The position numbers and the translations under genes are program-made. Below, one piece after another: positions 1 to 64,000 of a stretch of 64,000 nt of DNA. The first letter of the stretch is position 1. Every line of letters begins with the position of its first letter. The notes below the pieces were generated by a model that made no database searches, was not told where the DNA came from, and worked only from the letters and a program-made list of their open reading frames with translations. The DNA is taken from NCBI GenBank assembly GCA_037043015.1, contig CM073323.1:14257758-14321757 (forward strand), read 5' to 3'. This stretch comes from Bryum argenteum (taxonomy: Eukaryota > Streptophyta > Bryopsida > Bryales > Bryaceae).

Positions 1-1399
1 AAGAGCAAAAAAAACAAGAGGAGCCAAATTGTGCAAAAACATGTCATTTGGAGCCAAAATATTAGAAACGTACACCTGCATACCTAAAAACTTATATTTT
101 TTGAGCGGTAACAGGGACGGAGATGTCGACAACAGCAAGGACGGAGACGGGTCGGGGATAGGCATGGTTAATGTAATTATTAGCAACCGTGCACGAGCGT
201 ACTAGTAGTATTTTTGTCATCTTAACATGCCCCAAAGTACATCAACCTAAACCTCTTAAGGAGAAAATTATTTGAAAATCTCAAAAAGTATACTTAAACT
301 TTGTTGTAATGTAGTGATGATCATATAAATACTTACTGAAAATTGTTACAAATGTTGGATGTAGTTATAAGTGTAACAATTTGTAAACATACCATGAGTT
401 TCAACAATAATTTTCTAGTGTGCTAATATGTTCAACCGAAATGTCTATGACATAGCATTCAACTCTGGCAAGTCCAACAAATATATCTTATAATCAAATT
501 AGAAATAGAGTAGAATTTTGGGCGACAATATCGAAGAAGCAGAACTACTCTTAGAATAATTCTCCATGTATTTATCTCAATGGTGTATATATGGTGGATA
601 AAACCAAAATAAGGAAAACAACTTTCTCATATTGAAGTAGTTGTTGATAGAAGGAAGTTACTGAATGTGTACAAATTGAGCAAGCGATTGTTAGGGTCTA
701 CAAATTCTACATTCTCAACCTTTCTCATCCTACCTTTTGTGGTGATTCAAAGAATGGGCTTGCATCAGTGAAAAATACTCTCTTCTATACAATGCAAAAC
801 TTTGTTATTTTTATCATGAGGATGCATGTCGTTTTTTTTTAAACTATCTTGGATTGTGAAAAGACTTCTGCTTAACAAACTAAACTTTATTAAAATTCCA
901 ATCTATCAAATTTGGTTAAAGAATTTTTTTGAATGAAGAAGATATGGACCCTTCAAGGTTGGGTTTGGTGTGGTTCTTTTTTGTCTTGATTTGTTTAAAA
1001 TTGACTAGACTATGGATCTAAGATGTCCTCAAAAGATAAATGGTGTGAGTATTATGTTTGTGATGCTTGTTGTTAGATTATATGACTAACTTTTACATAG
1101 TTGCTCACAATCCTTAATTAATTTCTTTCATCCTAACCATGATAGATTGGAAGCTCATGAACTATTTGGAGGGTAATTGATAGAGGAAATATGACTACTA
1201 GGTCCAGTGGTGTTTGGAATCGCTTGGAAGTAGAAGGATTTTATTTTTGAGGACTCAAAATCAACTAGAAGAATATTACGAGGACAAATGGTAGCATGCA
1301 CTCTTAGTTCGCATGCTTTATTGGTGTCCTAGTGAATTGCCATGATGCTAGAAAGAATGTTGACATAGAACTTCTTCAACTGAAAGTTGAATTTCCACT
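1..1399. other. AT-rich, no gene recognised
   Basis: No ORF with recognisable homology, no RNA gene and no clear repeat boundary was seen. Confidence 0.5.
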
Positions 1400-1700
1400 T
1401 AAGGATATGCAAGAGAGGTGGTAAGAATTGTATTCAACCTTTGCAGATGACACAATGCTCCAAGTTGTGCAAGGTGTTAATAATGTTGTACCCTCTCAAG
1501 TCTTTACATTAAGAAATGAAGCTTAACAACGTTCTTCTAGAGTTTGTAGAGGAGCAAGCTTTGCGTGATGTAATCTTTTTGTTCTGCAAGGAGGTGTAAG
1601 GTTGTTTGCCTTTTATTTTGTTGAAACACAATGAAGGACATTCGAGGATACTAAGGGTGCAACGTGCTATAAGACACAAGAAAATTGGTCTTAGTCCAAT
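1400..1700 (+). pseudogene. Possible degraded LINE reverse transcriptase
   Basis: One frame around 1425-1525 reads STFADDTMLQVV followed by PSQVFTLRNEA. This resembles the F/YADDT...L catalytic block of non-LTR reverse transcriptases. Stops interrupt it on both sides and further homology is only suggestive (SGVWNRLEVEGF near 1210). No endonuclease, RNase H or poly-A tail was identified. Weak call. Confidence 0.25.
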
Positions 1701-1800
1701 GTTATTTTGGCACATCCATCTTGAGCAAAAATATCTAATTATGCTGATCATATGTTCCAAAATTTTACTTGAGGGGAACCCCCTTAGCCACACCTAAATC

Positions 1801-3789
1801 AAGTTAAATGGAACCGGTCTTTAAATAGTAATGTACCCGTCCAATCTTTCATATCTTGCATGACACTGAAACACATGTCAACGAACAGTATTTGAAGGAG
1901 ACTTCGATGCACTACTAAATAAGATTACAAAATGCTCTGTACAACTCAAGAATTAACACTGAATATCACAGGGCGGTTCGACTTATACCTGTTTGAATTG
2001 AACCAGTTGATTCCTGTTTCAACATATTACCCAAACCTCCGGACTTTTTTTTCAAGGGTTTTGATATGAGTTACCTTTACTCTGCCTCCTTTATTAACCA
2101 CTCTTGTGCAAAGATCTTAAAAATTAAAATTTTTGCAAGCATTTAAGATTTGTAAGAAAGTGACACATATTAAGTTTTTGTTGGCCACACATTTGTATGT
2201 AGTATGAGATTTTATTATTTTGTATACTTGACATTAAATCATCAATAAATAAATAGTTGAAAGTTATCATAAACATTATTAGAGCTCACATATTGATCAC
2301 TACTCTAGGTTGATAGTAGATTTTTCTATATTTAGCCAATTAATTAATTAATTTGAAATAGCATGTATGGCAGTTTCTTCAATAAACAAGTTTTGTTTGG
2401 TTCTTCAAATAAACCATACAAGAATAATTATATTTGGAAAATAATTTGCTCATAAGTTTGGCTCTATTTTTAAAATTAATTACAATTTAACATGCTATCA
2501 ACCTACAAGTAGTAAGAATATGTTTTTTACATTTCAATTAAGTCATGGTTGGGTTGTAAACATAGTCTTAATCACAATAGACAAGTTGTAAGATACACCA
2601 TGTCTTACTAGTGTATGTTGACAAGATTTGGAAATAGCTTGGATCTTGTACACTTCTAAGTTCTCCTCCCTAACCAAGCCATGACATTGGTCATGGCTTC
2701 AAGCTTGCTTTTGCATTATATTCACTAGGGAGGTTTGAATCAAAGCTTGAACAAAGAGTGAATGAAGCAAATTAGTAATACCTATAAGTTTAAGGTTCAA
2801 AAATTTCAATTTTTAAAATTACGGAAAATGATTTTTGATAAATTCAATATAGAAGTATAGTTTCAAGAAACTTTTAACCTTCTCAATGCTCTTGACTTTG
2901 CATTTTGATGAAAATAAGAGATATTGCATGAGCGCCGTAAGACAAGAGTTTGAGTAAAGCCCTACTTGTTGTTAACAATATTCTATAAGTGCATGAATCG
3001 GGGTGTCTAGGTTGTCGATATACATGAACCTGCTCATTGAGCCACATGTGTAGTGCAACACAAGAATCTCACCCTAAGTCCGACCAATAGATAGAGAAGG
3101 AGGGAGGACTTATTTGTGTAAGTCTACTTAAGCCCATATTGTAACCTTGTTGTTTACTTTCTTAGTTGAAAATCACATTCATGTTGAGTATCCTACTAGC
3201 ATATTATTTTTGAACCTTTTTGGTAAACCATGAATCACAAGTAGCACCTCTAGAGTAGACAAGAGTGCAATGCTAAGACAAAAGTCATGTAATGAGACAA
3301 GAAACGCTCGAGGTGTTGATATTGACATTTGTGTTAGCTATCTAGGTTGTTTTGATGGTTGTTGATTGAATCTCTAATTTAAGACCTTTGTTGTATGTGT
3401 GGTTGTCCTTCTTCAATGTATGATTCAAGTCCATTGTTTGTTTTCTCCACAACCAGTCTATTGTTGCTGCTTAGGTAGGTATTTGAGTCATCGTTTGGTC
3501 AGTGCTTGGCTCCAACTATGGAATCATCTCTCAATCCTTCTCTACAAATTCATTGCTGTCAAAATCAAGCTTTCTTGTAACTCGCTACGAAATTACTTTT
3601 AATCATATGTTCAGACAATTATGAGGTCAAAATCTCATCATTGTGTAGGGATATTGTTCTAAAATATTTAAGATAGACAATAAGTGTTGATTGACTTTGA
3701 ACTGGAAGTAGGAAAATCTCTTCAAATCTTTTGGAGATTTTTTGTTACTATCTCACTGCCACTCTCTTACGTATCCTACTAAAAGTTGC
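1801..3789. other. AT-rich, no gene recognised
   Basis: Stop-rich in all frames. A short ORF at 3399-3602 has no recognisable motif. Nothing supportable. Confidence 0.5.
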
Positions 3790-5121
3790 TTAACCCATAA
3801 ACGTCCCAACCTATTTTTAGCCAAAAAAACACATTTTCAGAATAATTGTCATGTATGAAATTGAAGGTAATTTATTCAAATTCCAACTATACAATCTTGT
3901 AATAGACTTATTGTAGGTCATGTGGGTCAAATTTAAAACCATGAGGCTAATAGATTGCAAGATCATAATGTATTAGTACTCAAAATAGATTCCAGAATTT
4001 CATCACTTTCACTTTGAGGTGGAAATGTTACCAATATACCTATTGCAGTAGAAAAAATCACTATCTAGAAAGATATTTACATTCATCTTAATGAGACCTT
4101 CTCCCAAAAAAAGTTTTTCAAAGTACTTTCTTGGCTCACATAATAGCCTTGCAATGGTGAAAATTGCCCTAAAGTTTACAAAGGAAAAAAGTCCAAAAGT
4201 AAACCCCTTGTACTAAAGTGCATATAACTAATATTTAACTAATTATGGACTTATTTGCAACTTATGGACTTTTTGCAACTAATGAAGAACCTTGGTTTTA
4301 TCGGCAGCCAGCCGATACATCCCCACATCAACGACTTTCAAAAGGCCATAACTCAGTCAAATTCTGTCCAAATCAAAAATATGAGGTGTTTTTTGACATC
4401 TACATTTTTCGTAAATATCAAAAAACACCTCATATGTTTAATTTGGACAAAATTGACTGAGTTATGACCTTTCAAAGATTACTGATGGAGTTTAAAGGTA
4501 ATATCGGTGAACAACCGACATTAATTCTGGACTAAGAATTTGTCCAGAAGTAGTGAAATATCAGTCATATCATGTCTTCATTGTAACTTGGATGAATTTA
4601 AGGTTTCTACGACCATAAGTAAACTCAAATTAGAGTTCAACCCAACAAACAAAGTTGAAATTCATTGATGAATGAAGGAGAAAGAACTTCTCAAAAACCA
4701 TGTAATTCTTAATTCTTTTAATGTAGAAACATCATCAAAAATCCCATACCTAAAATATTTAAAAAATAATCTTCCAACAACAAAATTGCTGTATTTCATC
4801 TTAAGCTCATACTTATGCAAAAAAAAAAAAAAAAATCATGAAAAACTAGATTAGATTTCACATAATTGGCTTGCAATCATAAAACATGCCCCATATTTGA
4901 AATGCCAAAAACAAGAGTTGCCTTCACTAAAATGCTTGCTATGAATTTCATACTCTCTTGTATAGGTTTGCAATATTTGCAGACAAACTAGACTTGATTT
5001 GGGACCTAACCCTAGTGATTTCATCCAAAATAGACCTTGGATGAAGAGGCTATGGCTCTTCAAAGTTGTTGCCTTCTATCCGAAGTGTTGTTCTTGTACG
5101 TTCGGTGCGTTTAGGGGTTAA
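3790..5121 (+). mobile_element. TTAA-flanked piggyBac-like non-autonomous element
   Basis: Ends 3794-5117, flanked by TTAA at 3790-3793 and 5118-5121. The left end is CCCATAAACGTCCCAACC; the right end read inward is CCCCTAAACGCACCG. It has no transposase ORF. Internal sequence is shared with the elements at 5290, 12073, 18522, 19035, 33762, 35154, 37330 and about 48410, so this is the main family. A 327-bp foldback element (4233-4559) is inserted in it, which accounts for its extra length over the usual 0.95-1.03 kb. Confidence 0.7.
4233..4559. mobile_element. 327-bp foldback MITE with long internal hairpin
   Basis: Begins ATTTAACTAATTATGG and ends in a degenerate inverse of this (gtagtgaaat); the copy at 29850-30176 keeps the better terminal repeat CATAATTAGTTAAAT. 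Internally GGCCATAACTCAGTCAAATT and its reverse complement, each followed by the two arms of AATATGAGGTGTTTTTTGA, form a long stem around 4340-4475. Both copies are exactly 327 bp. The apparent AT/TA target duplication is ambiguous. Confidence 0.65.
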
Positions 5122-5289
5122 TAGACACACTTGAATGAGACCAAGTTGTTTTTCCATATTGGATACCTTCCTTATATTTGCTTAAGACTTGTGCGTTTTA
5201 GATTTTAAAGCCTTTGTTGATAAGTATTCTTGTAATCTCACATGTAACACATATCATTGTTCACCATTTTCCCTATCTTTCACGAAACT

Positions 5290-6032
5290 TTAACCCCTAG
5301 AAGCCCTTTTCTATTTTTAGCCAAAAAACACAATTTTGAAAAATGTGCCATACATGAAAATGAAGGTAAGCTCTTTAAATCTAAATCGTACAAAATTGTA
5401 ACAAACATATTATATAATATTGTGGACCAAAATTTGATTTATGAGGCTACATAGATTGCAAGATCAAAATGTATCACTATCCAAAACAAACTTCAAAATT
5501 CCATCAATTCCACTTTGAAGTGAAAAAACTACCAACAAACCAATGGAAGTAAAAAAATGATCAACTAGAAAGTTGTCACATTCATCTCAAAAAAACCCTC
5601 ACACTTAAAAAATGCACCATAGAAATATTCTTGCGTGGATCAAATGAATGGTGAAAATTGTTTAGAAATGGAAAAAAGTCCAAAAGCATCCCGCTTGCAC
5701 TCAAAATCTATAAACTACCTTCAAGTCACCTTTGTGTGGGTCAAGGTTTCCACTACTAAAGTTACACTCTAATTGGAATCCATCCCAAAATAAAGTTTTG
5801 GTGAATGAAGGAGATATAGCTCCTCAAAGATATTCCATTGTCACTTTTTTCACTATAAAAATATTTTTCCCCGAATTTAATACCAAAAGTATTTGGATGT
5901 AAAGCTTCCAAGTAGAAGGTTGTTGGTAATCATCCTAAGATCACACTTGTGTAAAAAAATTCATGAAAAAGAATTTTTTCATTCAAAATAAGGGATTGGA
6001 ATAGTGAAACAAGCCAAATGTTTCAAAGAGTG
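5290..6032 (+). mobile_element. TTAA element, 3'-truncated copy
   Basis: Starts TTAA then CCCCTAGAAGCCC and follows the main family internally (ctatttttagccaaaaaacaca, 'gaggctacatagattgcaagatc', 'gtgaaacaagccaaatgtttcaaa'). I cannot find the right end or its TTAA, so about 0.3 kb is missing. Confidence 0.55.
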
Positions 6033-6312
6033 GAAACTTAAGTGTATGGAAAAGCATAAGCTCTAGTTAAGCTTACTAGAGCTCAATTTTCGGCATTGCG
6101 CTATTATTGACAGTTCTACTCTACACATGATAGAATTTGCCTCAAGCTTTGAGAGTTCTTAGTCTTTGCATCTGTTGAGTAAAATGGAAGTATTTGGGTG
6201 AGTTGTGTTCATATAAACGGCTTGGGTATTACACCTACGAAGGCATTCTACATCTTGTTGATGTTGAGTAGTAAAAAGGTTCAGCCAGAGAGTGAGAACA
6301 TTGACAAGCAAA

Positions 6313-7402
6313 TGTTGAACTCCGGCGTGTTTTCACTCCATCCCTCTGATGCTGCCGCCAGCATGCGTCCAAGAAGGTCGTTGCCGAAAGAGTCCATTTT
6401 ACGCCGCTCACTGATGAGGCCTCGGAGGAGAGCATCTACTTCGGAACTCATGTGATACAGCATTCTATTTTCCTTTCGTAGGAATTCGCCTGCACAAATA
6501 CGCTTTGCTGCGCACGTACGGTTTTAATGAGTTGTTGTGCAACAAGTGCCTGGAGCTTGAAGATTTGTTCGCCTATTTTGAAATCGTCACCAAAAGCTGT
6601 CCGCGAGATGATTCTTCCCGAGATCTTGTGAAGATCTGGCGCCACATCGACTTCCGCCTCGCCGCCTCCATCAGCTACCATGTTCTCCCACTTCTGTATC
6701 TCGGTCGCTGCTCCGTTCACCATCGCTTCCACCATGGCCTGCACGCACACCATATCCAACTAAAATTATTACCTATATATTACTCTCAGATAGCTCCAGA
6801 AAGTTTGATTGCCACTTACCTTGAGAGCATCTTGATGAAAGAAGGGATTAATTGTGCGTCTCTCCAAACTCCACTTCTCGCCTCCCGAACTGAGCAGCCT
6901 TCTACCAACCACGACTGCGAAGAATTGATGAAGCTCAGACCTCGTCAGGGACTCGTGATTGGTGATAATCAACTCTTTCACTACTTCCGGGTCTCGCACG
7001 ACTAGTCGCGTCATTGATCCCCACCGGTAGACGAACATTTAACCTCCTCAAAGATCATCTTTAGTTAGAATAGCCACAAAGTAACTCGAACAAGTTAGCG
7101 TTTGACGATCGAGTTGTATACCATATTTTGAGAAGTACGTGGCGTACTAAGGAGTGACAGTCGGCGACAAATTGGCGTAGTCATTCATCGAAAGATTGTC
7201 AGGAGGCGATTGAGAGGACTTGACCGTCTTCATGCCGTGGCCGAACGGAGGTCCTCCAATGCCCCACTTTCGCCATAATGCGACGCAGTCTCAGCTGCTC
7301 CCAGAGCGCATTCCTTGCAAGCTTCAGTACGAGGTACACAAGCACGCTTGCCACCACCACTGCGAGAGCGTTGGTCACATTCGCAGACATGGTTGCTGCC
7401 AT
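6313..7402 (-). pseudogene. CYP72-clan cytochrome P450, truncated copy 1
   Basis: Remnant of a membrane-anchored P450 mono-oxygenase. Exon 1 (7122-7402) starts MAATMSANVTNAL with a hydrophobic anchor. Exon 2 (6820-7043) has MTRLVVRDPE and GEKWSLERRTINPFFHQD. A fused exon 3-4 (6313-6738) has AMVEAMVNGAATEIQKWE, ISGRIISRTAFGDDF and SSEVDALLRGL. Lesions against copy 2 (30991-32847): a 1-nt insertion in exon 1 after RRIMAK shifts the frame; the first codons of exon 2 give TAA (7039-7041) where copy 2 has AAA; exon 2 has a small deletion; intron 3 and the adjacent coding sequence are missing; and everything after NTPEFN, including the I helix, ExxR and heme-binding Cys, is lost. It does keep serine where copy 2 has a stop. 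Clan assignment rests on copy 2's C-terminus. Function unknown. Confidence 0.85.
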
Positions 7403-8420
7403 GGATGCTCCGCTTCCGCTCGAAGCCGATCCCCCATGGTTGCTGCCATTCTCACCTCAACGTTGTGACCGATTAAGGTGGAGGCTCCCATTATCAACCA
7501 GTCAATGCAAGCCACTTTAGGAAATAAAGTTTCTAATTGAATTTGTTGATCGTATTATGTACGGAGGGAATCAAAAGTACGAGAACTATTATCTATCTTA
7601 AGAAATGCCAGAATTAGTTTTTGTGATAAGTACCTCAGATATACAGGATAAAAGGTTACATGATTGGTATAGATGCCTCTGCATTGAATTTTGGTCAATG
7701 GCACACAAATGTTAATTCCCAGGTCGGATTTTGAAAACTCCCACCGCTCTGAGGCAGATAGGTAGCATATTTGTCACATTACGAAAAACAGAAAAAATTA
7801 GTGAGAAGAACTGACAATTTGTCCCCAACTCGAGGAACCCAGATGTCCGCTGATGGATGACACTCTAAATCGTAAACTGATCTGTTTCAGTTTTCGGATG
7901 ACTTGCCTCCCTTCCTCCGTCAATGAGAGACAAGTACAAATGATAAGTGGATGAGCATCCGTCATTTTATCCTGAAGGGTTGAATGGATAGGTTTTCGGT
8001 GGGTTGGTGACAACCCGATGTAACGCTATCAGAGAGTGTTTCATTGCGATGAGATTGTTACAAGAGAATCAAGGTAGATAAAGTCTGGTACTAGTTCATG
8101 CAACAAAGATGTCATATTAAATTGATAATTCTGCATCATAATGATCATACACGGCTTCAGTTATCAAATTTCAGACACAGGTGCACAACGAAAACAGTGA
8201 GATTTACAGGGGAAACCATTAACTCAAGCATTGAATGAATCGCTTCAGCAGATTCGACGAATGGATACAATTCGATGTTGCAGGATCATCAAAACTGCAG
8301 GAACGACTGGGCTTACTCAGCCTACTTCCCATATGAACTACTCCCGCGTCATCATCATCATCAACATTACATAACTTACAAGCACCCTCACTGACTGCAA
8401 CTACAATCGCTAGGTACATT
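7403..8420. other. Intergenic, P450 remnant to GapA copy A
   Basis: No coding exon recognised. The stretch from about 8050 to 8420 probably holds the 3' UTR of the GapA gene on the - strand. A word like the Stowaway terminus (gtacggaggga, 7560) may be a MITE scar. Confidence 0.4.
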
Positions 8421-10060
8421 CTATTCCCACTTCTCGGCCACCAAGTTGGCCAAGTCCACCACCCTCTGCGAGTATCCCCACTCGTTGTCGTACCACGCAA
8501 CAACCTTCACGTAGTCATCTCCCATGACCATCGTCAATGAGGAGTCCACAGTCGATGAAACGTCCGTGCACCTGAAGTCCACTGACACCAGAGGCTCATC
8601 GCACACTGCCAACACTCCCTTCAACTGGGGGGTGTTGCACGCATCCCTGAATGCCTGGTTCACCTCCTCAGCGAACGTCTTCTTCTCCACCTGCACCACC
8701 AGATCCACCACCGACACGTTCGGGGTAGGCACACGCAGCGCGATACCATTGATCTTGCCCTTCAGCCTCGGCAGCACCAGCGCCACAGCCTTCGCTGCTC
8801 CCGTCGACGTCGGCACAATGTTCAGTGCCGCGGCACGGGCTCTCCTCAAGTCACGGTGAGAGGCGTCCAGCAGCCTTTGGTCACCAGTGTACGAGTGGGT
8901 GGTGGTCATGGTGCCCTTAATGATTCCGAACTTCTCGTCCAACACCTTCACGAACGGTGCCAGGCAGTTGGTGGTGCAAGACGCATTGCTGATGATCTTG
9001 TCCTCGTGCTTGTAGTCCTGCTCGTTCACGCCCACCACGTATGTCGGGATGGGGCCCTTTCCGGGAGCGGTGATGAGAACCTTCTTGGCTCCGGCTTCCA
9101 AATGCTTGCCAGCTCCGGCCTCGTCAACGAAAACTCCGGTTCCCTCGATCACCAGATCGATGCCCATTTCCCTGCACATGCAATCGAACATATATCAACA
9201 TACGATCCACATTGCCAACTACATTGCCTGTCCGCCATTGAGCACATGTCGTCGAATCACCATCAAATTCACACCCAAAATTCATGCTGACTTACCCCCA
9301 TGGCAGGTTGAGCGGGTTCCTGTCGGACACCACCTTGATGACCTTGCCGTCAATGCTGATGCCATCGTTGCCAGCCACCTTCACATCGGCATCGAAGGTA
9401 CCCAACATGGAGTCGTACTTCAACAAGTGCGACGCCTGCTTCACGCCTCCGGTGTCGTTGATCACCACGACCTCCAAGGGAGAGTCCTTCCTTCCGTGCC
9501 AGCACCGGACGAAGTTGCGTCCGATACGCCCGAAGCCATTAATGGCGACCTTGATCTTAGCCTCAGTCACAGCCCTCGTAGCTCCAGAGCTGGCAGCCTA
9601 CACCACCACACATTGCCCAAAACACTCAAATTCCACTCTGTACTCACTCAAATTCAGCTACATAACTCCTCATTACTAAGATACATCAGATTTAGCGACT
9701 CTGGATAACATTCCTTCGAGATCAAAGCACGGGAATGAACATACCACAGCGGACTGAGCAGCCACGACCATAGCGAGGTCATCGGAGCGCTTGCCGAATG
9801 TCACAGCGCTGCTGTTCTTCATGCCAGAGAATTCAGCGAATCCATTGGACCCAGCAACCTGCCCAACACGACATCCCCACATCAGAACTCAAATTCGCCA
9901 ATTCCACAAAGCTAACTGATCAAGTACCAGGGGGTCATTGGCAACCAAATGAGCCAGCTGGGTGCTTGAGCTGTGACCAGCGCGAGCAATGCAGGGCGTG
10001 CGTTACCTTGAGCGAGGCAGTGGAGGGAGCAGAGGCCGCGGCGAACGCGGTGGCGGCCAT
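8421..10060 (-). CDS. GapA: Plastid NADP-GAPDH subunit A, tandem copy A
   Basis: Calvin-cycle enzyme of the chloroplast stroma that reduces 1,3-bisphosphoglycerate to glyceraldehyde-3-phosphate with NADPH. Four exons join in frame by GT-AG introns: 10007-10060, 9745-9858, 9296-9597 and 8421-9171, giving 406 residues. Exon 1 starts [13 protein letters not shown] and with exon 2 forms the transit peptide, which keeps the [13 protein letters not shown] stretch typical of GapA precursors. Mature part: NGFGRIGR dinucleotide-binding motif at 76-83, SCTTNC with catalytic Cys222, then the [16 protein letters not shown] region. It ends VAEKWE without the C-terminal extension of GapB, so it is the A subunit. 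Residue 377 is Tyr in GDDYVKV, where copy B has Met. Copy B lies about 5.9 kb away in the same orientation. Upstream it shares a 28-bp block and a GATAAG box with copy B. Splice sites are my reading, but lengths and phases agree exactly between copies. Confidence 0.96.
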
Positions 10061-10120
10061 GGCTGGAGGATGCAGTGGGGAAGGTGGGGAAAAGTGATGG
10101 GTCAGGGGAGGCAGGGCGCG

Positions 10121-10184
10121 ACGCTTATCAGATGTGCATATTGCGAGGCTACAGCAGCGGCCTCAGAATGGAGATAACGCTATC
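10121..10184 (-). promoter_or_regulatory. Conserved upstream block of GapA copy A
   Basis: Between 61 and 124 bp upstream of the start codon. A 28-bp block (10157-10184, containing CCTCAGAATGGAGATAA) recurs with one mismatch upstream of copy B at 16084-16111. A second shared word, acgcttatcag, holds GATAAG on the coding strand (10124-10129). GATAAG is the I-box found in light-regulated plant promoters of the rbcS/GapA type; its role here is inferred. Flanking sequence is not conserved between the copies. Confidence 0.5.
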
Positions 10185-10185
10185 G

Positions 10186-12072
10186 TCGCAATTGCTCCTC
10201 CCCCCTGCTTCGCCCCTTCTGGAGAGCCCCTTCCTTGCCTTAGCTTGGCTTGGCTCCCCGCGTCCGACGTGGATTGGTGACTGGATTTCGAGCCCCTCGT
10301 TCTTTTCTTCATGGCCAGTGAATTCTTACGTGGGACCCCCACTCAGTCTGTATTCAAAGGTTACATTGTGGCCGTTCTGTGTGTTTGTACTTGTAGTTTG
10401 CTGCGCTGAGTTAAGGTAAGCTTCCCAATAATGGAGCAAATTTCAGCATGGCAAATGTGGAGTGAAGTTAACAGTGCAAGCAAATGTGTGTGTCTGGGCA
10501 GACTGGCCGCAAGTAGAAAGGTCCAATCTTTCCGATTCCTCATTTTTTGAGCTCTTTTAGAATCGAGTATAAGTAGGACTTATAGGGTGAGAGAACCAAA
10601 ATCCACACAGTCCACATGATCTAACAGCCGAGCTCAGAGATTTTCTTGGGTTGAAATGAAGATTTCCTTGGATAGTATGTTCCTCATATGTACATGCAGT
10701 ATGGTGGACACCTATAGGTGTACTTATATTAGTCACTTCTAGATTTGTTGTTAAATATGTTAGTGCTTAAATATAAAACAAAAATAGTGAAACCTTGTCT
10801 TTTATATTTCCTAATCCCTGAAAAATAATAAATCACATGTGCCATCATTCGAAGTATGGTAAATGGCTTAAGTGTCTAAAAATAGGTGTACCTACCTAGG
10901 TGTTCTCAAAATAATACAATAGAGAATGTTTAGAGTTGAAAATTGGCCTTCAAAGCTCACCCTAGTGTGCCACTTTTGACACCGCGCCATTACTAAGTAA
11001 ATTTCCTTAGCAAGTTTTCCTTGCTTTGCAATGGTTGCTCTACAAGTAATTTGGTTTTTTGCGATTTAGTGATACTAATAAATATGAATTTTTCAAGGCC
11101 ACGACAACAAATTATGTGTATCGAATGAACACATAATTTCAATGAAGATACACATTGGGTGCTCCCCATGGCTTTGTGAACACAAAAGTATAACAGATTA
11201 AAAACTTAAATTGTGGGATCTCATATTAAAACACTCAAATCCCATAAGTTGATTTTCACTTAGTATAGTTACCACCTCATAAGATTTAAAAATCTAAAAT
11301 CTTTTCCAGTATAGATTTCTTAAATGAGTCCAAATCTAGTATAATGTGGCATGGTAATATTACATCACATGAAGGCGAGGCAAATATCTTGGTGAATTGT
11401 TTAATTACCTTAATGAGCTTTCATTTTTTTTTTTTTTTGATGATAACACATTTTTGACATACTATTGAAGAAGCCAAAAACAATCCAACTGCATGATGTA
11501 TATGTAAATTTGAGCTCAAGATTAAAATGATTTGTACATAGTCATTCCAACTCTTGAAACAAAATCAAGATCTAAAGATTAGAAATTGTAGTTATGCTGA
11601 ATATGATTAGGAGATTCAGTGATTACTTGATTGACAAGACTGTAACCAATTCATTATCACTTGTAACGTCACCAAGGAAAACTTCTACGTATATATGATA
11701 AGATCATCAGAAAAGAATAGCCCCTTGCTTATAAATCATATCCTACTTAGTGCCTTATACACCCAAGTTTGTTGAAGCTTGAGGTGTATTAGGAGTAAAG
11801 GTCATTTTGAATCGAGTATCAAAACTCAATCACCACAAAGGATTTTGATAGGTCTATTCTAATTAGAGAAGGCATGTGACATTGTTTTCTTCAAAATAAG
11901 TAATTGCTCTATTTGGCCCCTTTGTAAGTAAGATAATTTCTCTAAAAGGTAATGATCACAACAATTGCAAATCACTTCCAAGTCAATTTGATTAGCGCTT
12001 TTGTTTTAACTTTGTAACCTTACATGTATTTTACAAAAATTATGATAAAAAACATGAGTACAACCTATTTGT
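10186..12072. other. AT-rich spacer between the two GapA copies
   Basis: No gene or clear element boundary seen. A homopolymer T run lies near 11426-11438. Confidence 0.5.
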
Positions 12073-12763
12073 TTAACCCTTAAACACCCAAGGGGGTTCT
12101 AAAACGAGAAACTTAATTTTTTGCAAAGTTTCATAAATGAAAATAAAGGCAAGCTATCTAGATATTTACCGTAAAGTCTTGAAGTATACTTGTGGTAAGT
12201 CATGTGGATCAAATTTGGAGTGATGAGGCCTCATAGATTGCAAGATCATAACAGTTTGGTACCCAAAAAAAATCAGCATTTCAGCATTCTCACTTTGAAG
12301 TGAATATGCTAACAACAAGCATATTGCAATGAAGAATTCACCAAATACAAGTTTATTCAACCTCGCCTCAATAACACTCTTGTACATAGGATTTATAAGA
12401 AAAAATTCTTCGCTCAAATAATAGCCTTGCAAGGGTGAAAATTGCCAAAATAACAGTAAAGGAAAAAGGGCCCAAATCTACACACCTTGCACTCGAATTC
12501 TTGCCTTATCTTCAAAACACTTTCAATTGGGTCAAGTTTTTTACCACTTAAACTATACGCTATTTGGAACCTATTCTAGAAAAAAAAGTAGAAATCCAAC
12601 GGTGATAGAAGGAGATATAGCTCCTTAAAAATTATCCACTTATTCACTTTATTCATTTTAGAAACATCATTGAAAATCAAATACCAAATAATTTGGATAA
12701 AAAATCGTCCAACTACATACTTGTTATACTTCATCTTAAAATCATGATTACATAGATGAAAAT

Positions 12764-12829
<66 letters not shown>

Positions 12830-13112
12830 TTTATTTATTTTTAATTTCTCCTCATAATTGCCTCACAATGATACCACATGCCTCATGTTTAAAAATCCAA
12901 AAAGAAGAGTTGCCTTCACTAGAATGTAGTCACTTATTCATACTTCATTTTATGAGTCTGCGTTTTTTTCCACACAAACAAGACTTGATTTGGAACCCAA
13001 CTCAAGTGAATTCATCCAGAATGGAGTCCACATAAAGAAGTTATGGCTCTTTGAAGTTTCTATCTTTCATCCAAATTGTCGCTTTTCGACATCTTGGGCT
13101 TCTAGGGGTTAA
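12073..13112 (+). mobile_element. TTAA-flanked piggyBac-like element (1.03 kb)
   Basis: TTAA at 12073-12076 and 13109-13112 bracket 12077-13108. Left end CCCTTAAACACCCAAG; right end inward CCCCTAGAAGCCCAAG, so 12 of the 16 terminal bases pair, including the last six. No ORF. Contains an (AT)n run of about 55 bp at 12767-12821. Best-preserved intact member of the main family. Confidence 0.75.
12767..12821. repeat. (AT)n microsatellite
   Basis: Uninterrupted AT dinucleotides followed by a T run, inside the TTAA element at 12073-13112 and absent from its relatives. Confidence 0.95.
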
Positions 13113-13189
13113 ATATCTCAAGTTTGTTGCATTCAACATCCATCTACTTAGTCAGACCAAATAGCACATGTAGAGGTCCATGTGCGTAT

Positions 13190-13690
13190 TATGTGCGCAT
13201 TATGTGACATGTTCCAATCTTTATACGAATGTTCTTGTACATTGATGTACTTGGTGTAAAAATGCATTTCCTATCCTCAGGACGTCCATCACAATTCATG
13301 AACATAATAAGGTCATTCCTTCTCCAGAGAGCGGTAACTTGCAGGGCAGGAAGTGAGTCACAAAAGGTTTTTGTTTCATCTAAGAGGACGCTAGTTTTAC
13401 GTATTGTACTTGTGGCTGCACTTTCCGCTGCAGTTGGCTGGGAGGAATATGACATGTGCTACCACATTTGCAATGCGCTCGGCTTCTAGATGAGTTCCAG
13501 TTGTCGCAGTCACTCACAACTTTCGTTCTCTTTCCAGCAATATGTGAAAGAGTCTACACCTTACAGGTTTGCGATGACATGTTAGGCTTGATAGGGTACT
13601 CTAGAATCAGCTCTGCACTTCGTTCATCCTCCATCAACACTCGTATCCGAATGAAAGTCAATGGCAACGATTCAACATGCATTATTCAAT
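13190..13690 (-). other. Unassigned stretch with short open frames
   Basis: Base composition is less AT-rich than the flanks. On the - strand a 43-codon frame reads MHVESLPLTFIRIRVLMEDE... (to about 13560) and an 88-codon frame lies at 13189-13455. On the + strand an 86-codon frame lies at 13229-13489. I recognise no family and see no convincing splice chain. It may be remnant coding sequence of an unknown gene. Confidence 0.2.
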
Positions 13691-14230
13691 AACCTATCGA
13701 TAGTATGCTCACTCTGGGCCTGTCGTAGGTTTGAAATTGCTGAAGGATAGCCCTGAAAGGAGAAGCATTGCAAAGTCTCTGTTAAAACTCCAATACATCC
13801 GACATCGTGATTTCACGTCTTACCGATAGTGTTCGTCCGGAGTGTGTTTCTCAGTATTCGTTCACAAGATATAGGTCAAAAATCAAAATTCATAGGGCTT
13901 CCATGTACATAGATTCTGGAAATGTCACAACGAAGTGCCAGAAGTATTGAATTTTGATTGTTATTCCCCATCACAAAGTGGCGGTTGCATTGAGCTCGAC
14001 AAATGAGTACAAGATGACACGAAGGATACATTGATTTCTAGCCAGGGCAGCCTCAATTCCAAACACAATTTGAAAGGCAAGCTCCGCAGACATAACCAAC
14101 ACTCCTCACCTTAATTCGAAGCTAGACTGGAATGGAACAGATACCGACATTCTACACAAAATCTACGGAAGATTTCAGCTCAAAATGATGATTGAGAAAA
14201 AAAGTTCTTGACCTTCACCTGAACCTCTAT
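13691..14230. other. Intergenic and likely 3' UTR of GapA copy B
   Basis: No separate gene seen. The last 100-300 bp before 14231 is probably the 3' UTR, by position only. Confidence 0.4.
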
Positions 14231-15983
14231 CTATTCCCACTTCTCGGCCACCAAGTTGGCCAAGTCCACCACCCTCTGCGAGTATCCCCACTCGTTGTCG
14301 TACCACGCAACAACCTTCACCATGTCGTCTCCCATAACCATCGTCAACGACGAGTCCACAGTCGATGACACGTCCGTGCACCTGAAGTCCACTGACACCA
14401 GAGGCTCATCGCACACTGCCAACACTCCCTTCAACTGGGGGGTGTTGCACGCATCCCTGAATGCCTGGTTCACCTCCTCAGCGAACGTCTTCTTCTCCAC
14501 CTGCACCACCAGATCCACCACCGACACGTTCGGGGTAGGCACACGCAGCGCGATACCATTGATCTTGCCCTTCAGCCTCGGCAGCACCAGCGCCACAGCC
14601 TTCGCTGCTCCCGTCGACGTCGGCACAATGTTCAGTGCTGCGGCACGGGCTCTCCTCAAGTCACGGTGAGAAGCGTCCAGCAGCCTTTGGTCACCAGTGT
14701 ACGAGTGGGTGGTGGTCATGGTGCCCTTGACGATTCCGAACTTCTCATCCAACACCTTCACGAATGGTGCCAGGCAGTTGGTGGTGCAAGACGCATTGCT
14801 GATGATCTTGTCCTCGTGCTTGTAGTCCTGCTCGTTCACACCCACCACGTATGTCGGGATGGGACCCTTTCCGGGAGCGGTGATGAGAACCTTCTTGGCT
14901 CCGGCTTCCAAATGCTTGCCAGCTCCGGCCTCGTCAACGAACACTCCAGTTCCCTCGATCACCAGATCGATGCCCATTTCACTGTGGTATACACATTCCG
15001 CGTCTAGAAGTTAATATCACTTTGACGCATACCACCCGCCGTACATTGCAAATTTACACAACATTGAAGATTCTACCCACATGGTTCAACGCTGCATCAA
15101 CAGCAAACACGACCTACAGCTTAAATTCATGTGCTGAAAGCATTCACCAGATATGATGCTGTATAAAGAAATGATGTGAGATGATTGCGAGATACATACC
15201 CCCATGGCAGGTTGAGTGGGTTCCTGTCGGACACCACCTTGATGACCTTGCCGTCAATGCTGATGCCATCGTTGCCAGCCACCTTCACATCGGCATCGAA
15301 GGTACCCAACATGGAGTCGTACTTCAACAAGTGCGACGCCTGCTTCACGCCTCCGGTGTCGTTGATCACCACGACCTCCAAGGGAGAGTCCTTCCTTCCG
15401 TGCCAGCACCGGACGAAGTTGCGTCCGATACGCCCGAAGCCATTAATGGCGACCTTGATCTTAGCCTCAGTAACAGCCCTCGTAGCTCCAGAGCTAGCAG
15501 CCTACACCATCGCACATTGCCGAAGAATGTGAGAATTCCATAACCTCACAACTCACCCAACACTAAATATGTCAAATTAAGATGATAAAGGTGAACGTAC
15601 CACAGCGGACTGAGCAGCCACAGTCATGGCGAAGTCATCAGATCGCTTGCCGAAGACAACGGCGTTGGTGCTCTTCATGCCAGAGAATTCGGAGAATCCA
15701 TTGGACCCAGAAACCTGTAAAACGCAGATTGTCAGATAATCCACCAATTCCGACTAACTGCATGTCACTCACCAGATCACAGTCGCCCCAATTTACTCTA
15801 ACCCAAAGGACCGATCGAATTTCATGCATCTTAACAGGAGCATGAGCCATAGGTAGAATGTATAATGAGCAGCAATCAATGCGATCCGATTGAAGAATGT
15901 GGCAATGCGATGCAATGCAAGGGGGATACCTTGAGGGAGGAGGTCGCGGGCGCAGAGGCCGCGGCGAACGCGGTAGCAGCCAT
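14231..15983 (-). CDS. GapA: Plastid NADP-GAPDH subunit A, tandem copy B
   Basis: Second GapA gene with the same role and architecture as the copy at 8421-10060. Exons are 15930-15983, 15601-15714, 15200-15501 and 14231-14981. Their lengths (54, 114, 302, 751 nt) and intron phases are identical to those of the other copy, giving 406 residues. Catalytic SCTTNC and NGFGRIGR are present. Residue 377 is the family-typical Met in GDDMVKV. The transit-peptide exon 2 differs more ([26 protein letters not shown]) than the catalytic exons, which are about 98-99% identical at nucleotide level including silent sites. Introns differ in length and cannot be aligned by eye: intron 3 is 218 bp here and 124 bp in copy A. 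No lesion is visible, so both copies look functional. Confidence 0.96.
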
Positions 15984-16048
15984 GGCGATGGAGGGGTGAG
16001 TGGCGATGGCAAAAGGGGGAGAGTGGTGCGAAGGACGCCAGAGGCAAG

Positions 16049-16111
16049 ACGCTTATCAGGGGAGCAATTGGCAGGCTCCTTAGGCGGCCTCAGAATGGAG
16101 ATAAGGCTATC
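16049..16111 (-). promoter_or_regulatory. Conserved upstream block of GapA copy B
   Basis: Counterpart of the block at 10121-10184. GATAAG on the coding strand lies at 16052-16057 and the 28-bp GCGGCCTCAGAATGG block at 16084-16111, about 70-130 bp before the start codon. Order and rough spacing match copy A, while the neighbouring 5' sequence does not, so this is the best candidate for the shared light-responsive promoter or 5' UTR element. Confidence 0.5.
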
Positions 16112-16423
16112 CAAGCAGCGTCTGTGGCATTGAGACCGGAACGCATCATCGGACTTGGCCACGCCGCTTCCTCACCGTCCGTTGTGGACGTCCATCTCGG
16201 ATGTCCGTCCGTCCATCCTTCTCTCTCCCTCACTCTCTCTCACTTCATTCTACTTCTCACGTTTTCGGCCCCACCTTCAATTTCCAAGTGTCAACCAAGT
16301 TGGACATCAATTGTTGTTGGTAAAAAATAAGTGTTACAAAATTTGTATTGGATAAATAATTAAATTAATAAATAAGAACAACAAGGATTGGCGTGAATAA
16401 AATGCATGTTCGACATACCCATA

Positions 16424-16475
16424 TGTGCAACAGGAATTCTCTAGGAGATCACCCATCCCAGTAGTATTCCGGTCT
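16424..16475 (-). ncRNA. 5S rRNA-derived 3' fragment
   Basis: Read on the - strand the sequence includes CTGGGATGGGTGATCTCCTA, close to the plant 5S rRNA segment CTAGGATGGGTGACCTCCTG, and continues to an ending like CTGTTGCAC, near the 5S 3' end. About 50 nt of the 3' half is recognisable, including the internal-promoter C-box region. The 5' half is absent, so this is not a working 5S gene. It could be a pseudogene fragment or part of a 5S-carrying retroelement (Cassandra TRIM or a 5S-derived SINE). I saw no tRNA-Met primer-binding site or paired LTRs nearby. Confidence 0.6.
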
Positions 16476-17427
16476 TTGTTTCCAATCCTATTACAAAGTC
16501 TTCAAGGAGTGCATCTTAGGGTGAAGAAGGAGAACTCAATGTACTCTTCTCAAGACTTGGAGGTGTACAGTTTGGACAACCCTTATTGTCAATACTTTGA
16601 AACTTTTGAACTAATTAGAAAAGATTCCAAAAATATTTTTGCACTTGGATAGGGCTCTCACAAGCTTTGCACATGTCCCTAAACTTTTTTGCTTGAAAAT
16701 TACACCATGAAACTTTCTCAAATAAAATCCCATCACTTTCTCCAAGCCTTGCCTAAATTAGAGGCCATTTCAACCCCAAAATAATACACTAGATGCATGT
16801 ATTGAAGAAAATAAGAGAAGCTTAAAATCTTTACTATTTAGTATATACATTTTTGTTCTTTTCCTACTACCTTATAACCCTCGTCTAATATTATTCTTAA
16901 TGCATAAATACACGATAAAAAACATAAAGTATTACATGTTTACTACCACCATTTAGCTTGTTTACAATTGGTTTTGACCAAAATCCTAAGGAGCGCGGAA
17001 GAAGAGAATTCTCAATAGAAAATGATATTCTAATTTTCATTTTTGGAATATATTCAGTTGTATAAAATACAATTTTTTCAACTAAGAACTATTATGTAAT
17101 TTTTCAAATCTTAAAGTTTCAAATCTATATAGTTTATTAAGTTTCCCCGAAACCAAAGTGCAAATTAAATTGTCAAAGCATATAAAGTCTTTAACAAATA
17201 CCCCAATCAATTGGTTGAGTCAACCTGTTGAAGCATGATGACTAGTTGCTGACCATGGCACATTCACTAGTACAAATTGTGTTCTAAATTATTGTGTGGA
17301 ATTACGAGTCTAATATGACATAAGAGACTTATTTGAGAATGACATATAAACATTTTGACAACACTTTAGGACATAGTTCGTAATTGTGATCTTATTTTAC
17401 ATTTGACATGTAAGTGTGCTAGTGTTG
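16476..17427. other. AT-rich spacer
   Basis: Nothing recognised apart from the 5S-derived fragment at its left edge. Confidence 0.5.
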
Positions 17428-17997
17428 TACTCCCTCCGTCCCATAATGATCTTCATGTTGGCCTTCTTTTTTTGTCCCAAAATGATCTTCCGATTGCACT
17501 TTGTGATGTTGAAATTGGTCAAATTTGCCTTAAGATTGTTATTTGACACTAGCAAAACTACTCTAAGTGGTTGTTTTCGCTCCATCCATGCAAACATCAA
17601 GCAAAAGACAAATACAATGATTGAAAGCATTAATCTATACTTATAGTTTTTATTTTTTGCATCTCTTTGAGTATTTCCCAATTGAAGTAGATTAAGTTTT
17701 GGAAGCTGAAACAAAGGTCTATATGTGGTCTTAGGCATATGCTAAATGTCCACAAAATGGCAACCTCACACTCAACAATTAAGTGCTCACCGGTGTTCTT
17801 TAAACACGCCCAAAAATATTCACTTTTCAATATTCAAAAACTACATTTTAAAAGGGTTTCAAAACTTAATTTTTTTAGGATGCAAAGAGAACACCAAACT
17901 CTACATACTATGCAAATTGAGTCTTTAAAAATTTATTTTTATCCTTAATATATAAGATTTGGTCTAAGAGGAAGATCATTTTGGGACGGAGGGAGTA
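17428..17997. mobile_element. Stowaway-like (Tc1/mariner) element
   Basis: Terminal inverted repeats CTCCCTCCGTCCCATAATGA (17430) and the inverse of GAAGATCATTTTGGGACGGA (17971-17995) enclose 566 bp, flanked by TA at 17428-17429 and 17996-17997. The CTCCCTCCGTCCCA terminus is the classic plant Stowaway end. Two overlapping short ORFs inside do not look like transposase, so it is non-autonomous. Confidence 0.9.
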
Positions 17998-18521
17998 GTA
18001 TTCACTGAACGTGATCGTGTTACTTGTTGCCTTTTTGGTCTTTGTTGTATAAGACCATATTTCTTTTTTGGGTGACCTTTATGTGTGTATTTGAAATGAA
18101 GAGCACTTGTTTGCATCTTGTGTTTCTTGTGTTCTACTCATACTTTTAGAGATGCCTATTCAACACTAAAATCAGATTTTAAAGTTGAATAGTTCTTCAA
18201 AAGGCATGCCCACCTCTGCGAGATCCTCAACTTTGAGCTACCGCTTCTTATTCCTTTATTGGGTTACCAAATTGCTTGAAGGAGTGTCCCCTTCCCACAT
18301 CTCATAGAATGGTCTTCTCTTCAAGTTGGATAGAATTTGCAGAAAACAAATCCATTCATATGTAGAATTCCCGTCAAATGTGGGATAAGACTTGTTGATT
18401 GGGGTATTTGTTGATAATAATAATGATAATCTTAAAGATCTTAAACTAGTGAATTACACCATATGTTCCTTACTAAAAAATTGTATCTACATTGTTTGTA
18501 CATCGATACTTCAAAAATCCA

Positions 18522-19034
18522 TTAAGCCTTAAACATGCCCAATGTTGAAAAATGACATTTTGGATGAAAGGCGGAAACTTTGGAGAGCCCTAACTTCTAC
18601 TTCTATACTCCGTTTTGGACGAAATTATTTGGATTGTGTTCCAAATTAAGTCTAGTTTGTGTGATCAGTTTTTGGGACTTAAACAAAGAAGTATAAAATT
18701 ACGGCATGCATTTTAGTGAAGGCAGCTCTTGTTTTTAGGTTTTCAAACTTTAGGCATGTTTTACCATTGCTAGTCAATTAAATCAAATTATGATTATTTA
18801 TTTATTTATTTGTTTATTGCATAATAATTAACTTAAGATGAGTTCCAACAACTTTCTAGGTGGAAGATTTTTAATCCAAATGATTCTAGCATTGGATTTG
18901 CTACATATTTTCTAGGTTGAAAATAGTGACAAAATGGAGACATATGAGGAGCTAGATCTTCTTCATCTATTCTTAGATTTCATCTTCTTTTAGGGTTGGA
19001 TTCCAATTTGAGTCTAGTTTTTGTTGTACAAACC
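18522..19034 (-). mobile_element. TTAA element, inverted and truncated copy
   Basis: Begins TTAA GCCTTAAACATGCCC and continues as the reverse complement of the main family (tgacattttggatgaaag, aactttggagagccctaact). It breaks off at 19034, where the next TTAA element begins. Confidence 0.6.
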
Positions 19035-20000
19035 TTAACTCTTAAACACCCAACCGGGGTTTAGAAATTCGAAACATAATTTTTTGCAAAGTGTCATAAA
19101 TGAAAATGAAAGCAAGCTATCTAGATCTCAATCTTAAAGTAAACTTGTTTTAGTTCATGTGGGTCAAATTTGGGGTCATGAGGCCTTGTAGATTGCAAGA
19201 TCATAACATATTAGTACTAAAAAAAGTCATAAAATTTAAGCATTCTCACTTTGAAGTGAAAATGTTATCAACAAACATATTGCAATGAAAGATTCACCAA
19301 CTACAAAGATGTCCGGTCTCATGTCAACAAGACTCTTGTACAAGAAGAATTCATCCCAAAAAAAATCTTGGCTTAAATTATAGCTTTGCAAGGGTGAAAA
19401 TTACCAAAATATTTACAAAGGAAAGAGGGTCCAATTCTACACCCTTAACACTCAAATTCTTGCCATATCTTCAAAACAACTTCGGTTGGGTCAAGTTTTT
19501 TCCCAATCAAATTATACTCTATTAGGAACCTAGTCCAAAAAACAAAGTTGAAATCTAACGGCGGATGAAGAAGATATAGCTCCTAAAAAATCATCCACTT
19601 TTTCACTTCTTTCATTGTAGAACATAATCAAGAATCCAATAACAAAAGTATTTGGATTAAAAAACTTCCAACTAGAAACTTTTGATTTTTCATCTTAAGA
19701 TCATGATTGTGTATAAAAATTAAATTTTTTATGATTTCCCAAAATTGCCTCACAATGGTAAAGCATGCCCCATGTTTGAAAACTCAAAACTAAGAGTTGC
19801 CTTCACTAAAATGCACGCCAATTAGTCATACTTCATTTTAAGGATTTACAATTTTTATCGCAAAATCTAGACTTCATTTGGGACCCAACGGAAGTGATTT
19901 CGTTCAAAACGGAGTCCGGATGAAGAAGTTATGACTCTTCAAAGTTTCTGCCTTTCATCCAAAATGTCGTTTTTCGACATCTTGGGCGTTTAAGGCTTAA
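19035..20000 (+). mobile_element. TTAA-flanked piggyBac-like element (958 bp)
   Basis: TTAA at 19035-19038 and 19997-20000 bracket 19039-19996. Ends are CTCTTAAACACCCAACC and, inward from the right, GCCTTAAACGCCCAAG. Internal sequence follows the main family throughout. No ORF. The right TTAA is also the left TTAA of the element at 19997-20333. Confidence 0.7.
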
Positions 20001-20333
20001 CCTCTAACTTTTCTTGTAGCTTGAAATGGGTTTTTGCACTTTTGGGCAGCCTAAATGAAGGGGTTAAAGCAATAATCTTCTTTAGTATTTTTACGGGTTG
20101 CTTCTTATACTGCAATGTGTATGTGGTAAAATTTGCAAAATTGGCAAACATCCAATGGTTAATTTTTGGAAAAGTAACAAAATATAGTATTGGGTACAAG
20201 ATAATACGGTCAGAAGTTTATATAAAGGAAACTTTTTTGGTTCACACCCCTGGAAGTGCATAGAGGTAGGAAATTGCACTTTTAAGGTTTCAAGCTCCCA
20301 AAAAAACCAAGGATATTTTAATAAGGGTGTTAA
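19997..20333 (-). mobile_element. TTAA element, second family (shorter copy)
   Basis: Reverse-oriented relative of the element at 29093-29677: shared stretches are GGAAGTGCATAGAGGT, AGGTTTCAAGCTC and ACTGCAATGTGTATGTGG. Left end TTAA CCTCTAAC; right end ATAAGGGTG TTAA, with two extra bases. 329 bp, with an internal deletion relative to the 577-bp copy. Confidence 0.6.
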
Positions 20334-20819
20334 TAGTAGAACGAGGAAGTTTTCAGCCAATATATAAACCAATTTTTTTTTACTGTATTTAGAAGCTACT
20401 CAGATTTATTGATCTCAGATTTAATTCCATGTAGAGTACCTGAGGATTCTTTGGTCTTGTTTTGATAGTAGTTAATAGTTGATAATAGTTAGTAGTAGCA
20501 GGATAAAATTATCCAAGAATGCGAGCATCCGCTCGAAGGATCCAAGGAAGAATGTGTTATTCAACTGTCATCCGTGCAGACAATTTCATCCCGAATACTA
20601 GCGCATTCTCGGGGTCGAGGAAGCCGGGTGCAATGACATGCTATTCATTGCAGCTTTTAGAGAAAAAACTAATAGTAGACTCATAGTGACAGTGATGAAT
20701 CATGTTATATGTAGTTTTGTACCTATTTTTGTAATTTGTTTCAGTAAAAAAACTCGTTACTGGGACTAAAGTAATAGAAATCTTTTTATAAAACTACACT
20801 TTTTATATTTTTATTTTAC

Positions 20820-20965
20820 AGGCTATAGAGAAGGTTATTGTTGGAGAAGCTTTTCTTATGATACTGAACAAAGATGATGATCCAGAGCAATTGATTGTTC
20901 GAGATGTTGGGGGTACGATGACTGCGTGGCGACATGATCGCATCGCACATATTGGATATATATAG
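20820..20965 (+). pseudogene. Orphan exon-like open frame, unknown
   Basis: After a good acceptor (tttattttacag) a frame of about 48 codons reads AIEKVIVGEAFLMILNK ... QLIVRDVGGTMTAWRHDR and ends IGYI-stop at about 20964. Composition looks coding in an AT-rich setting. I recognise no family and find no clear upstream exon; a less AT-rich stretch at 20515-20690 could be a partner. Possibly a gene relic. Confidence 0.3.
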
Positions 20966-20969
20966 TTGA

Positions 20970-21650
20970 TTAGCACAAGTTTTTATAGGCGTGTTTATCG
21001 AATGGTTTTGATGATTTTTACTACATGAATATATGTTTTCAATTACTTTTTTAATATACTTATTTTCATATCGTATATATTTATTTGAGTATGGTTGAAT
21101 GGAATTATTTTTTATAATAAATCTTTTATAAAATAGCATATACATAAATAATTAGATTTTTTAAAGGCTATGCATTCCTTACAACAAAATTTCATTATAC
21201 CAATATTCTATCACATTATCATTATATTTGAGTTGTTATGACAAGCACAAACCGCACTTGGCCATGAGCGGTTTTCCTCAATACTGTGTTTAATCAAAAA
21301 CTTTTGGCACAAACTAACGAACGCTAGAGATTGGTGCAAGGAAATTATTTAATGGTATTTATCATCTTTTAAATGTCACCAATAGTACAAACTTGTATTC
21401 CACAAATCACAGAAATAAATTGCGAGTAGTTTACACAAAGCTCATATATGTTGTCATATTTGAATTGCAGATTCTTGGGTTCGAAATGACCTTCAATAAG
21501 CATGAAATGATTATAAAATCTCTTGCCAGTTGATGCAAAACCTTACATTGAGCTTTTATTTATTTATTCATTAAAAAAAAATATAGACTTATACACATAC
21601 ACAAGACATGTACATATGGTGGACATAACACATATGTATACAAGTTGGCA
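20970..21650. other. AT-rich, no gene recognised
   Basis: Stop-rich in all frames, with no repeat boundary recognised. Confidence 0.5.
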
Positions 21651-21654
21651 AGAA

Positions 21655-22080
21655 AAGAGAGAAAAAGCTGAAGGAAAGGACTGAAAAAGAAAGATTAGGA
21701 GCGGGAAGACGAGGAGAAGAAAAGATGGGAGAAAGAAAAGACAGATAAAAGAAAACAGGGGGGGAAGAAAAGAAAACATGAGGAAAAGAAGAGACAGAGA
21801 AAAGTAATACGAGTAAAAGAAAACATGGGGAAACGAAAAGAAGAGTAAAAGAAAACATGGGGACAAGAAAAGATGAGTAGAAGAAAACATGGGGAATTGA
21901 AAAGTTGATAAAAGAAAAGTTGGGTGGAAGAAAAGATGGGGGAAAGTAAACATTTAAGAAATAAAAGACGGAAGAACGGAAAGTATATGGAATGAGGAAA
22001 ATGAAAAGAACTGAAACCAATCAAGAAGGATTGAAGTAAAGAAAAAGAAATCAGTACAAGGACTCGAGGAGGAAAAGAAA
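21655..22080 (+). repeat. Polypurine tract / degenerate GA-rich minisatellite
   Basis: About 420 bp of almost pure A and G on the + strand, with repeated units such as AAAAGAAAACATGGGG (near 21790, 21850, 21880). It lies directly upstream of the GC-rich FAS1 promoter island. Long Phe/Ser/Leu-rich ORFs on the - strand here are products of the composition, not genes. Confidence 0.8.
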
Positions 22081-22109
22081 TACTTTTCAGATTCAAACAA
22101 AATAGTGCG

Positions 22110-22117
22110 GCGGGAAA
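22110..22117 (-). promoter_or_regulatory. E2F consensus site upstream of FAS1-like ORF
   Basis: GCGGGAAA on the + strand is TTTCCCGC on the - strand, a perfect match to the E2F consensus TTTSSCGC. It sits in a short GC-rich island (22105-22175) in otherwise AT-rich DNA, with imperfect relatives (gcgggaac at 22123, tttccgcgcc near 22143). FAS1 is an E2F-regulated S-phase gene in Arabidopsis as I recall, so the match is biologically apt. It is 523 bp upstream of the ATG, and the transcription start is not known. Confidence 0.45.
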
Positions 22118-22639
22118 GCCGCGGCGGGAACTCCCGCTCAAATTTCCGCGCCAACGGCCCTCCAATTTCCCCGCTCCATCCTCAGCCCTAACCTTGTCTC
22201 TCATGCTCTCCCACATTCTAGCGGTGAATCCCTTTACATTTTTCTGAGATGTGATCGTTGAATGCCATTTTGCATATTCAAGTTTTGTGCGAAAATTTGC
22301 AGATCCAGGAGAGAGGGAATTGACTTTTCTATTCGAGCTTGTTAGCGGTGCTGCATAGGATGTGATTTGGCTGAATTCGGTCTGAGGAGGAGGTTTTCAG
22401 TTCAGAGATAGTTGGTGGATCGCAGAAGTCCGGGAAATCGAGCCGATGCTGCCACATAGGGGGAGTAGTATTGTTGTGGACTGTGGTACTGTATGATGTG
22501 CTTGAGAAGCTTACAAGTGGGCGTGGGAAATCTCGGTTTCTAGTGGGAGCAGTTCGATCTCTTAAGTCTGGAGTGGATGCTTTTGAGGCATAGTAGTTGC
22601 GAGTCTTAGCTCCGATCTCATTGAATTGGAGCGAGAAGT

Positions 22640-24160
22640 ATGTCCAAAATGGTGTCGGAGAGAGAGAAAGCACGACAAGCCAAGGCCGAAAGGGAAGCGG
22701 AGAAGGAACGGTTACGCGCCGCGAAGGAGGCGGCACGGGCTGAGAAGGACTTGAAGAGGCAGCAGGATCTGGCGGAGCGAGAGCAGAAAAAGAAAGAGCG
22801 CGAGGCTCTTGAGGCAGAGCGAGAGCTGAAGAAGAAAGAGAAGGAGGCGAGGAAGCAGCAGGAAGAGGTCAAGAAGCAGCAGGTTGAGGCCGATAGGGAG
22901 CAGAGGAGGAGAGAGAAAGAGGTTGTCGAGGCAGAGAAGGAAAACAAACGGAAGGAGAGGGAGTTAAAGAGGCAGCAAGATGACGCCGAGAAGGAGCTAA
23001 AGAGGAAAGAGAAAGAGGCCGCCGAACGGAAGAAGCAACTCTTGCTGCAGAAACAAGCCAACATCATGAGTATGTTTGTCCGTCGCAAGGAGAGCGATAC
23101 TCTTTCACCTCAGAAGAAGCAAGACAATGGCTCATCTCCATTGCCTGAACATCAAGAGTGCAATCCAACCCTGGAGCCGGCTATGCCTGATGTAGTGTCG
23201 CGATTGGATGAAGAATTGCGGTCGGCTTGTACTAAAAGCGAAAGCGAGCTCCTGCGGGATCATATTAATTCGTGGCAAGATATTTGGAAACGCAGACGCT
23301 CGGAACCGTTCCGAAGATGGGGAGTTAGACTGACGCCTAAGGTTTCAGTTTTTCCGGAGCTACGGTTGCAAGGTGCTGGAATGAGCAGCTGTCGAAAGAT
23401 TGATACTAGCGTAGGGATTGGCTCCAAATCGGATTCCCAGACAGCAAGCTTGAAACGAAGTAGGGAAGAAGATGGAATCATTGATGACAATATGATCGTG
23501 CTTGACGATGATGCGGATGTGATCTGCAGCCCCCCTCGAAAGAAGCACTGTAATTTGAGGTGGAAGTTGCTGCAGTTCGACAAGAGCCACCGGCCAGCAT
23601 ATTATGGCACCTTCTCCAAGTTGAGTTCAACTGTTCGACCTCGCCGTCCTCTGAAGCAAGATCCTTCGCTAGATTACGAGGTGGATAGTGACGAGGAATG
23701 GGAAGAGGAAGATCCAGGAGAGAGTCTTTCTGATTGTGAAGATAAAGAAGATGATTCGGAGAAGATTGAAACCGAACTGGATGAGGATGCTGCCGATGGA
23801 TTTGTCGTCCCTGATGGATACTTGTCGGAGGAAGAAGGCGTGCACTTAGAAGAAGCGGATATGGAGGATAGTCAGGAGGCCGTAGAAAACCCGTCTTCGG
23901 GTGACTCTGTGAAGGTAATCGAGGGTTCGGGTTCTACGGATCAAGTGATTCGCAAACATCAACATCTCTTGAAGCTTCTTGACAACGTAACCAAGCACGC
24001 ATTGCAACGGAATCGACCGTTCTTAGTGTCGGACTTGTTGCAGCCTGGTGGGAAGATTGCGAGTGTGGACAATCAGACTGAACGGTTGTGCTTTCAAGCC
24101 CTTAGGATGAGCGTTGTCGCTCCGGATATACCTTTGGGACCAGCAGCTATAGCGACATAG
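22640..24160 (+). CDS. FAS1: CAF-1 large subunit (FAS1-like), single-exon ORF
   Basis: Homologue of FAS1/p150, the large subunit of chromatin assembly factor 1, which deposits H3-H4 at replication forks in the nucleus. The 506-residue ORF opens directly in the charged coiled KER region (about 3-135). A PCNA-binding-like motif follows at 139-146 (QANIMSMF). Next come an NSWQDIWKRRR stretch, the FAS1 signature LLQFDKSHRPAYYG (about 310-323), an acidic segment (DSDEEWEEEDPGESLSD, about 349-365), DGYLSEEEG near 392 and a basic C-terminus. An in-frame TGA at 22622-22624 makes the first ATG the start unless a spliced exon lies upstream. Plant FAS1 is usually about 800 residues and intron-rich from memory, so this copy lacks the usual N-terminus and all introns. 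An unseen 5' exon or a retrocopy are alternatives. The 5' region carries an E2F-type site. Confidence 0.83.
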   Translation: MSKMVSEREKARQAKAEREAEKERLRAAKEAARAEKDLKRQQDLAEREQKKKEREALEAERELKKKEKEARKQQEEVKKQQVEADREQRRREKEVVEAEKENKRKERELKRQQDDAEKELKRKEKEAAERKKQLLLQKQANIMSMFVRRKESDTLSPQKKQDNGSSPLPEHQECNPTLEPAMPDVVSRLDEELRSACTKSESELLRDHINSWQDIWKRRRSEPFRRWGVRLTPKVSVFPELRLQGAGMSSCRKIDTSVGIGSKSDSQTASLKRSREEDGIIDDNMIVLDDDADVICSPPRKKHCNLRWKLLQFDKSHRPAYYGTFSKLSSTVRPRRPLKQDPSLDYEVDSDEEWEEEDPGESLSDCEDKEDDSEKIETELDEDAADGFVVPDGYLSEEEGVHLEEADMEDSQEAVENPSSGDSVKVIEGSGSTDQVIRKHQHLLKLLDNVTKHALQRNRPFLVSDLLQPGGKIASVDNQTERLCFQALRMSVVAPDIPLGPAAIAT

Positions 24161-25956
24161 ATGCCCAAGGATGAACAGGAATTGACGCAATCATCATAGA
24201 ACTACAGGAGGATAGTTCACTGAACTTGCACCAGCCAATACCACTGCGACCGCCGTGGTCCAATTTTTTTCCAGTGCATGTAAGATCGTCGGAGGTCTAT
24301 ACCAATCAGTTTGCATGTAGGACTGACCTAATGGCGTCAAGCCTCCCCGTTGCTTTCCGGTAAAGCTTCTCGGGCTAGGTATTTGCATCGGTGGAGTGCA
24401 GGTCTCTCGGGCTCATGTCCCGATTAGATATGGTATCTTCTACCCCAGGTGACAACAATTCGGTGCGCCATGTTTTGACTGCTTGGCGATTGGGCCAGCG
24501 CCAAGAGGATATTGTTGTGAATATTCAAATCGACATGTAAGGTACAATTTTGCTTTTCTTCTAGCGCAAATCCGTTGCCGCCACCTATGCGTGGGGTTTT
24601 TGGGTGCTTAACCTAGCCTCCCTGCCACTTACAGGATTGGTTGCGCTGATTAGTAGTATAATCTGTACGTAGCCCATTCGGAGTGTAAAAATCCATTTAT
24701 TCCCTGCAATTGAGCCTTCCGGCATTGAACTTTGAAGATTAAAATTTAAGCTCTTCAAATCATGATATCGTACCTGTCGAGCACTACCTTTCCTTCAGCG
24801 TTGCAGTCATTCAGTATGAAAGCCAGCTACTACGCTGAGATTGTGATGGAGGTTGATTTTGCTGTTATTTTCCACGCACTTGTTGAGGACCTTGGATTGC
24901 TCATTAGCAGTCTTTCAAAGTTGAGAAGGTGGACTTCGCTCAAAATTTACTTCTTACTGGTCTTACCATACAGTACTGTACATGAAAATGGTGCGTTAAG
25001 AACATCAATTCAAATTTTGGTTGAGGTGTCATTGTCGTTCTAATGCTCATATGGTGAATGATAACGTTCCAAGTTGTGTGGAGACCACTTCCCATGTCAC
25101 GTCAAGACCGAATGCAAAGCCTATTTTTTCTAAAAGGTACGACTGTCCTTGGATTTTAGATAAGCTCCTGAAGTTCATCCTTCAGCTACCTAAAACCATA
25201 ATATAATTTGACCCCATTATAAAAAGCCAAAATTATTAACCAACAGCCAAAATGAATCAATCACTTCTGCTCGACTGATCATCACAGGTCACTGATGTAG
25301 TTAGTGGTTGAACCTTGAGATCAAGGGCTACCAGTATGGCACAATTGTAAGTATATGGCATCACTCAATGAAAGTGCGTAGATTGTCCAAGTAGTCCCAA
25401 TTTTTTCAAGTCAGGCTCAATTTTCCTAAATTTTATGTGCCTGGTGACATGGCAGTAATTTCGTAACACTACCTAGGTATTCCAAACTCAACTACGCATT
25501 GAGAGAGAAGTGGATCGTTCCAATCCCAGTCTTTGTTTTCACCTTCACTCCACATAATAATTCAAACAAAAACAAAGGCAATGAATCTGTAACAAGGTTA
25601 CACTCAGATATTACTTAACGTGAGCTTGGAGATTCACAAGGAAAGGACAGTCAATGTTTAGAAAGTGCAAACCTAGATTTTAGGTCGTCATAGATTGCTA
25701 AGGAGCCTATGCTACTGAATGTTGCATTCCTACTGGAGTTAAGAAACAACACTATCAGATAAAGAACAGTCTTGTAGGATGCGTATGAGTGAGCCTGTTA
25801 CCGGCAGCTACGAAAGAAAGCTGCATTGCCTGATAAAAATCCCAAATTCTCCTGAAGGATCCATAGGTTGTTTGTGCAGCAGGCGAGGGCACTTCTGGTT
25901 CTCATGAAAAGCATAACCCACGTTCCAAACAGTTACTAGTGCAGATCCCTGCATTC
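24161..25956. other. Intergenic, FAS1-like ORF to SpoU gene
   Basis: Probably contains the 3' UTRs of the two convergent genes. Short ORFs (24762-25043, 25021-25206) show no recognisable motif. Confidence 0.45.
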
Positions 25957-28816
25957 TTACGTCTCGACATCATCGGGCTCCTCGGCATCTTCAATACTAG
26001 CAAGGAACTCATCGCTAAATAGTCGCACTGAATGATCCACTAAAACCTCTGCCTTCTTCTTCAGCAGACGCTCCAAGATTGGAACAGTGTGACGGTGACC
26101 AGTATGACGAGTGAAGAACTCAGCTTCTAGTATTTTTCTATTTTCTGGAGAGATATCACCGTGGGTACCCTGAAACAATGACACAACAGTACAGGATCGC
26201 ATTAAGTCCATTGTAAGCGAACCTATTATTGTGTACATTAACTAAAGACTCATGTCTCACCAATAGGAAAAACGTACGGAATGTGGTGCTTAGAATGAGG
26301 AATCAATCTGCGTCAACAAATTGCTATGTGTACGTTTCGAATGCAGATGCCTTGAATGCCGATCAAATGACATCCTCGTAAAAGTGAAAAGAAAGTGGGC
26401 TTACGGAGCGGGTGATCCTGTCGCGAGCAGCATGATACATAAGTATGCCGGCAGCAACTGAGACATTAAAAGACTCCACCATGCCCGCCATAGGAATGCA
26501 ACAACGGATATCAGATTGTCTTATTGCTTCCTCGCTTGCACCTCTGCAGAAAAAAAGAGATCTTTGTGATCACACAATACCATCGTAGAGAGCATCTAAG
26601 AGGAAAGAGTTCCATCTGCAAGAACGAGTAATTACTACTTCATGCACATTGACGAGAACAAGCTCTTAACTAATCTAGAGTGCTCCAGTTGCTAACACTT
26701 CAAATCGTTTGTCTCCATTTTAGAACAGTGATGATTTCAGCGGCTACCTGCACTCACTACCCAAGAAAACAGCTGTTGGTATAGTCCAGTCCATATCATG
26801 AATAGAAATCTGTAAATCACCAGCCACAATTAAAACAGGTTAAAGTATAAATCTCGAAAGCAATCCTTCAGAGTAAAACTCAAAGGCGTCCGGAAAGTTG
26901 TCAGTTACTCTACACGGAGTTCAGTTTTATAAAAGCTCACTGTATCAGGAGCAATATGTGTAACAGCTATTCGATAGCCCCGATTTCGTAGAGAGGCAAT
27001 GCAATCACTTGAACTCTCCCACATTTCGGCATCCAGCCACTTCTCTGTACCCTTACTCATTTTCCGGTTCTTCTTATACCTGCCACATATCCCAGTTCGG
27101 AGCCAAATCAAGAGCAGTACAAGCACCCCATAATCGTACAAATTGGACTCTCAACTGTTCCAAGCGACCTGCGAGTTCAAAGGCAATACTCTTAGTCCTG
27201 GAATAGAAGAGATTATTTTCGAGATAATGAGGTCATCTTACTTGTTCGTTCCGCAACTTTAGCATGAAAAAGTAGCACGGAAGTGAACAGAGTGAGTTCT
27301 ACAGTACAAAATTACTCCAGCAATATCCCTAGTAGCCCGTTCCATGTCACTGACTATACACACCAGAGTTTTAGTCTGAAAGGCAGCAGAGAAAGAAGCT
27401 TACTTCTTCTTTGTATCATTACTTATAACATGAACGGATTGAAATCCCAGAGCATCAGCAGAGCGGAAGACAGCAGAGATGTTGCCAAGTTCCAGAAGCC
27501 CCTCAACCGCAATGCTTACAGAATATGTGCGATTGGCGATAACTTCCTTGAATTTTTTCTTCCGTTCATCAGCTACGTATGGAGACAATATTGACATAAC
27601 GTCGGAGCTTGACAATGTCTTCTCATCGACCTTGAAACAATCGTCATAGGGAAACCACTGACGCATACCCTCAAATGCGGACACGCTTGAGTTCTCTTCG
27701 GAACTATCCGAGCCCGCTGCCGATTTCCCACACTGGTTCCTAACATTCTCTTCACTCAGCGCCTCATTCAAGAGCTACAAACCACAAGCATGTGCATAAA
27801 AGTGTCACTTACATAAACACTTGTGGAAAATCAGGTTGACTTCACATATGCTTGATACACGCGACAAGCGCTGAGAATTTGGACAACTCCTAGATGCTTA
27901 GTCTCTCAAGCTTGTTAAAAAAAGCACCAAACTGGCTGGCCATAGCATTGAGAAAACAACGGGACAGAACTTTGAAAAAAATGCACAAACGAGCACACTG
28001 GAAAATCAAAGAATACACATTGAGATGCCAGACATGCACACCTTCATGATGACTGTTGCTGGACTCTGTTGCTTCTGAAGTGTCCGCTGATGCCAGCTGA
28101 TACTCGTGTATCCCTCGAGGAAGGTATTCCCCTAACATACATACAACTGGATATCTAAAAGCTTCAGAACTTCAACAAAACAAGCAAGATGATACTAAAA
28201 ATACTGAATTGCCATAAGTCAGTAACAATTATTACTCTTTTAAATGCAACAATTCGACTAAGAAACTAAGCTCATCAACAAAGGCAAGTTCTTTAAAGAA
28301 ATCCAGCTTGAAATCCAAGACCACGAATCCAACAACAGAAAACGAACTACATATTTCGAAGATGAGCTGCCATTTGAAACGTGGCAAAATTTCAATCTGA
28401 AAACGAAGCTAGAAACAACGTCAACAATTCTCAGGCGAGAAACAATCAATTGGCTTCACATTCAGACATACATCAACACGGGCCGTAGCTTGTGAGCAAA
28501 AAATGGACTACAAACCTTAACTTAACCTGCACAATGAAGCGATAGCAAGATTGAGTAAGTCTAGCACAATGTTAGCAAATCACCTCAAAATTTCTACAGT
28601 AAGTGGCGCGATCACCAGCTTCAGGGCGAATCAGGAAAAAGAGGAGGGCAAGCTGGAAAGTGTAAAATGAGCAGACGCAAAATGAATGTGAAAAATATTT
28701 GGAATTGAAAATCCGGCGTGATGGCTCGCAAATTGCAGGATCCTACATGCACTTTACGATGGTGACGGAATCTGCTTCGGCGCCGTTACGACTCCGCTCC
28801 GAAGGTAGGTCACCAT
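25957..28816 (-). CDS. TrmH/SpoU-family tRNA/rRNA 2'-O-methyltransferase
   Basis: SPOUT-class RNA ribose methyltransferase using S-adenosylmethionine, resembling the plant 'tRNA/rRNA methyltransferase (SpoU) family' proteins. Exons that chain in phase: 28042-28131 (EGYTSISWHQRTLQKQ), 27404-27774, 26941-27079, 26748-26809, 26405-26543, 25957-26169, together 337 residues. Motif 1 is NISAVFRSADALGF with the conserved Asn and Arg. Motif 2 is FLGSECRGASEE with the conserved Glu. Motif 3 is IPMAGMVESFNVSVAAGI. These form the trefoil-knot SAM site. The N-terminus is uncertain: a good candidate first exon is 28758-28816 (MVTYLRSGVVTAPKQ, strong GTAAAGT donor), perhaps with a small exon near 28475-28510 (PFFAHKLRP). 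The C-terminal tail is acidic (EDAEEPDDVET). Target RNA and compartment cannot be told; the family is often organellar. Confidence 0.85.
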
Positions 28817-29092
28817 GGCGGTAGTCGGTGGGGTCACTTTCGGACGAAGAGAGCCTCTCACGAACGAAGTCATCGACGACGCTGAACGTTCGTTCGGCTC
28901 GAGAACATCGTTACAAGGTATGCTTCTATAAGAGAAAGTCAATATTCTATATTGCTTGTATATTCTGTAGGCTTGGATTTGTGAGTTCATGTATCAATTT
29001 ACTTAGCCTAATGACTCAATTTTGTACGTTTTAGCAAAAAATGTCAAACATGGTAGCACAGCAACATTTACTTTGGAAATACTCGAAGCATA

Positions 29093-29677
29093 TTAACCCC
29101 TAAAGATCCTTGTGTGTTTTTGAGAGCTTGAAACCTCAAAGTTGCGGTTCTTTACCTCTATGCACTTCCGGGGTTGTGAAACAAAGTTTCTCCCTTTTTT
29201 TTAACTTCCAACTGTAAGATCGTGCATCTAAGAGTATTTTTCGTTACTTCTCCAAAAATTGCCCGTGGGATGTTTACCATTTGAGAGATCGTAACTTTCC
29301 AAGTTTTTCTCCCAAGTTTTTGTGGGCATTGTCAAGATTGTTTTTGACACCTTTTGAGGTTGCCCTTGTAAAACTGGTACTCTTTTTGACTTGGAGCCCT
29401 TTGGAACTTAAGTAGTGATTTGGTTATGAACATATTTCCCAATTTTTTTTAAAAAAAAAACATTAAATTTAAACTGCCCAGTTCAACTCGCAAAACAAGA
29501 ATTTTTGTAAAAGACTCCGAAATTGAAATTTGGATTTGCAAATTTTACCACATACACTTTGCAGTATAGGGAGCACCCATTAAAAAATTAGTCAAAAATA
29601 TTACTTTTAACCCATTCATCTAAGCGGTCCGATGTAACAAAAGCCCCATTTGGTCCTCTTGGATCTTTAGAGGTTAA
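29093..29677 (+). mobile_element. TTAA-flanked element, second family (577 bp)
   Basis: TTAA at 29093-29096 and 29674-29677 bracket 29097-29673. Ends are CCCCTAAAGATCCTTG and, inward from the right, CCTCTAAAGATCCAAG: 14 of 16 bases match. Internal sequence is unrelated to the 1-kb family apart from the first bases. No ORF. An inverted, internally deleted relative lies at 19997-20333. Confidence 0.7.
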
Positions 29678-29849
29678 GGTAACATGCTCAATATTTGGAT
29701 GAACTTCGTACAAGTAAACTCAATGTCTGAGTGAGTGGTCAAGGATGTAAGTTTTGGAAAATGTGCAAATTTTGTATAAGATTGGACCAATTGAAAACTT
29801 AAATTTTAGATCTATCTTAAACCAATTATGAATCTTGAAAATAACCTAT

Positions 29850-30176
29850 ATTTAACAAATTATGGACTTATTTCCAACTTATGGACTTTTTGCAACTAAT
29901 GAAGAACCTTGCTTTTATCGGCCACCAACCGATACATCCCCACATCTGCGACTTTCAAAAGGCCATAACTCACTCAAATTTTGTCCAAATCAATCATATG
30001 AGGTGTTTTTTGACATCTACATTTTTTGTAGATATCAAATTCACCTCATATGTTCAATTTGGACAAAATTTGACTGAGTTAGGACCTTTCAAAGATTATT
30101 GATGGAGTCTTAAGGTAATATCGGCGGATAGCCGACATTATTTTTGGACTATGAATTTTTTCATAATTAGTTAAAT
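29850..30176. mobile_element. 327-bp foldback MITE, second copy
   Basis: Same element as at 4233-4559. Ends ATTTAACAAATTATGG and CATAATTAGTTAAAT. The internal stem arms are the same (AATATGAGGTG-type and its inverse near 29995-30055). High identity to the other copy suggests recent movement. Confidence 0.7.
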
Positions 30177-30990
30177 ACGAGTTAAATGAGAGCAATATAT
30201 ATACCTAAACCTCAACACTCTTAAATTTGTTCGATGTCATAAGGTAACAACGTCGTCACAAGGTAACAATGTCAAAAATTATGGAGTATTAGAAAGCAAT
30301 GTCGTCACAAGGTAACTATGTCGGAAAATGTAAAGTATACAAAAAAATATGTACATTTTAAAAAAGTGGATAGAGTATTCATTTGCCTTATGTATGCCGA
30401 GAGGTCATACTTCCAGTAGTATGACTACCAACCCCTCTCATGGTGAACTCTATGCTAATTTGCTATGAACTACTCCCTAGGAAAAACCTAACATGTTGGC
30501 TTCCTAAGGGCTTTGAGGTACACCCATACAACAAGGTCCACAACCTCTCGTCATAATTGAGTATAGTATGACTGATTTGGAGAGTGAAAGCCACAACCTC
30601 CTCATTCCCAACCATGAGCCCCAATGAGCCCCAATCAGCGAGCCAAGGCTTGTGGTGCCTCCCTCTACATGTAAGCAAATTGCCTAAAACCGACAAGATG
30701 AAGAAATGACTTCATGTACGTGGATTAGTCATTGACAACGTTACAATCAGCATGTACTCTATGTGCCGAAAGAACCTTTTTCCTTCTTAGTCTCTATAGA
30801 ATCTCACATGCACAACCATTACAATATTTTTTGAATCGGTCTCCTTGATACTCTCCTTGTTACTTTGCTCATTCACAACAAATTTCTCCATACCTATTTT
30901 TGAGACGGATTATTCTCCAACCTGGTTGGAATTTGCAGTTATAGAGCATGTTACCTTGCAAGCTTCATCGGCAACGACGAAGGGATCGTT
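30177..30990. other. AT-rich spacer
   Basis: No gene seen. A short local repeat (gtcgtcacaaggtaac) occurs twice near 30245-30320. The 3' UTR of the P450 copy may reach into its right edge. Confidence 0.4.
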
Positions 30991-32847
30991 TCACAGAGCT
31001 TTGAAAATAATGGGCATGCCAAACTTCGGCCTCGTTACAATCACGGAGGTAGGATGATGCTTGTAATTAGGCGATGGCAGCAGTTGGAATCGTCGGAGCA
31101 CGCTTGCCAACAGAATCTTGGCTTCCATCACTGCGAAGTTGTTTCCTATGCAGAACTTCGGCCCCAGGCCAAATGGAAAGAATGCTTGCTTGTGCGAACA
31201 TGCTTCCGACACACCATTGGCAAATCTCCCGGGATTGAACTCTCCAACGTCGTCGCCCCAGTACTCTTTGTCTTGATGAATCGCTAACAACGGAAATTCA
31301 ATAGCGATGCCCTTTGGAATGAACAGCCCCCCTTTTAGGTGCACATCTTTCGCTGCTTCTCTCAGAAGCGCAGAAACAGGTGGAAAGAGTCGCAGTGTTT
31401 CGTTAAGTACCATCCCTACCTGCAGCAAAAGTGCCAAATCCGTGAGCACTAAGCATGTGATGAGAGTCTAAGATCGGTAGAGAAAAAATACCAGTTTGAG
31501 GTGAGGGAGCGCAGCAGCAGAGCCGTCGTAAACCTCCAGCACTTCCTTGCGCGTCCGATCCTGCCATTCCGGATGAAACGCCAGCATGAGGCACGCGAAG
31601 CAAAGTGCATTAGCAACCGTGTCTTGGCCTCCGAAGTAGAAGAGCTTGCAGTTGTTGAACACAGACGCAAGGTTGAACTCCGGCGTGTTTTCACTCCATC
31701 CCTGACTCTGATGCTGCCGCCAGCATGCGTCCAAGAAGGTCGTTGCCGAAAGAGTCCATTTTACGCCGGTCAGTGATGAGGCCTCGGAGGAGAGCATCTA
31801 CTTCGGAACTCATGTGATACAGCATTCTGTTCCCTTTCGTAGGAATTCGCCTGCACAAATCACGTTCTCAGCCACAGCCCGGAATAGAATCTCGATTGGC
31901 CGGGGTAATGAAGTTACCTGTAACCCGGAACTAGTCAAAACGCTTTGAGCCCTGCGCACGGTTTTAATAAGCTGCTGTGCAACAAGTGTCTGGAGCTTGA
32001 AGATTTGTTCGCCTATTTTAAAATCGTCACCAAAGGCTGTCCGTTAGATAATTCTCCCCGAGATCTTGTGAAGATCTGGTGCCACATCGACTTCCGCCTC
32101 GCCGCCTCCATCAGCTACCATGTTCTCCCACTTCTGTATCTCGATCGCTGCTCCGTTCACCATCGCTTCCACCATGGCCTGCACGCCGTATCCATCTAAA
32201 GTTATTACCTACACTCACAGAACGCTCCAAAAAGTTTGGTTGTCACTTACCTTGAGCATATCCTGATGGAAGAAGGTATTAATTGTGCGTCTCTCCAAAC
32301 TCCACTTCTCGCCTACCAGACTAGACAGCCCCTTACCAAGCAAGTTTGAGAAGAGGTTTTGAACCCCAGATTGAACTCCAGCTTTCGTCAGCGACTCGTG
32401 ATTAGTGATAATCAACTCTTTTACGATCTCCGGGTCTCGCACGACTAGTCGCGTCATTGATCCGGTCTTGTAGACGAACATTTTACCTACTCAGAAATCA
32501 GTTTTAGTTAGAATAGCCACAAAGTAACTTGCAATCTTGAGAGTTTGACGATCAAGTTGTATACCATATTTTGGGAAGTACATGGGATACTGAGGCGTGA
32601 CAGTCGGCGACAAATTGGCGAAGTCATTCATAGGAAGATTGTCAGGAAACGAGCGAGCGAACTTGATCGTATCCATGCCGTGGCCGAAAGAAGGTCCCCC
32701 AATGCCCTGCTTCGCCATGATGCGACGCAGTCTCAGCGGCTCCCAGAGCGCAATCCTTGCAAGCTTCAGTACGTGGAACACGAGCACGCTTGCCACCACC
32801 ATTGCGAGAGCGTTGGTCACATTCGCAGACATGGTTGCAGCCATGGA
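30991..32847 (-). pseudogene. CYP72-clan cytochrome P450, full-length broken copy 2
   Basis: P450 gene with five readable exons: 32565-32847 (N-terminal anchor, PMYFPKYG), 32251-32486 (MTRLVVRDPEIVKELI, GEKWSLERRT), 31918-32178, 31492-31850 (FYFGGQDTVANAL I-helix region) and 30991-31419. The last exon carries NETLRLFPP (ExxR helix), FNPGRF and the heme loop FFPFGLGPKFCIG, with Lys where Arg is usual. Order and motifs fit the CYP72 clan (CYP72/709/714/735 type); I cannot choose a family. Two lesions argue that it is dead: an in-frame TAA in exon 3 where copy 1 reads IISRTAFGDD, and a 4-nt insertion in exon 4 near 31704-31707 just before WSENTPEFN. The exon 3/4 join also does not keep frame as I read it. 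Unlike copy 1 the 3' half is preserved, so loss may be recent. A start 33 nt upstream (32880) is possible. Confidence 0.85.
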
Positions 32848-33020
32848 TGCTCTGCTTTCGCTCGAAAGCCGATCACGCAAAACAACAGCAGAATTCTCGC
32901 GGTAGCATTTCTCACCTCAAGGTTGTTACCGATCCCAAGGGGGGAAGCTCCCACTCTCATTTCCTACCGATCAATGCACGGGCCACTGGGAATGTTAATC
33001 TTTACTTGCAAGTACTGTGA

Positions 33021-33200
33021 GGGTCGCTTTACACTATAGATTCTGAAGATTGTCGGCATTCTAAAATCTGTGATTGGAGAGTACATTGCTCTTGGTCCTA
33101 TTTCATTTTACCTAATCTACCTTGAAAACATGAGAATGATCATTAATTTTGAGGTCCCCTGAGTAGGCTAAAATTTTCATAGTGGGTAACAATTTTATGT
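33021..33200 (+). repeat. Fragment of GGTCGCTTTACACTAT-ended element
   Basis: Starts gggtcgctttacactatag and matches the left part of the fuller copy at 55092-56302 (CTAAAATCTGTGATTGGAGA, GGTCCC...GTAGGCTAAA). Only this end is present. Confidence 0.5.
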
Positions 33201-33548
33201 TTTGTAAGTGGCCCCAATGTGGCGCAAATTTTCTTCATATGGAACTTTCTAAAACATAGAACCCCAATTCTGTTAAAATGGCATTATTCCGGTAAAATGG
33301 CACACCTCAACTTTCTGAACTGCAGTTCAAAAACCATGTGATATAACAGAATTTTAAGGTGATATTAGGGAAAATTTGTGACAATGTATATAAAGAAGTA
33401 ATATTACAAATTTTTTTTTTGATATTATAGAATACACCTTTTTGTATGAGCACAAATGTAAGTTCCAGTGTGACAAAATGGCACATGGCATAGTGCCATT
33501 TTGACGGAATTGGGGTTATAGTGAGCTTTACAACAACAACTCCAACAA

Positions 33549-35055
33549 GGGTCACTTCATACTATGGACCAAGAGCCATGACTAGGAAAATTGAACTCAT
33601 TTCATTATCCTGGCTCTTTGTTAAGAGCCGTTATCAAGAAAAATAAATCATTATCGTGGTCATGGCTCTTGGTCAAGAAGTGTGACCATAAAAATCACGA
33701 AGCAATGAATAGTGGCTTGGTCACTCTTTGTAGTGTAAAGTGGATTGAGATGGGGACAAGCTTAACCCTTCATTGCGCAAGGTGTCAAAAAACAACATTT
33801 TGGATAAAAGGTAGAAACCTTGAAGAGCCATACCTTCTTCCTCCGGACTCTGTATTGGACGGAATTGCTTGCGTTGGGTCCCAAACCAAGTCAAGTTTGT
33901 GTGCTAAATATTGCAGACCTGTAAAATGAAGTATGAATAAATGAAGTGCATTTTAGTGAAGGGAGCTCTTGTTTTTGAATTTTCAAACATGATGCATGTT
34001 CTATCATTGTGAGGCCATTATAAGATATCAAAAATAGTTTTTCATAATTATTTATATATAAACATGATCGTAAGATGAAGTATAACAACTTTGTAATTGG
34101 AAGATTTGTGATCCACATACTTTTGGAAATGGATTTGCAATGATGTTCCTACAATGAAAAGAGTGAATAAGTGTATGATTTTAAGGAGCTACATCTCCTT
34201 CATACAACCGTTGGATTTTGACTTTGTTCTTTTGAGTAGGTTCCAAGTAGAGTTTAGTTTAAGTGGTAAAAACCTTGACTCAGTAGAAAGTGTTTTCAAG
34301 ATAAGGCAAGAATTTGAGTGCAAGGGGTGTAGATTTGGACCCATTTTCCTTTGTTAATATTTTGGTAGTTTTTACCTTGCAAGGCTATTATTTGAGGAGA
34401 TGTACTTTTTTGATAGATCCTTTTTGTACAAGAGTGTTGTTGAGATAAGGCACAACAAAGTTGGTGAATTTTTCATTGCAATATGTTTGTCGATAGCATT
34501 TTCACTTCAAAGTGATAATGCTGAAATTCTTGAATTTCTTCTTGAGTATCAATATGTTATGATCTTGCAATCTATGAGGCCTCATGACTCCAAATTGGAT
34601 CCATATGACTTACAACAAATATACTACAAATTTTTAGAGTTGAAATCTAGAAAGCTTGACTTCATTTCATCTATGACACTTTGCAAAAAATTATGTTTAT
34701 AGGCTGTAGACTTCCCTTGGACGTTAAAGGGTTGAGCTCAATATTCTAATATAAATCCTCATCATTCTCTTTTATATCCTCCTTTTCTTCCTCCTTTTCT
34801 TAAACTAATTGAACATTAGCCAACCAATGATTTTTGAGCCTCATGGTCTCCTCAATTGTAGTTGTGTTGAGGCATTTGCTTTGACTCAGCTCTTATTAAG
34901 GAGACCCTGAAAACATTATCCACTATGAAAACTATAGCTTACTTTGGGGACCTCAAAGTTAGTGGCCATTCTCCTTTTTTCAAAGTAGTGTGAAGCCAAA
35001 TGGAACCAAGAGCATTTTTTTCTTTTAATCATAGATTTTAGAATTCCTTAATTTG
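33549..35055 (-). mobile_element. GGTCGCTTTACACTAT-ended element, inverted copy
   Basis: Matches the reverse complement of 55115-56302: starts gggtcacttcatactatggaccaagagcc, continues through tattctaatataaatcctcatcatt, and ends near agaattcc at about 35050 without the terminal repeat. It is interrupted by the TTAA element at 33762-34735. It lacks the two TTAA elements present in the 55-56 kb copy and so supplies empty sites for them. Confidence 0.55.
33762..34735 (-). mobile_element. TTAA-flanked piggyBac-like element (966 bp, inverted)
   Basis: TTAA 33762-33765 and TTGA 34732-34735 (one base changed) bracket 33766-34731. Ends are CCCTTCATTGCGCAAGG and, inward from the right, CCCTTTAACGTCCAAGG. 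Internally the reverse complement of the main family. Inserted in the element at 33549-35055. Confidence 0.7.
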
Positions 35056-35153
35056 GAATTTAAATGTCATCAACAACCTAGAATTTGGACTCCATTTTCT
35101 CAATCCTAAGGTCGCTTTACACTATCTACCAAGAGCCATGATCGTGCTGTAAT

Positions 35154-36668
35154 TTAACCCCCTCAATGGTTTAGCTCATCTCTACAAAAATAAACACATT
35201 CTCAAAAAAAGTGCCATAAATGGAAACAAAGGTAAGTTACACAAATATCAACCGTACAATCTTGTAGTAAATATATTTTACATCATTTAGCTCAAACTTT
35301 GAATAATAAGGCCTCATAGATTGTGAGATCATAAAAAAATCTCAAAAAACATAACAAAATCTTAGCATTTTCACTTTGAAGTAACAATGCGACCAATAAA
35401 CTTATTGCAATAAAAAAACCACCAACTAGAAGATGTTTACCTTCATCTCAATGACACCCTTGAACAAAATAAAATCCATGAGAAAAACTTCTTCGCACAT
35501 GTGATGACCTTGCAATGGTGAAAACTATAAGAACTTTGACAAAGGAAAAATAGTCCAAAACTCAACCCTTTGCACTCAAATATATGCTTAATCTTTGAAC
35601 ACTTGACAAAACACTTGTATCAAAGATTTCTACCACATGAACTAGAACCAAATTAGAGAACCTCCCAAAAAACAAAGTCGAAATCCAAGGGTGGATGAAG
35701 GGGGTATAGCTTTTAAAAAATCATCCATATATTCACTTTTTTCATTGTAGAAACATCATTGCAAATCCAATACCAAAAATTTCTGGATCCAAAATTTAGA
35801 AGGTTAACAACTTTCTATGAAAAATCTTTATATATAAAAGAATAGGGTCCCTGTCCGACAATCCTTCCTACCTACCAAACATTCCTACCCATTAAACCTT
35901 CCTACCCAACGTACCAACCTACCATCTTACAAACTTACCAACCAATCTATCTACCTATCTTCTTTTATGTTTTTTGGATTATGTAAATTAAAATGAATTA
36001 AATTAAAATTATATTTTCAAAAAAAAAACACGGACATATATAAAAATAATATGGCATGGTAGATACAAGATACTTTTTTAAAATACCACAATCCTTTGTA
36101 CCCACCAACTTACCAACATACAAACCTACCAACTTACGAAATTACCAACCTACCTACATTTTTTTTACGTTTTTAAAATTATGCATTAAAAAAAAGAAAA
36201 AATGAAAAAATGAAAAAAGTAAAAAGAGAAAAATAAAACAAAAAACATGGGCATATATAAAAATAATAAACATAACACCGTTTAAGGAAATGATAGACAA
36301 GGGAGATGGTAGACAAGGGATACTTTTTTGAAAGTACCATATAAAGAGCTTACCCGTCGAGACGACGGGTATCTTACTAGTAATATATAAAACTTTGTTT
36401 GATTTTCCATACTTGCCTCACAATGGTAAAACATGCCCAATGTTTGAAACCTCAAAAACAAGAGTTGCCTTCACTAAATTGCATATCATTTATTCATACT
36501 TAATTGTATGGGTTGAAAATTTTTATCACACAAACAAGACTTGATTTGGGACTGAAGTAAAGTGATTTAATCTAAAACGGACTCTCAGTGAAGAAGTTAT
36601 TACTATTCAAAGTTTCTGCCCTTCGTACACAGTGTTGTTTTACGACATTCGGCACATTTAGGGGTTAA
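35154..36668 (+). mobile_element. TTAA-flanked piggyBac-like element containing a Helitron
   Basis: TTAA at 35154-35157 and 36665-36668. Left end CCCCCTCAATGG; right end inward CCCCTAAATGTGCCG. Length without the inserted Helitron (35826-36380) is 952 bp, matching the intact relatives. Main-family sequence resumes after the insertion (cttgcctcacaatggtaaaac). Confidence 0.7.
35826..36380 (+). mobile_element. Non-autonomous Helitron (555 bp)
   Basis: Starts TCTTTATATATAAAAG and ends CTAG, flanked by A on the left and T on the right: the canonical A|TC...CTRR|T arrangement. Six bases before the CTAG is a perfect 8-bp hairpin, ACCCGTCG AGA CGACGGGT (36352-36370). No Rep/helicase ORF. The interior contains two imperfect direct copies of about 250 bp rich in 'ctaccaac' and 'acatatataaaaataat'. 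It lies within the TTAA element at 35154-36668. Confidence 0.85.
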
Positions 36669-37329
36669 ACATTTGAATATGGTGGAATAATATTTTCATT
36701 TTCTTAGTATTACGCACCAATGTATAAATCATCAGGCCCTTCGTAATTTTAGAATTTGCAAACTGAAATCTTCAATAAAAGTAGGAGGAGAACAGAAATG
36801 AGGTTTTCAGGATTTTGCACTAATCGAATCAATGATGGAGTTAGCTAGTCGATCAGTAATTGAAAATTGGTTAAGAGTGTTTTCACACTATATTACAAAG
36901 AGTGGTTATGGCACACATGAGGTGTAATAATTGCGCTTTTCTTGTACTAAGGTTGTGTTTGGCAACCACTAAAATATTGTTTGACACAAGATCAAAATAC
37001 CTTGAATATCACAATACTAACCGGTCAAGGCACATTTGGCAACCAACCAATATTGCAATATACCTTGAATAATCAAAAATTGTGTTATTTCAAAAAAAAA
37101 AAAAAACTCACTTTGTCTATGAAAATAACCAAGGTATGTTACAATATGGTTGGATTTACTTCAATGATGAAGATCCATCCATAAAATGGTTGTTCAATCC
37201 ATTTCGTAGTTGAGATACAAGGAAGTTAGAAGAACCTCTACATTGATTATGGCAATATCGTTGCCAAATAATATTGTTGTTGGTGAATTTAAGGTTGCAT
37301 GGTTTTGGTAGTTTGTGTGTATCATCTAT
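36669..37329. other. AT-rich spacer
   Basis: No gene seen. The words ggcaaccaaccaatattgc and their inverse-like relatives suggest degraded repeats. Confidence 0.4.
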
Positions 37330-37709
37330 CTTGTTTCAGCGACAAAACATCATTGGAAATCCAAAAGAGAAAGTATTTTGGATCAAAAACTTCCAACAAG
37401 AAAGTTGTTAAGAACACCTTAAGATCATGATTATTAAATTTTAAATAAAAATAAATCATGAAAATCTCATAATTGGCTTGCAATGATAAAAAATTTCCCA
37501 TGCTTGGAAACTCAAAAACAACGGCTTCTTTACTAAAATGCATGCCGTTAATTCATACCTTAATATTTGATAGGTCTCAAATTTATAACACACGAACTAG
37601 ACTTGATTTCGGAGTTTATCCAAAACGGACGATGTACAAAGAGAGTATGGCTCTTCACACTTGCTTCCTTCCATCCAAAATGTGGTTTTTCTATATTTGG
37701 AGGGGTTAA
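37330..37709 (+). mobile_element. TTAA element, 5'-truncated copy
   Basis: Only the right third of the main family, ending GGAGGGG TTAA at 37706-37709. The left part is missing. It shares 'catctatcttgtttcagcga' with the fragment near 48750, so those two form a subgroup. Confidence 0.55.
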
Positions 37710-38300
37710 GAATCTTATTACCGTAAGTACTACTTATCAAGCTTTCAAAATAAACCTTTGAATTATCAAAGTGTTTGCTATTTTTTCACTGTGACAAACA
37801 TTCTAATTAATTTTGAACATCATTGCTTACCATGTTTTTCTCTTATCCTCTAAGTAATTGCTTATGAACATCATTGATTTTGAATCACATGCAAAATTGT
37901 ATCTCCAAGATTACTAATTTATGTACCCTCATTTTTAGTACAAATGTCATGAACAAATGTTTTAATGAGGTATCGATTGATATCATAAGAAAATGTAGCA
38001 TACTCTTTGTAACATATTGATTACTATTTTATTTAAGAATAATATCGTTTAACTTTAAGATTCCACAAACCATAAAAAACAAAGCAAATGATTTAAACAG
38101 ATAGAAATATTGGTATCACATTATGACTATTTCAATACTTATTAAATCATTCTAGTCTCTTGTCGTCAACGTACTTTGTCTTTTAGAAGTTAAATAACGA
38201 GATTGTATGTCAACTGCCAGATGCCTCTTCAATGTGCTCAAAACATTAAAAACTATGAAGTTACAATGATCACGTTGAAATACATCAAATATAAGTAACA

Positions 38301-38596
38301 TAAGGTACACTGCCCTTAAACCGCTCGAATAAGCGATTCAGCATGGTTGTGACTTCATGTCTATTATTTGAAATTTTTCTTGGATGCGGAAACAGGGGGG
38401 AGAGTGAGTGCGAAAATTTTCACAATTAAATAGCAAAAGCTGAATTTGCTAGAAATTTCTGAAGTCAAAAGTGTACATGACCTTAAACCGCTCACATACT
38501 CAAATGTACGAATGAGGTGCATCTGTTCTTTTACAATCTAGGAATGGGGCCTGATCGGTTTTGGGGTGCCGAGCGGTTTAAGAGCATTGTACCTTA
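38301..38596. mobile_element. Small TIR element, TA-flanked (292 bp)
   Basis: TAAGGTACACTGCCCTTAAA at 38301 pairs with the inverse of the right end, TAAGGTACAATGCTCTTAAA; the 26-bp arms differ at two positions and continue CCGCTC. TA duplications are 38301-38302 and 38595-38596. A third copy of the arm (gaccttaaaccgctcac) lies internally at 38480-38496. No ORF. Confidence 0.65.
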
Positions 38597-38867
38597 CCGT
38601 ACTTTAGGGGCAGCTTCGTCACCCCTTGGTCGAATAATTAATTAATTTCAGATTTAAATGTCCGGCACTAAAAAAAGGATTTGTTAAAAAATTCATCTTC
38701 TTGAGGAAAAAAATAAGTATAAGTTCAACTTTCATCCACTATTGATGAAAGTTTCATTGCATGTGTGTCATGTCATCGTTTTTTTTTGAAAGTGGCCTTA
38801 TTTAATATGCAAGGGGCTCATGAGGAACTATGAGTACTGTAGAGGACTTCGTGGGATATGACAATTC

Positions 38868-38869
<2 letters not shown>

Positions 38870-38905
<36 letters not shown>
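38870..38905. repeat. (TA)n microsatellite
   Basis: Uninterrupted TA run followed by a T-run. Confidence 0.95.
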
Positions 38906-38913
<8 letters not shown>

Positions 38914-39151
38914 TTTTCTGTTCATGGGTTAGATTCAAGATATTTCGTCATTTATTTGAATTTATTTCATAGTTTTCCGGCAAATTGATATCATAATTTT
39001 TTTTAAAATCCGATATTATAATTTGCAATCATTTTTTGCCGAAGCTTCCCCAAAAGTACAGTACACCATTTATTAATTGTAATGAGTTTTAATCATATTA
39101 GTATCATCAATAATGTTGAGAACTCTATCAAATTTGAGAGATTACAAATTC

Positions 39152-39519
39152 TTAACCCTTAAACGTCAGGCTATACGGATTTGGGCAGCCCAGTATTGGA
39201 TCACAGCATCTTTTGGACTCGGGCATCATGAATAGTGCACTTTTTGAACTTGGGCATCATGAATGCACCAATCAATGATGAGCTTGCAACCTCCTACAAG
39301 TATTGTACAACCCCAACCTACCTACCACAATCCTTTCAAACCATAAATCATACATACAAATTGTGATTTGAATTGTGAAATTTCACTTTTTGAATGCATC
39401 ATAAGACGGTGACCAGTTTGACATCAAAATATAAGTGAAAAGTTGAGTACATTGAGAGCTACAGAGAAGATTCTGTTGGAAAAGGACCCCTCGGGTCACC
39501 TTAGACGTTTAAGGGTTAA
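39152..39519 (+). mobile_element. TTAA-flanked element, third family (360 bp)
   Basis: TTAA at 39152-39155 and 39516-39519 bracket 39156-39515. Ends CCCTTAAACGTCAGG and, inward from the right, CCCTTAAACGTCTAAGG. The interior is the reverse complement of the copy at 55713-56082 (ttgggcatcatgaatg, acctacctaccacaatcctt). No ORF. Confidence 0.75.
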
Positions 39520-41500
39520 TGTATAATTACTTGTGACAATATTCTCGGCACTTACAACTTGATACCCGACTCGCCGACTTAAGACACTTGAAATTTGGCA
39601 AACAGAGAAATGAAATTTTATTATAAGATTTGGTCAAAGTCTTGTTTTCTAAACTTAGGTTCCATGAATTTAGAAAATTTTACCTTATGCAAGTGGAAAA
39701 GTATTTCCAAACCTTTCTAGAAAGTCCTTCCAAGCTTCAAGATCTCTCACACTTTAGGAGATATTCAGGATTTGGAAATTTCAACCTTGCATTTTAAAAA
39801 ACAATATTGGCAATATTGAGACTTTTTGGCAGTTTTGTGGCTATAGGGGTAAATAGGCTCATTTTCTACATTCTTCCTATTGAATATTAGTACTCTTGTG
39901 GATTTCTTTATAAAACAAACGTCCTTTTCTTTAATCATAAAGTATTTTTACCTTGATTTTTCCTATGCTACTTTAACAAAATATTGAGCAATTCTTTATG
40001 TTCCCTAAATCCTTCACCTTTGGTTGAGTACATTATTTGAAGGGACTAATGAAAATATGTACAAAATGGGCTTTGAACAAAATGAGTTGGTAAAATACCA
40101 TATGTGACGCACTTTTTTGTCCACCTTAGTGTGCTTCCACTGCAGAGCATCAACAGAATGAGGTTCTTGATAGAACCTTGTGAAGCTTGTAGTCACGTTG
40201 GCACAACAAGGAAAATAGTTTGAAAGAAATTCATTGTGTAAGTATTTCAAACATTATGAAGATTGTGTGGACACGCGGATATGTGAACCGGTTGATTACT
40301 TTGTAAACTTGAGGTTGTACCGTTGAAGTACTCTCTCACTTTGACAATGGGTGAACGCGGAAACGCCGTCAACTCAAACAAAACCTATCCATCATTTTCA
40401 TGTATCTTCTTAGATATACGAAAAGAAACCAGACTTATTTAGTGTCTTACTTTTCATGAAACGTATCTATATTTGTAATATCAAAAAATAGTGCAAATTA
40501 TACAATGTAGGAGAATCAATGAAAAATTTGGGAAGCTTTCTTTATTGAGCTTCGCAAAACGGTTCATATCCATGCATATAGCTTCAATAGACTGAAGGAA
40601 TCAACTTCACGCTATACTAATTCAAATGAAAAGTATTCATCACACAAATGCATACAAGGTAATGAAACGATGTAAAAAGAATTGTGGCACTTACTACGTC
40701 TCCTGTTAAGAAAACCTCAATTCTCATAAAATGACATTTCCCCATTATAATGACACGTTTTATGGTGCTTAATAAGAAACAAATAATATATGTTATTATT
40801 TGTTTTTGACTTTGAACATCATCAAGGGGCAAATATTTCTAACGTGCAATTTATACACAACAATGGATTTGTATGGCCGTCTAAAAATATTTGCCGTTTG
40901 AAAACAAGAATATATTTCTGGAGCGGTTCAAATTTATTTGCCCTTCGACAACTTTCAATTGTCAAAAAAAATCAAAATGTATGATATTAGGGAGTTTCTG
41001 GTGATATTACATACATAGCTTAGATTATGAAAGATGTGCATGATATTAGAATACATGCCATTTTGGAGGCATAACGTGATATGTCTCTAAAGTGGCATGT
41101 TTTAGAATGTGGGCCAAAATGATATCTTCAAGGCTTTGGCAAAATGGCACAAGATAGATTGTCAATTCAACAAAATACTGTCAAAGGTTATATGCAGGAA
41201 TTCTTCACATACTATGTAATATTTGACCATTACCTTGTACTAAAAAATCATGATTCATATGATATGATACTCCAAAACTGTTTATGAACTCAATGTTTGA
41301 AAACCTTGTAACATTGTGTGCAAATTCTAGAAAGAATGTTGATTCTAAGAATAACGTAGTGATTTTGAGTTGAATAAAGATGGTATACCAATTAGTAAAT
41401 CAATGAGTTCATCCTGAACAATATAGTATCTATTCAAACATTTTCTTTTGAAGTTACCTTCCAAAATGTTCATACAAGTGACTTGGATAAGACCGGTTCC
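39520..41500. other. AT-rich, gene-free
   Basis: No gene recognised. Positions 39600-39790 resemble 43520-43600 and 43880-44060 (ggtcaaagtcttgtttt...aactta), so the region contains old dispersed repeat sequence. Confidence 0.45.
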
Positions 41501-43430
41501 CACATCAAAGTAACTAATCACGTGCATATAGCATTTCAAAACTCATTACACTTATCCATTGAAACATGTGAAGATAAATCAAAGCGGTGGAGTCTTCATA
41601 CTACTTGAGTTTATTCATCGAATCTCATACAATAAAACAATTTGAAATGAACCAAAATGGTAAAGTCTAATTTCATCAATCCCAGATGAAGCGAAACGGT
41701 GTAACTAGTAAGACCAAAACGGTGCAGATCCAAAACCGTGTATAACCAAGAGTCCAAGACGGAGTCATCTCTTTACGAGTACAAAATTCAAAACTAGTGA
41801 CAATCACAAACAGGGTCCATTATTTCAGAATATGTGGGCTACTCAAATACTTCCATCTCCTCATCTCCTTCATCCATTGCAAGTATGGCTTGAATCAACT
41901 TAGGCTTGCACTTCAAGCTTCTAAACTCCTCTCTTCTCAACTGAATGCTCAAATCACCTCAAGATACCACATTATCAACGTTGCTTCACTTCTTGAACAA
42001 AATCAAAGCATTGATTTGTATACTGCTGTGTGTGTAATCGACCCTTCTAAAGCCCAAAGTACAATAGTTTACAATTGAACAAACAACTTTGAGATTGATT
42101 TAACGTGTAACTATCAGTATTCATGAATACTTAGTGAACTAAACATATTAAATGAACCAAAACTTCTCACTCTTCTCATGTATCAATAAAAATACTACAA
42201 ATAAGAATTAGATTAAAACTGAAACGGATTTTTAAATTGTAGCATTCATGACGATGCACAAATACGGTCAAAGAAAGTGAGTGAATCCAATGTGTACGTT
42301 CTGCCAGATCGGAGGGGAATACGGCACCAAGTCCAATATCGAAGGTCCACATCCCTACACACAAGGCCCTCTTTCAATAATTCACATACTACATATTGAT
42401 ATATGTGAAATTGAAAACTCAATATTCGAATGGAGACAAGGGAAAGGAACGGTATACATAGGCAATGTACTTATGATACGAATTTTAGCACTCACCTTCT
42501 TACTGCGACGTGCGGTCAGATCCACGGCCTTCACATCCATGACCTCCACAAGCTTTCATCATGGGAATCCATGATATCCCATTCAGTTTTGATGGAAGGT
42601 TCAACATGACTGTTACTATGTGGAAGCGGTGGCGTGTCGACAGCCTTGCTTGTCTCCATTGGCATTCACAAAGTAAGCCTACTCGGTTGACATGACCAAT
42701 GATAAGGGAGCATGTTTGGACTTGAGGACTTGTTTGAACTGCCAAATGGTGATAGCAGCCTCATGTAATAAAAAATGTGGCCCATCAGCTCATCGGTGCA
42801 CGCGAAGGAAGGCGGTGAAGGTGAGGGCTGCCGGTTGTTGATGACTGCTCGCACTGGCTCTAGCTTAGCCTTCCCTCTTCTTGAATCTCCGAAATGGGGA
42901 ATTGCCAAGGTGTCGGTGCCGAAGGCCTCATCCTGCACTGATGGGGTGTGAAGAGCTGGCTACAAGGGCGCATGTCTCCGAATTCAATTTCGGAGACATG
43001 GCCTATAGGGTGGAGGTTGTGAGCACTCGTCATTGATGCACCTTAACACTCAAATTTTTCTTCAAAGTTCAACTACGTGAAAGCAAAGAAGAACGTGAGC
43101 AAGCTTGGAAGAGTATGCAAGAAAGGTGAGAAGATAGAGTAGCTTAAGTAGGAAGATAAATTGGAGAAGAGAAGCAATCAATATTGGAGGTGCCAGATGC
43201 GAGCTCTAAGCTGTCAAATGCGAGGTGCAACGCAAGGTGTCACAGCTTGGTTTTGGAGACAATCAAAATATTAATAACAAAGACTATATGTATATAAAAC
43301 ATTGTATAAACATTTCTACATGCACGCCTCTACAAGTCTACATGTATGTCTCTACGAGTGGTTTCTACATGTATTCTCTACACGTACCTTTACGCGTATG
43401 CTTCTATGCGTAGCCTCTATACATATTCTT
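41500..43430. repeat. Diverged long direct repeat, unit 1
   Basis: Colinear with 44745-47920: shared landmarks are attacacttatcca...aaacatgt, ccatctcctcatctcc, ttatcaacgttgcttcactt, gccagatcggaggggaatac, 'accaagtccaatat' and 'gaattttagcactcacc', ending in a CCTCTACACGTA-type minisatellite. No protein recognised, though some stretches (42700-42940) are less AT-rich. Possibly an old transposon or a duplicated relic gene. Confidence 0.55.
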
Positions 43431-43800
43431 GTAGACATGTCAAAATAGAGTGACTTTCATATTGTAATAACTATCATTTGTAAATAGCATTCATTTATAA
43501 AGTAAAATTTTGACAAGTTTTTGAAATTTTATTATAAGGTTTGGTTAGAGTCTCATTTTCTGAACTTAGGAGTTATGAAGTTAGAAAGCCTCTACATGTA
43601 TGCCTTTACAGATCGCTTACACATGTATATCTCCACACGTACCTCTACATGTACACCTCTACATGCCTTTATGCATACGCCTCTATGTATACACCTTTAC
43701 ACATATGCCTCTATATGTACGCCTCTAGGCGTACGCCTCTATGAGTAATTCTTCACCGGTACGCTTCTATGGATATCCTCTATACATACATATGTATACA
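43300..43800. repeat. CTCTACACGTACG-type degenerate minisatellite
   Basis: Two blocks (about 43310-43430 and 43590-43800) of 11-13 bp units like cctctacatgtacg. They are separated by a unit (43436-43590) that recurs at 43797-43950. Confidence 0.75.
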
Positions 43801-44104
43801 TGCCAAAATTGTGTGACCTCCATATAGTAATAAGTATCATTGGTAAATAGCATTCACTTATAAAATAAAAGTTTTGACACGTCTTTGAAATTTCATTTTA
43901 AAGTTTGGTCAAAGTCTTGTTTCTTAACTTAGAACTCATGAAGCTAGAAAGTTTAATGGTTCACAAATGAAAAAGTTTCCCAAACCTTTACACAAAGTCC
44001 TTTGACTCCTTTCAGGCTTTAAATTTCCTCACAATTTAAAAGATATTCACAATCAAAGTTTGAGACCACTGTCTTATTGAATTTGATGTTAGGCTCTTTA
44101 TTGA

Positions 44105-44216
44105 ATATCCAATTTATCCAATTTATCTAATTTATCCAATTTATCCAATTTATCCAATTTATCCAATTTATCCAATTTATCCAATTTATCCAATTTATCC
44201 AATTTATCCAATTTAT
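44105..44216. repeat. TATCCAATTT minisatellite
   Basis: About eleven near-perfect head-to-tail copies of a 10-bp unit. Confidence 0.95.
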
Positions 44217-44460
44217 CATGTAGTGGTAGTGAGTTCAATTATGAATTAGGAAACTAAAAGGAGTTTTTACTTTTTACAGCCATTTTTGGTAAAAATAGAA
44301 ACCTACACAAGTGTCTTTACTTGAAAACTTCAATGTGATATAAGACATAGTACCCCAAAGAAATATGCACTAGTGATAATAATTCACTATACTCTAAATC
44401 GTTTAAGAACTTAGTTAACATACAAGAACCCCATGATATTATGTGCTAATTTCAAACATG
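44217..44460. repeat. Dispersed repeat, copy 1
   Basis: About 240 bp matched closely and in the same order at 53955-54190 (gtgatataagacatagtacc, aaatatgcactagtgataat, 'aagaaccccatgatattatgtgctaatttcaaacat'-type tail). No ORF; boundaries not defined. Confidence 0.7.
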
Positions 44461-44647
44461 AGGTCAAGTTTTGGTATGAATTATGACTTCAAGTCAAACA
44501 TAGATTGCATGTTGGTTACTATATCAATCTATACTCAACATTGTGACATATATTTATATTATTGTATAGCAAAATTAAGAAAAAAATCCCTTCAAAATAT
44601 TCATACAACTCATTTGGACTACATTCTTTCACTGAAGAGACTTTTTA

Positions 44648-44747
<100 letters not shown>

Positions 44748-44814
44748 CATTTCAAAATTAATTACACTTATTCATCAAAACATGTAAATATAGATAATAA
44801 CTGCACATGGGATC

Positions 44815-45510
44815 TTCAAACCATTGCACATTCCTCCTATTGCAAATGCTTACCATTGCACATTCCTCCTATTGCAAATGCTTACCATTGCACATTCCTA
44901 CCATTGCAGATTTGTATTCTTACCATTGCATCTGCTACCTACCATAACACCTGCTTCCTACCATTGCTTTTTCTTACAATTGCTTATTCCTACCCTTGCT
45001 TATTCCAACCAGTACTTATTCCTACCATTGCTGATTTCTAATCCTACCATTGCAGATTCCTACCCTTTCATATTTCTACTATTGAAGGTTCCTACCCTTC
45101 CAGATTCATCCCATGCAAATGCCTACCATTGCACATTCCTACCAGTGCAAATTTCTATTATTAACATTTTAGATTTCTATTCCTACCATTACATCTAATT
45201 CCTGCCATTGGTGATTCCTAGCATGTAGATTCCTACCCTTGCATATTCCTACCATCGGAGATTCCTACCATTGCAAATGCCTACCATTGGACATTCCTAC
45301 CATTCTAGATTTATATTCATAACATTGCAGATTTCATTTCCTACCATAGCAGCTTCCTACCATTGCATTTGATACCTACCATAACATCTCATTTCTACCA
45401 TTACAGATTCCTACCATTGCTAAATCATGCCACCGCATATTCCTACCTTTGCATATTCCTACCTTTGTAGATTCCTACCATTGCACATTCCTACCATTAT
45501 AGATCTTAAT
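44815..45510. repeat. TCCTACCATTGCACAT degenerate minisatellite
   Basis: About 700 bp of 14-17 bp units (ttcctaccattgcaga and variants), absent from the paralogous position in unit 1 (near 41570). Confidence 0.85.
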
Positions 45511-47639
45511 TCATCAAATCTCTTTCAATGGTACTATACGTAATAAACCAAAATTGTATAGTCATGTTACCGATGCAAGTCAAAAATGGTATTGTAATGT
45601 TACCACTGCAAGTCATGTTTCATCCGTTTGAAATGTTCCAAAATAGTATAGAACCAAACGGAGTAGTCTCGTGAACATTGAAAGTCTCAATTTTTCATTA
45701 TAATATAAACAAAACAATATAAAACCGTATCATCGTATAACCGAAATGATGTAGTAAGACTCGTTACCAATACATTCAAGTCTAAATTTGTGAAGAATGA
45801 CAAGCATAAACGTGGTTCCCTTTTTTTCTAAACTTGTAGGCTACTTTGATATCTCCACCTCGTCAACTCCTTCACTTATAGCAAGTATAGACTGGAGCAT
45901 CACCTCGCCCTCCAGATTTTGAAACTCCACGCTTCTAAACTGAACTCTCAAAGCACCACAACATACAAAATTATCAACATTGCTTCACTTCCCTGTGTAT
46001 GATTCGATGGGAAGCCCCAAATACAGAAATCTACAAATGAACAAAATGTTTCGATTATGATCTACCATGTACCGATATAAATACTCAGTAAGCTTGACAA
46101 TATGTGAACTTAATACATCATATGAAACAAAATTTGTTACTCTTTCTCATAAGTATTGATTACAATATACAAATACAAACCATATTAAATTCCTTGAGTG
46201 ACCTCCATGAGGCGGATACAAAATTGTAGCATCCAAGACAAAAAGTGAGTGAATGCAAAGGGTACCGTTCTGCCAGGCCAACGATGAATACCGAGCTTTC
46301 GGGAAGCTTTCTTCATTGTGGTAACTATAACGCCCATCTGCTTTGCTCCATCGACCAAGCAGAGACGGAAATATGGCACCAAGTCCAATATTGTCACGTG
46401 AAACGGTCCACGTCCTTGCACACACGGCCCTCATCAAACAATTCACATACTGCATATCGAAATTAGGAAAAAGAAAACTCACTCAAAAAGAAAACAAGGC
46501 AACGGAACGGTATAAAAAAGCATTGTATTATTCAAGAAGAAACACATAAATGAATTTTGGCACTCACCCTCTTAATGTGGCATGTCATCAAATTCACGCC
46601 CTTCACTAATTCACGACTACTTCATCACCTCCTGCCTTCCTAACCATTTCATCGTCAAAATGTGCTACCAATGGTGGCTCCTTCTTGATGATGGCGGTGC
46701 TGCGCAGAGCGAGATCAAACTCCGCAGCCATCATGGGATCACCATGGTTCTGTGCATTGCCGTTTTCAAAGTGGGCCTGCTGGGTTGACATGCATGTCCA
46801 GTGATTCTCGAGCATGTTGGGACTCCAAGAATTGTGAAGATGCGGAGATGCGGTAAATGCACAAACTGTGTCTTTGTGACTTGAGATATGGAAACAACGA
46901 TTTCCAAAACTTTTCAAGCTCGTCAGTAGAGATGCTGCTTCCGGAGATGTTGCCACCGTGGGGACACCGAATTTCGTGAATTTCCACCTACCCACACATG
47001 GTCAAGGGCCCTTTCTCGCTCTCCATAAATGTTGAGGGTGAGGGCTGCGGAGTGTTGACTAACGCTCCCAGTTGTCCCAGTTCTTGTACCTCAGCCATTT
47101 CTCGAGTGAATTGTTGGAGACCTAGAGTATCCTCGGAGCATGCGAAGAAGATTGACTTTGAGAAAAAAGTATGGAAAGAGATGAGAGACTAGCGTAAAAA
47201 GGGAGAACAGGAATGAGCTCCTCAAATTGGTAAAAGCAAGGAAGAGCTAGACTTTAGAAAAGTTTGGAAAGAGATGAGAGAGATCTAAGCAAGTAAGTAG
47301 CGTAATTAGGGAGATGAAATAGAAGTTAGAGAGAAGCCATTAGTTTTGGAGGTGGCTGAAGTTAGGTGCAAGCTCTAAAGTGCGAGATGCGAGGTCCAAG
47401 CTGTGAACTGCGAGATGCGAGGTCCAAGCTGTGAAGTGCGGCGGGAGTGGAGTGCGAGATGAGAAGCCATTTATTTTTGAAGGGGGCTAAAGTAACTGGT
47501 GCAAGCTTTGAAGTGCGAGGTGCAAGATGTGAACTGCGACGGGAGTAAAGTGCAAGATGAGAGGTGCAAGTTGTGAACTGCGAGGAGGGGAAATGTGATA
47601 TTTTGGTTCTAGGGACGATCAACACATTAATTACAAATA

Positions 47640-47915
47640 CTATACATATATTATATATTCTACACACATATTTGTACATACATCTCTGCACATATGCATC
47701 TACCCATATCTTTCTACGCATATGTCTTTGTACACAGATGCAAACATGCATCTGTCTCCACGCATATGCCTTTATGCATTGGCCTCTACACGTATGTATT
47801 TACGTATACAACTATGTATGTGTCTACGTATAACTTTACATGTATGCCTCCACAGGTACGCCTCTACACGTACGCCTCTATACATACGCCTCCACACGTA
47901 CGCCTCTATACATGT
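47640..47915. repeat. CTCTACACGTACG-type minisatellite, second block
   Basis: Same unit family as 43300-43800, at the matching end of duplicated unit 2. Confidence 0.75.
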
Positions 47916-48409
47916 CAAAATAGTAATAACTCTATCAATAATAACTTTTATTGGTAAATATTATTCATTTATAAAATAAAGTTCCCACAAGTTTCTTCTT
48001 CAAGTTTCAATATGTATTGTTTCAATAATATTAGTGAACTAGAATTTCTCTGAGTAACAAATATTTTTGTAAAGAATGTTGAAAAACATGAGTTGGATTT
48101 AGTTATACACAATCAGAACTTCATATAGCCCTTGAAATACAGTGTCTAGCAAATCTCAGTCAAAATTAAAAAAATATAACTATCAATGTAGGAAAATTGG
48201 TGATATATTTGTACAAATCACAAATTGTACAAGATAGTACTTTCCGTGGATTACAATTTGATGCAAAAAACAAACCCTCTTTTAGTAATATGAACAAGAA
48301 AATTACACCAAAAGGAAACTGCACCCTATAACTCGGCTTTGCATTCTCAATGAAAGAAACAATATAATATTTTGTCCACTTCCATTTGGAAGCTAAAAAC
48401 AAACACCAA

Positions 48410-48995
48410 GATTACATTATTTTCAATATAGAGTGTAAACTCTACCAACAACCAATCACAATGAAAAAATCACTCACTACAAAGTTATTCACCTTCATCT
48501 CAGAAGCACATTTTCTCAAAAAAACTATTATAAAAAATTTCTTGGTTCAAAAATTAGCCTTGCAATGTAAAAGTTGCCAATATTTTTACAAAGGAATTGT
48601 CCAAAAATAGACCATGTGCACTCAAATTCATGCCTTATCTTCAAAAACTTCTTTAGTTTTGTCAAGATTTCTATCACTAGAGTCACACTCCAATTGAAAG
48701 CCGTCTCAAATATAAAGTTGAAATCCAACTTTGGATGAAGGACATATAGCTCTTCAAGTATCATCTATCTTATTTCAGCGACAAAATATCATTGGAAATC
48801 CAATAGAGAAAGTATTTGGATCAAAAACTTCCAACATGAAAGTTGTTAAGAACACCTTAAGATCATGATTGTAAAATTTTAAATAAAAATAAATCATGAA
48901 AATCTCATAATTGGCTTGCAATGGTAAAACATGTCTTATGCTTGGAAATTTAAAAAGAAGAGCTTTTTTACTAGAATGCATGCCATTAATTCAAA
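48410..48995 (+). mobile_element. TTAA element, internal fragment
   Basis: Main-family sequence (ccttatcttcaaaaacttc, gaaatccaactttggatgaagg, 'ggcttgcaatggtaaaacatg'). Neither TTAA terminus is preserved. Confidence 0.5.
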
Positions 48996-49136
48996 TTTTT
49001 AAGTTGTGTTTCAATGTTCTAGTAGGAGTCGGCATTTTATAGTTGAGTTCCCCAAGTTTCTTGCAAATCAGCAATGGTTCAGAGCTTTAAATCCTCCATT
49101 GATAGGATTCCAGTATTGTCTTTGAAGACATGCATG

Positions 49137-49254
49137 CAGTACTAGAAAAGAGGGCTGTTTGCAACGTTACAAACGTTGCTTTTGTATAAACGCTTCTCAA
49201 GTTTAGCAACGTTTGGTAAGAAATCGTTGCAAACCCCCTCAAATTGTAGTAGTG
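49137..49254. mobile_element. CACTA-type MITE, 118 bp
   Basis: CAGTACTAGAAAAGAGG at the left and the inverse of CACTACTACAATTTGAGG at the right, flanked by ATG on both sides (49134-49136, 49255-49257). A 3-bp duplication and CACTA ends define the CACTA/EnSpm superfamily. The subterminal word GCAACGTT is repeated. Confidence 0.8.
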
Positions 49255-49797
49255 ATGAATGCAATATGATGGTAAATTAAGATTATTGCTTGCTGTCAAT
49301 GCAGAGTTGGAAATTGTGTTGAAAGACAACTCGACTAGATGTGTGGAAGCGTGACCCTGCAAGGATGGAAATGAACCTCATGTCAAGTACATGTCTGTGC
49401 TATGAACATTTCTGAATCTAATGGAATTCTAGATTCTTGGATGTTCCAAATATAAATTCACTCCCTTACTTACAAAGTGCAATTTCTTATTTTGTGTAAG
49501 AGTGAGATCGAGGAAATCGAAGTAACCGCGCATTAGACCATTGCGATTACCATTTGCAGAGATGAAGGCGAAGAAGATCTAGTGGACTTGGGTTGCAAAT
49601 GCAGAGGAGAGCTAGGCCAAATGGACAAATCATGCTTTCTGCAGTGGTTCGGGGTGAGAATGCTTGTGCAGTTGAACAACTACTGTGCAGTGTGCAAGTA
49701 AGTGCTTAAACGAGACGTTCTTATGAAACGGCTGCGGTTGGAGCTCGAAACTCGGAGGCTCGGGTCAATCTTTGAACATGGAAAGGGCGGCTTCTGC

Positions 49798-50545
49798 AAT
49801 TGAGCTTCTGAAGATTGTGCAGATGTCAATACACTTTAGAATAGAGGGGGTTTGCAACGTTGCAAACGTTGCTTTTGTGTAAACGTACCTCAAGTTTAGC
49901 AACGTTTTGGAACTTGCTTGAGCAACGTTCTCAAGAAAATAAGCAATGTTATGTTATTTATAACCTAGTTGGAAAAGTTACTTATTTTCTTGAGAACATT
50001 GCTCAAGCAAGTTCCAAAACGTTGCTAAAGTTGAGCAAAGTTTGAGAAAAAACGGTGCAGACCTTATAAAATTGTAGTGGTGATAGCACGAAGTGCTCCT
50101 ACAAGGGGAGAGACCGCCATTGACATAGAAAGGTGAGTGTTTCAAGAGACCACCATGGGGATGGCGGAACACTATCGACATGGGTCTTTTCTCTGTATTG
50201 TCAGCGTCGCAGTTGTGTTAGGGTTTTTGATGGTCGGTATCCTAGCAGGAGTAGTTTTCTTCATTATGGGGCATGGATGACGGTAAATTGTAATCAACAA
50301 GAATTTCCCCATTGCACTTTTTTTACGTAGAATGCTCTCAGCTTTGCTTTTTGTGAGATAGGCTTCATAAGTAAACTCATTCTTGTGAAAGTAAATCCAA
50401 TGCTATTTTATCGTCCAAAATTGTAGCCGAAGCCGTTTCAGGCCCGGTATGCTTAAGCAATGGCATCATCTTCCTGGCCACATTGATATCCAAACTGTAG
50501 AGAGTATGGCGCGTAACAACATTGTTTCATTATTTTGGGGCCTTA
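49798..50545. repeat. Local direct duplication, unit 1
   Basis: Shares tgagcttct-gaagattgtgcagatgtc, 'gagaccgccat-gacat', 'aggcttcat-agtaaa-tcattcttg' and 'acaacattgtttcatt' in order with 50797-51240. Contains the CACTA element at 49832-50082. Confidence 0.75.
49832..50082. mobile_element. CACTA-type foldback element, 251 bp
   Basis: Begins CACTTTAGAATAGAGG and ends GTAGTGGTG, with ATA duplicated at 49829-49831 and 50083-50085. The two halves (near 49895-49955 and 49975-50035) are near-perfect inverse copies containing GTTTTGGAACTTGCTTGAGC. An empty paralogous site lies at 50825-50827. Confidence 0.85.
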
Positions 50546-50796
50546 GTAACATTGTTTCATTGTTTTGAAGCCTTTGTATATCGCCAACTACTAAATTTTA
50601 ACTTAGGTTGTGGCTCCAATTATAGAAAGCAATACTCTTTCATTATCAATGCTAAGCGAAAGAGATCACGGTCTTATTTATTTTGTATTTCCAATCTCAT
50701 GTCTCATATCACATGCAAATCCTTTATAAGGATCTCACCGTCTCGTTTATTTTATGTTTCCAATGTCATGTCTCATATTACATGCAAATATGCACT

Positions 50797-51240
50797 TGAG
50801 CTTCTCGAGATTGTGCAGATGTCGATAACACAAATTCCTCCTTCGCTGAGAGAGACCGCCATCGACATGGAGAGGCGACTGTTTTGGGAGACCGCTATGG
50901 AGATGGCGGAACATTGGTTTTTTTATGCATTGTCGGCGTTGCGGTTGTCTTAGGGTTTGTGATGGTCAATATTCTAGCAGTAGTTTTTTTCATTGTAGGG
51001 CATGGATGACGTATAATCAGCAAAAAATTTCTTACTGCATTTATTCTTGATGTAGGAGGCTCTAAATTTTGCTTTTTATGAGATAGGCTTCATGAGTAAA
51101 GTCATTCTTGTAAAGGTGGATCGACTGTTATTTTGTTGTCCAAAATTGTAGCCAAACCGGTTCAAGAATGTCATCATTGATATCCAAACTCTGGACAACA
51201 TGGTGCATGACAACATTGTTTCATTGTTTTGGGGTTTTTG
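50797..51240. repeat. Local direct duplication, unit 2
   Basis: Second unit, without the CACTA element. Its sequence at 50815-50830 (agatgtcgataacaca) is the unoccupied version of that insertion site. No recognised protein. Confidence 0.75.
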
Positions 51241-51311
51241 AATTCCATCAAAAACTAAATTTTAACTTAAGTTGAGGCTTCAATTATGGAAAGCAACATT
51301 CATTCCCTATT

Positions 51312-51592
51312 CACTACTAGAAAAGAGGAGGGTTTGCAATGTTACAAACATTACTTTTTGTGTAAATGTTGCTCAAATGAACAATGTATTGAAACTTACT
51401 TGAATACCGTTCTCAAGAAAATAAGCTATGTTTTCAACCTCAACTCTACAATTTAATAGATTTGAGGTTACAAAACATTAGTTATCTTCTTAAGAACGGT
51501 GTTGAAGCAAGTTTCAATACGTTGCACAAGTTAGCAATGTTCACACAAAAAGCAATGTTTGTAATATTGCAAACTCCCCTCGTTTCTAACAT
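51312..51592. mobile_element. CACTA-type foldback element, third copy
   Basis: Begins CACTACTAGAAAAGAGG, the classical plant CACTA terminus. The interior is the same GCAA(C/T)GTT foldback. The right end is degenerate (cctcgtttctaacatg) and its target duplication is unclear. Confidence 0.7.
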
Positions 51593-51599
51593 GGTAAAT

Positions 51600-53950
51600 C
51601 TTGCCTTATTTGTGTTTTCAAACAATCTTCAAAGACTCATGAATCCAAATGAAGAAACCTCAATTTTATTGAATTGGTGTTATTCCATGTACCATTGGGC
51701 ATCAAGGTAATCATTTTGGCCATTCTACCGTTTTAGAGGCACACATCTTTCACAGTCAATTGTTTTCTATGGTATCACTAACAGGTATGTGCCATTTAAG
51801 GTTGGTCAAAGGTCAAATACAAAGAGAAATGTTCACAAAATTAAATTAATCTGATTTGCGACTTTCTAAAGACTCTTGAAATGCACACATTTGGCAAAAT
51901 AACACCATTCTTACGCGATTAAATTTAACTCCCCTAAAACGCTTACAAAACAATCCATTATCAAATTTCCAACAAAAGCATTCTAATCATCAAAAGTTCA
52001 ATACTTTGTGTAATGAAATCTACAAACTTCAAAATCTTATATTATGAATGCATGAAGTCTTGATCGTTGTGGATGAAAGAATCGGGAAGACCAGTCTCAT
52101 GTGCTATTGGAGATTGCACGGATTTGCTCATTTATCTTCATTTTCAACAAATTGAAGTTAGTGTCATTGAACTTCTCAACTACTACTCCTCAAAGAAGCC
52201 TCACTAGAATACAACTACTCCCCTTATTACACCAAACACTCTAATCTAGCTACTTATCAATGAAAGTTGCAAACACACTTTGTACACAAAACAATGCACA
52301 CAAAGCCTCTTCTAGACTCAATCGAGCAAGATCCACTTGCTCCCACTAAAATTCCATCTCAAACAAGCTTATGACCACAAAAATCCAAAATCTAAATCTT
52401 TACCACAGTCACACATAACGTGTAGTTGCACCTTGAAGTACTCTAATTAGCCCTCTATGCACTCACATGTGCACTTGTGCACTTACTATACTAGATCAGC
52501 CTTCAAAATCACTCAAATATAAGCTTAGGACTCTCAAAATACCACTTTAGTATGATAAATGCTCGAATCACTCTATGTGTGCACATTTGCAACCCTTACA
52601 ACTTCAAGAATACTCAACTATATCACAATAATTACTCCTTAGCTTACAATCACTTCAATTACATAAATTTGGAGCACTTAAAGCGAATCAACACTTATAA
52701 TTATAGGAGACTCAATACACTACAATAATCACTCACAAACAACCCATGCCTTCAAAACTCCTTCAAGCACCTCCAAATTGCTCCTTTTGCCTCCAAATGC
52801 TCCAAATCATCTTCAATTGACTCCAAATGGTTCCAAAAACCTCCAAATGGCTCCAAGTGCACCTTCAAAGCTCCAAGGACCTTCAAAGTGTTGCAAATCA
52901 GCACTTAATGTGCGAGCGCAACATCTCCTTGACCTCCCAAAGCCTCCAAATGTATTCAAGCCCAGCCTTATTAGAAAAATAGTAGCCTCATCCTATCGAT
53001 TCTCAATACAAAAAGAGAGATTACAAAACAATCAAAGCTTACAAAAAGTATAGCAATGAATGGTTGAATGAGATACATACTCATTCCAAGCTCTTTCTTA
53101 TATATCCATAGTAAGGCACCAAGTGCTACAAAGAATGACGAATAATCAGGACGCCAAGTCCTTTTCTTATAGTCAAAGACTCTTAGAACCAGCCCATAGG
53201 ATTACTTTGATAAATTATAATAAATTATAATTTGTAAATAACTACAAGCCATCTAATCTTCAACATGCTTAAGTTGTACCAAGTTAAAACTTGATACTTG
53301 GTAGGTAAAATCTGTCGATTTTTTTTTTTCCCAAGAATGTTTGATTAATATTATAATAAAATAATTCTGCCATATTTAACTAAATTCCAACTCATTTACC
53401 AGATAAAAGGATTACAATTTTTCCAATTTTATGAGATATTTTTTGTGCTAATCACAAATCTACAATAGGAATAGTCTTCCCTTCATATTCAATAGAAATC
53501 CCCCAATTACATCAATTTATTCAATTTTATTTCTATCTTGTTCACAAAGCCACGAGCGAGCCCTTGATGTCGTAGAGTTGGACCGCTTCCTATGTATGAG
53601 TAGTTAAATCTGTCATAAGTGAATAAATCTGCTTATTGGATTAAGCTTCTTTTGCAAATATCATAAAAGAAGAAGGATGCATCAATCAAAGAAATTACAT
53701 TACATATACTTCAATACATTATGACCTATATCCTAGGGTAAATATTGTAAATTATGCTAAGGTAAATCATGTATTAAGAGAACATAATGAATCCATAATA
53801 GTTGGCTTAAGTTTAGTAGTTCAACAAAAGTCTAAGGGTTTGAATTGACAAGAAACAAATTTAAACTATACATGTAGTTTTGGATAAATCACTCAAAATA
53901 TGTATTGTCGTTAATCTCCAATGATCTTCCTAATTCCACTCTCATTACTT
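51600..53950. other. AT-rich, gene-free; CTCCAAATG degenerate repeats
   Basis: No gene recognised. From about 52740 to 52960 a degenerate tandem array of 9-12 bp units (ctccaaatg/ctccaaatt) is present. Confidence 0.5.
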
Positions 53951-53954
53951 TGTA

Positions 53955-54190
53955 GTCTCTTGTAGTGGTAGTGTCTTCAGTGAACTAGGAAACTATAAAG
54001 AGGTTTTACAGCCACTTATGTCTAAAATAGAAACCTATACAAGTGCGTATACTTGAAAACTTTCATGTGATATATGACATAGTACCCAAGAAATATGCAC
54101 TAGTGATAATAATTCACTATACTCTAAATCTTTTATCAACTTAGATAACATGTAAGAACCCCGTAATATTATGTGCTAATTTCAAACATC
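53955..54190. repeat. Dispersed repeat, copy 2
   Basis: Direct copy of 44217-44460 with a few indels. Confidence 0.7.
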
Positions 54191-55091
54191 TTGTTAATTA
54201 TGTGTTATTTTCAAACATTCTAGTATAATTTATGGTTTGGATTACTCATTAATATCAAATCTTGGTTCTTTTGTGAAACGAGGGTTTATACCAAATAATG
54301 GTTTTTTTTGGAGACAAAAGAAGTATTCAAGTTTGACCTCAATATTTATCAATATTCAAATCTCGCTCCAAAACACAATAATTTTTATTCACTTTTCCAT
54401 TCTCATTCTCATATATTTTTATGAGGCTACCAAGCGCAACACAATATTCGGAATATCGTGATATTTGATTATTGAGATAAATACAAAGATATCACAATAT
54501 TGAAGTAGTGTGGTATTTAAATATTGGGTTGTCAAGCGCAATGAAAAGCAATCATAAGTACAAAATCTTGATTTTCATCTCTCTAAAACACCAAAATTAA
54601 AAATGTCATGATGTATACGATGGTTATAAGTATCTTGGAATTGAATTTTGGTCACATGCATACAAGCTAATGTTCAAATTGATTTCCGGATATGATTTTG
54701 AGAGGTGACATCATTCTAAGTCAATTATTAAATAACATCCATCACATTATGATAAAGAATTAGTAGAGATTCTCACCAAGCTTGGTCCGATGAGACATTC
54801 TTGGTTAAAATAGTGGTGAAAACCCTCATAAAATTACTACACTTTTCTCCTAGTGTTAGAAGTTATTAGAACCTAATATCATAAAAGTCTTTACAATCAC
54901 TCAAGACTGTGTGTAGAGTTTGCTAGTAGATTTTTACGGTTAATCTTGAGACTGTGAAGATATTGAATACTATGGAACTAATGGAAGTATAGTTCTCACA
55001 TAGAATTTTCAAATAGAATGCAAAAGTTATCTTCTCCTCTTCAGATTTTGATCAAGACTTGCTTTGCTCCTCTTAAGGCTAAAGGCTAAAG
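54191..55091. other. AT-rich spacer
   Basis: Nothing supportable beyond short uninformative ORFs. Confidence 0.45.
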
Positions 55092-55365
55092 GTCGCTCTA
55101 CACTATTGACCATGGAATTCTAAAATTTGTGATTGGAGAGTAAAATGCTCTTAGTCCCATTTGGCTTAACAGAGATAGATAGAAACTCCGGTCCCTTTTT
55201 AAGGGGCCGGCGTGAATGAAGTGTACGTTCGTAATGCTAATATCCCGATGGCCACCGGACAGGGGGAAATTGGAAATTTGGCCTAACACTACCTTACGAA
55301 TAGAAGAATGACCACTAACTTGAAGGTCCCCAAAGTAGGCTAAACTTTCTATAGTCAATAGTGTT

Positions 55366-55608
55366 TTAACCCTTAATTGACATCACTGTTTTGAGAAAAA
55401 TGTAACCTCACTGTCCTTTGACCATATTTTAGCATAGATAATTATATAAATCGGAAATGGTGAGTGTCAAGCTAACTTGATTCTCTAAATATTTTAGAAA
55501 AAAACGACCACATTGGGTAAAATCTCAAAATTTGCCACCGTTGAGAATATGGAAGTTCTTGTTCAGATTCGTGGACCAATTTGGTCCCCTGTGTCAATAA
55601 AGGGTTAA
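55366..55608. mobile_element. TTAA-flanked element, fourth family (235 bp)
   Basis: TTAA at 55366-55369 and 55605-55608 bracket 55370-55604. Ends CCCTTAATTGACATCAC and, inward, CCCTTTATTGACACAGG. The interior matches none of the other families seen here. A diverged unoccupied site lies in the inverted host copy around 34898-34905. Confidence 0.7.
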
Positions 55609-55712
55609 TGATCTCCTTGATTATAGTTGAGTTGAAGCAAATGCCTCGACTCAACTACAATCAAGATGAGCATGAGGCTCAAAAATCATTTGTTGGCTAG
55701 TGTTCAATAACT

Positions 55713-56082
55713 TTAACCCTTAAACGCCCAAGCAAGCCCGAGGGGCATGATTCCAACAGAATCTTCCCTGTAGCTCTCACTGTAATCAACTTTTCACTTA
55801 TATTTTGATGTCAAACTGGTCACCTTCTTTTGATGCATTCAAAAAGTGAAATTTCACAATTCAAATCACAATTTGTATGAATGACTTTGTGCTTTGAAAG
55901 GATTGTGGTAGGTAGGTTGGGGTGGTATATAACCTTGTAGGAGGTTGCAAGCTCATCATTGATTGGCCTATTCATGATGCCCAAGTTCAAAAAGTGCACT
56001 ATTCATGATGCCCAAGTCCAAAAGATGCTCTAATCCAATTTTGGGCTGCCCGTTTCAGACCCCATGGGCGTTTAAGGGTTAA
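55713..56082 (-). mobile_element. TTAA-flanked element, third family (362 bp)
   Basis: TTAA at 55713-55716 and 56079-56082 bracket 55717-56078. Ends CCCTTAAACGCCCAAG and, inward, CCCTTAAACGCCCATGG. Inverse relative of 39152-39519. The host copy at 33549-35055 has a single TTAA at the same place (34800-34803). Confidence 0.8.
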
Positions 56083-56302
56083 GAGAAAGGAGGAAAAAGT
56101 GGATGATAAAAGAGAGGATGATGAGGATTTACATTAGAATATCAAGATTGTTCCAATCTAAGTCCTTTTTGCACAACAAAGAGCAACCAAGCCACTTAAA
56201 ATTGCATTCTTGATTTTTCATGGCCACCGTTCTTGACCAAGATCTATTACCGTGAAAATGAAATTGATCATGGCTCTTGGTCCATAATGTAAAGCGACCC
56301 TG

Positions 56303-56768
56303 AACGTGCTTGCTCAAATGACCCATGCCTTTGCATGTGCTTGCATTCACTTACGATAGAAATTACATGGAAGAAGAGTGGCATGCAAAGACGACTCAAA
56401 AGCTACTTCAGACCTTTTGAGTTCTGATGAAACTCTACGTTTCGTTTGAAAATGATATGATAAAAGGGCTTGAACAATTTAGTCCTCTGACTGCACAGTG
56501 CAAATCAGTACGAATTCACATCTCGTCTGTTGCAGAAAAAATTGGACCAAGTACAGTAGCACTTTGTGATTGTTGCGCAACTACTTGGCCCTGGGGTTAA
56601 ATACAATTTCATGTCAGCCAGTCCTCTGGTGAGCCCTTCGGGACTACGAGGTACAGATGCAAACCTCACGATCAAATAAGTGGTGCGGGCATGATACTAA
56701 TGCCTGGCAATCGCACAATGCTCTAGAATGAATAAAGGGAATAGATAGATGAGGGGGAGAATAGCTAT
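56303..56768. other. Spacer and likely 3' UTR of the NDR kinase
   Basis: No separate gene recognised. Confidence 0.4.
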
Positions 56769-61544
<4,776 letters not shown>

Positions 61545-62740
61545 CTCACTACTCGTGGCCTTATCTACTGCTTACTCTTCGCCACAAAACCATTTCTACT
61601 ATCAATTCTGCTCTGAACATCTGCTGCTTTGAATTTCAATGTCCCATCGACAATATTCACCGAGCTTCATGTGTAATCTCAACGGTACTCGAAAAAGCGC
61701 AGAGAGGAAATCTTAATCCGGCTCCGTCTATGTCAAGAACTTGTCGTTTGCCCGCAATTGAGCACCTGAGCACCACGAGGCAAATTACCGACTCATTGCC
61801 GCACTGACATTCCTCCTCAGCTGAAGCCTCAACACGATCAGCAAAGACGAAATTCGTACACGACCACGAAGGCAGAAAAATTTCTCAAGTTCCTACGATT
61901 CACGTGACTCTTGCAGTTTGGAAAAAAAACAGAAAACTGCCGCCTTTCAACTCGCATTACCACGCAAAATTCTGCTACAACACACCAGCTTGCTCATGAT
62001 TTCACTATCTGCAAGAAAGAGCTCTACTATAACCCTACGACGCCAAGGAAAGGTTACATAGCACAATGCGTGGCAAAATAGCAAAGTGATGATAGCTACG
62101 CAAACCTAAGCTCACAGTCATCTAACTTGCAGCATTATTGCTTGCCAAGACTCTATTTCCACACATTGCAAATGGTCGGAATTCGCCATTGGCAAAATTC
62201 AGCTGCCAGTGAGGGGGGGGGGGGGATCCAACAAGCAGCCTACCTTGTTAGAGTAAGTTAAGCTTAACCAACTGTGGAGCTCGTGCAGCAACCGAAAACC
62301 TAAAAAAAACGGCGTGTAAGGAAGCAGGAGGAGTGACGAGAAAAGGTACCCGCGCAGACGCATCACTGTAGCGAATTCGGCGGTTTGAACCGAACGCCGT
62401 TCGGCGTTAATGGAAACAAATCGAGCACGACACCAGCCCCGATGTCCGCACCTCCCGCACCCCCGAGGCGCGATCATTTACGGAGGGAGCGATCTCGGCA
62501 ACAGAACACGGGAGGAACAACGCCTCTGCCTGGGCCCCGCTACCACCGGTCGGCCCCTTCTCGTCTGTACTCTTGTGTACTATCGTCCCGACTTCTGACG
62601 ATATTTCTATTTTCGTTAGTGTCTTCCCACTTTGACCTTAATCGTCGCCACTCGTTGACGGCGTTCTTTAATAGTCTGGGAAGCTCTTCGCATGCTTCAA
62701 GCATGCAAAGGCAATTTCCTCACTCTAACTTAAATTAGTA
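61545..62740. other. 5' region of the NDR kinase gene
   Basis: Probably 5' UTR and promoter. It contains a run of 13 G at 62213-62225 and a GC-rich island at 62370-62560 with the palindrome AACGCCGTTCGGCGTT (about 62393). No coding exon is supported. Confidence 0.35.
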
Positions 62741-64000
62741 TTGTAGTTATGAACTAAAAGAATGGAGGAGATTGTGCTTCGGAGAATTTTGATTGATTGG
62801 TTTAAGAGATAGTATTATGTTATAGAAAGGTATGATAAAAAAAAGTGTATACATGTATATGAAATTACTTTATTTGAATTCAATTCAAATGATACAACTT
62901 CAAGAATGGTAGATGTCATTCAATGGAGGCATTGATGTAATTTTGATGTCACAATATATATAAGTTCCACACTGGTGCATGTATATCAAGATGCAAGAGA
63001 ATGCTAAAATTTGCAAGGACAAATAATATAATTTCTAATTGACTACTGGTGTAACATTATTTTTCCTAATATTGGTTATTCCAATCTCATTTCTCATTTC
63101 TTTCACTAATCACAAGGCATAAGTCAAAAATGTGAAGTGAATTTTCCTTTTATCCCTTAACTTAACATTTGTAATTACATCTGATTTGATTTATACATTC
63201 CCTTGAATTTACTTCTACAAGAGTTGTGCACTTAAAATTTCAAGTATCACCTTTATGAAGTGAAGTCACTTATTAGATAACAAAAACTATAACTCACAGA
63301 CACACACGTATGTGTAAGACAATAACAAACTAAAATACCCTCCTAGTTGTGACAAGGTCGTCAATGGAAAACTTTTTTCTTGCCTTTTTGAACATTATGT
63401 GCTAACCATTCTATATACAAGTTAATGTGTATCAAAAAAATTGGAGTGTAAAATACCTAAAACATCAAAACATAAATTGCCTCATTTTTTTATTATAGCA
63501 ATTTCAAGTTGTATTTGAATTTAATTAGGATATTGAACTCATTGTCGATCATTATTAGACCTTGCTTAAGCATACCAATACCTACTCTTACAAAATATTA
63601 AAGATGTCCATACTAAGTCCAAGTTATATTTTTCAATTTAGGTGAGATATATTATCAACAATTAACTCATAGCCAAAATCTGGGGAGGAGCTCACAAATA
63701 GTTCATTTATGAAAAACAAAATTTATTACAATCAGTTTTATCGTGAGAAGTATATGTAAATTCCTAGCAAGATTTGTGAATCCATCTCACATATTATGTC
63801 TCAAATAGGATTGATAACAATGCTTGTAAGTAATTTAAAAACTAATGACGCGTATAATTCTTGACTTTTGAGGCTTTGGGGATGCTCATACCCTACATAT
63901 AATAAAAAAGCAATGTAAGCACTAGAAGCCAATGTAAAACGAGAGCCAATATCGTTCCTACCAAGGTAGATTTGAAAAAGCCTACTAGATAATAATAATA
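62741..64000. other. AT-rich, no gene recognised
   Basis: Stop-rich, with no recognisable element boundary. Confidence 0.5.

Follow-up and report, generated by a model that had tools for sequence, protein, structure and literature searches.

Within the 64-kb window analysed here, the whole stretch of Bryum argenteum DNA, numerous short elements sit between TTAA tetranucleotides, and the question is which transposase brought them there. Tourist-type MITEs with TWA duplications are frequent in plants and would ordinarily be invoked when flanks of this kind are met there, while piggyBac is frequent in animals and seldom described from plants. In the available parts of the published sources, one account assigns piggyBac to animals, fungi and protists and has it turn up in plants only now and then, citing red algae (PMC12732532), and others list plants or land plants among its hosts (PMC3902484, PMC4438587, PMC10794571). 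The evidence set out below makes it very probable that the elements of the window are miniature, non-autonomous members of the piggyBac superfamily, mobilised by a transposase encoded elsewhere in the genome. The superfamily itself is thus already known and it is the host, a land plant, which is unusual, a reading supported by the data. The closest PDB entries to the GapA gene of the window are GAPDH A proteins, several of them chloroplastic, and the plant origin of the window is therefore supported.

The elements and their relatives are collected in Table 1, each span of the nine two-ended elements being counted with both tetranucleotides included. As proposed in an earlier note on this DNA, these nine are flanked by TTAA, on the left in all of them and on the right in eight, and their ends are of the CCC(T/C) type, with CCC or CCT at the start of 16 of the 18 ends and both exceptions in a single element. 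When the first 16 bases of the paired ends are compared, 11 to 15 positions match in eight elements and seven in the ninth. The element at 19997, for which a slip of 2 nt had been suggested, is real: it belongs to the 585-bp family, is inverted, has lost part of its interior and has the TTAA at 19997-20000 in common with its left-hand neighbour. The four fragments at 5290, 18522, 37330 and 48410 are all akin to the ~1-kb family, of which the 1332-bp and 1515-bp copies carry additional interior sequence. The division into four families with unrelated interiors also holds, with only 10-33 bp shared between families among the BLAST matches listed. With a size of 243-1040 bp (insert-bearing copies being longer), non-coding interiors, TIRs and many copies, the elements have the features of MITEs. 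Consistent with the earlier report of a window devoid of transposase, tblastn with 20 transposases gave no match in the 64 kb at E <= 0.01, and an Rfam scan of the window gave none either.

Table 1. Positions of the TTAA-flanked elements, their truncated relatives and the related empty sites in the window
Feature	Position	Strand	Remarks
Family A element (~1 kb)	3790..5121	.	TTAA at both sides; extra interior sequence ~4224-4599
Family A relative, truncated	5290..5961 (limit approximate)	.	one TTAA-CCCC end
Family A element, 1040 bp	12073..13112	.	TTAA at both sides
Family A fragment, opposite orientation	18522..19034	.	stops where the 19035 element starts
Family A element, 966 bp	19035..20000	.	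TTAA at both sides; ends start CTC and GCC
Family C copy, reversed, internally deleted	19997..20333	.	far end GGGTG-TTAA (2-nt slip)
Family C element, 585 bp	29093..29677	.	TTAA at both sides
Family A element, reversed, 974 bp	33762..34735	.	TTAA left, TTGA right
Older-repeat copy without the 55366 and 55713 insertions (related empty sites)	34741..35001	-	
Family A element, 1515 bp	35154..36668	.	~590 bp extra interior sequence; TTAA at both sides; ends match poorly (7/16)
Family A relative, truncated	37330..37709	.	one GGGG-TTAA end
Family B MITE, 368 bp	39152..39519	.	GGGCAGCCC box at +27 of left end
Family A relative, truncated	48385..48993 (limits approximate)	.	
Family D MITE, 243 bp	55366..55608	.	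related empty site in 34800-35001, other strand
Family B MITE, 370 bp	55713..56082	.	14-bp perfect TIR; GGGCAGCCC box at +27 of right end

Pairs formed by TTAA and a CCC-type end are far more numerous in the window than expected by chance: eight left ends, nine right ends and eight pairs 150-1600 bp apart were observed, and 200 order-3 Markov sequences gave means of 0.99, 1.32 and 0.035 with maxima of 5, 6 and 1, respectively. As the nine elements had been chosen for their TTAA flanks, a scan for TIR-like sites free of any TTAA condition is the better test of the flanks. In the window, such a scan returned 13 sites: the full TTAA is present at ten, TCAA at one (the site read as TTGA above), and the remaining two are chance-like. 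Among 30 TIR-like sites not picked by the TTAA pattern, 19 have TTAA, and among the 15 sites matching at least 12 of 14 positions, again free of the condition, TTAA is found at 11, TTTT at three (copies of one larger repeat) and TCAA at one.

These flanks bear directly on the possibility that PIF/Harbinger (Tourist-like) MITEs with a 3-bp TTA or TAA duplication are involved, a reading which draws on the commonplace occurrence of Tourist-type MITEs in plants and on the preselection of the nine elements. A 3-bp duplication would leave the fourth base free on one side, whereas all nine elements have T as the outermost left-hand base and A as the outermost right-hand one, and the TTGA at 34732-34735 is incompatible with TTA as well as with TAA. 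The 3-bp TWA duplication, named beforehand by the earlier note as the result that would speak against piggyBac, was found neither at the flanks of the nine elements nor at the 13 window sites scanned free of the TTAA condition. Since, in addition, the transposase loci with matching ends described below are piggyBac, a PIF/Harbinger origin is highly improbable.

Regarding the target itself, the window holds related empty sites for three of the insertions, two of them good, with a single TTAA or TTCA, and the third imperfect. The 55713-56082 insertion has its counterpart in 34741-34904, on the other strand and with a single target site, and the 55366-55608 insertion has one in 34800-35001, whose single target reads TTCA; for the 33762-34735 insertion, the counterpart in 56079-56261 is imperfect and includes a 6-bp indel. 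Taken alone, an empty site with one TTAA would fit a 3-bp duplication, hence PIF/Harbinger, as well as a 4-bp one. Taken with the nine preselected elements, these sites point to a TTAA target duplicated on insertion, as for piggyBac, whose TIRs are given in the available text of one source as 12-19 bp long and starting CCYT (PMC10175614); short TIRs starting CCY are what the window elements have.

Across the 258.8-Mb genome, the TIR was found 9781 times (4882+4899, two mismatches allowed), and the reversed TIR pattern, used as control in the same genome, gave 8+6 matches. A search of this genome for a DDE_Tnp_1_7 (PF13843) transposase with matching ends, as the earlier note had proposed, was likewise positive in its main part: at least 116 matches are present (best 7e-82), this being the number scored out of 777 candidates, all above the cut-off, and a hand count gave 93 of the 116 without internal stop. 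The 20 loci that were fetched split into at least four groups. Given that piggyBac is mostly an animal superfamily, these transposases might be contamination or a separate invader to which the MITEs are unrelated. Nevertheless, the matches are spread over contigs C1-C11, including C3, the contig which bears the window, and both the TIR and a GGGCAGCCC box at +27 are common to transposase-side ends and window MITEs, so that there is very little chance of this explanation being correct.

The proteins encoded at these loci have the hallmarks of piggyBac. In ten intact frames selected out of the 20 loci, D572, D651 and D764, the catalytic DDD, are invariant, as is a C-terminal C866-C869-C877-C880-C885-C889-H894 pattern of six Cys and one His; among the 20 loci, the latter is incomplete in L009, L011 and L025, one Cys is missing from L013, and L022 ends too early. 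DDE_Tnp_1_7 with its catalytic DDD and a C-terminal Cys-rich domain thus occur in the same genome as the MITEs. When a profile of the ten frames was searched against the PDB, it aligned along almost the full length of the animal proteins, bat piggyBat (3.2e-61) and T. ni piggyBac (2.5e-55), the only further match being at 0.58. As regards a viral source, no relative turned up when viral contigs were scanned with alignment A1.

A TTAA-seated, window-type TIR (at least 11 of 14 positions) lies 0.6-1.0 kb behind the gene at seven of the 20 transposase loci, one end each. The region behind the gene was inspected at 18 loci, and in 11 of them nothing there reached 11/14 when compared with the TIR. 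Together with the ends, the TTAA and the transposases of the same genome, these seven loci support the piggyBac assignment initially made from the window. The GGGCAGCCC box at +27, also present in the 370-bp MITEs of the window, is found in four of the seven transposase-side ends. In 171 kb of sequence, its ten exact occurrences are all in family B copies or transposase-side ends, and near matches (at least 8/9) number 20 with one strand counted; at this same threshold, the box is present in only eight of 31 TIR ends. The other subterminal sequence of family B has GAGGGGC and TTCCAACAGAATCTTC ~24-50 bp in. The link to the transposase is direct for the 368/370-bp family and weaker for the 585-bp family, of which one end (29093-29677) resembles the end situated 1.06 kb behind the L028 piggyBac transposase (72% over 215 nt).

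For the ~1-kb (A) and 243-bp (D) families, the link goes no further than the TIR, leaving room for another superfamily to move A, C or D, with only B being piggyBac, as Kolobok and Sola3 also use TTAA. The terminal CCCTTAAACGCCCA is yet common to families A and B, and L001, a family A copy fetched via CCCTTAAACGCCCA, matches 14/14 at that end and 13/14 at the other; the resemblance of family C to the L028 end also argues against Kolobok or Sola3, whose involvement we consider improbable. Two more specific proposals were rejected. L009, L010 and L013 at first seemed to contain complete autonomous elements of 2.2-2.6 kb, but the supposed right ends are internal TTAA sites, with the same flank in all, an L010 frame that extends past it and homology continuing beyond. 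Likewise, family A was not retained as the MITE mobilised by the L021 transposase, since the similar stretch of 84-102 nt is internal, in the wrong orientation and not at a TTAA end.

If the elements are piggyBac MITEs, a transposase whose gene lies elsewhere in this plant genome would bind CCCTTAAACGCCCA-type ends and nearby boxes, excise the element and insert it at TTAA, which would then stand at both sides. It is probably the transposases found here that mobilise the MITEs, families A, C and D presumably using the same or sister enzymes, and by analogy with animal piggyBac, cutting may be of the hairpin type with seamless repair. Animal (e.g., insect) piggyBac-derived MITEs are likewise short, non-coding and present in many copies with TTAA and CCY ends, but here the host is a plant and four families with unrelated interiors are found in 64 kb. 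With plant Tourist (PIF/Harbinger) MITEs, the elements have in common their small size, their plant host and TA-rich targets, and they differ by a 4-bp TTAA instead of a 3-bp TWA and in that the matching end lies beside a transposase of the piggyBac type. T. ni piggyBac (PDB 6x67/6x68) and bat piggyBat (PDB 9c0f) have the same TTAA at both sides, short CCC-type TIRs, a catalytic DDD in one long frame and a C-terminal Cys-rich domain, and it is the land-plant host and the thousands of TIR matches that set the present system apart.

In our view it is an evenly balanced question whether the piggyBac system of this land plant is endogenous, large, diverse and active, either still or until recently, with thousands of MITEs driven by several lineages of transposase, of which one or more would have an N-terminal region that is unusually long and under selection. 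If so, a native plant transposase could serve for seamless excision, and the loci found here provide candidates for laboratory excision assays. At least 116 transposase matches and thousands of ends in one plant bear on the way in which piggyBac reached plants and was maintained in them, and raise the questions of whether plants silence it and whether piggyBac-free repeat libraries have concealed it in other plants.

Regarding selection on these proteins, seven pairs were taken, and dN/dS was 0.15 for L010/L024, 0.16 for L010/L018, 0.07 for L018/L024 and 0.24 for L014/L026. Three of the seven are without clear constraint: L009/L010 (0.53), L019/L020 (0.52 overall and 1.65 for the 450 codons at the 3' end, the distances being small) and L016/L023, for which the ratio was not computable. 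The L010 frame has ~425 residues ahead of its PF13843 match, unlike the beetle piggyBac transposases, which are 500-725 aa long in the available text of PMC12732532. In the L010/L024 pair, this N-terminal stretch is under purifying selection, with dN/dS values of 0.27, 0.24 and 0.15 within it.

The short TTAA-flanked elements of the window are best read as MITEs (short non-autonomous elements) of the piggyBac superfamily, mobilised by transposases encoded elsewhere in the genome; the earlier note had proposed this assignment, and transposases and matching ends are now at hand from the same genome. The nine elements it described were all recovered at their positions, with TTAA on the left in 9/9 and on the right in 8/9, the sole TTGA copy being that at 34732-34735. 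Between the two ends, 11-15 of the first 16 bases match in eight of the nine elements, and the poorest pair is that of 35154-36668 (7/16). The window contains 8 TTAACCC[TC] left ends, 9 [AG]GGGTTAA right ends and 8 pairs, for expected means of 0.99, 1.32 and 0.035, respectively (200 order-3 Markov sequences). The further element at 19997 is real and spans 19997-20333; it belongs to the 585-bp family, lies reversed, has lost part of its interior and has the TTAA 19997-20000 in common with its neighbour 19035-20000. The four families claimed could be assigned (A-D, table), the truncated relatives at 5290, 18522, 37330 and 48410 falling into family A (the last one as 48385), and family members cover ~9.7 kb of the 64 kb, the inserts of two longer copies counted in. 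Extra interior sequence is present in the two longest A copies, ~376 bp at 4224-4599 and ~590 bp at 35796-36386. The repeat at 4224-4599, which sits within element 3790 and is absent from the relatives compared, has a relative at 29841-30177 (89% identical) and an internal inverted repeat of ~133 bp (84%), and looks like a foldback insertion.

Element families of the window (members named by left coordinate) and transposase loci of the same genome, grouped by DNA similarity
Feature	Length	Members	Similarity
Family A	~1 kb	3790, 5290, 12073, 18522, 19035, 33762, 35154, 37330, 48385	~64-92% identity over aligned stretches
Family B	368/370 bp	39152, 55713	88% identity between copies
Family C	585 bp	29093 and copy at 19997	
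Family D	243 bp	55366	
Transposase group		L009/L010/L013/L018/L024	DNA similarity
Transposase group		L012/L014/L019/L020/L022/L025-L028	DNA similarity
Transposase group		L016/L023	DNA similarity
Transposase group		L017/L021, L015 close to them	DNA similarity
Transposase locus		L011, alone	DNA similarity

The window has two copies of an older repeat, one near 33640-35001 and the other near 55246-56300. Joined with one TTAA, the flanks of 55366-55608 align without gaps to 35001-34800 (81% over 202 nt), where the empty site reads TTCA, and those of 55713-56082 align to 34904-34741 with a single TTAA (84% over 165 nt) and a one-base gap three bases past it; both empty sites are good evidence of insertion at one site. 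The empty site of 33762-34735 is imperfect, its flanks aligning to the repeat at 56261-56079 (78% over 189 nt) with a 6-bp indel beside TTGA, and for the six remaining elements joined flanks retrieved no empty site, either from the window or from 28 loci fetched from the genome (L001-L008 via the terminal inverted repeat, TIR, and L009-L028 via the transposase). A single TTAA at an empty site is by itself also compatible with a duplication of three bases (TTA or TAA) instead of four, and the nine elements were chosen for TTAA. Two observations favour four bases: the TTGA at 34732-34735 agrees with neither TTA nor TAA, and a TIR scan independent of TTAA (at least 11/14 positions) met the full TTAA at 10 of 13 window sites. 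The remaining three comprise one TCAA, which is the TTGA case, and two sites, at 11752 and 51932, that look like chance matches. In the window and loci together, eight sites anchored by the search pattern being omitted, TTAA was present at 19/30 sites (at least 11/14) and at 11/15 sites (at least 12/14), with TTTT at three of the latter, in copies of one larger repeat. In L003, L005 and L006, a family-B-like element with TTTT at one end and TTAA at the other has identical flanking bases, and hence seems to have been duplicated as part of a larger repeat.

Regarding the piggyBac transposase that the earlier note proposed to seek, 116 matches to PF13843, the Pfam domain of these enzymes, were scored from 777 candidates, all above the cut-off, on contigs C1-C11 (best 7.4e-82), and 93 of them are without internal stop (table counted by hand, for stops and not frameshifts). 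A score of 258.4 bits is common to six matches and a frame length of 831 to three of these six, which, from score and length alone, hints at near-identical recent copies. DNA similarity separates the transposase loci into four groups or more. In L010, the frame (897 codons stop to stop, 886 from the first Met) contains PF13843 at 426-799 as its sole Pfam match at E <= 0.1, and resembles T. ni piggyBac (2e-29) and bat piggyBat (7.7e-24). Across ten frames, selected out of the 20 loci for being open and long, D572, D651 and D764 as well as C866, C869, C877, C880, C885, C889 and H894 are invariant, and their profile retrieved piggyBat (3.2e-61) and piggyBac (2.5e-55), the third match (0.58) being chance. 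Among the remaining ten loci, the full Cys pattern is lacking in L009, L011 and L025, and one Cys in L013; L022 ends early, and a single stop interrupts each of L012, L015, L021 and L028.

Seven transposase pairs were compared for dN/dS, giving 0.16 (L010/L018), 0.15 (L010/L024), 0.07 (L018/L024), 0.24 (L014/L026), 0.53 (L009/L010) and, at small distances, 0.52 for L019/L020 as a whole, with 1.65 over the final 450 codons; L016/L023 yielded no estimate. Upstream of the DDE domain, 150-codon windows of L010/L024 gave 0.27, 0.24 and 0.15, and this stretch is thus probably coding. The coding case is weaker in three other pairs (0.39, 0.46 and 0.41 in the first 150 codons; 0.50, 0.16 and no estimate in the next 150). 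The L019 and L020 proteins are 94-99% identical from codon 301 and 47-60% identical in codons 1-300, as would follow from an exchange of the N-terminal part.

A matching TIR on TTAA was found beside 7 of the 20 transposase loci, the scan behind the gene covering 18 of them (all but L011 and L025). In L009, L010, L013, L016, L018, L023 and L024, TTAA is followed by a CCCTTAAACGCCCA-like end (at least 11/14), 588-974 bp past the frame end. The box GGGCAGCCC lies 27 bases from the TIR start in L009, L010, L013 and L018; it is 7/9 in the L024 end, absent from the L016 and L023 ends, and found at 26-27 in window MITEs 39152 and 55713, in L002 (8/9) and in L006. In all, 8/31 TIR ends carry it at 8/9 or better, in a sample biased by the choice of L001-L008 via the TIR and of L009-L028 via the transposase. 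Exact copies number 10 in the 171 kb examined, both strands counted, all in family-B copies or the same four transposase ends, and near matches (at least 8/9) number 20, one strand counted. The family C element at 29093 resembles, at 72% over its first 213 bases, an end that lies 1.06 kb past the L028 transposase; since L028 and L012 part just behind the gene, this end may be that of a neighbour. Families A and D have the TIR alone in common with transposase loci, D only its first part. Short tandem repeats, seen as repeated translated motifs, occupy L010:651-942 between transposase end and TIR, and ~100 bp at L021:3049-3151, near a piggyBac transposase and not located at a TTAA end, are up to 87% identical to the family A subterminal part.

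As piggyBac MITEs, the elements would be bound by the transposase at their end boxes, cut through hairpins at their ends and, given their superfamily membership and the empty sites, inserted by cut-and-paste at TTAA; they may be active at present. The superfamily is a known one, and it is the host and the numbers that are notable. Plants are listed among hosts in a passage of a PGBD5 paper (PMC3902484), a survey reports PiggyBac in all groups studied, land plants included (PMC4438587), a plant review names it among superfamilies (PMC10794571), and a table on Ceratopteris gives 1230 PiggyBac fragments (122 kb; PMC6890710). The passage matched in a Niphotrichum moss paper (PMC10619864) contained only the word "piggybacking". 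Among the papers listed by literature searches, taken mostly by title and from outside subscription journals and repeat databases, none had a title announcing that a land plant carries native piggyBac in abundance. In this assembly (258.8 Mb, 25 contigs, window on C3), TTAACCCTTAAACGCCCA has 4882 forward and 4899 reverse matches with up to 2 mismatches, and its backwards-read control 8 and 6. A plant origin of the window DNA is supported by its gene at 14234-15010 (minus strand), for which the closest PDB entries bear the name GAPDH A and are in several cases chloroplastic (best 4e-145); other domains in the window include CAF-1 subunit A, P450 and protein kinase. Chloroplast-type GAPDH A is present in two copies, at 8421-9597 and 14231-15501, 97-99% identical in two compared 300-bp stretches. 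An array of diverged repeats, mostly spaced by 16 bp, adjoins a long TA run at 44809-45529.
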